NCBI GenBank assembly: GCA_017513085.1
Contig: JAFWDK010000020.1
Span: 1 to 54,802 of the forward strand
Reading direction: 5' to 3'
From: Clostridiales bacterium
GTDB lineage: Bacteria; Bacillota; Clostridia; Saccharofermentanales; Saccharofermentanaceae
Length of the DNA: 54,802 bases
The notes beneath the pieces were generated by a model. That model did no database searches and was not told the DNA's origin. It saw nothing but the letters and a program-made list of their open reading frames with translations. A program made the translations under genes and the position numbers. Shown here piece after piece: positions 1-54,802 of this stretch. Within the stretch, counting starts at the first letter, position 1, and every line of letters starts with the position of its first letter.

Positions 1-44
1 ATAGATAAGTATATAGACTATTACAACAACAGAAGAATTCAAGC

Positions 45-90
45 CAAAACAAGATGGATGCCTCCTGCTGTTTACAGGAAGACATCCATC
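45..90 (-). terminator. Intrinsic terminator of the pilT-like gene
   Basis: Arms GATGGATG (53-60) and CATCCATC (83-90) pair, extended by CTCCTG/CAGGA inside. Read on the minus strand the stem is followed by a T-rich tract (TTGTTTTG, 45-52). It lies about 95 bases past the stop codon of the gene at 185-1273, whose transcript it would end. Bases 1-44 show nothing else. Confidence 0.75.
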
Positions 91-184
91 TGTTAAAACA
101 AATTCATTAATCTATGTGTCCAGTTTCCTGGGTACATATCACGAAGAAGCAGCTCTCTATTTTTATCTGACGATCGGAATGGGA

Positions 185-1273
185 TCAGTAATTCATCATG
201 TTGTTGTCGATCGGCGGAGGTGTAACACCGAGGGATTTCTCCAGATCGATCGGATCGTAAGAAGCTTCTACAGCTGTCTTCCAGTTGATGTAACCGGACT
301 TGTAAAGTCTGAGAAGATCATCGTTCAGAGTATGCATACCGATGCTGCGTCCGGACTGGATCGCGCCAGGGATCATCATGATCTTATCCTCAAGGATGAG
401 ATTCTTGATCGCGTTGGTACCGATCATGAGCTCGGTTGCCAGTACACGGCCTGTGCCATCAGCAACAGGAAGAAGCTGCTGGGAGATAACGCCGCGGATA
501 TTGGTAGCGAACTGGGAGCGGACGATTTCCTGCTTGTCGGCAGGGGATCCGTCGATGATTCTATGGATAGTCTGTGCCGCACTCTGTGTGTGGAGTGTGG
601 AAAGAACGAGGTGACCGGTCTCGGCTGCAGTAATAGCGGCAGCGATCGTATCAAAGTCACGCATCTCACCTACGAAGATGATATCCGGGTCTTCACGGAG
701 TGAAGAGTGAAGTGCATTAGCAAAAGAATCCGTATCGTGGTGAAGTTCACGCTGGTGGATCATAGCACGGTCATGAGGATAGATGTACTCGATCGGGTCC
801 TCGATGGTGATTACGTGCTTCGCTTCGTTCTTGTTGATATAGTCAACAACGGCAGCCATCGTAGTGGTCTTACCGGAACCCGTAGGACCGGTGACGAGGA
901 TGATACCGTTCTTGGCGGAAGCCAAGGACTTGATGACCTCAGGAAGACCGAGATCTTCAAACTCCGGGATCTGAGCCATAAGGAGGCGGATGCTGCAGGC
1001 AAGATTGTTACGCTGATGATAAACATTTGCTCTGATTCGAATCTCGTTATCGATCATAAGACCAAGATCAAGATCTTCTCCTGCTTCCACACGCTTGATC
1101 TCTTCATCGGTGAGGATCGTGTAGATCATCGCCAGAGATTCTTCAGCTGTAGGACGCTCATCGAGGATGTGAAGAACCCCATATCTTCTGACCGCGAGAT
1201 TCGAGCCTACGGTAATATGCACATCGGAACAATCTTGCTCGACTGCATAATCCATTAATTGTTCAAAAGTCAT
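185..1273 (-). CDS. pilT: PilT-like type IV pilus retraction ATPase
   Basis: A 362-residue secretion-type AAA ATPase that powers pilus retraction or related type IV pilus dynamics at the cytoplasmic membrane. Seen: Walker A GPTGSGKTTT at about residues 119-128, an Asp box (TIEDPIEYI, about 146-154), Walker B region DPDIIFVGEMRD (about 185-196) and a His box ending STLHT (about 215-219). The length fits PilT; PilB and GspE are much longer. The start is set by GGAGGTG seven bases upstream, and a TATAAT (1303-1308, complement) is a candidate -10 box. No other pilus genes lie in the window, so the partner operon must be elsewhere. An assembly-ATPase role is less likely given the short N-terminus. 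Confidence 0.93.
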   Translation of the reverse strand: MTFEQLMDYAVEQDCSDVHITVGSNLAVRRYGVLHILDERPTAEESLAMIYTILTDEEIKRVEAGEDLDLGLMIDNEIRIRANVYHQRNNLACSIRLLMAQIPEFEDLGLPEVIKSLASAKNGIILVTGPTGSGKTTTMAAVVDYINKNEAKHVITIEDPIEYIYPHDRAMIHQRELHHDTDSFANALHSSLREDPDIIFVGEMRDFDTIAAAITAAETGHLVLSTLHTQSAAQTIHRIIDGSPADKQEIVRSQFATNIRGVISQQLLPVADGTGRVLATELMIGTNAIKNLILEDKIMMIPGAIQSGRSIGMHTLNDDLLRLYKSGYINWKTAVEASYDPIDLEKSLGVTPPPIDNNMMNY

Positions 1274-1541
1274 AACAACACCTCCAAATTAGTTATGTTC
1301 TTATTATACATGAAAACAAAAATCTCTGATACCCACAAATTCGAACTTTCTTGATCTTTTTATGAAATATCGGACACATAGAGCAAAGCGGGTGTCAGTA
1401 AAAATCTATCCGGGTTTTTACCGTTTCTTCGAGCAAGAAAAAGGAGGCATCTCGAAATGGGGTGCTTCATTCTTTTGCCCAATAATAGTTTTTTTCTTTT
1501 TGCCATAATCTAAAGAAGATATTTAGATGCCTTTAGATTAT
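1274..1541. other. Intergenic region with pilT promoter candidate
   Basis: The region holds a TATAAT on the minus strand (1303-1308) 30 bases before the pilT start, without a clear -35 box. A weak stem (GTAAAAA, near 1400, with TTTTTAC, near 1420) and A/T-rich sequence follow. I see no gene here. Confidence 0.4.
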
Positions 1542-1617
1542 CTTAACTGTCTTTTGACGATGGCTTTACTCTTTGTCGGTAAGATAGAGACATCAAGCAA
1601 GGGAAAGTCCCGGAGGG
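1542..1617 (+). promoter_or_regulatory. Conserved promoter/leader block, copy A
   Basis: The sequence CTTAA, exactly 32 bases, then GTAAGATAGAGACAT (1579-1593), then CGGAGGG (1611-1617) precedes the small membrane gene at 1626. The same arrangement with the same 32-base spacing recurs at 31018-31092 before another small membrane gene. TTGACG and TTAGCG occupy equivalent places 20 bases before TAAGAT, so the pair may be -35 and -10 elements with unusual spacing, or an alternative sigma-factor promoter. The conservation is seen; the function is inferred. Confidence 0.6.
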
Positions 1618-1625
1618 TAAGAACA

Positions 1626-1877
1626 ATGACAAATATTCAGAATGCAGACAACAAGACAGTGATCACAGGGATAGAAACAGTGAAATTCCTCGGTTTATCC
1701 ACTTTATGTTTAATCGTTTCGATCATCCTGAGCAGTTTCGTAATCTGGATCTCATGCCAACTGTTCGGCATCGCCGATGTGAACGCAGCTACTCTCGGCG
1801 GAAAGATCGGCCTTCTGGTATGGCTTGTCTGCCTGGGCTTCCTGATTGGAAAGAACATTAAGAAGAAAAAAGCATAA
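1626..1877 (+). CDS. Small two-helix membrane protein, unknown function
   Basis: This 83-residue protein has two hydrophobic segments (about residues 21-42 and 54-73), a short linker and a lysine-rich C-terminus (KNIKKKKA), so it is probably an integral membrane hairpin. I chose the ATG at 1626 because CGGAGGG sits 8 bases upstream; in-frame codons upstream to 1527 lack such a site. The stop codon lies inside the 88-bp direct repeat that bounds the island to the right, and the gene ends at a bidirectional hairpin shared with tRNA-Ser. I do not recognise the family. The upstream region is shared with the gene at 31100-31333, although the two proteins are not clearly alike. Confidence 0.7.
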   Translation: MTNIQNADNKTVITGIETVKFLGLSTLCLIVSIILSSFVIWISCQLFGIADVNAATLGGKIGLLVWLVCLGFLIGKNIKKKKA

Positions 1878-1958
1878 AAGTACCCCCATTCATTGTACAT
1901 CGCTGTACAAAAAATGGGGGTAACTTCATTGCTTCTGGCGGAGAAGGAGGGATTCGAA
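1871..1958. repeat. 88-bp direct repeat, left copy (attachment-site-like)
   Basis: The sequence is identical over 88 bp to 5796-5883. It contains the end of the small membrane gene, a strong hairpin (1881-1922) and the last 23 bases of a tRNA-Ser gene including CCA (1936-1958, minus strand). After base 1958 the copies diverge: the right copy continues into an intact tRNA, this one does not. A tRNA 3' end duplicated at the far side of an insert is the hallmark of site-specific integration. Confidence 0.85.
1881..1922. terminator. Bidirectional hairpin terminator
   Basis: Perfect arms TACCCCCATT and AATGGGGGTA enclose an inner TTGTAC/GTACAA stem, with A/T tracts on both sides. It would end the gene at 1626-1877. 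The second copy (5806-5847) would end tRNA-Ser on the opposite strand. Confidence 0.75.
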
Positions 1959-2007
1959 GAGTAGGATTCTTGCCGGATTCCATCAAAATACATCAAAAAT
2001 CGCATGT

Positions 2008-2139
2008 TTAGGAGCGAAAACAGCGTGTTTTTACATCAACCGGTCTATTTCTTACATTGCGTTTAATTCTATTTGGGGTCAGATTTGGGGTCAGAATAAT
2101 ACTGCCAGAATCGCCTCGTATCCGACTTATAGCAGTTAC
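2008..2139 (-). pseudogene. Possible C-terminal remnant of an integrase
   Basis: An open minus-strand stretch of 43 codons without a start lies just inside the left repeat and ends with a TAA at 2010-2008. Its translation contains a duplicated LTPN motif, caused by a tandem ATTTGGGGTCAG repeat near 2074-2098. Integrase genes usually lie next to such attachment sites, and tandem tails of this kind are plausible for them. There is no catalytic region left to confirm it, so this is a guess from position. Confidence 0.2.
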
Positions 2140-2144
2140 TTACT

Positions 2145-2804
2145 CTAATGCTTCTCGAGATGAAAGACCCGATTGCATTTTTGTGCAACTTCTTCGTCAT
2201 GTGTGACGATGATGAGAGTGGCACCGCTTTCTTTGTTTAATTCAGAAAGCAACGAGATTATGTGTTGCTCTGTTCCAGCATCAAGAGAACCGGTCGGTTC
2301 ATCAGCAAGGAGCAATGATGGATTTCCTACAAGAGCGCGTCCAATAGCAACACGCTGCTTTTCTCCGCCAGAGAGCGTTGGCGGGTATTTGTCCTTTAGT
2401 TCAGTGATTCCGAGTTTTTCTAGCATGTTTGATACCTGTGTCTTCATATCCTTTTTGGAAAGACCGGATTCCCACAAACCAAGCTCTATATTCTCATATG
2501 CAGTAAAATCATTGATTAGTGCAAATTGCTGCAATACTATACCGACAGTGTTTCTGCGGAATCGCACGCCTTCGGAAGCGCTCTTGATTTGAATAAGCTT
2601 TCCGTCAAGATAGTATTCGCCACTGTCCGGGGAATCGATGCCGGCCAGAATATTAAGCAGAGTAGTTTTTCCACAGCCGCTTTTTCCCATGATAGCAAGT
2701 TGTTCCCCCTTTTCAACTACAAGATTTAAGTCAGTCAGAACCTGCACACTTTTGTCCGCTTTTCCAAACGATTTATTGATGCTTTTTAATTCTAGAAACG
2801 GCAT
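2145..2804 (-). CDS. ABC transporter ATP-binding protein (MacB/LolD type)
   Basis: A 219-residue nucleotide-binding subunit of a type VII (MacB/LolCDE-like) ABC system that energises the two permeases encoded just upstream. Seen: Walker A GKSGCGKTT (about residues 40-48), the signature LSGGEKQRVAIGRAL (about 143-157) and Walker B LLLADEPTGSLD. The start has AGGAGG eight bases upstream, and only 12 bases separate it from the preceding permease, so the three genes form one operon read leftwards. Such systems in Firmicutes often export or resist antimicrobial peptides; the substrate here is unknown. No two-component regulator accompanies it. Confidence 0.92.
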   Translation of the reverse strand: MPFLELKSINKSFGKADKSVQVLTDLNLVVEKGEQLAIMGKSGCGKTTLLNILAGIDSPDSGEYYLDGKLIQIKSASEGVRFRRNTVGIVLQQFALINDFTAYENIELGLWESGLSKKDMKTQVSNMLEKLGITELKDKYPPTLSGGEKQRVAIGRALVGNPSLLLADEPTGSLDAGTEQHIISLLSELNKESGATLIIVTHDEEVAQKCNRVFHLEKH

Positions 2805-2816
2805 ACCTTCCTCCTG

Positions 2817-4052
2817 TCAAAACACGATTCTTTCTCGTATAAACATATCTAGATTGCATTTTTTGTTCACCATGAAAACAGGAACAAGAGCAATACCTGT
2901 TATCATCATCGCAAAAAAGATCAGTAACCACATTGGTACTAAAACTGCGTGGTAAATACTGAATGAAATGGCGATGGTTGGGATGAGTGAAAGTATGATC
3001 CAGACTATCATTTCTAATACTACGGATATGTTAATCTTCCAAAGCGGTATTCCGCAACACAGATAAATGCAGTTTGAAGGAAGATCTTCTGTAGCTCGGT
3101 GATACAGAATCATACTAAGTGAAGACAGACACATTATGGTTGAAATCACTGCCAGAAAACCGATAATCCTGACGTTCTTTTCGGAAATGGTTTTCGTTTC
3201 GGTAACCTGAACACCATCAACAGGAGATACTTCAAGAGTATAAAATCCGTTTTTGGCTGTAGCATTGTTTACTACCGCTTGAACATCCACATCATCGCTT
3301 TTAGTGTAAATAAACTGGATTCTGCGGTATTCATTTGAATGATCAAACATCCGGGGAAACTCAAACGGTGAGAGTATGGCCCTATCCAACGGGTAATAGG
3401 CATTCCAGATAACATACCCTGAGTTTTGTTCCAAAAAACCAACAACTACTGCTTGATCGGAGTACTCATTGTCTTTGTATTCTATAATATCACCTAGTTG
3501 AAAAACAGAGCTGAGTTCATATCCGAGAATCACCGGTAACGGCTGCCCGCTTTCAAGATTATAATCTTCTTCCGTAAAGAAACGCCCGGAAGAAATTTTG
3601 AGGTGATATGCTTCAAAAGCATTCAACGAGAGAACTGGATTGGAGATACTACTCTCATCAAAAACTATAGTTTCTTCGATGAATGGTGATAGATCTACTT
3701 TGTTTTGAATGCCGGATAACCGGGTAGAGTTTCCCGCAAATGAATAGACAAACAAATTAGAATTACTTTCAATATCTTCAATCACTTTCTGACCAACTAG
3801 GAACATATGCGTCAGATTCAGTTTGTCGTTGGCGTAAGTGATCTCATCCTCATCAACAGCAAAAGCAACCTCATAGTTTGAAGCTGTTTTCCCTGAAGAA
3901 AAATACTCGCTATGGCGTTTTCGGAGGAAATGATAGTTTTGCAGAAGAATGAAGATCACAAATGTGCAAAGTATCATGTTCAGAAGAATAGTTAGATTCC
4001 TTCGCATGTTCTTAAACAGGTTATGAGTTGTGATACGTAATACTACTTTCAT
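2817..4052 (-). CDS. FtsX/MacB-like ABC permease, second subunit
   Basis: A 411-residue permease with the FtsX-family layout: one N-terminal membrane helix (about residues 20-38), a large extracytoplasmic domain (about 40-290) and three membrane helices near the C-terminus (about 298-398). I start it at 4052 rather than 4130 because that ATG overlaps the previous stop codon as ATGA, the usual sign of translational coupling, and the longer N-terminus has no membrane-protein character. It would pair with the product of 4049-5242. It resembles that partner in layout rather than in clear sequence identity. Confidence 0.85.
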   Translation of the reverse strand: MKVVLRITTHNLFKNMRRNLTILLNMILCTFVIFILLQNYHFLRKRHSEYFSSGKTASNYEVAFAVDEDEITYANDKLNLTHMFLVGQKVIEDIESNSNLFVYSFAGNSTRLSGIQNKVDLSPFIEETIVFDESSISNPVLSLNAFEAYHLKISSGRFFTEEDYNLESGQPLPVILGYELSSVFQLGDIIEYKDNEYSDQAVVVGFLEQNSGYVIWNAYYPLDRAILSPFEFPRMFDHSNEYRRIQFIYTKSDDVDVQAVVNNATAKNGFYTLEVSPVDGVQVTETKTISEKNVRIIGFLAVISTIMCLSSLSMILYHRATEDLPSNCIYLCCGIPLWKINISVVLEMIVWIILSLIPTIAISFSIYHAVLVPMWLLIFFAMMITGIALVPVFMVNKKCNLDMFIRERIVF

Positions 4053-5242
4053 ACTTTTGCCACAAGGTTCTTGGGATTGATAAGGTACTCTGAAATGGCA
4101 ATGACCAAAAGAAGGAGTACAAGCAAACATATATCAAGAAGGATCAATTTGCATGCGGTGGAAACGACAAATGAAACCGAAAGGGAAAACAAGGAATTAG
4201 CTACAAATGCCGCGATGAGAGATGTACCAAGTAATAGTCCAATCCCTCCCCATATCAGTAGTTCCCGACCAGTAATCTGTAGAATCTTTGAGAATGAAAT
4301 ACCACACAATCGCATTATTGCCACTTTGGAAGACTGGCGTCGTACGATTTGTATAGCAATACTTCCGCTGAAAAACAGGAAGAGGCAGATAATACTTACT
4401 TTGAGATATTCCTTTAAATACATACCACCGGAAACCGTATCAATCAAAGCGGTGGGTGTTCGCCTTGGTGCAAGTTTAGTATGTAGTAATTCTAGACACG
4501 TGGTGTTCATGGTTTTAAATATGGATTCAGCTGAACGAGTATTATCAATGTAGAACATCCCATTCAATTGTTCTTCTGGAGAAAGACTTCCCAAATTAAC
4601 AAATACAAGAGAATCAAGAGAAGAGGGACCGGTTAGGCCGCATGTCCCAATCACTTGGTACTTGCGGCCCAAATAGTCATAGTAGGTTTCTCCGTTTTCC
4701 TTGTAGACAGAGTCTGAAACGTTTCTTCCAATAACAGCTAAAGGTTCGTCCTGAAGACATTCTTCAGAAGAAAAGAAACGACCGCTCGTCAGAGGAACGG
4801 TAGATGTATCACCCTGATAGTACACTGCCCGCAGAGTGCCGTTATGCAGTGAAGAAAAGTACGCACCTTTTCCCGAAGAAAGAATTGACTCAACAGCAGT
4901 ACTACCATCAGAAAGGAGGGGATTTGTGAGGACAAAACTCGGGTCCACAGGATCGATGGGGGTATAATCAAGAGTCAACGTGCCATCTGACTCAGAGACG
5001 GCAACGTTACCTACTACTGTCATCTCTCCCGTTTCTGGATCGAAATCTGTCCATCCCCACCTCGCTGTAGGTTGAGAAAGATCAACTATGTTGAAAAAAA
5101 GCGCATCTCTCGAAATATAACCACGTGCAATCTGCTGATTTAGATTATACTCGGCATCTGTGCAGATGAATACATAGCCCACGATCAATACAGAAAAAAG
5201 CAGGAGCACTATAGATGATTTGAAAACGATGCTTTTTGTCAT
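4049..5242 (-). CDS. FtsX/MacB-like ABC permease, first subunit
   Basis: This 397-residue protein has an N-terminal membrane helix (about residues 7-26), an extracytoplasmic domain with many Ser, Thr and Gly residues, and three C-terminal helices (about 278-390), as in MacB/FtsX permeases. It is the first gene of the island's leftward operon and overlaps the next by four bases (ATGA). Together with the 411-residue partner it would form a heterodimeric channel or mechanotransmitter using the ATPase at 2145-2804. The 210 bases upstream are A/T-rich and should hold the promoter. The substrate is unknown. Confidence 0.85.
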   Translation of the reverse strand: MTKSIVFKSSIVLLLFSVLIVGYVFICTDAEYNLNQQIARGYISRDALFFNIVDLSQPTARWGWTDFDPETGEMTVVGNVAVSESDGTLTLDYTPIDPVDPSFVLTNPLLSDGSTAVESILSSGKGAYFSSLHNGTLRAVYYQGDTSTVPLTSGRFFSSEECLQDEPLAVIGRNVSDSVYKENGETYYDYLGRKYQVIGTCGLTGPSSLDSLVFVNLGSLSPEEQLNGMFYIDNTRSAESIFKTMNTTCLELLHTKLAPRRTPTALIDTVSGGMYLKEYLKVSIICLFLFFSGSIAIQIVRRQSSKVAIMRLCGISFSKILQITGRELLIWGGIGLLLGTSLIAAFVANSLFSLSVSFVVSTACKLILLDICLLVLLLLVIAISEYLINPKNLVAKV

Positions 5243-5455
5243 ACAGACACTCGAGATTAATCATATAAATTTTCGCCTTAGCCATTTTGTGGCTAAAATC
5301 AATCTAATTATATCATGCTGATGTCAGAATTTGTATCCCTTGACACTGACCACGAAAAACAGAAACACATGATTAAAACTATTAACAGAACAATTGAGAT
5401 TTTGAATTAAATATCTGTCAGTAATGATGTTTTGTGGTTAGAAAAATGGAGCACT

Positions 5456-5800
5456 TTACATCATAATCGGTCCCTGACTCTGTTCGCCGTCTTTCTTATA
5501 CTTGTCCACCCAATCTTTGAGTATTGTATAGTCTGTTAGCCCAAGATCTACCGCTATCTTTCGTAGCGACTCATTTCCGGTCATATACCTTTTGATTGCC
5601 TTGAGTTTGTACTCGCGAGTATATGCTCTTAATTCCCCGTCGTTTACGAATACAGACTCTCCATGTGCCAGATAAAGGTCCACATAGTACTTAATATTCG
5701 ACGTGTGGATGTGAAATTGTTCAGACAATTCACGCAAAGTTACACCATCTTTAAGATGCTTTTTTACGATTTTTAACTTGGTCTCTCTTGTTATTAGCAT
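5456..5800 (-). pseudogene. Solitary IS3-family OrfA-like helix-turn-helix ORF
   Basis: The 114-residue product carries two similar helix-turn-helix units (about residues 3-45 and 59-100), each beginning with an RE(T/Y)KLK-type motif, as in the DNA-binding OrfA of IS3-type elements. The partner OrfB (DDE catalytic domain) should follow to the left but is absent, so the element cannot transpose alone. The start codon at 5800 lies in the 88-bp repeat and is preceded by a terminator hairpin rather than a ribosome binding site, so expression is doubtful. I read it as the stump of an insertion sequence inside the island; a small DNA-binding protein is the alternative. Confidence 0.65.
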
Positions 5801-5883
5801 AAAAGTACCCCCATTCATTGTACATCGCTGTACAAAAAATGGGGGTAACTTCATTGCTTCTGGCGGAGAAGGAGGGATTCGAA
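5796..5883. repeat. 88-bp direct repeat, right copy (tRNA-proximal)
   Basis: This is the partner of 1871-1958, identical over 88 bp. It includes the last 23 bases of the intact tRNA-Ser (5861-5883) and the hairpin 5806-5847. It marks the tRNA side of the island. Confidence 0.85.
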
Positions 5884-5953
5884 CCCTCGAAACCCTTATG
5901 GGGTTTATACGATTTCCAGTCGTACGCGCTCGACCAGGCTACGCGACTTCTCC
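5861..5953 (-). tRNA. tRNA-Ser(GGA)
   Basis: The minus strand folds into a 93-nt tRNA with a GGAGAAG acceptor arm pairing CTTCTCC, a D arm, an anticodon stem TACGA/TCGTA with loop CTGGAAA (anticodon GGA, reading UCC and UCU), a long variable arm typical of serine tRNAs, a TTCGAAT T-loop and an encoded CCA. Its 3' end is the integration target of the neighbouring island, which left it complete. Confidence 0.96.
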
Positions 5954-6027
5954 ATTGCTGATCACATCTTTACAATGCTGAATAATTGTACTTGCTTTGA
6001 CTTGATTTGTCAACCGATTCTTGAAAA

Positions 6028-7665
6028 TCATTCATGAAGCGGAAGGATCAGCTGTTGGGGCTGATCGAAAAGCTTGTATTCCAGGACAAGCTGACGGTTT
6101 TGGTAATAGACTTTCGTGATCTCGGCTTCCTGCAGAGAGTGAACGACATTCCAGGCGACGGTATCCTCGGCGGTGTATTTGCTGATTTCATCCGACGTAA
6201 GGATCATTCCCTTGGAAAGACCCTGGATACGGGCCATCAGAGAACGCCTGTCGTCATCGAAAAGAAAAGCTTTGTTGGTAAGCGGCAACACATTGTTGAA
6301 TAATCCGAAAGCACGTCCGGCCAGCTGGCGGTGGAAGATCAGGTCGACCAGTGCACGATACGTCGAGTTCTGCTCACGGCTGGCCAGCGTTAGCGGCGGG
6401 AACCAGTCCGGCGAACAGTCACAGCTGACCTGGCAATAATCAAAAACACCGGCGGCAGCCATCAACGGCACACCGCAACCGATGGTGACGGAATCCCCGA
6501 CACACTCTTTCAGGAACCGCACGGCATCGTACATTTTCTCGCCACGGGTCATGGTCGGCGACGGCAGCGCGCAGGCCGCAAACAGGAAATCAAACTTGAA
6601 AGCCGAGATCCCCCAATCGTCACGCATGGTGACCAGCACATTTTTCAAGTGATGACGGAAAGCAACATTCGTCACATCGATGCAGTAGAGTTCTTTCCAT
6701 GACTTACAGGCCTCCACGAGGTCGCCGGAGGGACTGCGCAACAGCCAATCGCGGTGATGATTGTAAATATGGGACTTTTTGTCGCACACGAAAGGCGCGA
6801 TCCAGATACCCGGCTGAATCGAAGCTTCGAGCATCTTCATCGTGACGGATGAAAGACCATGCGGAAAGTGATTTTTTTTCGGGACAAGCCAATCGCCGAT
6901 AGAATGCTCATAGCCTTCGTCGATGAAAAAGAACTTACACGGGTATTTGGCGTAAGCATCGGTGATCTCTTTGACGTCGGCCAGAAGTTTCTTCTCGTTG
7001 ATATCCTGCTGGTGCCTGTACCAGGTCGTGTAGCCGGTGACCGGCTTGGCTTTGGACGGCCCGATATGAAGGAGCCGGAAGTATTCGTCGAAGACTTCTT
7101 TTTCCGTGCCCTGCAAAAAAACTATGTCAAAAGCAAGGTAACTATCATCCACGATACGCTTGGCAACGTCTTTGCGGATCGTAAGCGTGTTATCTTCCGT
7201 ATGGATGTCGAAGAATGTAAAGCCGTCTTTCTCCGAAAGGGAGCCGAACAGCCGAAAATCCTCATCCTGCCGGACATACCCGTAACTGACGCCATGAAGC
7301 CAGCGGTTCTGCTTGGGATACTCGGTAAAGTAGCGGTCCCCGCAGTTGTCCTGTGGCGCATGCTTCATGAGTTTGGCCATCCGCTCGGCGATAACGTTAG
7401 TCGTATCCACACTATATTCCTTCGCAACGGTCCAGGACTGGTAGCCGTTCATAAAGATACAGTCGCTTTTTTCAAAAGTGTAGGGAAAAACAACTTTCAG
7501 CTCTTCCAGTTCAACCGGTTTTTTAGGCTTGAGAAGCAAACGGAAGTGATCGAAATCAAAGATGTATTCAGCATCGAAAAACTGCTCGGCTTCCTCGCCG
7601 GGAAACTCCACGGTGTGCGGCATATTATGCTGATAAAACGAAATAGATACAGACGTGGGTTTCAT
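6028..7665 (-). CDS. GH36-type alpha-galactosidase
   Basis: A 545-residue glycoside hydrolase of clan GH-D, expected to remove alpha-1,6-galactose from raffinose-type sugars or galactomannan. Seen: an N-terminal beta-rich region, then a TIM-barrel part with FFIDEGYE (about residues 246-253), GIWIAPF (about 296-302), KFDF with D359 as probable nucleophile, and SCDCSPDW (about 414-421) supplying the acid/base aspartate. It lacks a signal peptide, so it acts on imported oligosaccharides in the cytoplasm. It is shorter than the large GH36 enzymes (about 700 residues). The gene stands alone, transcribed leftwards towards tRNA-Ser. Substrate specificity cannot be read from the sequence. Confidence 0.85.
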   Translation of the reverse strand: MKPTSVSISFYQHNMPHTVEFPGEEAEQFFDAEYIFDFDHFRLLLKPKKPVELEELKVVFPYTFEKSDCIFMNGYQSWTVAKEYSVDTTNVIAERMAKLMKHAPQDNCGDRYFTEYPKQNRWLHGVSYGYVRQDEDFRLFGSLSEKDGFTFFDIHTEDNTLTIRKDVAKRIVDDSYLAFDIVFLQGTEKEVFDEYFRLLHIGPSKAKPVTGYTTWYRHQQDINEKKLLADVKEITDAYAKYPCKFFFIDEGYEHSIGDWLVPKKNHFPHGLSSVTMKMLEASIQPGIWIAPFVCDKKSHIYNHHRDWLLRSPSGDLVEACKSWKELYCIDVTNVAFRHHLKNVLVTMRDDWGISAFKFDFLFAACALPSPTMTRGEKMYDAVRFLKECVGDSVTIGCGVPLMAAAGVFDYCQVSCDCSPDWFPPLTLASREQNSTYRALVDLIFHRQLAGRAFGLFNNVLPLTNKAFLFDDDRRSLMARIQGLSKGMILTSDEISKYTAEDTVAWNVVHSLQEAEITKVYYQNRQLVLEYKLFDQPQQLILPLHE

Positions 7666-7854
7666 AGATCATCCTGCCTCTTGCGCCCCCTGGTCGGAAG
7701 GCCTTTGTTTCTATTCAAATAGTATATTTCTTTTTCCGTGAAATGCAAATGAGTTAACAAAGTGCTTTTTTTTCGGTAAAATGGCATGTGCACATGTCCT
7801 GTCGGCGGTGCCGGCCGAAAAGAAAGCCACCGGACCCGAGGCAGGAGGGACGGT

Positions 7855-7935
7855 ATGAAACTGTGCCCGCACGAGGCGGGTCATGAAAAGAAGAGGAATA
7901 TACGATGGCGAGAATGCGCAAGAAGAGAAATCTGA
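7855..7935 (+). CDS. Candidate 26-codon upstream ORF overlapping trmB
   Basis: An ATG at 7855 is preceded by GGCAGGAGGG at good spacing and opens a 26-codon frame that ends at a TGA (7933-7935) inside trmB, in another frame. It includes a GC-rich stem (CCCGC/GCGGG, near 7865-7880). It could be a leader peptide coupling or delaying trmB translation, or simply chance. No homologue is recognised. Confidence 0.3.
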   Translation: MKLCPHEAGHEKKRNIRWRECARREI

Positions 7936-8576
7936 TCCCGAGGACCGAAGCATGTTCGGAGCACTTTTTTGACGATCCGACGCTGAATAAAGGAAAGTGG
8001 CGGGAGGCTTGCGGCATGCCGGAAGCGAAGGAACTGTATGTGGAGATCGGCTGCGGCAAAGGGCTCTTTTCCGAAAATATGGCGAAGAAGTATCCGGATG
8101 TCTGCTACGTGGCCATTGAGCGCGAACCTTCCTGTTGTCTTCTTGCCATGGAAAAAGCAACGCGCGAGAACCTGAAAAATCTGTTCTTCATCCGCGGCGA
8201 TGCCACCAATCTTCTCGAATTTTTCGGCGCAGAGGAAGTTGACCGGATCTACATTAATTTCTGCGATCCGTGGACCCGGCAGAATAAACCGAAGCGCCGC
8301 CTGACATACCGCGCGTTTCTGGATATGTACCGGCAGGTCCTGAAGAAGGGAGCGCAGATCCACTTTAAGACCGACAACGATGCGCTCTTTGATTTCAGCC
8401 TGGAAGAGTTTACCGCATCCGGCTGGGAGACGACTTGTGTGACGCGCGACCTGCATCACAGCGAGTGGGACGAGGAGAATATCCGTACCGAATTTGAAAG
8501 CAAATATGCCGAACAAGGGATCCCGATCAAGCGGTGTGTTGCCGTCATGGGCGAGAAACCGGAGAGCCGGGAGTAA
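7905..8576 (+). CDS. trmB: tRNA (guanine-N7-)-methyltransferase
   Basis: The 223-residue enzyme uses S-adenosylmethionine to make m7G46 in the variable loop of tRNAs. Seen: a basic N-terminus typical of TrmB, the SAM-binding motif EIGCGKG at residues 47-53, the acidic AIERE motif that ends the second strand, FCDPWTRQNKPKRR (the family's DPWxKxxHxKRR-like motif), and a C-terminal YE/FESKY segment that contacts substrate. The length matches the family (about 210-240). AAGAGGAA lies seven bases before the ATG. The overlap with a small upstream frame is the only oddity. Confidence 0.95.
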   Translation: MARMRKKRNLIPRTEACSEHFFDDPTLNKGKWREACGMPEAKELYVEIGCGKGLFSENMAKKYPDVCYVAIEREPSCCLLAMEKATRENLKNLFFIRGDATNLLEFFGAEEVDRIYINFCDPWTRQNKPKRRLTYRAFLDMYRQVLKKGAQIHFKTDNDALFDFSLEEFTASGWETTCVTRDLHHSEWDEENIRTEFESKYAEQGIPIKRCVAVMGEKPESRE

Positions 8577-8729
8577 CCGTCGGCCGGAGAGAAATGCTTT
8601 TTGTCAGAAAAAGTTGCTTGTGAAAAGCACTTCTCCCTTATATAATGTTCGTGTATTAAGAAGTCCGCTTGGATAGCGATGATGCGCAGGACGACCGGCG
8701 CACCAGGCGAAGAGAAAGAGGAATGAGAA

Positions 8730-9461
8730 ATGGCGCTTTTTGACCCGAAAAAGAATCAGATCACGGCGTTGCAGAAGTCGATCGATGACAAGAACCGTGC
8801 AATCGGTGTGTATTACAACGAGATCGGCCTGCTTTACTATAAGCAGTATAAGGATATGAACGCGGATGTTTCCAAGGAGATCAATTCCCGTTGCGAGAAT
8901 ATCTCCAACTTGTATATCGAGATCGAGGAGTGCCGTTTGCGTATCCTCTATGAGCGTGGTTTTAAGGAGTGCGCATATTGCAAGAAGGAGAATCTTCTGG
9001 AACATGCCTATTGCTCCGCTTGCGGACAGAAGTTCCCGGAGTCGAACGATGTATCGGTGGTGACCCGTGTGGATCCGGTCACACTGGGACCTGTAGGCCT
9101 TAAGGCGAACGATGTTCCAACCGTTCCGGTATTTGCAGCGCCTTCTGCAGCGGCGGCTGCTGCGGCGACAACAACTGCGGAAGCGATCGCACAGGAAGTC
9201 GGTCAGCCGGAATATCAGGGTGTACCGACGGAAGTGAATACGGAGACGCTGACGAATGTGGATGCTCCGGCTCCTGCGGGTTCGGAAGAGACCCCGGAAG
9301 AGGAACCGTATATGCTCGCCGGTGATGTCTGCGCGGAAGCTCCGGAAGATATTGCTTCGGATGAGACACAGCAGAACGAAGCGGGCGCGGAAGAAGTTTC
9401 TGTGACAGCCGGTACGGCACTTACGGAAGAAGAGACCATCCGGGTATCCGAAGAAGACTGA
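8730..9461 (+). CDS. Zinc-ribbon protein with coiled-coil N-terminus
   Basis: This 243-residue protein has a charged, helical, probably coiled-coil N-terminal part (about residues 6-75) and a zinc ribbon of two CxxC pairs (CAYC 81-84 and CSAC 95-98). A long low-complexity tail rich in Ala, Glu, Pro and Thr ends the protein (about 105-243). No membrane segment is visible. Zinc-ribbon proteins of this type are common in Clostridia and mostly uncharacterised, so I assign no function. An AGTGCTTTT word lies directly after the stop codon, and a terminator follows at 9513. Confidence 0.8.
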   Translation: MALFDPKKNQITALQKSIDDKNRAIGVYYNEIGLLYYKQYKDMNADVSKEINSRCENISNLYIEIEECRLRILYERGFKECAYCKKENLLEHAYCSACGQKFPESNDVSVVTRVDPVTLGPVGLKANDVPTVPVFAAPSAAAAAAATTTAEAIAQEVGQPEYQGVPTEVNTETLTNVDAPAPAGSEETPEEEPYMLAGDVCAEAPEDIASDETQQNEAGAEEVSVTAGTALTEEETIRVSEED

Positions 9462-9512
9462 AAATGAGTGCTTTTTCTTAAGAAGCGCGAATAGAAATGA
9501 AACAAAAAACAA

Positions 9513-9555
9513 GAGGCTCTGAAGGACGTTCGTCTTCCAGAGCCTCAACATTTTT
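9513..9555 (+). terminator. Intrinsic terminator
   Basis: Arms GAGGCTCTG (9513-9521) and CAGAGCCTC (9538-9546) form the stem, followed by five T (9551-9555). It ends the zinc-ribbon gene. An A-rich tract on the other side could let it work in both directions. Confidence 0.85.
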
Positions 9556-9681
9556 ATTATAACATAATTTGCGGATCGGCTCCGTCTCGTGTGTTACCAT
9601 TCTGTGAATCTTTGTTCACTATAATAAAGATGTGGACGGACAAGGGTCCACAAAAATGAACAAGCGGAAGGATGTGATTAC

Positions 9682-10221
9682 ATGAAGATCACGACACAGG
9701 GAAACGGTATCAAGATTGGCAAGCGCTTGGAAGAGAAAATTGCAAGTAAACTCGCAAAATTCGACAAGTATTTCGGACAGGAGGGTTCTTTTAACATCAA
9801 GATCCACCCGGAGAGAGAACTGAAAAAGGTGGAGATCACATTAAAACTTCAAAATCATATTTTCCGGGCAGAGGCTCGCGACGAAGATATTTTGAATGCA
9901 GTAGACAGAACAGTGGATAAGCTGGAGTCCCAGATCAGAAAGCAGAAGACAAGAATCCAGCGTCAGAAGAAGGATTATACGATCATTAACGATTACCTCA
10001 ACGATATCGTAGAGGAAGATTACGAAGAAGAAGACAACGAACCGACGATCATTAAGCGTAAATCGTTTGAACTGGTTCCGATGGAATCGGAAGAAGCAAT
10101 TTTGCAGATGGAGATGCTTGGACACAGCTTCCTGGTTTATCTGGATGCGCAATCCGGGAACGTCTGTGTGGTGTATAAGCGCAAAGACGGTCAATATGGT
10201 CTAATAGAGCCTACCTATTAA
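9682..10221 (+). CDS. hpf: Long-form ribosome hibernation promoting factor
   Basis: The 179-residue protein binds the 30S decoding region and dimerises ribosomes to 100S particles in slow growth. Seen: an N-terminal HPF/YfiA domain (about residues 1-100, beta-alpha-beta with basic helices), an acidic linker (EEDYEEEDNE, about 112-121) and a C-terminal dimerisation domain (about 123-179, starting IIKRKSFEL and ending DGQYGLIEP). This two-domain form is standard in Firmicutes. A TATAAT at 9620-9625 is a candidate -10, and the leader has a short GTGGAC/GTCCAC hairpin (about 9637-9651). A terminator follows the gene. Confidence 0.95.
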   Translation: MKITTQGNGIKIGKRLEEKIASKLAKFDKYFGQEGSFNIKIHPERELKKVEITLKLQNHIFRAEARDEDILNAVDRTVDKLESQIRKQKTRIQRQKKDYTIINDYLNDIVEEDYEEEDNEPTIIKRKSFELVPMESEEAILQMEMLGHSFLVYLDAQSGNVCVVYKRKDGQYGLIEPTY

Positions 10222-10279
10222 TCCTTCCAAGCGAAATTCCTTGTTCAAACTTTAAGCCGTCTTGGCGCAAGCAATTCGC

Positions 10280-10313
10280 GGGAGCTGCCTCATCGAGGCG
10301 GCTCCCATTTTTT
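10280..10313 (+). terminator. Intrinsic terminator of hpf
   Basis: Stem GGGAGCTGCCTC / GAGGCGGCTCCC (10280-10306) is followed by six T. It also sits just past the end of the converging gene at 10334-10798. Confidence 0.9.
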
Positions 10314-10333
10314 GTCTTTCATTATAGATCAAA

Positions 10334-10798
10334 TCATTTGTGGATCTGTTCGTTCGCAAAAAGCACCGGATGGCGTTTGTTGTAGCAGACGATGGTGGCT
10401 TGGGAACCCTCGTGAAGCAGGTCGAGCGTGTGGTTGCTCACGATCGGCATGGCCTCCAAGACTTCGCCGGATTCGGAACGGAAAGTTACGGCGTTATAGT
10501 AAAGACCCGATTCTTCGTTCGGGGTGACCTCACGCTTGTTGGTTACGATCCCGGAACAGACTTTGCACTTCCAGGCAGGCATATCCGAGATGGCTGTGTA
10601 GATCAGCACTCCCAATGAGAGAATCAGCCCGAAGACCGTGAGAGATTTCTTGGGAACCGGCAAAACGAGGACGACGACGATCAGCACCAGCGCGCAGATC
10701 AGCATGATGCAGCTGCGCCGATTCATAAGAAGAAATATTTTTTTCTTCTCGTCTTTGGTAGCGTCGCGGAATGTAAGACCGCTTACGTCGATATCCAT
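10334..10798 (-). CDS. Small membrane protein, unknown function
   Basis: A 154-residue protein with two adjacent hydrophobic helices (about residues 28-48 and 53-70), then a cytoplasmic or external soluble part of about 80 residues with a CKVCSG motif and a beta-rich pattern. I start it at 10798 because GGAGGATG lies just upstream; the much longer in-frame extension is antisense to the GH43 gene and is rejected. The layout recalls DUF3592-type membrane proteins, but I cannot confirm that. It diverges from the GH43 gene and may share its control region. Confidence 0.75.
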   Translation of the reverse strand: MDIDVSGLTFRDATKDEKKKIFLLMNRRSCIMLICALVLIVVVLVLPVPKKSLTVFGLILSLGVLIYTAISDMPAWKCKVCSGIVTNKREVTPNEESGLYYNAVTFRSESGEVLEAMPIVSNHTLDLLHEGSQATIVCYNKRHPVLFANEQIHK

Positions 10799-10850
10799 GC
10801 TGCATCCTCCGGTGAAATTTCTTCTGTCATGATAGCATACGAGCAATTCA

Positions 10851-10913
10851 TTGACAACGCGGGCGGAAATCATGCGATAATAGAAGCGTTGAAGCATTGA
10901 AGTATTGAAGCAT
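10851..10913 (+). promoter_or_regulatory. Promoter candidate and 8-bp tandem repeat upstream of GH43
   Basis: TTGACA (10851-10856) and GATAAT (10876-10881), 19 bases apart, form a plausible promoter. It is followed by three exact-period 8-bp units TGAAGCAT, TGAAGTAT, TGAAGCAT (10890-10913), which lie in the 5' leader. The units may be a regulator site. Confidence 0.5.
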
Positions 10914-10942
10914 AAAGCAGAAAAACGGATGGACAGAATGGA

Positions 10943-12472
10943 ATGAAAGATGCAACACCGGTGAATAGAAAGAATCAAAATGTAACCGTAAAAGGAAGAA
11001 ACCCGATCCTGGGAATGGATTTCCCGGATCCCGACGTCATCTACGCGGACGGGTGTTTCTACATGATCAGCACCACAATGCATTTCTTTCCGGGCGGCCA
11101 GATCCTGAGAAGTTACGATCTGGTGCACTGGGAGCACGCTGCCTATGTTTTTGACAGCATTGACGGAACCCCCGCTCAGAAACTCACGGGCGAGGAAAAC
11201 ATATACGGCAAAGGAATGTGGGCCGGCTGCATAAGATACCATAACGGTGAGTTCTTCGTCGCTTTTTCCTGCAACGATACGCAAAAGACATATCTCTACC
11301 GCGCGGATTCTATCGAAGGACCATGGCGCAAAAACATCGTGGAAGGGTATTTCTACTATGACCTTTCGATGCTTTTTGATGAGGATCGTGTATACATGAT
11401 CCACGGACACAAAGAGGTGTTCATCACGGAGCTGAACAGCGAATTGACCGGGCCGAAAGAGGGCGGCCTGCACCGTCTTCTGATCAGCGATAAAGATAAC
11501 CCGATCCTCGGCTACGAAGGATCGCATATGTATAAGATCAATGGGGAATACTGGCTGTTCTCGATCCATTCGCTGGCTTCTCACTGGAAACGGGTCGAAG
11601 CGGCGTTCCATGCCGGATCCCTTGAAGATGATTTCAAGGGTGGCGATGTGCTGAACTTCTCGCTTCCCGACCGGCCGGACGGGTTCGCTCAAGGTGGCGT
11701 GGTCGAAGGGCCGGAAGGGGTCTGGCACGCGGTGCTGTTTAGAGATAACGGAGCGGTCGGAAGGATCCCTGTCGTGACCGGGGTCTCCTGGATCACAGGA
11801 GATAAAGGTGTGGAACTTATCGCATCCGAAGAGTTTGAGACGACTGACTTGAAGCCCGGTTACGAATATGCGCCGCTTTACGGAAGCGATGATTTTTCTT
11901 CTGCTACACGACGCGATTTCTGGCAGTTCAATCACGAACCGGTTCCGGAGAATGTGTGCTTCGGAAATGGTGAGCTGGCGATTACGACGGATAAAGTGTG
12001 CGACCGGATCACTTCCGCGCATAACACGTTGACGCAGCGGATGAAACTTCCCGAATGCGCGGCGGAAGTAACGATCGACGGAACGGACATGAAAAACGGA
12101 GATGTCGCCGGCCTGGCGGCTTTTCAGGGTGATTACGGCTATGTGGGGATCATGCGCGAGGAGGATCGGTTTTTTGCCGTGTTCGGACAAAAACCGGAAG
12201 ACGGAGCCGATGAGATCTGTGAACGCGTGAAATTGGATGCAACCGAAGATTTCGTGCCGCCGAAACTACGTGTCAGGCTCGAAGCAAGATTCGGCGAAAA
12301 AGATGAAGCGGAGTGTTTCTTCCTTGCCGGTAAGAAGTGGAGAAAGATCGGACCTGTTCATCCGCTTTCTTTCCGTCTGGACCACTTCACGGGATGCCGG
12401 TTCGGATTATTTTACTCCGCAAGCCTGGAATGCGGAGGGACGGCTCGCTTCAGTGCTTTTGTCTACGAATAA
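10943..12472 (+). CDS. GH43-family glycosidase (xylosidase/arabinofuranosidase type)
   Basis: A 509-residue enzyme expected to release xylose or arabinose from hemicellulose fragments. Seen: an N-terminal five-bladed propeller with FPDPDVI (about residues 27-33, D29 the probable catalytic base), later propeller blades with GKGMWAG (about 92-98) and GYEGSHMYK (glutamate about 192, probable acid), and a C-terminal beta-sandwich (about 310-509) like that of xylosidases in the family. There is no signal peptide, so it is intracellular. The frame ends at 12472 with an AGTGCTTTT word in its last codons. The exact substrate is not decidable. Confidence 0.9.
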   Translation: MKDATPVNRKNQNVTVKGRNPILGMDFPDPDVIYADGCFYMISTTMHFFPGGQILRSYDLVHWEHAAYVFDSIDGTPAQKLTGEENIYGKGMWAGCIRYHNGEFFVAFSCNDTQKTYLYRADSIEGPWRKNIVEGYFYYDLSMLFDEDRVYMIHGHKEVFITELNSELTGPKEGGLHRLLISDKDNPILGYEGSHMYKINGEYWLFSIHSLASHWKRVEAAFHAGSLEDDFKGGDVLNFSLPDRPDGFAQGGVVEGPEGVWHAVLFRDNGAVGRIPVVTGVSWITGDKGVELIASEEFETTDLKPGYEYAPLYGSDDFSSATRRDFWQFNHEPVPENVCFGNGELAITTDKVCDRITSAHNTLTQRMKLPECAAEVTIDGTDMKNGDVAGLAAFQGDYGYVGIMREEDRFFAVFGQKPEDGADEICERVKLDATEDFVPPKLRVRLEARFGEKDEAECFFLAGKKWRKIGPVHPLSFRLDHFTGCRFGLFYSASLECGGTARFSAFVYE

Positions 12473-12492
12473 ATGACGTTTTTGTGTCTAAT

Positions 12493-12522
12493 TTGTCACC
12501 TTGGTTCGAGGGGCAATATGCT
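12493..12522 (+). promoter_or_regulatory. Promoter candidate of the LRR/DUF4214 gene
   Basis: TTGTCA (12493-12498) and TATGCT (12517-12522) are separated by 18 bases, 44 bases before the start codon. Confidence 0.5.
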
Positions 12523-12565
12523 AGCATAAAGGCATGAATTTTTTGTTAGAAGGTGAAGGAGTATT

Positions 12566-14779
12566 ATGATGAAGAAGAAGGTATTTAGGACCGGATTGCT
12601 CGCTGCAGTTTCGGTCCTTGCTTTGAGTGTCCCTTTTTCCGGCGTGCTGGCGGATGAAGAGGACGTGGCGATCGATGAGACCAATTTTCCGGACGCGCTG
12701 TTTCGAAGCTATGTACAAAATGAGGTCGACACGAGCGGAGATGGCAAGCTCTCGAAAGTGGAACGGGAGAGTGTAAAGGAGATACCATTCGATGATTTGG
12801 ATGTTACTTCACTTGAAGGTGTGAAGTTCTTCCCGAATCTTGAGATCCTTACCGTTAACGGTGGTCGTCTGATGAGTCTTGACGTTTCGCAGAATCCGAA
12901 GATCAGGGAATTGTACTGCATGGCGAATCACCTTACGAGTTTGAATGTTTCAAACAATGCGGAACTTGAGATGCTGGTCTGCTCGGAAAATGAACTGAGA
13001 CAGCTTGATCTGTCTTCCAATACGAAGCTTGTGTCTCTTGCCTGCAATAACAACGAGATTTCAGAATTGGATCTAAGTCACAATCTTGCTCTGGAGGAGA
13101 TGGATTGTTCTTCGAACAAGATGAAGACGCTGACTCTTCCTCAAAATCCTAAGATGAAGAATTTGCTGCTGATGAGCAATAAGCTTGAGAAGATCGATGT
13201 TTCCGGTTTTCCGGAATTGCAGAATCTTGCGGTATCCGACAACCCGGTGCAGTCCCTGGATGTTTCGAAGAACCCGAAACTTGAGATGCTTCTGGTGGAT
13301 CAGACTAAGTTGTCTTCTTTAGATGTTACAAACTGCACCGGACTGAAAACACTGGCTTGCAACGCGTCTGAGATCGATAAGCTGGATCTTTCCCGAAACA
13401 AGGATCTCGAAGCACTTCGTTGCGATGAGACCAAGCTGACTTCTCTGGATCTAAAAGCACTGAAGAATCTAAGTCTGCTTACTTGCGCAGATGCTGAGCT
13501 TAAAGAACTGGATGTCAGCAAAAACGCGGAACTTGCCGCTATGGATTGTTCCGGAAACCATTTGGTTTCCCTGGACGTCAGTAAGAATGCGAAACTTGCT
13601 GAATTGTTCTGCTCGGGAAATCAGCTGACGTCATTGAATCTTGGCACAACGAATATGTTGACTTACCTGCACTGTGAGAAGAACAAGCTTTCTGCTCTGG
13701 ATCTCAGCGGGCAGGTGAATATTATTGAGTTAGCCTGCTCTGAGAATCAGCTTAGTGAACTGAATCTTGAAGGATTGTCCGATCTTGACGTCCTGGTTTG
13801 CGAGGAGAATAAATTCGAGAAGCTGGATATCTCCTACAGCTATGCGCTTGTTGATCTGGTCAATAACGTACCGCCGGAAAAGAAAGGCGATATCGTGGAA
13901 TACAGAAAAGAAGAGGGCGATGACCTTTGGCTTCTGAGCGTGAACAGTAATGTGGAACTGATCAAGGAAGGCACGCCGGGGGATCCTGGTGATCCGGGTG
14001 ATCCAGGCGATCCGGGCGATCCGGGTGAGCAACATACGTTTGTTGAGTTTGTTGAAAGACTCTATGTGATTGCTTTAAACCGTGAATCGGAGGAGAGCGG
14101 TAAAGAGTATTGGATGAACGAGATCAAGAGCGGCAGAAAGAATGGTGCGGACTGTGCACGCTTCTTCCTGACCGGTGAGGAGTTCCAAAACAGAAAACTG
14201 TCCGATGAACAGCTTGTCGATGTTCTTTACGCGACTTTCTTTGACCGTGAAGGCGAAGAAGACGGTAAGAAATTCTGGCTGGATCGCCTGAAGAATGGCG
14301 CAAGCCATAACGAGGTGATCAACGGATTTATTGATTCCACCGAGTGGTGCAATGTTTGCGCGATGTATGCGGTAAAGTCCGGTGCACCGACGGCCAAGGC
14401 GACAGTGCCTTCTGACCCTACGGTCAATTTCGTACTGGGATTCTACCTCAACTGCCTGGACCGTATGCCGGATCAGGACGGCTGGGACTACTGGAGTCTT
14501 GCTTTGACGAATCTGGAGCGTACCGGCTCCCAGATCGCAGACGAGTTCTTCAACTCTCCGGAGTTTAAAAACATGAATCTGAGTGATGCGCAGTTTATCC
14601 TCCGTGCTTATAAGACTCTTTTGAGCCGTGAAGCCGATGTTGAAGGTGGCAATTACTGGCTCGACAGAATGAAGGCCGGCATGACCAGACAGCAGGTCCT
14701 GGCTGCATTCTCCCAGAGCCCTGAGTTTACGGCACTCTGCAATTCTTACGGCATCGAACGAGGCGCGATCGAAGCTTAA
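12566..14779 (+). CDS. Secreted leucine-rich-repeat protein with DUF4214 tail
   Basis: The 737-residue protein has a signal peptide (about residues 1-29), an EF-hand-like segment (DTSGDGKLSKVE, about 53-64) and about 17 degenerate leucine-rich repeats of LxxLDVSxNxxLxxLxC type (about 75-440). A collagen-like GDP repeat linker (about 471-488) and a C-terminal region of about 245 residues with repeated DUF4214 motifs (LYVIALNRE, LYATFFDRE, YKTLLSRE) follow. Clostridial proteins of this kind are surface or secreted and probably bind partners or glycans. The modular plan is shared with 44026-47586 and 51043-54048, but this DUF4214 copy is clearly more diverged. Two ATG codons are adjacent (12566, 12569); AAGGTGAAGGAG precedes them. 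A terminator follows. Confidence 0.88.
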   Translation: MMKKKVFRTGLLAAVSVLALSVPFSGVLADEEDVAIDETNFPDALFRSYVQNEVDTSGDGKLSKVERESVKEIPFDDLDVTSLEGVKFFPNLEILTVNGGRLMSLDVSQNPKIRELYCMANHLTSLNVSNNAELEMLVCSENELRQLDLSSNTKLVSLACNNNEISELDLSHNLALEEMDCSSNKMKTLTLPQNPKMKNLLLMSNKLEKIDVSGFPELQNLAVSDNPVQSLDVSKNPKLEMLLVDQTKLSSLDVTNCTGLKTLACNASEIDKLDLSRNKDLEALRCDETKLTSLDLKALKNLSLLTCADAELKELDVSKNAELAAMDCSGNHLVSLDVSKNAKLAELFCSGNQLTSLNLGTTNMLTYLHCEKNKLSALDLSGQVNIIELACSENQLSELNLEGLSDLDVLVCEENKFEKLDISYSYALVDLVNNVPPEKKGDIVEYRKEEGDDLWLLSVNSNVELIKEGTPGDPGDPGDPGDPGDPGEQHTFVEFVERLYVIALNRESEESGKEYWMNEIKSGRKNGADCARFFLTGEEFQNRKLSDEQLVDVLYATFFDREGEEDGKKFWLDRLKNGASHNEVINGFIDSTEWCNVCAMYAVKSGAPTAKATVPSDPTVNFVLGFYLNCLDRMPDQDGWDYWSLALTNLERTGSQIADEFFNSPEFKNMNLSDAQFILRAYKTLLSREADVEGGNYWLDRMKAGMTRQQVLAAFSQSPEFTALCNSYGIERGAIEA

Positions 14780-14809
14780 AACGAAAAACGGATAACCGTT
14801 GAAAAGACG

Positions 14810-14849
14810 GGCGAGGTCCAAGGAAATGAGGACCCCGCCTGATTTTTTT
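14810..14849 (+). terminator. Intrinsic terminator
   Basis: GGCGAGGTCC (14810-14819) pairs with GGACCCCGCC (14830-14839) with one mismatch, followed by seven T. It ends the LRR gene. Confidence 0.88.
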
Positions 14850-15011
14850 GTGCCGGACATTCGCCATGCGACATGACCTGAGAACTGACCTGGTCTCCGG
14901 CCGGAGGCGGCAGAAGTACCCGCACAAAAGGGCGCGTAAGGGAGGCGTACCGCTTTCTGCATTTTTGGTGTACACTTATACGATAGAAGAACGGATGACG
15001 GAGTTGCTATT

Positions 15012-15629
15012 TTGAACGCTAAGAGACTGATCGTATTTACTGTTTTTACACTGATCCTGATTGCTTTTTTCGTATGGATCATCGGGGTCTTTATTAACGA
15101 TGCCTCCAGGAAGCGCCGCTTGTGGCGGGAAAAAGCGCAGGATGTGACGGCTGCTGTCGAATATGTGAACTCCAGACAGTACGATATCATGGTCTACGGC
15201 GAGAATTTCGACGGCCCGAAGGACCTGATCACCCGCAAGATCCACAATTTAGAGCAGGATTCACTCGTCGGTCCGGATCCGGATTTCGTGCATTACGGAC
15301 ACGTCCTGATCATCAACGACATAACCGGCGCAGCGCCTATGACCGAAGAGATGTGGGGCAAGGTACATGACCTTCTTACTCTCGATGATTATATCGTTAT
15401 CTATTTCGGCTCGGCGAAACTGCCGCAGATGCAGGAGGCAGGATTCTTCTTCGATGTGTATTCCGATACCACCCGAAGCATCATCCTCTGGAACCGCGGA
15501 GCAAGCTACGATCTGGGCTTTGCCGACAATCCGTCGATCCTGCCGGATGTGGTGCTTCAGTCCCTGACTCCAGGCCGCATACCTTCCTTTGTCATGGTCA
15601 TGAAAATGGTCGAGAAGCACTACTTCTAG
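15012..15629 (+). CDS. Membrane-anchored protein of unknown function
   Basis: A 205-residue protein with one N-terminal membrane helix (about residues 6-28) and a soluble domain of alternating strands and helices (about 45-205), including hydrophobic strands such as YIVIYFGSAKLP. The start appears to be TTG at 15012, with ACGGAG about ten bases upstream; the next in-frame ATG would lose the membrane helix. I do not recognise the family. It precedes prfA by 100 bases, in which an AGTGCTTTT word occurs. The fold could be Rossmann-like, but no catalytic motif is evident. Confidence 0.7.
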   Translation: MNAKRLIVFTVFTLILIAFFVWIIGVFINDASRKRRLWREKAQDVTAAVEYVNSRQYDIMVYGENFDGPKDLITRKIHNLEQDSLVGPDPDFVHYGHVLIINDITGAAPMTEEMWGKVHDLLTLDDYIVIYFGSAKLPQMQEAGFFFDVYSDTTRSIILWNRGASYDLGFADNPSILPDVVLQSLTPGRIPSFVMVMKMVEKHYF

Positions 15630-15728
15630 CGGCCTGAGACTAGGTAGTCTCTGAAGGACCGAAGAAGAAAAAAGAGACGGGGACCTCCCCCGGGACAAGT
15701 GCTTTTGGAAAAGGATATGAGGTGAAAA

Positions 15729-16829
15729 ATGAATCACGAACAAGAGAGAATGCAACAGGTCACAAACCGATATGACGAGGTGCTTGCTGCAATGGCAGAT
15801 CCGGCGGTGGTTTCGGACCAGGCGAGATATTTGAAGATGACACGGGAGCTTGCGGATCTTGAACCGATCGTGCATGCGATCCATGAAAAAGAGCGTGTCT
15901 CACAGGAACTTGCGGATGCGCGGGAGCTTCACACTGCGGCGGAGGATGAGGAGATGCGCCAGATGGCGGCGGAGGAAGTGTCTGCGCTGGAGGCGGAGCT
16001 GGCCGGGATCGAGGAGCAGCTCGAGGATCTTCTGGCTGTCAAAGATCCGAAAGACGACAGGTCGGTCATCATGGAGATCCGGGCAGGCGCAGGCGGCGAA
16101 GAAGCAGCGCTTTTTGTGGCGGATCTTTTCAAGATGTATTCGGCGTATGCGGCCACCAAGGGCTGGAAGATCGAGTATATCGAGAGTAACGATACGGAGC
16201 TTGGCGGCTACCAGAAGCTGGTGTTTTCCATCGAGGGCCGAGGGGCGTACAGTTGTTTTAAATACGAGAGCGGTGTGCACCGTGTGCAGCGTGTGCCGGC
16301 GACGGAATCGGGCGGGCGTGTCCATACTTCGACGGTGACGGTGGCGGTGCTGCCGGAGGTCGATGAGGTCGAGGTCAATATCAACCCGAATGACTTGAAG
16401 ATCGATACTTTCCGTGCTTCGGGCGCGGGCGGTCAGCATATCAACCGTACGGACTCGGCGATCCGTATCACGCATCTTCCGACCGGACTGGTGGTGACGT
16501 GTCAGGATGAGCGGTCGCAGCATAAGAACCGTGCGAAGGCGATGGCGGTACTGCAGAGCCGGCTTCTTGAGATGGAGGAGCAGAAGCAGAGCGGCGCGAT
16601 CGCGGCGGAGCGGCGCTCGCAGGTCGGAACGGGAGACCGTTCGGAGAAGATCCGTACCTATAACTATCACCAGGGCCGTGTGACCGATCACCGTATCGGG
16701 TTGACCTTGTACCGGCTTGAGGAGATCCTTGGCGGTGATCTTGAAGAAATCGTGCGGCAGTTGACATTGGCCGATCGCGCGAATAAACTCGGCGGTGGAA
16801 CATCCGGTGCCGACGATGAGGACGAGTAA
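15729..16829 (+). CDS. prfA: Peptide chain release factor 1
   Basis: The 366-residue factor reads UAA and UAG stop codons and triggers peptide release. Seen: the helical N-terminal domain (about residues 1-105), the stop-codon PAT tripeptide in RVPATES (190-192), which marks RF1 rather than RF2 (SPF), and the GGQ catalytic motif in [12 protein letters not shown] (234-236). The C-terminal tail ends in acidic residues. AGGTGAAAA precedes the ATG. No prmC (methylase of the GGQ glutamine) follows, unlike the common gene order; the Sua5 fusion comes next, which keeps part of the usual prfA neighbourhood. Confidence 0.97.
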
Positions 16830-16954
16830 GTGCGTGCGGAAAAGAGCGCGTGAGGACGTGCGGCCGGATCATCGGGCGGCATGACTGAAATGTTGAAAAA
16901 TCAGCCTTTGTAACAGTGTTACTTGGCCGAATATATAGATTAGAGGCGAGAAAA

Positions 16955-18598
16955 ATGTTTGAAAATGCTCTTAGAGCGGGTGAAACAAGATTTGAGACGA
17001 AGCTGGTGGGTATCGAGGATCAAGCCGGCTTTGCTGCGGCGGCGCGTGCCCTGGCGGAAGGTGAAGTCGTAGGCATGCCGACGGAGACCGTGTATGGTCT
17101 CGGTTGCGATGCGAGAAATCCGGAGGCGGTGGCGAAAGTCTACGAGGCAAAAGGCCGTCCTTCCGATAATCCGCTGATCGTGCATGTGGCTAGTAAAGAA
17201 TCGATCCCGGAACTGGTTTCCGAGATCACACCGGTTGCCCGGGTACTGATGGATGCTTTTATGCCGGGTCCGATCACCGTGATCATGAAAAAATCCGACG
17301 TCATTCCTGCATGTGTGAGCGCCGGGCTTGATACAGTCGGGATCCGTTTCCCGATCCATCCTGTGGCACAGGCCCTGATCGCAGCATCGGGCGTGCCGGT
17401 CGCCGCACCTTCGGCGAATCTTTCCGGGAGCCCGTCGCCGACTAAAGCCGAGCATGTCATGAAGGATATGAATGGGCGTATCCCGTACGTCGTGGAAGGC
17501 GGGGAATGCCAGGTCGGCCTTGAATCGACCGTAGTCGATGCGACCGGAAACTGGCCGCAGATTCTCCGCCCCGGCGCAATTACGATGGAACAGATGGAGC
17601 AGGCACTTGCCGCGGCGGGCATCAGTAAGCCGGAGACGGTCGTGGCGCTTGAGAACAAAGCTGGCGAGGCCCCGCGTGCGCCGGGCATGAAGTACCGTCA
17701 CTATGCGCCTTCTTGCGAGGTGCACATCCTTGGTCAGGGCGATTTCGACCAGTATGAGGAATACTATAAAGAAGCGGTTGAACGAGAGATCATCGACAGC
17801 AGGACTCCGGTCGGCCTCTTCGTATCCGACACGATCGCAGCTGAGATCCAAGTGCTTTTTGAGGATCAAAAAGACAAGATCCTGTTTTATACTTACGGAC
17901 AGACCGATGACGTAGAGGCCGCGTCGCAGCACTTGTTCGACGGCCTTCGGGTCCTGGACGGGCAGGGCGCGGGCATCATTTTCGCTCCGGCGTTCCCGAA
18001 AGAAGGCTTGGGCGTGGCGTACATGAACCGTCTGGAAAAAGCGGCGGCCGAGAAGGTCAGCAAGGCGGAGGCGCCGAAGAACGAGCGGAAAGTGCTTTTT
18101 GTGTGTTCGGGAAATACGTGCCGGAGTCCGTTGGCGGAAGCGATCATGCGGCATCTTTGGAAAGCGACGGAGCCGCATGTGATGCTGGGGCAGCCGGGTG
18201 TTCAGGCGTCTCTGGAGGTTTCTTCGGCGGGCGTGGCGACTTCGGACGGGTGCTTCTATACGCGTTATTCCGAGGAGATCGCGGAGTATGAGTACGATGA
18301 GGACATTACCGGTGAGCGTTCGACGATGCTGACCGAGGATATACTGAAAGAACAGGATCTGGTGATCTGTGTGACCAATGACCATTCGCATTTTCTGCGG
18401 GAGCGTTTCCCGGATCTGAGCGACAAGATCTTCTCGTTTGAGGAGCTCCTGGAGGATAACTATATCGATGGCATCGACGGGGAAGTGCTGGATCCGTATG
18501 GCCGTGAGTACGAGGTGTACCAGAAGACGGCTTGGCAGATCGAGCAGATCCTGCGTGCGGTGTTGCCGGAGATCCTGAAAAAGTGGGAAATGACGTGA
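16955..18598 (+). CDS. Fusion: threonylcarbamoyl-AMP synthase (Sua5) and low-molecular-weight protein phosphatase
   Basis: A 547-residue two-enzyme fusion. Residues about 20-215 are the YrdC/Sua5 catalytic domain (MPTETVYGLG at 41-50) that makes threonylcarbamoyl-AMP for tRNA t6A. Residues about 230-355 are the Sua5 C-terminal domain, beginning with KYRHYAP. Residues about 378-540 form a low-molecular-weight phosphatase with C384-SGNTC-R390 and a later DPYG carrying the general-acid aspartate. A Thr in CxGNTCRS is the feature reported for protein-arginine phosphatases of the YwlE type, so pArg specificity is possible. The frame opens at 16916, but AGAGGCGAG before the ATG at 16955 fixes the start. 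In Bacillus ywlC and ywlE are near neighbours, which suggests how the fusion arose. Confidence 0.9.
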   Translation: MFENALRAGETRFETKLVGIEDQAGFAAAARALAEGEVVGMPTETVYGLGCDARNPEAVAKVYEAKGRPSDNPLIVHVASKESIPELVSEITPVARVLMDAFMPGPITVIMKKSDVIPACVSAGLDTVGIRFPIHPVAQALIAASGVPVAAPSANLSGSPSPTKAEHVMKDMNGRIPYVVEGGECQVGLESTVVDATGNWPQILRPGAITMEQMEQALAAAGISKPETVVALENKAGEAPRAPGMKYRHYAPSCEVHILGQGDFDQYEEYYKEAVEREIIDSRTPVGLFVSDTIAAEIQVLFEDQKDKILFYTYGQTDDVEAASQHLFDGLRVLDGQGAGIIFAPAFPKEGLGVAYMNRLEKAAAEKVSKAEAPKNERKVLFVCSGNTCRSPLAEAIMRHLWKATEPHVMLGQPGVQASLEVSSAGVATSDGCFYTRYSEEIAEYEYDEDITGERSTMLTEDILKEQDLVICVTNDHSHFLRERFPDLSDKIFSFEELLEDNYIDGIDGEVLDPYGREYEVYQKTAWQIEQILRAVLPEILKKWEMT

Positions 18599-18632
18599 TC
18601 GCGGGTGGCGGTGCCGGCTTGAAGGAGAAGAG

Positions 18633-19184
18633 ATGCTTTATATAATGCGACATGGAAAAACAGACTGGAATGAACGCCACAAAATACAGGGGCGGACAAA
18701 CATTCCGCTAAATGACGTCGGCCGGCAGATGGCGCGTGAAGCGGCGGAAGAATACCGCGACGTGCATTTCGATGTGTGCTACTGCTCGCCGCTGGTGCGT
18801 GCGCGCGAAACTGCCGAGATCCTGCTGGCCGGCCGTGATGTGCCGATCGTTTACGACGACCGCCTGGTGGAAATGTGTTTTGGCATATACGAAGGGATCG
18901 AAAACTCTTTCTCGATCCCGGACTGCCCGATCAACGAGTTTTTCTTTCATCCCGAAAACTACAACGTGCCTGTCGAAAACGGCGAAAGCATCGACGAACT
19001 GATGGCCCGGACGGGTGCTTTCTTAGAGGAAGTGGTCGAGCCGGATCTGAAAGCGGGAAAAGACGTGCTGATCGTCGGTCACGGCGCTATGAATTCCGCT
19101 ATCGTCTGTCAGGTGAAGAATCGCCCGCGTTCTGAGTTCTGGGCGGACGGGATCCCGAACTGCAAACTGATGACGTTGAAGTAA
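18633..19184 (+). CDS. Histidine phosphatase family protein
   Basis: A 183-residue phosphoglycerate-mutase-like phosphatase. Seen: the catalytic MRHGKTDWNE at residues 5-14 (RHG with the phospho-accepting His), LVRARETAEIL (about 54-64, the second Arg), a glutamate-containing middle segment and VGHGAMN (about 148-154, the second catalytic His). The length and the single domain fit the small cobC/GpmB group, acting on small phosphoesters. The substrate is unknown. It follows the Sua5 fusion by 34 bases with GGAGAAGAG before the ATG, so the two are probably cotranscribed. Confidence 0.9.
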   Translation: MLYIMRHGKTDWNERHKIQGRTNIPLNDVGRQMAREAAEEYRDVHFDVCYCSPLVRARETAEILLAGRDVPIVYDDRLVEMCFGIYEGIENSFSIPDCPINEFFFHPENYNVPVENGESIDELMARTGAFLEEVVEPDLKAGKDVLIVGHGAMNSAIVCQVKNRPRSEFWADGIPNCKLMTLK

Positions 19185-19225
19185 ACGCGAGTGTGCGTGC
19201 GCGTGCGCAGACTTGGTAAGCCGGA

Positions 19226-19684
19226 TCAAAGACCCAGGATCTTCAGTGCATCGTTAACAGCGGTGGAATCAGAGCCGCTTGCCATGATAAGGACCTCATC
19301 TGCAAGAATCAAAACTGTGTAGGAAGTGCTCTCTTCAGCCACGATCTTGTTGTCGGAAATGGTCAGGTTGGTAATCTTTCCTTCTTCTTTCCCCACCTGC
19401 ATGGTGTTTTTCATGTCATCAAAACTCTTCTTCGCATCTGCTTTGCTCAGGTAAGTAAGATGAGAGATCATGAAGTACAATATGTTTTTATTGACGGCGA
19501 TCAGGAAGGAATTAACATTATCTGAAGGTGGTACCTCATCGCCATAAACATCGTATGACGCAGCCTCAAGCTTCGTCCGAAACTCCTCGGCAGAAATCTT
19601 TTTAGTCTTTTTCTTGCACGCAGCGATAGAAAGAACCATTGCGAAAACCATCAGCATGGCTACCAGTTTTTGTGCTGTCTTCAT
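19226..19684 (-). CDS. Small lipoprotein, unknown function
   Basis: A 152-residue protein starting at 19684, where AAGGAGG precedes the ATG; an in-frame ATG at 19729 lacks one and would put 15 odd residues before the signal. The signal peptide ends in LSIAAC, a lipobox with the lipidated cysteine at residue 23, followed by a KKKTKK run and a globular domain with strands such as SYTVLILADEVLIMASG. It is probably anchored on the outside of the membrane. No family is recognised. It is transcribed towards, and converges with, the histidine phosphatase gene. Confidence 0.78.
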   Translation of the reverse strand: MKTAQKLVAMLMVFAMVLSIAACKKKTKKISAEEFRTKLEAASYDVYGDEVPPSDNVNSFLIAVNKNILYFMISHLTYLSKADAKKSFDDMKNTMQVGKEEGKITNLTISDNKIVAEESTSYTVLILADEVLIMASGSDSTAVNDALKILGL

Positions 19685-19922
19685 ATGTGTGTCCTCCTTG
19701 CATGCTCTTAAAGATAAGTAGGTTATCATTCACTAGAATAATTTATATCTACAATTATATACTGTTGTTGTCAATAGGGTGTATAATGGACCCATCATTC
19801 ATATAGAAGCATTTTGATATTCCGATCAGATGATGTGATTAATGCTGTTGATGCCGATGCCATGTTGATCCTGCCGGCACGCCCGCTTCGGAATGAAAAC
19901 CATCATCGAAAGGAATATTTTT

Positions 19923-20717
19923 ATGCAAGACGTGATCCAACTCCTGAAAGAACGGCAAGCCCAACTCGAGAAAGTGCTTTTGCAGGCGGAACAAGACCTC
20001 GCGAAGCTGCCGGAGGGAAGGCTTAAGTTTTCCTTCAGCAACAAAAAACTGCAATATTACTATACTCGTTCAGGTGACGAGAAGAAGATGTATATTCCTT
20101 CTTCCAAACGAGATTTAGTGAATCAGCTTGCGCAACAGAACTATTTGAACGAGTTGATTCCTTTGGTAAAAAAAGAACTGCAGGATATCAGTAGTTTCAT
20201 GAAGAAGAATCATCTTGGGGCTGCGGAGCAAGTATTCCGTGAAAGTCACCCGCACCGTAAATCGTTGATTTCTCCGTACATGGTTGATAATGAAACATTT
20301 GCAGAGCTTTGGCTCGAGCATCCTTTTGATCCGAATCCGGCATTTCCCGAGGAACTGATCTATCCGACCCGCCGTGGAGAGCGCGTTCGGACCAAGGCCG
20401 AGGCCCTGATAGCGGATATGTATTATGATCTCGGAGTCCCATACAAGTACGAGTGTCCAGTCCGACTTTTAAATGGTAAGCAAAAGTATCCCGACTTTAC
20501 CCTACTCAACAAAGTGACCCGAAAAGTGTATTTTCATGAGCACCTCGGATTGCTCGACGATTCCGGCTACAGAAAGGACAATATGATCAAGCTTTCCCAA
20601 TACCGACAAATAGGGATCTATACCGGCAAAAACCTGATACTCACTCACGAAACAAAGGACAGTCCTCTGGATCTGGTCACTTTGCGGAAAAATACGATTG
20701 AACTGTTTCTGAAATAA
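19923..20717 (+). CDS. PD-(D/E)XK-nuclease-like protein, unknown function
   Basis: The 264-residue protein (start 19923, AAAGGA upstream; the ATG at 19893 lacks a site) has a charged N-terminal helix region (about residues 1-110) and a C-terminal region. That part has KAEALIA, YPDF and HEHLGLLDD in the order and spacing expected for the E, D and (D/E)xK-like positions of a PD-(D/E)XK fold. Proteins of this layout occur in Clostridia, often near phage or defence genes, but their function is not established. Here it stands alone. The first hairpin array begins only 50 bases after its stop codon. Confidence 0.7.
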   Translation: MQDVIQLLKERQAQLEKVLLQAEQDLAKLPEGRLKFSFSNKKLQYYYTRSGDEKKMYIPSSKRDLVNQLAQQNYLNELIPLVKKELQDISSFMKKNHLGAAEQVFRESHPHRKSLISPYMVDNETFAELWLEHPFDPNPAFPEELIYPTRRGERVRTKAEALIADMYYDLGVPYKYECPVRLLNGKQKYPDFTLLNKVTRKVYFHEHLGLLDDSGYRKDNMIKLSQYRQIGIYTGKNLILTHETKDSPLDLVTLRKNTIELFLK

Positions 20718-20766
20718 TCCCAGAAGGGGAGCCATGGGGAGCCATAGCAACCTTGGCTAAGGTGTG

Positions 20767-21018
20767 ATTACGGTCTAAAACAGAGAAAAGCATCGTTTGG
20801 CCCGTAAATTGGGGGTGGTAAGTCTTGGCTAACTCTGCTGTTTACGGGCCAGATTACTAAAAACGTTGATTTAGCCCGTAAAAACAAGTGCTTTTTCATG
20901 GGATTTACGGGCTGGAATGAAGAAATCGTTGATTTAACCCGTAAATATCAAAGAAATAATGCAAAAAACGTAGAATATTACGGGCTATTTTGCCAATATT
21001 GTCGATCTTGCCCGTAAT
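20767..21018. repeat. Hairpin array 1 (TTTACGGGC...GCCCGTAAA modules)
   Basis: Four hairpin modules of 42 nt occur at about 20767-20808, 20841-20882, 20904-20945 and 20977-21018. The stems are of TTTACGGGC/GCCCGTAAA type, some with mismatches or G-U pairs. Modules two and three start exactly 63 bases apart. Their loops share AATGAAGAAATCG with array 2. An AGTGCTTTT word lies between two modules. Bases 21019-21199 hold two weaker stems (GGTTAG/CTAACC and TACGGTC/GACCGTA) and no gene. Confidence 0.75.
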
Positions 21019-21199
21019 AGAGATGGTTAGTGTTGACTAACCGACAGAAGGACTACGGTCTGATCCGGAAAAAGGAGTTTTTTTGACCGTAATGTATCGA
21101 TGAATTTGTTTTGTTGAAGTGCACATCGTTTTTCTCGAAAAGCACTTCCGCGCGGCGGTCTTCGTGCCCTTGAGGTGTTCTTCGGGTGTAGGGGCGAAC

Positions 21200-21237
21200 A
21201 AAAAGGTACCCCGCAGCGCTCGATCGCGCTACGGGGT
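21200..21237 (-). terminator. Intrinsic terminator downstream of the DUF4003-like gene
   Basis: ACCCCG (21208-21213) pairs with CGGGGT (21232-21237) around an inner AGCGC/GCGCT stem. On the minus strand five T follow. It lies beyond the minisatellite, so the transcript of 21601-22593 probably contains all repeat copies. Confidence 0.65.
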
Positions 21238-21304
21238 GATCGATAGGGCCCTCCAGCCCCGGCTTCCCGCCCGGGTTGTTTCGCCTTGCAGGCTCCAACC
21301 CCGG

Positions 21305-21612
21305 CTCCAGCCCAGGCTGTTCCGGCCCGCGCCGCCGCCCCGGGGCAAGTTTCTCCGTTTTTACGATGATGATGCGGCTGCGGCGGGGCCCGCCTCTCGG
21401 GCAGTCCTGCCCGGGTTTGAGATGGTGCTGTTCCAGCCCCGGCTGTTCCGGCCCGCGCCGCCGCCTCGGGGTAAGTTTCTCCGTTTTTACGGTATGATGA
21501 TGCGGCTGCGGCGGGGCCCGCCGCTCGGGCAGTCCTGCCCGGGTTTGAGATGGTGTTGTTCCGGCCCGCGCCGCCGCCCGGGGGGCAAGTTTCTCCTTTT
21601 TTACGATGATGA
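21305..21612. repeat. G+C-rich minisatellite of about 126 bp, 2.5 copies
   Basis: The landmark TCCGGCCCGC starts at 21321, 21447 and 21560, giving steps of 126 and 113 bases (the last lacks 13 bases). Each unit carries GC-rich inverted repeats (GGGCAG/CTGCCC) and a copy of the 3' end of the gene at 21601-22593 with its TAA. The repeats therefore arose by repeated duplication of that gene end. Confidence 0.75.
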
Positions 21613-22593
21613 AGCGGCGGCTGCGGAGGCGGCGGCTGCCGAGGAGGCGATGATCGCGATCTCGACGGCGATGATAGCTGAGATGATGGTGCTGATCGCG
21701 CTGTCGCGAACGGCGCTGTTGCCTGCATCGGTGTACGATTCGATCACAAGAGCGCAAGCGATCAGATCACGGATACGCTTGCCGGCGCCCATCGCGCCCA
21801 TGCCACGGATCTTTCTCAGCTTTTTACTCGTCTCGTGGATCATAGAAGCAACTTCCTGAAGATCCTCCTCGCGCACCAGCATAGCGATGGAAGCAATAAC
21901 CGAGAACGCATCCCCGGAAAAACGCAGCCCCACCTGCTTCAGTGCTTTTTGAGTTGAAACGACGCGCAAAGCTTTGTCTTCCGGACGTCCGTCAAAAATA
22001 CTGGTGATGCAAGCCATATACTGGATCCTGTTTTTCAGACGGTAGTAGTCGTGCAGAGCCCGGAAGTCATCTTCGCAACGGCGCGCGATCTGTGTTTCGC
22101 TATAATCGGAAAGCGCCATGAGTACGCAGTTGCTAAGATCTTCGCGTCCGGTGATCATGGGATGATCTCTACGGATGAGCTTATAGATCTCACGTGTTCT
22201 GGAAACGATACGGCTGTAGTCCGCGGGATCCGCATTGCTGTAGATCATATTGGCGGCCAGGACAAGATAATCGGAATTGAAAAACTTTTCGTCCAGCGCA
22301 CTGTGGATGAAACGGATAGTGTCCATCGCTACTTGCGGCTCCTCGCTCATGCTTACGGTGGCCGCGATGACCTGGCTGGCATTACCATGACCGAGCGTGG
22401 AGAAAATGCCCGTATTCGAACGGACGACCTTCTTGGCATCTCTCAACCTCTCCGGTGAAACCACGAAATTTCGCCCGATAAAAGCAGCGGCACAGGCAGA
22501 TGCCTCTAAACTGGTGTTCAAGACGTAGGCGCTTTTGGCGGCGCGGAAATTGGACTCAAAGATTTCAATGCTTCGGTTGATGTTGTTTAACAT
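21601..22593 (-). CDS. DUF4003-like protein
   Basis: A 330-residue, mostly helical protein starting at 22593, where GAGGTG precedes the ATG. It resembles DUF4003-type proteins of Firmicutes (helical repeats with motifs such as NCVLMALSDY and SIAMLV); the function of that family is unknown. The C-terminus is a hydrophobic segment (about residues 295-315) followed by an Ala/Ser tail. That tail is G+C-rich and grades into the minisatellite, so the gene end has probably been reshaped by repeat expansion. It is transcribed away from the rpsF operon. Confidence 0.7.
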   Translation of the reverse strand: MLNNINRSIEIFESNFRAAKSAYVLNTSLEASACAAAFIGRNFVVSPERLRDAKKVVRSNTGIFSTLGHGNASQVIAATVSMSEEPQVAMDTIRFIHSALDEKFFNSDYLVLAANMIYSNADPADYSRIVSRTREIYKLIRRDHPMITGREDLSNCVLMALSDYSETQIARRCEDDFRALHDYYRLKNRIQYMACITSIFDGRPEDKALRVVSTQKALKQVGLRFSGDAFSVIASIAMLVREEDLQEVASMIHETSKKLRKIRGMGAMGAGKRIRDLIACALVIESYTDAGNSAVRDSAISTIISAIIAVEIAIIASSAAAASAAAASSS

Positions 22594-23089
22594 ACAGGAC
22601 ACCTCACTTTCTGTTCGTCGATATCTTACCATTGCGCCGTTTCAGAAGTGGTTAAGGCATGTTTAAGGTTTTATATATTCGGGGCACGATTTATAAAGAA
22701 AATATTCAGCCTCGCCGGTGAGATCTTTTCTGCGCCCAAAGCACTGTTTCTTTTTGTTTTTTCTTGTTTTTGTCTTTCGCGCGTGTTCGATAGGTAGTAT
22801 AATGAACTGGTCGAAAGACATATTTATTCTCAGCCCTCACGCTGGGTGACGTGATATGATTTCCGAATGCCTGAGTGCTTCAGATTATGATACCTCGTCG
22901 GAGGTGAAAGGAAGAGGACCTGTTATCCGAAATAACGGAAAAATAGGGCTTGACGCGACCTTTTGTCTTGTGGTATGCTATCTCGTGCTGCGAAGGATGC
23001 AGAAAGCATATCTAATATGTTAATGAAATATCCTCGCTCTCATCGAAACAGGTATGAGAGCCGTTCTAGTCCAGGAGGAGGTGAAAATC
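22594..23089 (+). promoter_or_regulatory. Promoter and leader region of the rpsF operon
   Basis: Two promoter candidates face the operon: TTTCGC (22775-22780) with TATAAT (22798-22803), and TTGACG (22950-22955) with TATGCT (22974-22979), spacers 17 and 18. The leader of the second contains a stem GCTCTCAT/ATGAGAGC (23036-23061) directly followed by CCG. A CCG-bearing hairpin is the known S6:S18 autoregulatory element in rpsF leaders, so feedback control is possible. The rest shows no gene. Confidence 0.6.
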
Positions 23090-23377
23090 ATGGCGAACAA
23101 GTATGAAATGATGGTTGTTTTGAGCCCTGTTCTCGGAGATGAAGGTATTACTTCCACTACCGATGCAATCAAGGCTAAGGTCGAGACCGGTGCTACGATC
23201 GATTCTTTTGAGTCCCTCGGTATGAAGCGTATGGCTTACGAAATCGAGGATCAGAAAGACGGTTTCTATCTTCTGTTCAACTTCACATCTGAAGCTGATT
23301 TCCCGAAGGAAATCGAGCGTGTACTGAAGATCACAGAAGGCGTGCTGCGTTTCCTCGTTATCCGCGTTGAGGAGTAA
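23090..23377 (+). CDS. rpsF: 30S ribosomal protein bS6
   Basis: The 95-residue protein binds the central domain of 16S rRNA together with bS18. It begins MANKYEMMVVL and has the conserved KRMAYEIEDQKDGFYLLFNF core. The ATG at 23090 has AGGAGGAGGTG upstream; an in-frame ATG at 23054 has none. It is the first gene of rpsF-ssb-rpsR, with 23 bases to ssb. Confidence 0.96.
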   Translation: MANKYEMMVVLSPVLGDEGITSTTDAIKAKVETGATIDSFESLGMKRMAYEIEDQKDGFYLLFNFTSEADFPKEIERVLKITEGVLRFLVIRVEE

Positions 23378-23400
23378 TTAACGAAAAGGAAGTAACGACT

Positions 23401-23904
23401 ATGAACAAAGTTATTTTAATGGGTAGATTGACGAAGGATCCGGAAGTGAAGCAGACTCCGAGCAATATTGCGGTTTGTTCCTTTACGGTAGCTTGCGACA
23501 GACGTTTCAAGGGCCAGAATGGTGAGCGTCAGACCGACTTCATCTCTTGCGTGGCTTGGCGTCAGCAGGCGACCCTCCTGGGTAATTATTTCCACAAGGG
23601 TTCCCGTATTGCGGTAGTAGGCACACTTCAGTCGAGAAGCTACGATGACCAGAATGGTCAGAAGAGATACGTTACCGAAGTTGTGGTAGACGAGATCGAG
23701 TTCATCGATACCAAGGCAGACGGCCAGGGATATCAGGGTGCCGGCGCAGCTTCTGCGCAGCAGGCAGCTCCGATGACACCGCCGGCTCCGGCACAGATGG
23801 CTCCGCAGACACCACCGCCGGCACAGCAGATCGATCCTGGATTTGAGGCGTCGATGGACTCTGACGACAGTTCGTCCCTTCCTTTTGACGTATTAGGATT
23901 CTAA
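23401..23904 (+). CDS. ssb: Single-stranded DNA-binding protein
   Basis: The 167-residue SSB protects single-stranded DNA in replication and repair. Seen: an OB fold (about residues 1-108, beginning MNKVILMGRLTKDPE), a flexible Ala/Pro/Gln linker (about 112-147) and the acidic tail. Unlike most SSBs, which end in DDDIPF or DDLPF, the conserved LPF is followed by DVLGF, so the partner-binding tip is not the C-terminus or has been extended. Position between rpsF and rpsR is the standard one. Confidence 0.96.
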   Translation: MNKVILMGRLTKDPEVKQTPSNIAVCSFTVACDRRFKGQNGERQTDFISCVAWRQQATLLGNYFHKGSRIAVVGTLQSRSYDDQNGQKRYVTEVVVDEIEFIDTKADGQGYQGAGAASAQQAAPMTPPAPAQMAPQTPPPAQQIDPGFEASMDSDDSSSLPFDVLGF

Positions 23905-23905
23905 G

Positions 23906-23986
23906 GGATACGAGTCGCGAAGAACCGTATCCGGGCGGGTGGGATACATACGCCTGAATCCTGAAGCGAGATTCGGTTTTCGAATC
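23906..23986 (+). promoter_or_regulatory. Structured spacer between ssb and rpsR
   Basis: A perfect stem GGATACG/CGTATCC (23906-23932) starts two bases after the ssb stop. Downstream, GATTC near 23970 can pair either with GAATC near 23956 or, as GATTCG, with CGAATC (23981-23986). The alternatives are mutually exclusive. A switch or processing site is possible. Confidence 0.35.
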
Positions 23987-24046
23987 AAATTTGCATGAAC
24001 CGGACGATCAAAGTCCGTGACTTTATCTGAAAGGAGATTACATAAC

Positions 24047-24322
24047 ATGGCTGAAAATAGAGCACCTAAGGCTACAACTCGCGAGTTTGGCGATCGTGGC
24101 ATGAAGCAGAGACGTTCCAGAAGAAAGGTATGTGCTTTCTGCGCTGATAAGATCGAAGCAATCGATTACAAGGATCAGGCTCGTCTTCGTAAGTTTGTCT
24201 CTGAGCGCGGCAAGATCCTGCCGAAGCGTATGACAGGTAACTGCGCGAAGCATCAGAGAGAGCTGACTATCGCTATCAAGCGTGCAAGACACGTTGCACT
24301 TCTGCCTTTCGTAGCAGAGTAA
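24047..24322 (+). CDS. rpsR: 30S ribosomal protein bS18
   Basis: The 91-residue protein binds 16S rRNA as a heterodimer with bS6. The start at 24047 has AAAGGAG upstream. It contains KVCAFCADK and GNCAKHQRE, giving a CxxC...CxxH set that marks the zinc-binding form of S18, and [16 protein letters not shown], which is highly conserved. It closes the rpsF-ssb-rpsR unit. Confidence 0.96.
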
Positions 24323-24386
24323 TTTGCGTGGCAGTGCTTTTTGCAAAAAGATGGGCGGATCCGATGCGATTCAACCATCAGTAACA

Positions 24387-24415
24387 TTGCGATAATCACA
24401 CGAACAGTTTATAAT
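24387..24415 (+). promoter_or_regulatory. Promoter of rplI-dnaB-tilS-hpt-ftsH
   Basis: TTGCGA (24387-24392), 17 bases, TATAAT (24410-24415) is a near-ideal vegetative promoter. Transcription would start at about 24421, within the hairpin that follows. Confidence 0.75.
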
Positions 24416-24416
24416 A

Positions 24417-24455
24417 TTGAGCATCCGTTATTAGAAACGGGTGCTCAATTTTTTT
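24417..24455 (+). terminator. Terminator-like hairpin between rpsR and rplI
   Basis: TTGAGCATCCGTT pairs with AACGGGTGCTCAA (one G-U pair) and seven T follow (24449-24455). It should stop transcripts coming from rpsR. Because a promoter ends at its left arm, it may also form the 5' end of the rplI mRNA. Confidence 0.8.
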
Positions 24456-24471
24456 ACCGGAGGACGAACAA

Positions 24472-24921
24472 GTGAAGTGCATTTTATTGGCAGACGTCAA
24501 GGGTCTGGGCAAAAAAGATGATGTTGTTGAGGTAAATGATGGCTATGCCAGAAATTTCCTTCTGAAAAAGAAAGTGGCCGTGGAAGCGACCGCGGATAAT
24601 ATGAACAAGAACAAGCTTAAGAAGGGTTCCGAGGCGGAGCACGCCAGAAGGGAACTCGAAGAGGCGAAGAAGAACGGCAAGCTGCTCGACGGAAAGACCG
24701 TGACACTTGCGGTCAAGACAGGTGAGGGCGGACGTCTTTACGGCGCGGTGACCGCGATGGACGTGGCCGATGCGATCAAGAAGGCCGGTTTCGACGTGGA
24801 TAAGAAGAACGTCGTGATCAAGAACCCGATCAAGAACCTGGGCACATATGAAGTTACCGCGAAGCTCCACACGCAGGTCAGCGTCAAAGTGAACGTGGAA
24901 GTCGTTGCCCTGGCGCAGTAA
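24472..24921 (+). CDS. rplI: 50S ribosomal protein bL9
   Basis: The 149-residue protein has the bL9 layout: an N-terminal domain with the signature of YARNFLLKKKVAVEAT (about residues 25-40), a long central helix and a C-terminal domain. It starts with GTG at 24472 after CCGGAGGA. It is first in a run of five genes in one direction and is followed by dnaB after 33 bases, the order known from Firmicutes. The gdpP gene that often precedes it is absent. Confidence 0.96.
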   Translation: MKCILLADVKGLGKKDDVVEVNDGYARNFLLKKKVAVEATADNMNKNKLKKGSEAEHARRELEEAKKNGKLLDGKTVTLAVKTGEGGRLYGAVTAMDVADAIKKAGFDVDKKNVVIKNPIKNLGTYEVTAKLHTQVSVKVNVEVVALAQ

Positions 24922-24954
24922 AGTAGACGAATCGAATCGAGGAAGAGCCGCAGC

Positions 24955-26559
24955 ATGCCACAACCAAGCGATAATGTAATGATCCAGCGCGTACCGCCGC
25001 AGAGCAAAGATGCCGAGCAGGCGGTGCTGTACTGCTGTCTGGAAAGTCAGGATGTCCTTCAGAAAGCCATGGGCATCCTTCTTGCCGAGGATTTCTATGA
25101 ACCGGCGCACAAGATCATCTATGACACGATCATTACCCTTTATTCCCAGTCCAAATCCGTGGACCTCATCACGGTCGGCGACAGCCTGCGCCGTGAGGGG
25201 AAACTCGAAAAGGTAGGCGGCATGACGTACCTGAGTACCATCGTGGATACCAGGTCGCTTCTTTCCAATTTTGATGAATATGTGAAGATCGTCCGGCAGA
25301 AGGCGCAGGCCCGCCGCATGATCAAGAATATCGACGAGATCCTGAAGATGTCGTATGAAGGCAAGATGGATATCAACAGCCTGATCGAGCTCGCGATCGG
25401 AAGACTTTCCGAGATGCGCGACATCAACCGCCAGGACAGTTCCTTTCTGGCCCTCAAAGACGTACTGGAGCACTCTCTGCGCGACATTCTCCATCCGGAG
25501 GACACCCGCGCGATCAAGAGCCACTTCTCCCTCGTGGATCACGTCACCAACGGATTCCGTCCGGGCACACTGACGATCGTCGCCGCCCGACCGGCTATGG
25601 GTAAATCCGCATTTGTGATCAACATCGCGACGAATGTCGCACTCTACGAAAAGAAAGCCGTCGCTTTCTTCAGCCTCGAGATGTCCGCCAAGGAAATCGG
25701 TAACCGTATCCTTTCCTCCCGCTGCGACATCCCGACCAGCGCCATCCAGTCCACCCGAGGCCTGGAAAAAGACCAGCTCGGCCGCATCACCTCGACATTA
25801 CCGGCACTGGGCGTGGCGCCTCTTTATATCGACGATCACTCGGGCCTTAATACGGCCGAGATGCTTACGCGCTGCCGTGAGTTAAAAGAACTTAGCAATA
25901 ACGAGCTGGGCATGATCTGTATCGACTATCTGCAGTTGATGCAGCCGGTGGCCCAGCGCACCAATTCCAGCCGTCAGCAGGAGATCTCGGAAATTTCCCG
26001 TTCTCTCAAGCTTATGGCAAAAGAACTGGACGTGCCGATCATTGCGCTTTCGCAGCTTTCGCGTGAGTCGGAAAAGAGAGACGACCACAGGCCTGTCCTC
26101 TCCGATCTGCGTGATTCCGGTGCTATCGAGCAGGACGCCGACCTTGTTATGTTTATCCATCGTCCGGAGTACTATCGTAGGAAAGATGAGCCGCAGGACG
26201 ACGAGGGCGAGAAGACCCAGATCAAGCAGGTCGACGAGGAGAAAGCCGAGCGCGCGGAGATCATCATTGCCAAGAACCGTCAAGGTCCGACCAAGACGGT
26301 GTACCTGTACTGGAACGGTTCCCGTACGACTTTCTTCCAGAAAGAAAAGGACAGAAAAGACGGCGTGGTGGGTCCTTCCGACCAGGATGCCCCACCGGAT
26401 TTCTCCGGCTCGTCGAGCGACGATGCGCTTTCCGATTTCGATGCGATCTTCAGCGAGCCGTCTGAAATGGAGTTCGATGAAGTCAGCTACGATGAGTCCG
26501 GCTTAGGTTTCGATGAACCGCCGGCCCCGGAAGCTCCGCCGGAGAGTGGTAGTTTTTAA
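24955..26559 (+). CDS. dnaB: Replicative DNA helicase
   Basis: The 534-residue hexameric 5'-3' helicase unwinds DNA at the fork. Seen: the N-terminal primase-interacting domain (about residues 8-110), the RecA-like motor with Walker A RPAMGKS (about 213-219), Walker B in MICIDYLQLM and the DnaB motif QLSRESEKR with a following DLRDSGAIEQDAD. After the usual end of the family (about 465) there is an additional acidic Asp/Ser/Pro tail of about 65 residues. The gene ends one base before tilS starts. Confidence 0.97.
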   Translation: MPQPSDNVMIQRVPPQSKDAEQAVLYCCLESQDVLQKAMGILLAEDFYEPAHKIIYDTIITLYSQSKSVDLITVGDSLRREGKLEKVGGMTYLSTIVDTRSLLSNFDEYVKIVRQKAQARRMIKNIDEILKMSYEGKMDINSLIELAIGRLSEMRDINRQDSSFLALKDVLEHSLRDILHPEDTRAIKSHFSLVDHVTNGFRPGTLTIVAARPAMGKSAFVINIATNVALYEKKAVAFFSLEMSAKEIGNRILSSRCDIPTSAIQSTRGLEKDQLGRITSTLPALGVAPLYIDDHSGLNTAEMLTRCRELKELSNNELGMICIDYLQLMQPVAQRTNSSRQQEISEISRSLKLMAKELDVPIIALSQLSRESEKRDDHRPVLSDLRDSGAIEQDADLVMFIHRPEYYRRKDEPQDDEGEKTQIKQVDEEKAERAEIIIAKNRQGPTKTVYLYWNGSRTTFFQKEKDRKDGVVGPSDQDAPPDFSGSSSDDALSDFDAIFSEPSEMEFDEVSYDESGLGFDEPPAPEAPPESGSF

Positions 26560-28071
26560 GTGGAAGATCTGATCCGCACGGTTGAAGAGTACATCAGGAA
26601 GCACTCGCTTCTTACCTCAAACCCTGTTTTCGTCGGGGTTTCGGGCGGGTGCGATTCAATGGCGCTTCTTTTTGTCTTACACGACATCCTAACAAGAAAA
26701 TATCCGGAAACTCCGATCAAGGCTATCCACATCCATCACGGCATCCGCGGCGCAGAAGCGGACGAGGACGAAGCCGTAGCGCAAAAATACTGCGAAACAC
26801 TAGGCGTGCCTTTTGAGAGTTACCGCTTAGACATCCCGGACCTGGCCAAAGAAAACAAACACAGCCTCGAGACCGAAGGAAGGATCCGGCGCTATGCGCT
26901 TTTTGCCGAACTCAGTCAGGACGGCGGCGTCGTGGCCGTGGCCCATCACATGGAAGACCAGGCGGAGAGCGTCGCCATGCATCTGTTCCGCGGAAGCGGC
27001 ATGGAGGGCCTCGTCGGCATGCGCCCCCGAAGCGGCAACGTGATCCGGCCGTTCCTGTGCCTGCACAAGGCCGATATCCGCGCGTTCTGCGCCTCACAGA
27101 ATATTCCGTTCCGCGAGGACCGGACCAATCTCGACACCGCGTATTCCCGCAATTTCTTCCGCAACGAAGTCTTCCCGCTGATCGACCGCGGCGTGCACCA
27201 GTCCCCGGTCGAAGCGCTCTGCGGCCTGAGCGACCGCATCCGCGAGGAAAACGATTATCTTGATCTTCTTGCTTCAAAAGCACTGGACGAGGTGTGCCCG
27301 GGTGGTGGTTTTTCCGTGTCTGCGGGTCAGATCCTTGCGCATCCGCTCAGGCTCCGTATCCTCAAGAAACTGGCGCTCCGGGCGTGGGGCGATATCGTGG
27401 ATATCGAGGCGTGCCATTGGGAAAGCATCCTTTCCATGATGGAGAAGAACGAGAGCAACAAGCGTCTCAGCCTTCCGGGCGGCCGGGTGGCGAGAATGCA
27501 GCAAGGGCGAGTGCTTTTGGAGCGGGACGGGGCGGATGCGTCGTTGATGGACGGCGGAAAGAGAGAAGGCGTCGGGGTTCTGGTCAAAAAGGAGGATGCC
27601 GGTCGTGAACTGCCGCTGGCGTCGATTCCATGCGGAAAAAACGTTAATTTTTTTCAAAGTTTCGTCAGAATCAGGCTCGATTCCATTGAGAAAGAGGCGG
27701 AGGTAGTTTATAATGATACGACATGGTTTATTCCCGAATCTGTCTTGGGAAGAGCCGTGTTGCGGACCAGAAAAGAAGGAGATACCGTTTGTCGGGCCGG
27801 CACGTCCTTGAACAAGGATCTGCGGCGTTTTATGAACGATGTGCATATTCCGGCAGATGAGAGAGACCAACTGCTTCTGGTTGCGGAAGAGGATCGGGTT
27901 CTTTGGGTGCCCGGACATCTTCACGCAATAGGTTTTATCGATGCGCCGTCGAGGGAGAAATACTTCGAGTCCGTGCGCGACGGGGCGGACCCGGCGGGTT
28001 CCCCGGAGAAATTATCCGCAGACAGCAAGCCGGAAAACGAGAAGATTTACCGGCTGGAGCTTTTGACATAG
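26560..28071 (+). CDS. tilS: tRNA(Ile)-lysidine synthetase
   Basis: The 503-residue enzyme turns C34 of tRNA-Ile(CAU) into lysidine with ATP and lysine, so that it reads AUA. Seen: the PP-loop SGGCDS (residues 28-33), the HIHHGIRGAEADEDE segment, HHMEDQAE (about 128-135) and the C-terminal substrate-binding domain ending in a hydrophobic tail. The start is GTG at 26560, right after the dnaB stop, so translation is probably coupled. It carries two AGTGCTTTT words (27276 on the minus strand, 27510). Confidence 0.95.
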   Translation: MEDLIRTVEEYIRKHSLLTSNPVFVGVSGGCDSMALLFVLHDILTRKYPETPIKAIHIHHGIRGAEADEDEAVAQKYCETLGVPFESYRLDIPDLAKENKHSLETEGRIRRYALFAELSQDGGVVAVAHHMEDQAESVAMHLFRGSGMEGLVGMRPRSGNVIRPFLCLHKADIRAFCASQNIPFREDRTNLDTAYSRNFFRNEVFPLIDRGVHQSPVEALCGLSDRIREENDYLDLLASKALDEVCPGGGFSVSAGQILAHPLRLRILKKLALRAWGDIVDIEACHWESILSMMEKNESNKRLSLPGGRVARMQQGRVLLERDGADASLMDGGKREGVGVLVKKEDAGRELPLASIPCGKNVNFFQSFVRIRLDSIEKEAEVVYNDTTWFIPESVLGRAVLRTRKEGDTVCRAGTSLNKDLRRFMNDVHIPADERDQLLLVAEEDRVLWVPGHLHAIGFIDAPSREKYFESVRDGADPAGSPEKLSADSKPENEKIYRLELLT

Positions 28072-28086
28072 AAGAAGGGGACACGA

Positions 28087-28626
28087 ATGGAACGGATTTC
28101 AGATGTACTTATTTCCCGTGAGACGATCGAAGAATTTGTTAGCCGCCTGGGAGAACAGATCTCCAAAGACTATAACGGCGAGGAGATCGTCGTGATCGGC
28201 GTTTTGAAGGGCGCTTGTGTTTTCCTGTCGGATCTGATCCGTAAGATCACCTGCCCGGTGATCCTTGATTTTATGCAGGTCTCCAGCTATTTCAACGGCA
28301 CCGTTTCCACCGGCAACGTCCGGATCCGCAAGGATGTCGATCTTGATCTGGAAGGCAAGAATATCCTGATCGTAGAGGACATCATCGACAGCGGAATTAC
28401 CATGACGAGTCTTCTTCGGGAGCTTTCGGCAAGAAATCCCAAGAGCATCAAGGTGTGCGCGGCATTTGACAAGCCGAGCCGCCGTAAAGTGAATTTTCAA
28501 GCAGACTATATCGGGATGGAGATCCCGGATGCTTTTGTCATCGGATATGGTCTGGACTATGCGGGAAAATACAGAAACCTTCCCGATGTTTGTGTACTTG
28601 AACTTGATGGAGGTAACGAAACATGA
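28087..28626 (+). CDS. hpt: Hypoxanthine phosphoribosyltransferase
   Basis: A 179-residue purine-salvage enzyme joining hypoxanthine or guanine to PRPP. Seen: [13 protein letters not shown] (about residues 38-50), FMQVSSY (about 62-68), and the PRPP-binding [11 protein letters not shown] (about 97-107), followed by KPSRRKV. It sits between tilS and ftsH, the standard order in Firmicutes, and its stop overlaps the ftsH start (ATGA). Length and motifs match the family fully. Confidence 0.96.
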
Positions 28627-30716
28627 GTCAAATTGAGAAAAAGCCGATGAAGTCATTCAGCGGTCTTCCGTTCTACCTGGTCCTTGTGGTGATCCTGGTA
28701 GTGACTTCGATCTTCTTCTTCGATACTACTTCGAAGAAGTCGACATCCCTATCGGAGGCTTTGAACTTGATCAGCGACAAGACGGTAGTGAAAGAGGACG
28801 TCGTGCTCAACGGCAATACGCTGAAATTCAAGTATTATGATTCAACCACAGGTAAGAAGGCCGAGGTCAGCAAGGATGTTCCTTACGATTCTGAGGACCA
28901 TGTGCTGACGATCCTGATCGATGCGGAGAAATCCGGTGCGATCGAGAAATTCGAATATAAGCAGCCGACAGACGTAAGCGCGATCATGTCAGGCATTATG
29001 ATCGTCCTGATGGTCGCCGCCATGATCTTCTTCGTATGGCTGAATTTCTCCCGTAACGCCGGTGAGGGCAGAAACGCTATGAATTTCGGTCGAAGCAAAG
29101 CGAAGCTTCACGATCCGTCCAAGAACAAGGTGACTTTCGCCGATGTCGCGGGCGCAGACGAAGAGAAGGAAGAGCTCGCCGAAGTCGTGGACTTCCTGAA
29201 AAATCCGAAGAAGTACTCCGCACTTGGCGCGAAGATCCCGAAGGGTATTCTTCTGAATGGTGCCCCGGGTACCGGTAAAACATTGCTGGCGAAAGCTGTT
29301 GCCGGCGAGGCGGGCGTTCCGTTCTTCTCGATATCCGGTTCCGATTTCGTAGAAATGTTCGTCGGTGTCGGTGCAAGCCGCGTACGAGATCTTTTCGATA
29401 ATGCCAAGAAGAATTCACCATGTATCGTGTTCATCGATGAGATCGATGCCGTAGGCCGTCACAGAGGCGCCGGTATGGGCGGTGGCCACGATGAGCGTGA
29501 GCAGACATTGAACCAGTTACTCGTCGAAATGGATGGTTTCGGTCCGAACGAGGGCGTTATCGTTATCGCGGCGACCAACCGTATCGATATCCTTGACCCG
29601 GCACTCCTGCGTCCAGGCCGTTTCGACCGTCGTGTGCAGGTTGCCCGTCCTGACATCAAGGGCCGTGCGCAGATCCTGAAAGTTCATGCGAAGAACAAGC
29701 CTTTGGCTCCGGATGTGGATCTGAAGGAAATCGCCAAGATCACTCCCGGTTATACCGGTGCGGATCTGGCCAATCTTTTGAACGAAGCAGCTCTCCTGGC
29801 TGCCCGTAAGAATGCTAAGCAGATCACTAAAGCGGAGGTTTCCGAGGCTGTATTCAAGGTCATGATCGGACCGGAGAAGAAGAGCCGTGTGATCACGGAC
29901 AAGGAGAAGCGCCTGACCGCGTTCCACGAGGCCGGCCATGCTATCGTTCTGCGTACAGTTTCCGAGACCGAGCACGTCGAGCGTGTCTCCATCATCCCGG
30001 CAGGTGGCGCCGGCGGTTACACCGCGCATAAGCCGGATGAGGATATCTACTACACAACCAGAAAGCAGTTGATCGATTCGATCATGATCTCTCTTGGTGG
30101 CCGTGCTGCCGAACAGATCATCCTCGGCGAGATCAGCACCGGTGCTTCTTCCGACTTGCAGCACTGCAATTCCGTAGCTCGTGAGATGATCACCCGCTAT
30201 GGTATGAGTGAGAGCTTCCCGAACGTAGTCTTCGATGACGACGACGAGGTATTCATCGGTAAGAGCTACGGTCACACCAAGAGTTACAGCGATAAGTACG
30301 CGGCAATGATCGATGAGGAGATCTGCCATATTATCGATAAGGCATATAAGGATGTACTGGATCTCTTGAACGCAAGACTTTCCATCCTCAACGGTGTTGC
30401 GCAGCGACTCCTGGAAAAAGAGAAGATCGAAGGTCCGGAGTTCGAAGAACTCTACGTCAACGATGGTGTTCTCCCGGCCGGTTCGGCTTTCCTGACATCA
30501 TCTTCCGATGCTGCTTCTTCTGCTTCTTCCGACGCGGTCGGCGATTCCGCTTCCTCGTCTGATGCAGTTGCCACGCCGGCTTCTGAAGCATCCGAAAACG
30601 CGGAGAGCGACGATACCGCTTCCGAGACTACCGCGACGGCACCGGAAACAACGGAAGAGCCGACAACAGGCTCCGCAGTTCCGACCGAGATCACGGACGA
30701 CACTCCGAAGAGCTAA
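28623..30716 (+). CDS. ftsH: ATP-dependent zinc metalloprotease FtsH
   Basis: A 697-residue membrane AAA protease that removes damaged or short-lived membrane and cytosolic proteins. Seen: two membrane helices (about residues 15-33 and 118-139), Walker A GAPGTGKT (about 213-220), Walker [11 protein letters not shown], the SRH region [18 protein letters not shown], and the zinc site HEAGH (about 436-440). A Ser/Ala/Thr-rich, acidic low-complexity tail of about 85 residues is appended after the protease domain. It overlaps hpt by four bases and ends the operon before a stem-loop at 30741. Confidence 0.97.
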
Positions 30717-30740
30717 GCGCTTCTAACAACGAAACTACGA

Positions 30741-30777
30741 AAACGGCCATGTTCGCCAAACGCGGGCATGGCCGTTT
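30741..30777. terminator. Stem-loop after ftsH
   Basis: AAACGGCCATG and CATGGCCGTTT form a perfect 11-bp stem. The following T tract is weak (GTTTGCT), so it could be a terminator or an mRNA-stabilising hairpin. Confidence 0.6.
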
Positions 30778-31017
30778 GCTATGGGGCGTTGTTGTTGTGC
30801 TTGTGATGTGATAGTGTTGTGGTTGCGCTGTGGCTGCGTTGTGGCTGCGGTTCGGGTGTCGAGGTGGATTCCCGGCGGACATTGTGGCCTGATGCTTTTG
30901 CATGGTTCAGAGGGCATGGCCGCGATTGGAAGCATGCCGGACCGGATCCTTCATTTGCTTGATTCTGTCTTTCCTCCGTTCACAACTTAGCACTTTCTTT
31001 ATTTTATGAGTATATTT
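30778..31017. other. Intergenic region, GT-rich
   Basis: Bases 30785-30860 are a run of GTTGTG/GGCTGCGTT-like imperfect repeats. The remainder is unstructured. I see no gene or clear promoter. Confidence 0.4.
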
Positions 31018-31092
31018 CTTAAACCCGCCTTAGCGATCGGTTAATCTGCGCTGTGTAAGATAGAGACATAAAGAAAACAAAGTCACGGAGGG
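31018..31092 (+). promoter_or_regulatory. Conserved promoter/leader block, copy B
   Basis: CTTAA, 32 bases, GTAAGATAGAGACAT (31055-31069) and CGGAGGG (31086-31092) repeat the arrangement of 1542-1617 without gaps up to the 15-mer. It precedes the gene at 31100. Confidence 0.6.
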
Positions 31093-31099
31093 TACGAAC

Positions 31100-31333
31100 A
31101 TGACAAGTGAAAACAGAGCCATTATTGAAGAAGCAGTAGCAAAGAAGAGCACAAGCGCCGTTCTGACGGGAAAAGCAGTTACCGGTGCAGTAGGACTTAT
31201 CGGTGCGGCCGTATCGCTGGTTCTGATCGGAATAGGAATCTGTAAACATGACATGATGCAGGTCTTCGTATTTGGATTCACCGCACTGAGCGGCACAGCT
31301 TCGTTTATCCGCGCAATCAAGAGAGAAAAGTGA
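31100..31333 (+). CDS. Small two-helix membrane protein, unknown function
   Basis: The 77-residue protein has a charged N-terminal stretch (about residues 1-18), hydrophobic segments at about 27-46 and 52-68, and a basic C-terminus (RAIKREK). CGGAGGG is seven bases before the ATG. It is not clearly similar in sequence to the product of 1626-1877, but the two genes share their upstream 75 bases and the general membrane-hairpin plan, so they are probably controlled together. No family is recognised. Confidence 0.7.
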   Translation: MTSENRAIIEEAVAKKSTSAVLTGKAVTGAVGLIGAAVSLVLIGIGICKHDMMQVFVFGFTALSGTASFIRAIKREK

Positions 31334-31389
31334 CGAACACAACACCGAACAGTCTTTCGGAAACCAGGAAAGTCCGGTCTGATTAGGAC

Positions 31390-31747
31390 GATTACGGGTG
31401 AAAATGAAGAAATCGCGAATTCACCCGTAATCCGTTTCCGTGACGCCGGGTCGATTACGGGTGAAAATGAAAAAATGCCGAATTCACCCGTAATCCGTTT
31501 CCGTGACGCCGGGTCGATTACGGGTGAAAATGAAGAAATGCCGAATTCACCCGTAATCCGTTTCCGTGACGCCAGGTCGATTACGGGTGAAAATGAAAAA
31601 ATTGCGAATTCACCCGTAATCCGTTTCCGTGATGCCAGGTCAATTACGGGTGAAAATGAAGAAATGCCGAATTCACCCGTAATCCGTTTCCGTGACGCCG
31701 GGTCGATTACGGGTGAAAATGAAAAAATGCCGGATTCACCCGTAAAT
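31390..31747. repeat. Hairpin array 2, exact 63-bp period, six units
   Basis: Units start at 31390, 31453, 31516, 31579, 31642 and 31705. Each has a 43-nt hairpin (arms GATTACGGGTGAA and TTCACCCGTAATC, loop about 17 nt) and a 20-nt spacer CGTTTCCGTGACGCCGGGTC; the last unit lacks the spacer. Units differ at only a few positions. The reading frame across the array is open on the plus strand (21-residue repeats) simply because 63 is divisible by three; no good ribosome binding site is seen. The rest of 31334-31905 holds a terminator only. Confidence 0.9.
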
Positions 31748-31821
31748 TCGCCGATTAGCGGCGGCTAACTTGTTCCCGGCTGGGCGAACTTGGCTCGGTC
31801 ACAACACCTCACCCATAAGAG

Positions 31822-31857
31822 AAGGGTGCCTCACATCCATTGTGAAGGCACCCTTTC
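31822..31857. terminator. Hairpin downstream of the lipoprotein cluster
   Basis: AAGGGTGCCT pairs with AGGCACCCTT over a loop of about 14 bases. It lies past the stop of the leftward lipoprotein gene at 31906. T tracts are short on both sides. Confidence 0.55.
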
Positions 31858-31905
31858 ATTGTTTCCATATTTCCCAGCAAAAGCAAAGCACTTGCCGTTT
31901 CTATA

Positions 31906-33726
31906 TCAGCCGCCAAAGTTCACTCGGTAGAACAGCTCATCGCAGGGAACGCCACTGACGGTTCCGGGATAATCGCTCTTATATGAGCAGGCGATATAGA
32001 CATCTTCCGCCGAAGGATCCAGGCTCAGCACTTTGAACTGGACAAGAGCCTGCTCCGGGTAGTACGCAACAAGCGCCAGAGAGGTTCCCTTCGGAAGTTC
32101 GATCTCATCACTGAATTCACCGGAATTGTAGTTGTATTGATATGCTTTGAAAGAACGCTTGGTCTCAAGACCTGTGCCGAAAGTGGTCAGGAAGGTCTTT
32201 GTTGCCGTAGGCATACCCTTCTTTCCAAGAAGCGTCATATCTGAATAAAGAACGTGCGTGCCGGCTACATCGTCGATGAAAGAGAATACAAACTCGCTTG
32301 GGTTCAGGAATGTTTCTTCATCCAAAGAAGAGCCATCAGCCTTCACGACATCGTCGATGTATTTGATTTTGCCGTTTTCCAGCTTTAATGCATAGCAGGC
32401 AAACCAGGCATCCTCTTCACAAACGGAAAGATAGATGTACTGGCCGTCGTCGGTCTGAACGAAATAGATACCATCGCAGTCACCGTAGGAATCCGGAAGA
32501 TCTTTGGAACTGCTGTAGAGCTGCTTGCCGTTCAAAGAAATCGTGAAAGAGAATCCCCAGTCATAACTGTCGGTCTCTGCGTTGACAGAAAGCGTATCCA
32601 TTTTGCCGTCACCATCGAAGTCCCAGCAGAACTGGCCATCCGGAGAAACCAGAGAGAAATATTGCGGCGTGTGACCGAAGAAATCCATGTTGAACAATGA
32701 CGGGTTGGCGATGGCATTGACCTTGATACTATGACGGGCCCAGGAGTCATTACCGTAAATGTGGAAGGTGATGCCGTCATAGGTAAGATTGAACTGGACC
32801 GAACCATCCTGGATCGCTTTCTTGGCATACTCGGTCAGTTCCGCTTTCGTTTCATCATCTGTATAGTGATCAAGAGCCTGGATGCCCTGGAGAACGAGAT
32901 CCGTAACAGCTGCTTTGTCCTTAACGACATCGTCCAGAGTAATATCCGCTCCGGTATCGGAAAGGAAGTTGTACGACTTGACCGTGCCATCTTCGAGAAG
33001 CGGGGATTCGGTTACGACAAAAGAAACGAACTGGTTGTCGAAACGATAGCGGTTTATCATGACATCGATGTATTGTGACTCATATTTGGTGCCTTTTTCG
33101 ATATAATCAGACAACTTCTTCAGAGCAATTTTGTATTTGGCCTCCGCATCGGAAATGTGCTCACTGAGAGCTTTTTCGACAGCTTTCTTGACGTTCGGGT
33201 ATTCATCGTCGTAGAAGGTGATATTTTCCGCTCGCAAGCTTGCTGCCAGACCGAAACCATATTCGGACTGGCCGTCGTTAAAGGTGTATGCCTTACCGTC
33301 GTATTGCGGATTGCTTGCGTTGAGGTACTTAAGATCCGTATCGAACATCTTGTCAGAAACGGACGGCTTGGAAGCAGGCGTCGGAGTTGGCGCAGATGTC
33401 GGCTTCGGCGTAGCGGTCGGAGTCGGCGTAGCACTCTCAGAACTTTCGGAACTCTCAGAACTCTCGGAGCTTTCGGAAGATTCAGAAGACTCCGAGGTAT
33501 CGGAAGAGGATTCTTCCGTTTCCGTAGCAGACTCTGTAGCAGATTCTGTCGGTTTTTCTGTGGTTTCTTCCGTTGATTCTGAAGTTTCCTCAGTATCAGA
33601 GGTTTCAGCTGTTGTTGCCGTATTGGATTCACGCGTGGTGCGTGTCGAAGATCTTGTCGATCTGCGGCAGCCTGCCAGGGACAAACACATGGTAAGACCA
33701 AGTAATGCAGAAATAACTTTTTTCAT
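31906..33726 (-). CDS. Paralogous lipoprotein 1 of 4
   Basis: A 606-residue lipoprotein (start 33726; LSLAGC lipobox, cysteine 20). After the cysteine come a TRTTRES motif, a Ser/Thr/Glu-rich stalk with SSE repeats (about 35-95) and a TPTP segment, then a globular domain (about 120-606). The latter holds a LTYDGI motif and a Ca-binding-like DFDGDGKMD loop. The central part recalls DUF3298/RsiV-type domains, tentatively. It is the most downstream of four tandem paralogues read leftwards. Function is unknown; a cell-surface sensor or glycan-binding role is conceivable. Confidence 0.8.
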   Translation of the reverse strand: MKKVISALLGLTMCLSLAGCRRSTRSSTRTTRESNTATTAETSDTEETSESTEETTEKPTESATESATETEESSSDTSESSESSESSESSESSESSESATPTPTATPKPTSAPTPTPASKPSVSDKMFDTDLKYLNASNPQYDGKAYTFNDGQSEYGFGLAASLRAENITFYDDEYPNVKKAVEKALSEHISDAEAKYKIALKKLSDYIEKGTKYESQYIDVMINRYRFDNQFVSFVVTESPLLEDGTVKSYNFLSDTGADITLDDVVKDKAAVTDLVLQGIQALDHYTDDETKAELTEYAKKAIQDGSVQFNLTYDGITFHIYGNDSWARHSIKVNAIANPSLFNMDFFGHTPQYFSLVSPDGQFCWDFDGDGKMDTLSVNAETDSYDWGFSFTISLNGKQLYSSSKDLPDSYGDCDGIYFVQTDDGQYIYLSVCEEDAWFACYALKLENGKIKYIDDVVKADGSSLDEETFLNPSEFVFSFIDDVAGTHVLYSDMTLLGKKGMPTATKTFLTTFGTGLETKRSFKAYQYNYNSGEFSDEIELPKGTSLALVAYYPEQALVQFKVLSLDPSAEDVYIACSYKSDYPGTVSGVPCDELFYRVNFGG

Positions 33727-33836
33727 TTGAATTAATACTCCTTTTCTTATGATCAAAAAGAATAACCTTTTTTACTATACACCTTTTTCTTCGAAGCGGC
33801 ATATCGAATGTTGAATCCGCACTGGCACTGCGAGCA

Positions 33837-35591
33837 TCAGCCGCCGGGGTATACGATGTGTTTGAAAGCCTCAGAGATCAGGTGTCCGTCGATCTCGTAG
33901 TAATCAAATTCCGAATCCACGGATTCCAGTTTGAATGACACGAGTTCAGGATCACTGTCGTCCTGAGGGATCGTTTTCAAAACGAGAGTGGATGTATCCG
34001 GATTATAAGCGTAAGCAATAACCGGCGTGCCCTGCTTGATCGTTATCTTCGTATTGTCGTCGCTGTATTTCTGCCCGTTCAGGTCAACGGCCGGAATGTA
34101 CGGACCACTGAATCCGTAGTGGTATGTGTAGATCTGGTAGGGAACACCTTCGCCCTCCGTGGTGAAGAACTCATTTTCCATACGATTGCTGCCCAGGAGC
34201 ATGTAGTCAGTCCACATCGTGAAACTGTCCGGGTTTAGATAGGTATAGGAGACCGGCTTCCAGAAAAACAGGATGTCCCGGAAAACAAGAGACATGTCCT
34301 TGCCTTTGATCTCGAAGACAAACATCTCACTGTAACCATCGCCGGACTCCGCCATCAGGTACAGGAAATCGCCATCCTCAGTATGCATGATGAACGCATG
34401 CTTAACGACACCATGTGCTTTTTTATCGGTAAGATCCTTAAGGTCCGTGGTCTTGCCGTTAATAGTGATCTGTATGTCAAAAGAACCGTCGTCGTTATAC
34501 TTGGAATCCACATGGAAGGTGTCGTTTTGGCCGTCATAGTCGAGATCCCAAAGAAGATCCATGTTCCGGTCCAAGAATACCGTGAAATTGGCAGGCGTCG
34601 CCTGGAAATATTTCTGATCCGCAAGGGCGAGACCTTGGAGAGGAATCTTGACCCAATCGCCTTCGTATGGATCAGAGATCGAGTCGAAGACGAAGATGCC
34701 GTCGTAAGTCAGTCCGAAGGGGAAATCTTCGCCATACTTTCCGAGAAGGTCAGCCTTGGTCTCGTCGCTGCAGTATTTTCCGACAAGTTCGAAAAACGCA
34801 TCCTTGTCCGTGATAATGTCGTCGATCTCAATCGATTTGTCAGTATACACATCCACATTTATGACCACACTCTCGGCGTTACCGGTTTTGCGGTTGGCCC
34901 CGATAAGCGCAAGCGAAAGCATTTGCTGGTCCGCACGGAAAAGCTCTGTCTCGTAGAAGATTTCTTTCGACTCGAGTTTGTCCGGCGCTGTGGCGGCCGT
35001 CTTTTTAAACTCTTCTACGTTCTTGTCGTAGTTCTCCCGGTAGGAGTCAATGATCTGTTCGTACATGCTGTCGAGTTCTTCGGAGAAATCCTTATACTTA
35101 TCGTCACCGTTATAGATCTCATAATACGGGCAGATCAGCTTGACCATGGCCTGACCGACTTTGTCGTAAGTGCTTTCGTTATCTACGGCGTAGCATTCGA
35201 AATCGTAGTCGCGCTCGGCTTCCAGATCGTCCAGGACGGGGCCTCGGAGAGTAGAAGGATCCACACTGCCCGGCGCGGAAGACGGGTCGCTGCCTGACGG
35301 GTCAGAAGGATCCGAAGTGGAAGAGGAGGTCGGTTTGGTTGCCACAGTCGTAGCTTTGGTCGTTCCCTTCGTCGTCTCTTCGGTGGTTTCCTCTGTAGTT
35401 TCCTCTGTGGTCTCTTCGGTCGTTTCTTTCGAAGTTTTGGATGGCTTCTCGGTTTCCTCAGTTTCCTCAGTCGTGTTTTTTTTGGGCTCTCCGCTTTCAC
35501 GGATCGTACGTGTGCCATTCGGTTCCGACTTGCAGCCCGCTAACGAGAGGACCATCGATAATCCGAGAATGACCGAAATCAGTTTTTTCAT
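33837..35591 (-). CDS. Paralogous lipoprotein 2 of 4
   Basis: This 584-residue lipoprotein has lipobox LSLAGC (cysteine 20), TRTIRES shortly after it, an ETTEETTEE stalk (about 38-80), and the globular domain shared with its neighbours. Landmarks are GLTYDGI and DLDYDGQND, the latter equivalent to the DxDxDG loop of paralogue 1. The stalk composition differs from the others (Glu/Thr repeats) while the flanks stay similar, so the stalk evolves by repeat slippage. The ATG at 35591 has AAGGAGG upstream. Confidence 0.8.
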   Translation of the reverse strand: MKKLISVILGLSMVLSLAGCKSEPNGTRTIRESGEPKKNTTEETEETEKPSKTSKETTEETTEETTEETTEETTKGTTKATTVATKPTSSSTSDPSDPSGSDPSSAPGSVDPSTLRGPVLDDLEAERDYDFECYAVDNESTYDKVGQAMVKLICPYYEIYNGDDKYKDFSEELDSMYEQIIDSYRENYDKNVEEFKKTAATAPDKLESKEIFYETELFRADQQMLSLALIGANRKTGNAESVVINVDVYTDKSIEIDDIITDKDAFFELVGKYCSDETKADLLGKYGEDFPFGLTYDGIFVFDSISDPYEGDWVKIPLQGLALADQKYFQATPANFTVFLDRNMDLLWDLDYDGQNDTFHVDSKYNDDGSFDIQITINGKTTDLKDLTDKKAHGVVKHAFIMHTEDGDFLYLMAESGDGYSEMFVFEIKGKDMSLVFRDILFFWKPVSYTYLNPDSFTMWTDYMLLGSNRMENEFFTTEGEGVPYQIYTYHYGFSGPYIPAVDLNGQKYSDDNTKITIKQGTPVIAYAYNPDTSTLVLKTIPQDDSDPELVSFKLESVDSEFDYYEIDGHLISEAFKHIVYPGG

Positions 35592-35695
35592 GAAGCGCCT
35601 CCTTCTCCTTTATGCGTTCAAATTATATGTTCGAATTATACGTTCAAGTTATATGTTCAAGTCCTACGGCAATGCCGGAAAAACTGAGAATGTCA

Positions 35696-37474
35696 TCAGC
35701 CGGCATGAGAGACGTAGTAGAAAAGCTCATCTGCATCTATGCCCTGGATCGTGTAGGAATAGTCACCATCCTGGACCAGATCGAATTTGACGCAGTAACC
35801 ATCGTCTTCGACTTCTGTGCAGACATTAAAATAGATGGCGGAGTAATTGGAATCAAGAAGATACAGTGACAAGGTCGTGTCAGGCGCGATCGTGACATCC
35901 TCGATCTCCTCGCCGGTCGAGATATCGACCTTTTTACCCTTGATCTCCTGCTTGGTCGTAAATACAGTAGCGCTACCTTCCAGATAAGGATACAAGGGAT
36001 GCAGGATGCCCTCGCCGCCGATCAAGGACATGTACTGCCTCATGTATACAGTGCCGACAACTCCGAAATTGTAAAGTCCGACAGTGAAGTTGGCCGGGTC
36101 GATACAGAAAGCCTCCGTGAAGTCAGCCGGAACTTCGTCCTGAATGAAAGTCAAGCCGTTGCCTGTGATCTTGTAGACATACGCATACGTATAGACATCT
36201 TCCGGACAATACAACAAATACAGGTAATAGGACTCGCCGTCGTTGAAGACGACGAGATCTTCGTACGAGCTACCTTCAAAAATGTCGGTATTCGGCGCAT
36301 GGAAGATCGTACCGTTGATGTTGAGCTCGATATCCTTGATTTCATAGTAGTGATCCTCGTCATATACGGCACGTACGGTATCCGTTGTGCCATTCTCATC
36401 GAAATCCCACGTAATGGTCTCGTTAACGCTGTCCGGCTTCAGATTGAAACGCTCCGGCGCAGAACCGAAGAAGCTCATGTCAAAAATCTCCGGATGGTCT
36501 GCCGCACAGATCAGAAAATCGTAGTAGGCATTCGAAATGATAAAGTTGTTATAAGTCAGACCGAAAGCAACGTTTCCGCTCTCGATATCACTGAGCATCT
36601 GCGTTTCATTGGCAGGATCATGGAGAAGACCCGAAATGAGAGAAGCAAGTGCTTTTGGATCCTTAACGACATCCGAGTAATTGATCTTTTCGCCGGTCTG
36701 CGTGTAGAAAGCGAAGGACTCGTAAACGTAATCGTCGTGGTCGCCGACTGCGGTTTCGCCGATCACGGAGATGATCTGGCTGTCATTGCGGCACGGGTAT
36801 AAGAAGTAGTTGAAAGCAGACGAATCGAGTTTGGACATGTCCTGCTTTTCCTGTGCGATAAATGCTTCGCGGGCCGCATCGTACTGGTCAGCGACCGCAT
36901 TCTGCCTCGGGTTGATCGCGCCGTCGAGCACATTGAAAAGATCTTCATACGAGTCGTCGTTTCCTAAGTCAAAAGCATCGATGTAGCAGCGGACGTAATC
37001 GGGTGATAAGATGTCTTTTCCGCTATTCTTGTGCGTCGCGCCGTACACATAGAAGATCGGGAATACCTCGAAGTCGACATATTCCAGACTTCGGTCGACC
37101 TTGAACGAATCTTTGTGTGGGAGTACCTGGGCGGAAGGCGCGGAAGTATCCGAAGGTTCAGATGTCGTATCGGAAGTCGCCGAGGTCAGACTCTTGGTCG
37201 GTGTTTTGGCCGTGGTCGTATCTGCAGTTGTATCTTCAGTCGTATCCTCCGATGTTTCTTCCGTAGTGGTATCTTCGGTCGTTTCTTCGGTGGTCTCGGA
37301 CGGATCGTCGGTTTCATCCGTATCGTCCGTTTCTTCCGTGGTCGTTACCTTAGTCTTGTCGGCTGACTCCCGGATCGTCCGGGTCTCTTTTTTGTTGTCT
37401 TTGTCTTTGCAGCCCGTAACCGCCAAAGACAAAACCATCGACATGCCAAGGAGAAGAACAAGTGCTTTTTTCAT
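35696..37474 (-). CDS. Paralogous lipoprotein 3 of 4
   Basis: A 592-residue lipoprotein starting at 37474 (AAAGGATG upstream), with a signal ending in LAVTGC (cysteine 22), TRTIRES, a Thr/Glu/Asp stalk (about 45-95), and the shared domain with GLTYNNF and DFDENGTTD. The frame contains an AGTGCTTTT word at its start (37461) and another at 36648. The second half ends IDADELFYYV, close to CDELFYRV of paralogue 1, which confirms common descent. Function is unknown. Confidence 0.8.
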   Translation of the reverse strand: MKKALVLLLGMSMVLSLAVTGCKDKDNKKETRTIRESADKTKVTTTEETDDTDETDDPSETTEETTEDTTTEETSEDTTEDTTADTTTAKTPTKSLTSATSDTTSEPSDTSAPSAQVLPHKDSFKVDRSLEYVDFEVFPIFYVYGATHKNSGKDILSPDYVRCYIDAFDLGNDDSYEDLFNVLDGAINPRQNAVADQYDAAREAFIAQEKQDMSKLDSSAFNYFLYPCRNDSQIISVIGETAVGDHDDYVYESFAFYTQTGEKINYSDVVKDPKALASLISGLLHDPANETQMLSDIESGNVAFGLTYNNFIISNAYYDFLICAADHPEIFDMSFFGSAPERFNLKPDSVNETITWDFDENGTTDTVRAVYDEDHYYEIKDIELNINGTIFHAPNTDIFEGSSYEDLVVFNDGESYYLYLLYCPEDVYTYAYVYKITGNGLTFIQDEVPADFTEAFCIDPANFTVGLYNFGVVGTVYMRQYMSLIGGEGILHPLYPYLEGSATVFTTKQEIKGKKVDISTGEEIEDVTIAPDTTLSLYLLDSNYSAIYFNVCTEVEDDGYCVKFDLVQDGDYSYTIQGIDADELFYYVSHAG

Positions 37475-37513
37475 AGTCGAATACATCCTTTCAAATAATT
37501 TGATCTGTCAATA

Positions 37514-39274
37514 TCATCCCCACATATCCTGCTCGATGCCGTAGAATGCTTCGAAATCGGGAACGCCTGCGATAAGTGTGTTATAGTCTTCATCTTCGGT
37601 GACCTTGAAAACGTACTGTTCACCGATGGTGTTGGTGGTGGGGAGTTTCTCCAGCACGATCTCGCCGCGCTCAGGCGAATAGCCGACGATAGCGAAAGTC
37701 GTCTCTGCCGGAACGGTGACTTTTTTATCCGTAGGTTTGCCGAGAAAGTCTGCCATTACGCCGGCAAGCTCTTGCTTCGAGATCGGCCCCGGTGCGTAGG
37801 AGGTGTAGTATTCGCTAAGATTCGTCGGCAGGCCGTCGCCCTGTGTGAGCGAGACGGGCATATAGTTCAGATGGAACGAAAGCATGAAAGAGCGATAGTA
37901 AGTGTTACAAAAACTCGGATCCATGTAATACTTATCCTCGATGAATTCTCCGATAAAACCGCAGAACTCCGGCTCATTTTCACCGTTCAGACGGTACACA
38001 TACGTGTCTTCTTCGGCATCGGTCGCTTTGCAGGTGCAGTACAGGTTGTAGTTGTTGCCGTCAAATACGAGAAAAGCACGTTCGAAGTTGGCTGTCAGAT
38101 CGTTATCAGCCGGATCTGTAAACTCGTACGTTTGTCCGTTGATCCCGATGACAAGCTTGGCGGAAGGGAAGTCGTATCCATCCTTGGTATACTCCTCGAA
38201 GCTGACTTTCAAAACATCCGCCTTGCCGTCGCCCGTCACGTCCTTGGAAAGCGTCTGGTCGACATCGAAGAAAAGCGTGTAAACATCCGGCGTCTTGCCG
38301 AAATAGTCCATGTTCACCAGGTCCTCGTGGCCGGCGACCGGGATCTTGAGCCAGATCTGGGAAGAAAACAAATCGGGATTATAGAGATAGATGCCGTCGT
38401 AAGTAAGACCGAAGGCGGCTTCACCGTCCGAAAAATCGTGCGCGATCATCTTGGCCGTATCGCTTCCGAAAAAGGAGGCGAAAACTCTTTCCTCTACGAC
38501 CTTTGCAAAAGCACTTCTGTCTTTGACCACGTCGTCGATCGTGAGTGGGGCCTGAGTCTTGGTATTGTAGTTATAAGTGTAGATCTCGCCGCAGTTGATG
38601 ATGGCAAAAGAAACGATCTGACTGTCCGTGCGGAAGCGATCGAGCGAATAGTCGAAGGTGTCGGATTCGGGGCTGGTGCCTGCGGCGTCCGCTTTATTCA
38701 GATCTTCGACACACTTGTTATACTCGCTTGTTTTCGAAGCGATAAGCGGATCGAATATTTCCTCGTAGAGTTTCTCTTCGAAGTCGGAATAATTCTTGTC
38801 GTTGAAGTGAAGGAACGGGCAGTCCAGCGTGCTTGTCGCACTCTTGCCGTTATCGGAAGTCTTGTCTTTCACGACAGTGCCCTTCCGGATATGGTCGACA
38901 TAACTGAGAAGATAAGCGGGGACTTCATTCGGATCTGCCGACGGGTTCGTACCGGATGACTCCGACGTGTCTGAAGTGTCCGATGTATCCGATGTCTCTG
39001 ACGTTTCGGATGTCTCGGATGTCTCGGATTCGGATCCTGAGGTTTCTTTTGTGGTATCTTCGGAAGAAGCACTGGTCGGAGTTTCCGTGGTTTCCTCGGT
39101 AGTCTCTTCCGTGGTCTCCTCGGAGGTCTCTTCGGTAGTCTCCGTCTTGGAGGTGGAAGATTCTTCCGGATCTTTGGTTTCGCGTGTAGTTCTGGTGCCG
39201 GAAGGTTCACGTCTGCATGAACACATGGATAACACCAAAACCGCGCTAAGGATCAGCGCAATTTGTTTCTTCAT
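37514..39274 (-). CDS. Paralogous lipoprotein 4 of 4
   Basis: The first gene of the leftward cluster, 586 residues. The signal ends LSMCSC, a less canonical lipobox with probable cysteine 20, then TRTTRET, an ETTEE stalk and a (SE)T(SD)T repeat (about 40-105), and the shared globular domain with GLTYDGI and DVTGDGKAD. It ends differently from its neighbours (FEAFYGIEQ). AGGAGAAAG precedes the ATG, and the promoter should lie in 39275-39366. All four genes are within about 110 bases of each other and are probably cotranscribed. Confidence 0.78.
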   Translation of the reverse strand: MKKQIALILSAVLVLSMCSCRREPSGTRTTRETKDPEESSTSKTETTEETSEETTEETTEETTETPTSASSEDTTKETSGSESETSETSETSETSDTSDTSDTSESSGTNPSADPNEVPAYLLSYVDHIRKGTVVKDKTSDNGKSATSTLDCPFLHFNDKNYSDFEEKLYEEIFDPLIASKTSEYNKCVEDLNKADAAGTSPESDTFDYSLDRFRTDSQIVSFAIINCGEIYTYNYNTKTQAPLTIDDVVKDRSAFAKVVEERVFASFFGSDTAKMIAHDFSDGEAAFGLTYDGIYLYNPDLFSSQIWLKIPVAGHEDLVNMDYFGKTPDVYTLFFDVDQTLSKDVTGDGKADVLKVSFEEYTKDGYDFPSAKLVIGINGQTYEFTDPADNDLTANFERAFLVFDGNNYNLYCTCKATDAEEDTYVYRLNGENEPEFCGFIGEFIEDKYYMDPSFCNTYYRSFMLSFHLNYMPVSLTQGDGLPTNLSEYYTSYAPGPISKQELAGVMADFLGKPTDKKVTVPAETTFAIVGYSPERGEIVLEKLPTTNTIGEQYVFKVTEDEDYNTLIAGVPDFEAFYGIEQDMWG

Positions 39275-39366
39275 ATTCTTTCTCCTATACTTTCACATGT
39301 TCCCGATTGTGTTACGTATGGCGTCATGAAGACCGGTGTTATTTCCAAAAGAAATGGTTGATCAGG

Positions 39367-39681
39367 TTAATCTTCTGAATCGCTCGGCGATGCTTCTCCG
39401 GCAGAATCAAGCTCTGCCCGGTACTTGGCCAACTCTTCCTTATACTTCTCTATGATCACAGAAGAGATCTTCTCGCGGAACTCCGAATTGATCGGATGGA
39501 CGATGTCCTTATAATCTCCCTCCATGGTCTTTCTGCTGGGCATGGCAACAAACAGGCCATTTGCCCCTTCAATAACTTTGATATCATGTACGGCAAACAT
39601 ATCGTCAAGTGTGATCGACACGACTGCGCGCATACGGTTTTCAAAGGTTAACTTTCGTACAACAACTCCAGTAATCTCCAT
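39367..39681 (-). CDS. spoVG: SpoVG family regulator
   Basis: A 104-residue nucleic-acid-binding regulator, in Firmicutes linked to septation, sporulation and cell-envelope genes. Seen: [11 protein letters not shown] at the start, [21 protein letters not shown] and [10 protein letters not shown], which is the most conserved block, then [20 protein letters not shown] precedes the ATG. It diverges from murC. The gene supports assignment to a spore-forming lineage, although SpoVG also occurs in non-sporulating Firmicutes. Confidence 0.96.
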
Positions 39682-39782
39682 GTTGCTCCCCCTTTAGGAA
39701 CGACGTATTAAACAACCCCATGTTAACACAGACTAAGCATAACACAATTTGACAACTTTTTCACTTGTAAAAAAACGGTAAG

Positions 39783-39810
39783 TTTAGAAAAAGAGAAAGT
39801 AGGGTATAAT
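39783..39810 (+). promoter_or_regulatory. Promoter candidate of murC
   Basis: TTTAGA (39783-39788) and TATAAT (39805-39810) are 16 bases apart, 37 bases before the murC start. Confidence 0.5.
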
Positions 39811-39846
39811 AGCATAGGAAAAATAATGATGCGAGGATAATGAAAC

Positions 39847-41286
39847 ATGGGCATGAAGGAACTGCTTTCGGGCAAGAAAGTATTCTTTGTAGGAATCGGT
39901 GGAATCAGTATGAGCGGTCTGGCAAGGATCGCACAGAATTACGGACTTGTGGTCGCAGGATCGGATATGCATCCGTCGGAGCGTACCGCAGAGCTGGAGA
40001 AGATCGGCATCACCGTTTTCGGCAAGCACAGTGAGGAGAACATCATTTCTTTTGCTCCGGACATCGTAGTCCATACAGCAGCGATCCTTCCCGGAAACCC
40101 TGAGCTCGCATACGCAAGAGAACATGGCCTGGAGGTCATGGAGCGCTCAGTATTCCTGGGCCTCATCACGAAGAATTTCCAGAACGTGATCAATGTCTCC
40201 GGCACGCACGGCAAGACGACCACGACATCCATGTTGTCGCTGATCCTTCTGGCCAGCGGCCTGAACCCGACCGTACATCTCGGCGCCGAACTGGGTGCTT
40301 TTGGAGGATCCGTACATCTCGGATCCAAGGACCAGCTCCTGGTTTCCGAAGCCTGTGAATACCATAGATCTTTCCTGGAGTTCTACTCTACGATCGCTGC
40401 GATCACGAATATCGACCACGACCACGTGGACTGCTATCCGACGATCGACGATGTCATCGATGTATTTGCGCAGTTCTCCGAGAAGATCTCCGCTGACGGC
40501 AACCTTGTCATTCCGGCCGGGGACAAGAATGTCGCCGAGTCCGTGAAGCGTATGCCGAAATACAGAGACGCGCTTGGCCTTCCGATGCCGCACATCACGA
40601 CGACCGGTTTTGCCGGAGAAGGCGTCGATGTGTATGGACGAGAGCCGGATTTCTGCGCGGACAATATCGAATATAAAGACGGATGCGCCGGTTTTGACGT
40701 GCTCTACAAGGGCCGTCCGTATACACATATCCAGCTGGCGATCCCCGGAAAACATAATGTCTATAACGCCCTGACCGCAATCGCTTGCGCATCTCTTGCC
40801 GGCGGTACAAAAGAAGCGGCGCAGCGCGCGCTCGCCGAGTTTACCGGCGCGGAGGGACGTTTTACCATCAAGGGTACTTTTAAGGGTGCAAAGATCGTTA
40901 CCGACTACGCCCACCATCCAAGCGCGGCAAGAGCGACGCTCGATGCCGCCTCACATGTCCCGCACAAGAAGACATGGGTCGTCTTTCAGCCACTGACATT
41001 TAACCGCACGCAGATGCTTTTCGAAGATTACGTAACATCGCTTCTGCCTTGTGAATCTGTCTTCTTTGACGAGATCTTCTCTGACCGTGAAATCAATCCC
41101 GGCACGATCTCTTCCAAGGACATTGCCGACGAGATCAATAGAAGAGGCGGTAACGCGATCTTCTTCCCGTCCAAAGATGCTATCGTGGAGAAACTTTCCA
41201 AGTGCGTCCAGCCGGATGACATGATCCTGATCCTGGGACCGGAGGATATCCGTTCGCTGGGTGACAGACTGGCGGCGATGGAGTGA
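39847..41286 (+). CDS. murC: UDP-N-acetylmuramate--L-alanine ligase
   Basis: The 479-residue Mur ligase adds L-alanine to UDP-MurNAc in peptidoglycan synthesis. Seen: the N-terminal Rossmann motif FVGIGGISMSGLA (residues about 13-25), the ATP-binding SGTHGKTTTTS (about 118-128), EACEYHRSF and NIDHDHVDCY of the central domain, and DYAHHPSAARATL (about 356-368) of the C-terminal domain, all typical of MurC. The next gene starts four bases after the stop, so they are cotranscribed. Confidence 0.96.
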   Translation: MGMKELLSGKKVFFVGIGGISMSGLARIAQNYGLVVAGSDMHPSERTAELEKIGITVFGKHSEENIISFAPDIVVHTAAILPGNPELAYAREHGLEVMERSVFLGLITKNFQNVINVSGTHGKTTTTSMLSLILLASGLNPTVHLGAELGAFGGSVHLGSKDQLLVSEACEYHRSFLEFYSTIAAITNIDHDHVDCYPTIDDVIDVFAQFSEKISADGNLVIPAGDKNVAESVKRMPKYRDALGLPMPHITTTGFAGEGVDVYGREPDFCADNIEYKDGCAGFDVLYKGRPYTHIQLAIPGKHNVYNALTAIACASLAGGTKEAAQRALAEFTGAEGRFTIKGTFKGAKIVTDYAHHPSAARATLDAASHVPHKKTWVVFQPLTFNRTQMLFEDYVTSLLPCESVFFDEIFSDREINPGTISSKDIADEINRRGGNAIFFPSKDAIVEKLSKCVQPDDMILILGPEDIRSLGDRLAAME

Positions 41287-41289
41287 TCC

Positions 41290-42825
41290 ATGAAGAGAGT
41301 TAAGGTCGTACGCCTTGTTTCCGTTATTGTTCTGATCGTGATGTTCCTGGCAATGTCACTTTACCTTTTCCTGCCAAGAAGAGGTGACTCGGATTCGGGA
41401 GTTACTGCCGTATGCTTCATCGACGAAGACAGGCTTTTCCCGCAGATGGATTACAGCCAGCTGTTCTCGGCACTGGACATTTCGTCCGATTATTCAGTCG
41501 GGGAGGGACTTTCCCTCGAACAGATGAGAGAACGGGTCGACGACGTGGCGAAAGAGAAGAAAGCGGACCGGATCGTTCTTCTTTGCGACGGAAGCTATGC
41601 GGAATCCGGACTTGCCCTGGCCAAAGAGGAACCGAAGATCAAGACATTGGTCCTGATGACGCCGGTGATCCCGGAAGAAGCCGACCTGAGCGAACTCGGC
41701 ACACAGGTGCCGAAGACCGATATATGCATTTTCGCGGAGAAAAAAGCACACGCCAACAGTTTGTATGAGCGTCTGTCGGGTGAGGATACCAAGTTTACCC
41801 AGGGCGTGTTTGCTGACGCGCAGGGGATGTGCCTATATATTTCCCCGGATGCGACGCGTTATTTCGGGACCTATTCCGGTTTCTTCAAGTCGCCCGCTCT
41901 TTCGGCCTCCGCGACGCTGAATCACCCTGTGGTCCAGTCGTACCTGGCCAATTACCTGAAGAATCACTGCCTTGAGCAGGATGGACTGTCCCGTGCACCG
42001 ATGTGGATCTGGGTCATGAAAGTCCTCTGCACCACACTTGTGGTCGTAGCTTTTTTTGTTTATGTCGCGACACTTCCTTCCGGACAGAAGAAAACGCACG
42101 AGAAAGATGCAGTCGAGAAAGCGGAAGAAGAGACCCGCCGCACAGCAGACGGGCGCCTCAAACTCAAGAACCGTTCCATCTTCGTAAAATATAAAGCATC
42201 GCTGATCCATCTTCTGGGCCTCGAACTACTTCTGGGCGCGATCTTTGCCGTGATCGGTGCTTTTTTCGTAGGAGGAAGAGTACAAAATGTCAAGCACGTA
42301 CTCTTGATCTGGATCTTTGTATCGTTCTTCAGCAGTGCTTTTTTCTTATTGCGATACATCCGCAAGCTACCGAAGAAAGAGGCGCGTGCGAACCGGGCGA
42401 TGTTCCCGCTTCAGATCGTCTATGTGGCCGCTTTGATCCTGGATATCTTCCTTTTAACATTGTTATGGAGGGGCGCGGGATTCTTGAAATTCAGCCTTTT
42501 GTCGGTGATTGCGGTGCTTCTTTCCGTGATGCTCGGTGTCTCGATCTATATGCTGGATCTGACCGACAATTTCTACATGAAAACGCAAGGGCAGGGAAAC
42601 GGGGTCCTGGATTCGATAAGATTTTCCGCGATACGTTTCGTTCCGATAGTGATTGTTTTGCTTTTCTCGATTATAATGGATGAGGAAATATGTTCTTTAC
42701 AGATCATGATCCTGTCCGTCTCTTTGCTGGTCAGTGCTTTCTTAAGGAGGATCGCAAAGCGGGGCGCGCTTGGGGATGTGCTCTCGGTAGTGCTTTATGC
42801 GTGCCTGTACTGGATGATGTTCTGA
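41290..42825 (+). CDS. Polytopic membrane protein with extracytoplasmic domain, unknown
   Basis: A 511-residue protein with an N-terminal helix (about residues 9-28), a soluble domain (about 35-230) probably outside, then seven or so helices in the C-terminal half (about 236-510) with a charged loop after the second. The soluble part has alternating strands and helices, with IVLLCDGSYAESG at a place where alpha/beta hydrolases carry a nucleophile elbow, but GxSxG is not intact. Coupling to murC suggests an envelope role. I do not recognise the family. Confidence 0.7.
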   Translation: MKRVKVVRLVSVIVLIVMFLAMSLYLFLPRRGDSDSGVTAVCFIDEDRLFPQMDYSQLFSALDISSDYSVGEGLSLEQMRERVDDVAKEKKADRIVLLCDGSYAESGLALAKEEPKIKTLVLMTPVIPEEADLSELGTQVPKTDICIFAEKKAHANSLYERLSGEDTKFTQGVFADAQGMCLYISPDATRYFGTYSGFFKSPALSASATLNHPVVQSYLANYLKNHCLEQDGLSRAPMWIWVMKVLCTTLVVVAFFVYVATLPSGQKKTHEKDAVEKAEEETRRTADGRLKLKNRSIFVKYKASLIHLLGLELLLGAIFAVIGAFFVGGRVQNVKHVLLIWIFVSFFSSAFFLLRYIRKLPKKEARANRAMFPLQIVYVAALILDIFLLTLLWRGAGFLKFSLLSVIAVLLSVMLGVSIYMLDLTDNFYMKTQGQGNGVLDSIRFSAIRFVPIVIVLLFSIIMDEEICSLQIMILSVSLLVSAFLRRIAKRGALGDVLSVVLYACLYWMMF

Positions 42826-42852
42826 TTATGTAGTTAACGGGAGGAAAGGCGT

Positions 42853-43857
42853 ATGTCATCGACGATCAAGGATGTGGCCAAAATGGCCGGTGTGTCCATC
42901 TCAACAGTTTCGAAGTTCATTAACGGTGGTAACGTGCTGGAGGAGAATCGTGTGCAGATCGAGAACGCCATCGAGACCTTGAACTACCAGGTCAATACCG
43001 TTGCGCGCGGCATGAAGACCAGAAAGACGATGAGTGTCGGAGTCCTGATCCCGAGCCTTGCTGACTACTACGGCGTTTCCATTCTTTCGTGCATCGACCA
43101 GGAGCTCTATAACTCCGGCTACAGCACGATCATATGCGACTATTCTCAGACGGATCCTTCCGGTGCTTCCGACAAGATCAATTTTCTGATCAATAAGCAG
43201 ATCGACGGCATCATCATGCAACCGATCAACGTGCATCAGGAAGACATCGATCGTGCGGCCAAAGCGGACGTGCCGATCGTCTTTGTCGATATTGAAGATC
43301 CGACAATCGCCTGCGATTCCGTCACGATCGACAACGTTGACATCGCGCACCGCATCACGCAGCATTTCATCGACAACGGACACAAGCGTATCGGCTTCAT
43401 CGGCGGCCAGGAAGGCGTCAACACCACGGATGACCGTGTCCGCGGCTACCAGGAAGCTCTCGAAAAGGCCGGCATTACGCCTTCTGCGGAACTGATCCAT
43501 CTTGAAAATGTCTCCGAAGAGAGCGGATATCTCGCCATGATGCGTTTCATGAATCTCAAAAATCCGCCGACAGCGGTCTTCGCCAGCGGTAACGACCTTA
43601 CCTGCGGAGCCGTCATGTATGCTAACGAGAAGCATATCAAGATACCGGACGATCTTTCTTTCGTCGGCTTTGAGAATCAGACTATCGCGCACGTCTACAA
43701 CCCGACGCTCACGATCGGTATCCAGCCCATCCGCAAGATCGGCCAGACCGCAGCGCGCATGCTTCTCGAAAGAATGCGCGGGGAGTACGAAGGCGCGCCG
43801 AGAAACATCCGGCTGAAAGCCGTCATCGATTTCGGTGCATCTGTGAAGAAGCTCTGA
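42853..43857 (+). CDS. LacI-family transcriptional regulator
   Basis: A 334-residue repressor: N-terminal helix-turn-helix (TIKDVAKMAGVSISTVSKFIN, split here as TIKDVAKMAG and VSISTVSKFI, residues 4-24), the hinge helix region to about 60, and a periplasmic-binding-protein-like sugar domain (about 62-334) with GIIMQPIN, RIGFIGG and DDLSFVGFEN. The effector is unknown. It may control a sugar-use gene elsewhere; the nearest glycosidase genes are 30 kb away. GGGAGGAAAG precedes the ATG. Confidence 0.93.
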   Translation: MSSTIKDVAKMAGVSISTVSKFINGGNVLEENRVQIENAIETLNYQVNTVARGMKTRKTMSVGVLIPSLADYYGVSILSCIDQELYNSGYSTIICDYSQTDPSGASDKINFLINKQIDGIIMQPINVHQEDIDRAAKADVPIVFVDIEDPTIACDSVTIDNVDIAHRITQHFIDNGHKRIGFIGGQEGVNTTDDRVRGYQEALEKAGITPSAELIHLENVSEESGYLAMMRFMNLKNPPTAVFASGNDLTCGAVMYANEKHIKIPDDLSFVGFENQTIAHVYNPTLTIGIQPIRKIGQTAARMLLERMRGEYEGAPRNIRLKAVIDFGASVKKL

Positions 43858-43956
43858 GACGGATCCGGGAGACCTACGCGATCCGTGCGCTTCTGCTCGT
43901 TCAGATAGCGCTCTATGAGGCGAATTCAAAGTTTTTGTGAAAGAATGTAAAATTCC

Positions 43957-43985
43957 TTTTGTTCCCCTTCTTTACATGGTATACT
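43957..43985 (+). promoter_or_regulatory. Promoter candidate of the large LRR gene
   Basis: TTTTGT (43957-43962), 17 bases, TATACT (43980-43985), 40 bases before the start at 44026, which follows AAGAAGGAG. Confidence 0.45.
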
Positions 43986-44025
43986 TCGGAAAGGAAGAAG
44001 AGCTTTTAGAAGAAGGAGACGGTTT

Positions 44026-47000
44026 ATGAAGAAATTTTCCACAGTCGCTTGCTGCGCGATTGCAGCCTGCATGGCGGTAGCAGTGCTTTTGGCGCCGAAG
44101 AAGGCGGATCGAAAAGTACTGGCCAACGCGTTAGTCCCCGGTAAGAATGATATACCGATCGACGAGTCGCATTTCCCGGACGAAGGGTTCCGTAACGGAG
44201 TCAGAAGATATGACACCGATAATAATAGTGTTTTAAGTCCTTCAGAGCGGGACATGAAAAATATGTATATAGAAAACCAATCATTTACGTCCATGGTAGG
44301 TATTCAATATTTTCCAGATCTGGAATCCCTTACGCTGGTCGGTTGTAACGCGCCGAATATCAATCTGACGGATGCCATGGGTGTGACGGACCTTTACATC
44401 AGAGATGGTGAGAATACCGATCTTACAATCACAACCAAGGCTTTTCTTAAGAATCTGAAGATCGAATCCACGCCGATCACATGGCTTGACCTGCAGGGTA
44501 TGCTGAGTCTTCAGAAACTGACGCTGGAATATACCAAGATCCCGGTGCTGAGGCTGTCCAGTGTGTCGAACCTGAAGACGCTGGAGCTTCACAACAACAT
44601 GATCACCGATCTTGATATTTCCCGAAACAAGAAACTTGAGACCATAGACTGCAACGAGATGCGTCATAAATCAGACTATGCGCTTCTGGAGTCTTTTACC
44701 GTGGGCGGTGCAACAGCACTGAAGACGATCGATGTGAGTCATCACGATATCGGAGAACTGGCATTTACGGATAATCCCAACTTGACGAAGATCAATTGCA
44801 ATTACAATAATAATCTGACCAAACTGGATCTGTCCGGTGCATCGGCCCTGGTCACGCTGACCGCGAAAGACAACAAGCTTGCTTCGCTGGATCTGACGCA
44901 TAACCCGGCCCTGGTATCTGCGGAAATTGATTCTTATGACGACAGAGACCTGTCCGTCGGAAAACTGGATCTGTCCAAGAACACGGAACTTCAGGTCCTG
45001 AACTGTGAAAATCTCGGTATCACGGAGCTCACCTTCCCGAGTTCCGGCACGAGCAAGATGACGAATCTTCACTGTAGTCATAACAAGCTGACATCCCTGA
45101 ATCTGAGTAATCTGGTTAATCTTGAGGAGCTTGGCTGTGCCGATAACAATATTTCCTCTCTGATCATGCCGAAGAATATGCCCAACCTGACATACGTAGA
45201 TATAGAAAAGAACTCGATTCCTTCAATAAATCTATCGACCGCAACGAAACTTCGGGCCCTCGGATGCTCCGAAAACAATCTCTCTTCACTGGATGTCACC
45301 GCCTGCAAAGACCTGTACAAGCTTCATTGCGATAGTAACGGCATTTCGAAGCTGGATCTTTCGAAGAATACGAATCTGACCAATCTTGAGTGCAGTTATA
45401 CAAAACTTACATCTCTGGATCTTTCCAACAATACCTTGCTCGAGAGAGTGCGTTGTGTGCATAGAAGTACCGGTGAAAACGATACTTCTCCGAGGATCAA
45501 GACTTTGAAGGCAAAGAATCTTCCGAATCTGACGTACTTATCCTGCGAAGGCAACGATATCGCAACGCTGGATTTTTCCGGGGACACGGCGCTCGCAGAA
45601 CTCTACTGTATAAACTGCAATACCGAAAAACTGGTGCTGGCCAATAATACGTCATTGAAAACACTATGGTGCTATAACAACAGGATCAGTGTACTCGATC
45701 TGACAAATGTGAAGAATCTTGAGAGCTTAAGCTGTTCGAGTAACAATCTTGTAAACCTGGATCTTACAGGTTGTTCGAAGCTTAATAGAGTGATTGCCGC
45801 GGGCAATAAGCTTAAGACGCTGATCGTTAAAGGATGTGTCTCACTCGAGGAGATCAACTGTTCCAATAATAGCATTACTTCTCTGAATGTCTCAGATTGT
45901 GTGAAACTTCGAACACTCGAAGCAAAAGTGAATTCCCTTTCATCGTTAACGCTGACCGGAGCAGTATCTCTGCAAAAAGTGCATGTGGAAAAAAACCAGC
46001 TTACGTCCTTAGTGGTGAAGGATCTGACAAAACTGAAGGAACTATACTGCGAGGATAATAAACTTGAGACAATGACCTTGTCCAACCTGCCTTCGCTGGA
46101 AAAGCTGTACTGCAGCTATAACAGCCTCAGAAGTCTGAATGCGACCGGAGCACCGAATCTAACGAGGCTGGATTGCTCGTTCAACGACGAGATCACTTCG
46201 CTTACGATCGATAAGAACAATATGCTTTCCATGCTGAGCTGTTTCGGAAATAAGATCAGCTACCTGAAGATTGGGGTAAACCCATACATGAATGCATGCT
46301 TCAACGGGCACAAGACAGAATGCTTCTTCTCCGGTCGAGAGCACGGTGCTTTGGGAAACCATTTCGTTCCTCTTGAGAGCTCCGAATACTATGGCAAGGC
46401 CATGATCCAATGCGACAGGGACGTTCTGATCATAACGACGGGCAATACACCGACACCAACGAAGGCTCCGACAAAGACTCCGACCAAGGTTCCGACCAAG
46501 ACACCGACCAAGGTTCCGACCAAGGTTCCGACCGGTGCGCCGACCAAGACACCGACGGGAACCCCTTCAAAAGCACCTACAAAGACGCCGACGAAGGCGC
46601 CAACCGGTGTTCCGACGAAGACGCCTACCAAGTCACCGACACGGGCGCCGACAGGAAGACCTACCAAGACACCGACCGGTGTGCCGACCAAGGTGCCAAC
46701 AGGAACACCTACCAAGGCCCCGACCGGTGCGCCGACCAAGACACCGACAAAAGTACCGACAGGTGCTCCGACAAACAAGCCGACCGTGTCTCCGAAGCCG
46801 GGAGATCCGACGCCGACACCGAACCCGCAGAAAGAACCGACCTTCAAAGATTTCGTGGAGAGATTGTATGTCGTTGCCCTGAACCGTGCTTCTGAGCCGG
46901 AGGGTAAAGCTTTCTGGGTTTCGAAGGTTGAGAACGGTGAATACAATGGTGCTGACTGTGCGCGCTTCTTCCTGCTGGAAGCTCCGGAGTTTATGAACCG

Positions 47001-47586
47001 TGGCCTCGGCGATGAGGATTTTGTCGAGATCCTTTATAAGACATTCTTTGACCGTGCATCCGATGCTGCCGGTAAAAAGGGCTGGGTCGATGCGATCAAG
47101 AGCGGTAAGATGACCCGCGCGGTGGTAGTGGAGAACTTCATCGAGTCCACGGAATGGTGCAACATCTGCGCGACTTATGGCGTACGCTCCGGTGCGAAGT
47201 GGCACAAAGCCGAGTTCGCTTCCAAGAATGCGATCAACTTTGCCACACGTCTCTACACCTGCTGCCTCGGAAGAGAACCGGAAGAAGGCGGTTTGAAATA
47301 CTGGTCGTTAGCTCTGACTAACATCGAGCAGACCGGCTGCAGCGCGGCGAGGGAATTCTTCACCAGCGACGAGTTCATCGGCTTCAAACTGAAGGACGAT
47401 GAGTACGTGAAGCGACTCTATACCACCTTTATGGGACGTGATCCGGAGGCAAGTGAAGTTGCGTACTGGGTTAGAGAGATCGCTAAGGGCACACAGACGA
47501 AGGACAGCGTTATGGCTTTCTTCGGAAGTAGCGAGGAGTTCACCAAGATCTGCAAGAAGTATGGAATTGAGCGCGGAGAGATCTGA
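44026..47586 (+). CDS. Secreted LRR protein with TPT linker and DUF4214 tail
   Basis: The 1186-residue protein has a signal peptide (about residues 1-29), an EF-hand-like [12 protein letters not shown] (about 65-76) and more than 30 degenerate leucine-rich repeats (about 85-760). A linker of about 130 residues of [11 protein letters not shown] repeats (about 806-937) and a DUF4214 region (about 940-1186) with [29 protein letters not shown] and LYTTFMGRD follow. The domain order repeats that of 12566-14779, with a different linker. Its DUF4214 part is nearly identical in DNA to that of 51043-54048. It is probably secreted or surface-attached, with the linker spanning the wall. Function is unknown. 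Confidence 0.88.
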
Positions 47587-47655
47587 GCGTTTGCTTTCGC
47601 GAAAGTGACGTAATTCCTTACTAACAATAGAATATGAAAAATGCGCCGATTCCTA

Positions 47656-47684
47656 TTCATGCGCGCCCCTGACTGTGGTATATT
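47656..47684 (+). promoter_or_regulatory. Promoter candidate of the LRR/Big gene
   Basis: TTCATG (47656-47661), 17 bases, TATATT (47679-47684), with a 5' leader of about 65 bases before the ATG at 47758. Confidence 0.4.
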
Positions 47685-47757
47685 TCAAGTATCAGTGTTG
47701 AGCGCTGAGTGGATTGGTTGTTTAGAGTATTTTATCGGTTGTAGTGAGGAAAGAAGC

Positions 47758-50382
47758 ATGAAGAAGAATCTCCTGGCATTAGTATGCGGAATAACAGTAG
47801 CGATCTCAGCGGGTGCTTTTGGTGCGGCGAAATTAACGAACACGACAGTGCGCGCAGGTGTGAACGCGGACGGGTCGGTGAGTATCGATAAAAACAATTT
47901 TCCGGACGACGCTTTCCGCGAGGCCATTAGTGAGGCATGTGACAAGGACGCCAACGGGAAACTCTCGGAGAGTGAGAGAGCGGTAACGACGATCACGCTC
48001 GGATATGCTGAGATTTCGTCATTTGAAGGCCTTCAGTATTTTTCGGGCCTGGAATCCCTGACTTTGTCGAATTGTACGATGGGAACACTTGACTTGAGCG
48101 CGAATCCGAAACTGACGCAGCTTTCCCTGTCGTTTTACTTGAACAATTCGTTTTCGTTGAATCATCCTGAGCAGTTGACTTACCTGAAGATTGAGAGATC
48201 GCTGCTTACGGAGCTGAACCTGGCGGGAATGACCAATCTGGAGACCTTGATATTGGATGATACCTTGGTTTCGACGCTGGATCTGTCCAATTCACTGAAA
48301 CTGAAATCGTTGACCGTGTGCAACAACAGGATCACGACGCTGGATGTTTCCGGCAATAAAGAACTGGTGACTCTAGATGCGAATGTGGAAAGCCGTAATG
48401 GTGCTAAGTTGGTGCTTACGTCCTTGAACTTAGCCGGTGCAGTTTCGCTGGAGAAAATCAATGTCAACAATAACGATATCGCAAACCTGTCCGTTACTAA
48501 CAATCCGGCCTTAAAAGAACTCAGATGTGCCGATAATGAAAATCTGACGAAACTGGATCTGTCCGGGGCACCGGCTCTTGAGAGGCTCGAGGCCTATCAC
48601 CATAAGTGCTCGACGCTTGATTTTACTAAAAACCCGAACCTCAAGAGAGCGCTGGTTTACTCGAGAAAAGAAAATAATCTCGCGATCGGCGTACTGGATC
48701 TGACCCAAAACCAGAATTTGATTTATCTGGATTGCAGCTCGCTTGGTATTACCGCTATTTCCTTCCCGGAAACGAATTTGATTCAGAAGCTGATATGCGC
48801 TAACAATAAACTGACGTCTCTAAATCTGAAAGAAGCAACGATGCTTTCTTCTTTGGACTGTGCGGACAATCAGATCACAAATCTTACGCTTCCGCAGGAC
48901 CTGTTCTATTTGCAAGAACTGACCATTTCAAATAATCCCGTTCAAGGACTTGAACTGTCCACGGCTACATCACTTACCGATCTCAGGTGCGTCAATACCA
49001 GCCTGTCTTCTTTGGATGTGTCGGGATGCGGGGGACTTGAAAAAATCTTTGCCCAGTGTAATTCCTTGACTTCAGTGAAACTTGCCGGTGCGGACTCGCT
49101 GAAAGTTTTGGATGTAAGCGATAACTATCTCACGAGCCTGAATACAACAGGAGCACCGCTTCTTCAGGAACTAAACTGCTGCTTCAATTCGCTTACTTCG
49201 CTTACGATCGATCAGAATACCAGCCTTAGTTCCGTGGTGTGCTATGGAAACCAGTTCAGTGCTTTGAACCTTGGAAAGATTCCTGCCCTGAAAGCCTGTG
49301 CCGAAGGGAATAGGCAAGAGGTGCTTTTTGAGGGGACAAATCAGTCGACATCCGGATATAGATATACACCAGCTTCTGGTTCTGCATATGCGGGTTCCGC
49401 AAAAATCGACTGTGACAAGAAAGTAAAGCTTGAACTACCAAGTCTCAGTATCAGATACTCGGAAAAGACCATCAAACTTGGCGAATCATTCCAGTTTACG
49501 GCAGTGAATGCTTTCGGCCAGAAGGTAAGCTGGAGAACCGGAAACACTTCTGTTGCTACGGTTAGCGCAAATGGCCTGGTTACGGCGAAGAGCCTTGCCA
49601 ACACTTATCTCTACGTGAGTACACCGGATGGACAGACAGTGAAGTGCCTGATCAAGGTGACTTATCCGACGCTTTCTGTGAGGTACACGGAGAAATCTTT
49701 GCATATCAATCAGACATTCAAGTTCCCGATTTACGGAGCGGCAGGAAAGACGATTACCTGGAGAGTCGGAAATACTTCTGTGGCGAAAGTAGATCAGAAC
49801 GGCAAAGTCACAGGTAAGAGTGCGGGGAACACCTGGCTTTACGCGAAGTCGGCTGACGGTCGTGAGGCGAAGTGCCTGCTGAGGATCATCGACCCGGGAA
49901 CACTCGCTGTCTGCTACACGGAGAAGACGATCTATCTCGGTGAGAGCTTTACATTCTACGCCAAAAACACCGGCATCTTAATAAATCCGACATGGTCGAT
50001 TGGAAACACCGCAGTGGCAACTATCGACGGACATGACAGTATCACAAGTCCGGGGGCTCCGGTTAAAGCAGTAGGCGTCGGAAACACGTACCTCACGGTG
50101 ACGACTGAAGATGGAAGAACCGCCAAGTGCCTAGTGAAAGTAGTTCGCGGCCAGCTAAGCATTACGTTTACCGAGAAGACACTCAAAGAAGGAGATGCTT
50201 TCGTGTTTGAAGCGAAGCATACAGCCGGGCAGAAGGTAAGCTGGCGTGTCGGTAACACCTCCATCGCCACGGTAAGCGCAGACGGCTATGTTAAGGCCAA
50301 GTTGCTTGGAAATACTTATCTCTATGCAAGCACGCCGGACGGACAAGAAGTCCGATGCCTGTTAAAGATTACTTCGCGGTGA
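47758..50382 (+). CDS. Secreted LRR protein with four Ig-like (Big) repeats
   Basis: The 874-residue protein starts at 47758 (GAGGAAAG upstream); the longer frame from 47641 begins with 39 residues without a signal. Signal peptide about 1-30, then an EF-hand-like DKDANGKLSESE (about 64-75), leucine-rich repeats (about 80-500), and four tandem repeats of about 75 residues (from about 561), each beginning LSIRYSEKTI-like and containing GNTSVATVSANG-like cores. The latter are Ig-like group 2 (Big) modules. It lacks the DUF4214 tail of the neighbouring paralogues. An adhesin or wall-associated role is likely; no sorting motif is visible. Confidence 0.87.
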   Translation: MKKNLLALVCGITVAISAGAFGAAKLTNTTVRAGVNADGSVSIDKNNFPDDAFREAISEACDKDANGKLSESERAVTTITLGYAEISSFEGLQYFSGLESLTLSNCTMGTLDLSANPKLTQLSLSFYLNNSFSLNHPEQLTYLKIERSLLTELNLAGMTNLETLILDDTLVSTLDLSNSLKLKSLTVCNNRITTLDVSGNKELVTLDANVESRNGAKLVLTSLNLAGAVSLEKINVNNNDIANLSVTNNPALKELRCADNENLTKLDLSGAPALERLEAYHHKCSTLDFTKNPNLKRALVYSRKENNLAIGVLDLTQNQNLIYLDCSSLGITAISFPETNLIQKLICANNKLTSLNLKEATMLSSLDCADNQITNLTLPQDLFYLQELTISNNPVQGLELSTATSLTDLRCVNTSLSSLDVSGCGGLEKIFAQCNSLTSVKLAGADSLKVLDVSDNYLTSLNTTGAPLLQELNCCFNSLTSLTIDQNTSLSSVVCYGNQFSALNLGKIPALKACAEGNRQEVLFEGTNQSTSGYRYTPASGSAYAGSAKIDCDKKVKLELPSLSIRYSEKTIKLGESFQFTAVNAFGQKVSWRTGNTSVATVSANGLVTAKSLANTYLYVSTPDGQTVKCLIKVTYPTLSVRYTEKSLHINQTFKFPIYGAAGKTITWRVGNTSVAKVDQNGKVTGKSAGNTWLYAKSADGREAKCLLRIIDPGTLAVCYTEKTIYLGESFTFYAKNTGILINPTWSIGNTAVATIDGHDSITSPGAPVKAVGVGNTYLTVTTEDGRTAKCLVKVVRGQLSITFTEKTLKEGDAFVFEAKHTAGQKVSWRVGNTSIATVSADGYVKAKLLGNTYLYASTPDGQEVRCLLKITSR

Positions 50383-50414
50383 GGACGAAGAACTAAACCG
50401 CTTCTCTTGGATTC

Positions 50415-50811
50415 GGATTCATACCTTTTTTGCGGGGTTATACCTTTTTCTCTCGAATTCATACCTTTGAGGCAAAAAACGTCAAAAGGTATGAATTCTT
50501 GATGCTCGGGAGAGGGTGATTTCATACTTTTGGAAGAAAAAAGTTGAAAAGGTATGAATTCCTGGTGCTCGGGAGAGGACGGATTCATACCTCTGGGGCA
50601 AAAAACGTCAAAAGGTATGAATTCTTGGTGCTCGGGAGAGGGCGGATTCATACTTTTGGAAGAAAAAAGTTGAAAAGGTATGAATTCCTAGTGCTCGGGA
50701 GAGGGCGGATTCATACTTTTGAAAGAAAAATGTTGAAAAGGTATGAATTCCAGGTGCTCGGGAGAGGGCGGATTCATACTATTTGAAGAAAAACGATGCA
50801 AAAGTATGAAT
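50415..50811. repeat. Hairpin array 4, exact 63-bp period, six units
   Basis: TTCATAC starts at 50458, 50521, 50584, 50647, 50710 and 50773, all 63 bases apart. Each unit has a 40-nt hairpin (ATTCATACCTTT with AAAGGTATGAAT) and a 23-nt spacer such as GTGCTCGGGAGAGGG. Unit six has compensating changes in both arms (ATTCATACT/AGTATGAAT). Partial copies precede it (from about 50415). The rest of 50383-51042 contains a promoter only. Confidence 0.9.
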
Positions 50812-50980
50812 GAGGGTTTGTGACGATATTTCCGGTACTTACCTTTTTGCCAAAAAGAAGCGAAAGGGATGTTCCCGATCATCCGCGGGCTTCTTGAAAA
50901 TTTTTTCAAAAACATAGGTTGTATATCTGCAAAAAAAATATGAAAGCATAAATTTCCCATGTGGCATTCTTTTCTGTATT

Positions 50981-50989
50981 TGCTACAAT
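50981..50989 (+). promoter_or_regulatory. Extended -10 promoter candidate
   Basis: TGCTACAAT (TG, one base, TACAAT at 50984-50989) resembles an extended -10 box for the gene at 51043. The -35 region (GTGGCA, near 50961) is weak. Confidence 0.4.
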
Positions 50990-51042
50990 AAGCCAGTGTG
51001 TCAAAAAAGTGAATGAATGTGAAACATGTGGAGGTGGAAAGA

Positions 51043-54000
51043 ATGAAGTCAGGAAAAATGACGACGCTGAGGCGGGTCAGACTCGCCTCGGTGGTTCTTG
51101 CGTCTGCACTTAGCCTGCCGATGATCTCAATGCTTGGGATCGCGAAGACAGCGAAAGTACGCGCAGCCGAAAAGAACGAGCAGAACACGCAGTTAGGCGT
51201 GACACAGATTGCGGAGCCGGTAGTACCGACAGATTTTACGGATCCGTGGAAGGGAAGTTATGTGTATTACGGAAAGTATGACGGGGAGCCGATCATGTTC
51301 CGTGTACTGGATACCGATGCGACAGACTTCGGAGCAGAATCGCTCTTTCTGGACAGCGATAAGATCCTTTTTGATGCAAAGTATAACAACGTTTACAAAC
51401 TGACCGTCTGGGACGAAAGTGACCTGCACTACGCCCTCAACGGAAGTTCTTTTCTCACAAAAGAAGGCGTCTTCACAGACGCGGAAAGAGACGCTATTTT
51501 ATCGAGTACAGTTGAAACGACACCATTGGAGGGACTTGATCCGACGCCTATGTCGATTTTTAAGAACTACATGGGACTAAAGGGTGACAAGATCTTCCTT
51601 CTGGACGCCAGAGATCTTATGACAGAGAAATATGGATATGAGAAAGTCTACAACGGCGGAAACAGCCTGGTTTCATCAAATGGCCGTGTGAAGCGGTCAC
51701 TTACGGGTGGGAAACTGAATTACTGGCTGAGAACGGCCTGCTATAGTGCAAGTTCTACTCTGGTCCGTGAGGTCGGTAGTTTCGGTGCTACAAATAATAC
51801 TAATATTCCTATTGGAGTAGCTCCGGCGATGAATATCACCAGAGGCTCGATCCTGTTTTCCTCTTTGATTTCCGGAAATGCCGGGGAGGTCGGAGCCGCT
51901 TATAAGCTCACGATCAAGGATAGCGGATTGAAGGTTACCGTTCCTTCCGACAAAAAAGTGGTCCTGGACAATAACAAGATCACGATTCCGTATGAAATCA
52001 GTGGGGCCCGCGCTGGAGAAGCGACGCAGCTCTCGGTTTTGGTTACGGATAAAAAGTACACGGAAAAAGACGCGAAGATCCTCCTTTACGGCCAAGTCAA
52101 TGAAGAAGGCGCTCTTGCCAAGAAGGGCGAGGTATCGGTTACACTTCCGGATACGGTTGCCGGTACATGTGGTGATGATTATTTCGTTTACCTTATTGCG
52201 GAAGACGTGAACGGCGAGTATGAGACGGATTACGCGAGTGAACCGTGCGAGATTTCTGTCGACAAGAGAAGTATTTATATTGACCTTCGCGAACAAACGG
52301 CCAAGATCTCCAATCTTGAAGCAACATCGATCTTCCTCGCAGTGCTTACCGAGGTCGTGACGTCCCGTAGTGAACACAAAGTTGAACCTGGTTTCGGAGA
52401 AGGTGTATTTTTGTATATCGATCTGGACAAGGACGGCAACGAAGACTTTATGTGGTCTCTGGATTATTCGACAATGGTGAAGAGACTTCCGACGACCAAT
52501 ATCCGAGGAACGTATTCGATTGGTGAGGAGGATCTGAAAAAACTCCAGCTTGATTCCTTTGATTTCGAGTTTGCGAGAACTCTGATCCCGGATGTTTCCG
52601 TCGATGTAAAAGCACCTGCCTTAGGTGAGAAGCCGGATTATTCTTCTGTGCTTCCGAATGATGTGCATTACTATACTGTTGCCAATACTGTTGATCCTGA
52701 TTTAATGAAGGATGGTGTGGAGTGGATCGATGTAACTGCCAACACACCTCTGAACGTGACTGCGAATGAAAAATTCAAGGCGAATCATCAGTATTCCGTG
52801 AACATCCTTGTTTCGGCAGAAAATGAATATAAATTCAGTTCGTCAACAAAGTTTACGATCAATGGAAAGAATCCTTCAAAAGTTACCGTTTTGGAAGATC
52901 GGCTGGCTTTGGTCGAGTACGAGTTCGCCAAACTGGTGCCGACCAATACACCTACTCCGACTCCAAAACCGGCGACGCCGACGCCTACAACCAAGCCGGC
53001 AACGCCGACACCTACAGCTAAGCCTGCTACCCCGACTCCGAAGCCGGGCACGCCTGGCCAGCCGACTCCGACCACTGCGCCGGGAAATCCAGGCAAGCCG
53101 GGTGATCCGACAGTCACACCGAAGCCGGGCACGCCGGGTCAGCCGGGCCAGCCTACTCCGACCACTGCACCGGGAAATCCAGGCAAACCGGGTGATCCGA
53201 CAGTTACACCGAAGCCGGGCCAGCCTGGCCAGCCTGGCCAGCCGACTCCAACGACGGTTCCGGGCAAGCCGGCTCCGACAGAGGCTCCGTCAAAAGAACC
53301 GACGTTTAAGGACTTTGTGGAAAGACTGTATGTCATTGCTTTGAACCGTGCCTCTGAGCCGGAGGGTAAAGCTTTCTGGGTTTCAAAAGTTGAGAACGGT
53401 GAATACAATGGCGCTGACTGCGCGCGTTTCTTCCTTCTCGAAGCACCGGAGTTCATGAACCGTGGCCTCGGCGATGAGGATTTTGTCGAGATCCTTTATA
53501 GGACATTCTTTGACCGTGCATCCGATGCGGCCGGAAAGAAGGGCTGGGTCGATGCGATCAAGTCCGGAAAGATGACACGTGCACTCGTGGTTGAGAACTT
53601 CATCGAGTCCACCGAATGGTGCAATATCTGCGCGACCTACGGCGTCCGCTCCGGTGCGAAGTGGCACAAAGCCGAGTTCGCTTCTAAGAACGCGATCAAC
53701 TTCGCCACACGCCTCTACACCTGCTGCCTCGGCCGTGCGGCGGAGGATGCCGGCCTGAAGTACTGGAGTCTGGCACTTACCAATCTCGAACAGACCGGTT
53801 GCAGCGCAGCAAAAGAATTCTTCAAGAGCGCAGAGTTCGTCAACCTTAAACTTAAGGATGACGAGTACGTGAAGAGATTGTATAAGACCTTCATGGATAG
53901 AGAGCCGGAAGCATCCGAAGTCGCTTACTGGGTCGGAGAAATCAATGCCGGCCGCCAGACCCGCGACAGCGTGCTGAGCTTCTTCGGTCAAAGTGAAGAG

Positions 54001-54048
54001 TTCACTAAGATCTGCAAGAAATACGGTATCGAGCGCGGCGAGATCTGA
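51043..54048 (+). CDS. Secreted DUF6273/DUF4214 protein
   Basis: A 1001-residue exported protein. The start at 51043 has GGAGGTGG upstream; the frame itself opens at 51013. Seen: a signal peptide (about 1-40, ending AKVRA-A), a DUF6273-like domain (about 65-275: VYYGKYDGEPIMFRVLD, SLFLDSDKI, YWLRTA and GVAPAMNI), a beta-rich middle (about 285-620), a Pro/Thr/Gly linker (about 634-755, TPTPTPKP then GNPGKPGDPT repeats), and a DUF4214 region (about 757-1001) nearly identical to that of 44026-47586. Function is unknown; the module mix suggests a secreted glycan- or matrix-associated protein. Confidence 0.87.
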   Translation: MKSGKMTTLRRVRLASVVLASALSLPMISMLGIAKTAKVRAAEKNEQNTQLGVTQIAEPVVPTDFTDPWKGSYVYYGKYDGEPIMFRVLDTDATDFGAESLFLDSDKILFDAKYNNVYKLTVWDESDLHYALNGSSFLTKEGVFTDAERDAILSSTVETTPLEGLDPTPMSIFKNYMGLKGDKIFLLDARDLMTEKYGYEKVYNGGNSLVSSNGRVKRSLTGGKLNYWLRTACYSASSTLVREVGSFGATNNTNIPIGVAPAMNITRGSILFSSLISGNAGEVGAAYKLTIKDSGLKVTVPSDKKVVLDNNKITIPYEISGARAGEATQLSVLVTDKKYTEKDAKILLYGQVNEEGALAKKGEVSVTLPDTVAGTCGDDYFVYLIAEDVNGEYETDYASEPCEISVDKRSIYIDLREQTAKISNLEATSIFLAVLTEVVTSRSEHKVEPGFGEGVFLYIDLDKDGNEDFMWSLDYSTMVKRLPTTNIRGTYSIGEEDLKKLQLDSFDFEFARTLIPDVSVDVKAPALGEKPDYSSVLPNDVHYYTVANTVDPDLMKDGVEWIDVTANTPLNVTANEKFKANHQYSVNILVSAENEYKFSSSTKFTINGKNPSKVTVLEDRLALVEYEFAKLVPTNTPTPTPKPATPTPTTKPATPTPTAKPATPTPKPGTPGQPTPTTAPGNPGKPGDPTVTPKPGTPGQPGQPTPTTAPGNPGKPGDPTVTPKPGQPGQPGQPTPTTVPGKPAPTEAPSKEPTFKDFVERLYVIALNRASEPEGKAFWVSKVENGEYNGADCARFFLLEAPEFMNRGLGDEDFVEILYRTFFDRASDAAGKKGWVDAIKSGKMTRALVVENFIESTEWCNICATYGVRSGAKWHKAEFASKNAINFATRLYTCCLGRAAEDAGLKYWSLALTNLEQTGCSAAKEFFKSAEFVNLKLKDDEYVKRLYKTFMDREPEASEVAYWVGEINAGRQTRDSVLSFFGQSEEFTKICKKYGIERGEI

Positions 54049-54088
54049 ACGGGCGCTAACGAAACATTCGATAAAATGAGATGAATGA

Positions 54089-54131
54089 ACCCCTTGCGAA
54101 GTGGACGCCACGTCGCAAGGGGTGTTTTTTT
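54089..54131 (+). terminator. Intrinsic terminator
   Basis: ACCCCTTGCGA pairs with TCGCAAGGGGT (54089-54123), then seven T (54125-54131). It ends the gene at 51043-54048. Confidence 0.9.
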
Positions 54132-54230
54132 ATTTGCGAGCTTTCATATTTGCATGTTGCCGGACGGATTTATCTCGAAAGCACTCGATGGACGATATTA
54201 ATCTAACTGAACTAAGCAGTTTCATGCCCG

Positions 54231-54496
54231 GGTTAGATCATTTGACTGGTTTTGTATCGTATGGTCTAACCTGTTTCGAGCCTGAGTTAGATCATTGGAC
54301 TGGTTTTGTATCGCATGGTCTAACCAAGTTCCATGGCCGATTAGCGCAAGTGGGTATATTCAACGTGTTTGAGCTAATCTTATCCTCATGTCCTGTCACC
54401 TTTGATTAGCGCATTTCGCGATTTTTCGTCATGTGGTCTAACCAGGGGTAACTTTTGGTTAGCGCATTTGCGACAATCTTGCCAAAAGCGCTAACC
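54231..54496. repeat. Hairpin array 3 (GGTTAGnnC type), five units
   Basis: Hairpins of 40-41 nt lie at 54231-54271, 54285-54325, 54339-54379, 54404-54443 and 54457-54496. The first three start 54 bases apart. Arms change from GGTTAGATCAT/ATGGTCTAACC (with a G-U pair) to GGTTAGCGC/GCGCTAACC. The rest of 54132-54600 is A/T-rich and shows no gene. Confidence 0.75.
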
Positions 54497-54600
54497 GCGA
54501 GTTCTTTTTGATAAGACCATTTCGGCTGTTTTGATATAAATGAGCTAAAGGATGAGTTTCCCTTTTTTGTTTTGGAATTGTAGAAAAACACTATGCCTGA

Positions 54601-54629
54601 TTGACGTATACACGCGAGACGGGTATAAT
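54601..54629 (+). promoter_or_regulatory. Promoter of the higA-like gene
   Basis: TTGACG (54601-54606), 17 bases, TATAAT (54624-54629) is an almost ideal promoter. GTATAC-like half sites around it (54606, 54632) may be the antitoxin's operator. Confidence 0.75.
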
Positions 54630-54636
54630 GCTATAC

Positions 54637-54802
54637 ATGATTAAAAGTTTTGCCGACAAAGAAACAGAGAAAGAATGTGATAGTATGGCAGATTATATGA
54701 TTGAGCTACCAACAGTTGGGGAGATTTTGCAAGAGGAGTTTATGATTCCGCTTGGTGTGTCTTCGTATAAACTTGCTAAGGAGATCAATGTGCCGGTGTC
54801 GC
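54637..54802 (+). CDS. higA: HigA-like antitoxin with fused N-terminal scrap of HigB (partial)
   Basis: The open frame runs off the window end. Residues 1-13 (MIKSFADKETEKE) match the start of HigB/RelE-type toxins, whereas residues from 17 on (MADYMIELPTVGEIL, EEFMIPLG, SSYKLAKEINVPVS) are the start of a HigA helix-turn-helix antitoxin. In intact loci HigB of about 90 residues precedes a separate HigA, so most of higB appears lost by an in-frame deletion. The real antitoxin start may be the ATG at 54685, with the upstream part now a leader; the promoter at 54601-54629 would give an almost leaderless message if 54637 is used. Confidence 0.7.
   Translation, partial: MIKSFADKETEKECDSMADYMIELPTVGEILQEEFMIPLGVSSYKLAKEINVPVS

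Follow-up and report, generated by a model that had tools for sequence, protein, structure and literature searches.

In parS, iteron and centromere-like arrays, phased tandem protein-binding sites lie by the gene of their binder, and pneumococcal BOX elements, like other MITE-like repeats, are intergenic and modular with a variable number of inner units. No enzyme is known to us that is both linked to the latter and paired with their sequence. A further comparable system is REPIN-RAYT. As described in parts of PMC3116915 and PMC8266576, its repeats cluster at the enzyme gene, non-autonomous copies are dispersed, each enzyme paralogue has its own repeat class, and the two co-diversify. TIGR-Tas loci, as described in part of PMC12045711, carry two alternating repeats of 8–12 nt by a single gene, with a sequence that varies between loci.

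We analysed a stretch of 54,802 nucleotides from a Clostridiales bacterium (the window), in which an earlier note had recognized tandem hairpin arrays at four loci. The arrays are real and their positions were confirmed (Table 1). They are rows of 8–13 bp words in alternating orientation, and the reading towards which we lean, by a little, is that these rows are matched to predicted nucleases encoded next to them, each of which likely binds its own word and may spread the arrays as non-autonomous mobile DNA. As in REPIN-RAYT, clusters of short inverted repeats adjoin one enzyme gene, non-autonomous copies are dispersed in trans, each enzyme paralogue goes with a distinct repeat class, and enzyme and repeat diversify together. 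Unlike the HUH/Y1 transposase of REPIN-RAYT, the enzyme is PD-(D/E)XK-like in its AlphaFold2 model and had no transposase match in Pfam; the linked enzyme at which the earlier note had hinted exists, but it is not of RAYT type. The repeats are helically phased words of double-stranded DNA in long tandem arrays, in contrast to single-stranded palindromes with a GTAG foot. No palindrome of 20–50 nt with a tetranucleotide foot (mostly GTAG in REPIN-RAYT) was found: the words are short arms whose partner arm lies half a unit away, and by eye the consensus words share no tetranucleotide. Arrays and enzyme are best read, by analogy, as a system that resembles REPIN-RAYT but uses an unrelated nuclease, and not as a member of REPIN-RAYT. 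The arrays also resemble BOX and other MITE-like repeats, from which they differ by their linked enzyme with a matching word, and parS, iteron and centromere-like arrays, from which they differ by the predicted nuclease, the additional dispersed arrays and a word that changes between related species.

Table 1. Features of the window discussed in the text
Feature	Position	Strand	Description
Predicted PD-(D/E)XK nuclease P0001, 274 aa	19893..20717	+	Coiled coil with beta tip and C-terminal nuclease domain
Array 1	20766..21093	.	10 alternating arms, word TTTACGGGC/GCCCGTAAA, diverged units at the ends
ftsH	28623..30716	+	Pfam M41/AAA; conserved anchor for between-species comparison of the array 2 site
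Array 2	31390..31747	.	12 alternating arms of GATTACGGGTGAA; solo array
Array 3	50415..50811	.	Alternating arms of ATTCATACYTTT; solo array
Array 4	54231..54500	.	Alternating arms of GRTTAGMTCA; solo array

Array 1, which starts ~50 bp past the stop of the P0001 gene and extends beyond the end given in the note, to about 21093, has same-orientation steps of 74, 74, 63, 63, 73, 73, 75 and 75 bp. All ten steps of array 2 are of 63 bp, as is each step of array 3 from 50457 onward, with two irregular arms preceding that position (50417 and 50436). In array 4 the steps are 54, 54, 64–65 and 53 bp when arms with four mismatches are excluded, inclusion of these weak arms adding steps of 40–43 bp to the scripted list; an extra in-phase arm may lie at 54208. 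Exact 63-bp steps in three arrays, as had been claimed, were not confirmed. The accessory-gene neighbours reported for all four arrays do not apply to array 2, located ~670 bp downstream of ftsH (present in 22 of 23 genus genomes). A stem held constant at each locus and differing between loci is what we find within the window, but not genome-wide, as stems recur on other contigs. With its constant architecture and drifting sequence, the family is a real one, as had been proposed, and consistent with the absence of a named element, the arrays had no Rfam match. Inverted pairs exceed chance, with 105 counted across 455 kb where Markov controls averaged 21.5; the sample was partly picked around arrays, and ordinary terminators are included in the count.

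P0001 had no Pfam or NCBIfam match at E 0.001 or 1, and a single insignificant one at E 10; the family start aligns to its Met11 (base 19923). Its AlphaFold2 model (pLDDT 94.3) has a nuclease fold by VIA-align, corresponding to the restriction-endonuclease-like fold of the PD-(D/E)XK superfamily. Three residues of catalytic type, E170, D201 and E216, show no variation among 79 sequences; on comparison with the E...D...ExK active site the residue following E216 is H217, and no position could be assigned to the canonical catalytic lysine. Few of the 110 homologues bear a name, in each case ‘hypothetical protein’, and the carriers are gut and rumen Clostridia.

The nuclease gene and the word are coupled. 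All five nuclease copies of the source genome (G000), one of them broken, lie near an array, the nearest arm being 42–328 bp away. They correspond to five different words, four of which are those of the window arrays: array 2 shares its word with the broken copy (C4:16248–17055), array 3 with the nuclease at C32:22532–23332 and array 4 with that at C24:62777–63565. The gene is present in 21 of 23 genus genomes. An array score of at least 13 in the better flank was obtained for 57 of 78 genus matches; among single background windows, 1 of 120 placed at random and 1 of 87 centred on intergenic sequence reached it. At least three hairpins in one flank were found for 51 of 78 matches, compared to 32 of 2000 windows. 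Loci below the array threshold number 21 of 78 in the genus and 12 of 23 among distant relatives. The side on which the array lies is not fixed (30 upstream, 27 downstream, n = 57). The nuclease genes themselves occupy fixed orthologous loci, which is the pattern of a resident gene and counts against mobility.

The spacing of the words is quantised. Among 394 genus steps of 40–90 bp, 304 are at 52–54, 55 at 62–64 and 9 at 73–75, with only 6 at 55–61 and none at 65–72; a few steps, of 46, 58 and 59 bp, are off phase. Classes of 83–85 and 94–95 bp also occur outside the genus, and the step classes from 52 to 95 bp represent 5–9 turns of B-DNA. Of the 76 steps of 50–96 bp in arrays outside the genus, 73 are at most 2 bp from a multiple of 10.5, where 29 would be expected; the medians of 12 arrays give R = 0.81, a value reached by 10 of 100 000 uniform draws. 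Phasing is weaker if only arrays scoring at least 13 are retained (10 arrays, 135/100 000) and weaker still if the one array that mixes steps of 72–73 and 83–84 is represented by its median value (R = 0.63 for 11 arrays, 1094/100 000).

This spacing bears on the initial proposal that the units are RNA hairpins serving as terminators, RNA decoys or small-RNA precursors. The stems are perfect over 9–13 bp, with loops of 16–20 nt, and paired differences are found between units, such as TACGGGTGA/TCACCCGTA and TACGTGTGA/TCACACGTA. However, spacing follows helical turns, and the G-U pairs taken as a sign of selected pairing are not favoured, amounting to 239 against 264 A-C mismatches on the gene-sense strand of 57 related arrays. 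Divergence is about sixfold higher in the sequence that separates the words (16.7%) than in the words themselves (2.7%). Terminator-like sites are not in excess: a scan that allows only loops of 3–8 gave a single site for array 1, where a GGTTAG palindrome lies on the minus strand (0.5 on average after shuffling), and no site for arrays 2–4. Together, quantised spacing, G-U count, between-word divergence and terminator scan point to words that are sites on double-stranded DNA, and RNA hairpins, also lacking an Rfam match, appear barely credible. An RNA-guided TIGR-Tas-like system is highly unlikely as well. It would account for two alternating short repeats by one adjacent gene, with variable segments between them and a repeat that changes from locus to locus. 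The repeats here are nevertheless reverse-complementary, with a period of ~52–95 bp instead of a 36-nt unit and without 9-nt spacers, no Nop domain was matched up to E 10 in four paralogues, and the resemblance to TasH is limited to the coiled coil; membership of TIGR-Tas was rejected.

The stems of the window were found again on several contigs of the source genome. The class A stem, whose nuclease lies on C4, recurs on C14 (two places), C7, C4 and C6, the class B stem on C10, C32 and, degenerate, on C34, and the class C stem on C24, where BLAST gives only E 0.4 and the stem is clear by eye and by array scoring. The word of G012 forms at least seven solo arrays within that genome; that of the G020_C113 nuclease was found in 1 of 23 genomes, G020 itself, at two solo places. 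The word of a solo array tends to be that of the nuclease in its own genome, and this extends to orthologous sites at which the species differ from one another. At three orthologous sites with 11 solo arrays, the own-genome word takes first rank, ties included, in 7, a result equalled in 0 of 2000 permutations; it is weaker (7 arrays, 19/2000) without G012 and G000, the genomes that led to the choice of the sites. Three of the 11 (in G013, G015 and G010) mismatch their own genome. The mismatching array of G015 fits the nuclease of a sister of G015, and G010 has a solo array without a nuclease match. All three sites carry solo arrays in some species and lack them in others, and the G012 arrays at csoR and lepA are missing in its relative G022, where no nuclease was matched at E 1e-20. 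From this distribution we infer that arrays move.

Words diversify fast at fixed nuclease loci. Word similarity follows protein similarity over alignment columns 1–60 (Mantel p 0.001), predicted to form the beta tip on the coiled coil, and not over the rest of the protein (p 0.44 and 0.50). We infer binding, cutting and spreading by the nuclease along the following lines. The beta tip would read the word, the protein likely binding its own word on double-stranded DNA; dimers or a higher assembly would line up on one helix face along the array; the nuclease domain would cut within or near it, and repair or copying could then expand, homogenise and disperse the array.

A resident DNA-binding protein that bridges phased arrays and organises or regulates the chromosome, with no role for cutting or mobility, would agree with the fixed orthologous gene loci, with helical phasing as that of a bound scaffold, with class A arrays persisting beside a broken gene and with the unfixed position of the array relative to the gene. 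We hold it to be unlikely, as the catalytic-type residues are invariant and solo arrays vary between species at the three tested sites, unlike a conserved regulon. More doubtful is a defence or addiction module, with arrays as decoys or storage for a toxic or anti-phage nuclease freed by array loss or foreign DNA. The nuclease domain does resemble the C-terminus of the phage-defence candidates PDC-S68 (E 5e-25), and fast word diversification at fixed loci is arms-race-like; yet no relative was confirmed when viral contigs were scanned by pattern, although weak ones occur in two short records of a phage collection that bear no annotation, and G010 keeps its array without a nuclease match.

Under the preferred reading of word-matched nucleases, sequence alone provides a ‘hypothetical’ protein family with a predicted activity, with a target and with a candidate segment for specificity. 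The lifestyle of an enzyme with dispersed repeats, known from REPIN-RAYT, would then have been reached a second time by an unrelated route. We tentatively suggest, at somewhat less than even confidence, a new class of selfish DNA that is also a natural DNA-recognition code, in which a compact nuclease would read an 8–13 bp word via its beta tip, assemble on phased alternating copies and disperse them in trans. Since the word probably read by a nuclease is on show in the array by its gene, public genomes could suffice to learn such a code, which is then open to direct testing. If so, dozens of orthogonal nuclease-word pairs would already exist in nature, with several in one genome, and from one related species to another the word and the tip would change jointly while the locus stays fixed. 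Genome-wide word turnover parallels, in a simple bacterial form, the evolution of centromeres or of PRDM9.

The class B locus on C10 is a nuclease-less copy: 429 bp are shared, at 89.7% identity, with the stretch beginning ~25 bp past the stop of the C32 nuclease. Neither a target-site duplication nor a transposition intermediate was identified; this copy is flanked by perfect 73-bp direct repeats. Class A arrays are among the most uniform, although the class A nuclease is broken.

All four arrays reported in the earlier note are present in the window, array 1 extending to about 21093 (see table). An Rfam search of the window gave a tRNA as its sole match, leaving the arrays without an Rfam family. 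The stems had been described as locus-specific; this description was not upheld, because the same stems recur elsewhere in the genome (G000: 3.06 Mb, 36 contigs, the window being contig C15). The class A word was found in five further places, the class B word in three (one degenerate) and the class C word in one.

The gene ending about 50 bp ahead of array 1 encodes a 274-aa predicted nuclease, for which Pfam and NCBIfam gave no match of any weight. Its C-terminal sequence also lies just upstream of arrays on contig C32 and in two relatives, and nuclease copies were therefore searched for in the genome. Five were found, one of them broken, and each has an array nearby whose word differs from those of the other copies. 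The window's four arrays thus use four words, each belonging to a different paralogue.

Arrays, nuclease copies and other features (window positions unless a contig or locus is named; distances are from nuclease match end to array)
Feature	Position	Word or sequence	Distance or step
Array 1	20766..21093		steps 74, 63, 73, 75 bp
Array 2	31390..31747	class A, GATTACGGGTGAA	step 63 bp
Array 3	50415..50811	class B, ATTCATACYTTT	step 63 bp from 50457 onward
Array 4	54231..54500	class C, GRTTAGMTCA	steps 54, 54, 64-65, 53 bp (arms with 4 mismatches set aside)
Nuclease copy C15	19893..20717 (+)	TTTACGGGC	56 bp
Nuclease copy C21		GTCAGTG	328 bp
Nuclease copy C32		class B	141 bp
Nuclease copy C24		class C	42 bp
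Nuclease copy C4		class A	57 bp
Long array, contig C23	C23:32705-33411 (L173 about 1076-1850)	GATAAGACCA/TGATCTTATC	
G005 array	L036 1501-1674	TACGTGTGA/TCACACGTA and TACGGGTGA-type arms	
88-bp direct repeats	1871-1958, 5796-5883		
tRNA	5864-5953 (-)		
Iterated 9-mer	e.g. 8623, 21138, 38507; L038-L057	AAAAGCACT/AGTGCTTTT	
Four successive ORFs	31906-39274 (-)		
ORF start	54680-54802		
Clustered sites	L050 3358-3480	TGTTTCACGTGAAACA	

Of the 23 genomes of the genus, 21 had matches to a profile built from five nuclease sequences, 79 in all; the analysis took 78 of these, a few of them partial, and excluded the second half of the broken C4 gene. In a best-8-mer scan, the better flank reached an array score of at least 13 at 57 of these 78 loci, against 1/120 random and 1/87 intergenic-centred single windows. 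An independent hairpin count gave at least three hairpins at 51/78 loci versus 32/2000 windows. The array lies upstream of the gene at 30 of the 57 loci and downstream at 27. Across the class, nuclease relatives occur in 31/391 genomes (18/223 genera); in a capped set with one locus per genome, 23 of 29 new loci were scanned (six weak or partial matches excluded) and 11 had an array scoring at least 13. Where records are named, they are genomes of rumen, gut and other anaerobes, most of them metagenome assemblies of Clostridiales; Saccharofermentanaceae, Lachnospiraceae and Butyrivibrio are among the names.

Within an array, orientation alternates from word to word in most cases. Steps between words of like orientation were counted in the 57 genus arrays, with the proviso that neither steps from a single array nor arrays inherited at a single locus are independent of each other: 394 fell within 40-90 bp and 17 outside. 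The main classes were 52-54 bp (304), 62-64 bp (55) and 73-75 bp (9), the others being 40-44 bp (10), 46 bp (1), 50-51 bp (9), 55 bp (4) and 58-59 bp (2), with none of the 394 at 65-72 bp. Array medians were 52-54 bp (43), 63-64 bp (6), 73 bp (1) or irregular (7). Some arrays contain steps of two classes, one or two turns apart: 63 and 73-74 bp in G000_C15, 42 and 54 bp in G014_C47, 54 and 75 bp in G020_C96. Off-phase steps are few (46 and 58 bp in G006_C83, 59 bp in G020_C113). Outside the genus, arrays scoring at least 13 have steps of 52-55, 61-63, 72-76 and 83-84 bp, and two regular, lower-scoring arrays 84-85 and 94-95 bp; 73/76 steps lie at most 2 bp from a multiple of 10.5 (29 expected). 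The medians of twelve arrays, four of which come from one genus (two with a common word), gave R=0.81, equalled by 10 of 100000 uniform draws. The corresponding figure was 135 for only the ten arrays scoring at least 13, and 1094 (R=0.63) when the array mixing 72-73 and 83-84 bp was added to these ten by its median. Spacing of this kind is the signature of sites that lie on a single face of B-DNA.

The words differ less than the sequence between them: in nine orthologous array pairs, with word positions defined on one of the two, differences affected 21/768 word sites and 330/1975 other positions, gaps being mostly 1 bp. An RNA stem predicts G-U commoner than A-C on the sense strand. G-U (239) was not in excess of A-C (264; by locus 24 vs 25, 8 equal), which disfavours an RNA-stem reading of the arrays.

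Many of the nuclease genes lie at a locus shared between species. At one such locus the species are 76-90% identical in flanking DNA and 58-66% in the protein, and the words are, by species, TAGTCCCAC, GATAAGATC, GATAGGATC and TGATCCC. Among 52 loci (1326 pairs), 14/14 pairs above 80% protein identity have a common word; the fraction among the 1200 pairs below 50% was 0 (to two decimals). With three protein segments in one regression, word similarity tracked the first 60 alignment columns, roughly residues 11-70 of the 274-aa protein (Mantel p 0.001), and was not associated with the nuclease domain (0.50) or with columns 60-145 (0.44). The correlation is highest over columns 21-50, corresponding to residues 31-60. 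The AlphaFold2 model (pLDDT 94.3) has a tip in this region, made of strands 43-49, 52-58 and 65-67 and placed between two long helices. The C-terminal domain aligns structurally with Bax1, Vsr and other PD-(D/E)XK nucleases; Foldseek alone gave no match with E <0.001. In the G005 array, two types of arm occur together and a change in one arm of a unit is paired with a change in the other, giving a snapshot of word change.

Words also recur in solo arrays, away from any nuclease gene. G012 has a single array-linked nuclease, whose word is in at least seven solo arrays of that genome and has matches in 3/22 other genomes: at the array of a related nuclease in both G005 and G007, at one further place in G005, and on C23 in G000. 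The C23 array has more than 12 units of a word related to that of G012, and the genome-copy search gave no nuclease match on this contig. The G020_C113 nuclease word is present in G020 alone. At three orthologous sites (ftsH, 22 loci used; lepA, 19/22; csoR, 18/19), 11 arrays scored at least 18, and the own-genome nuclease was best or equal-best word match for 7 (reached in 0 of 2000 label permutations with all 11 arrays and in 19 of 2000 once the two genomes that first pointed to the sites were removed). Own-word arrays carry three different words at ftsH (G000, G021, G008, G012) and three at csoR (G012, G002, G008). For the G012 lepA array the own word came third, after relatives with a similar word; the G015 array has the word of its sister's nuclease, the G013 array matches no nuclease of G013, and G010 has an array and no nuclease match.

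Gene-array linkage, phasing, own-word solo arrays and word-tip correlation are direct observations. We infer that the nuclease reads sequence and acts on, homogenises and disperses its own arrays: the predicted enzyme would bind the word, cleave array DNA and mobilise the arrays, a functional parallel of REPIN-RAYT. At csoR and lepA, arrays are present in G012 and absent from its close relative G022, which has no nuclease match. The solo class B array on contig C10 has 429 bp in common, at 89.7% identity, with the stretch that begins about 25 bp past the C32 nuclease stop; this solo array is flanked by perfect 73-bp direct repeats. In the C32 array, a unit at the edge reads ACATCCTTTTGA, near to AATACATCC, the word of the G013 orthologue (73% identical). 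These observations suggest turnover and dispersal of arrays. Against the proposed mechanism count the nuclease genes at fixed loci, the broken nuclease adjoining uniform class A arrays and the lack of junction evidence, no target duplication or intermediate having been identified. The strongest rival is a resident, DNA-organising role for the nuclease.

The 9-mer is iterated throughout the genus, mostly within ORFs: 114 copies in 455 kb of G000 versus 6 in an order-2 shuffle, and 196 in 526 kb of genus loci versus 6 in a shuffle. No copy occurs in about 56 kb from 7 named loci that belong to other families or are of uncertain family, and the 9-mer resembles an uptake-signal or Chi-type word. 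Several sites tightly clustered in L050 match the usual parS consensus. Three of the four successive minus-strand ORFs (584-616 codons, repeat-rich stretches) were tested against Pfam and gave no match; the ORF continuing past the contig end resembles, by eye, a HigA-type antitoxin. The perfect 88-bp repeats, the second overlapping the tRNA 3′ end, enclose about 3.9 kb that includes a gene for a transposase-type HTH protein and ABC transporter/MacB-like genes, and are possibly the att sites of a small island.
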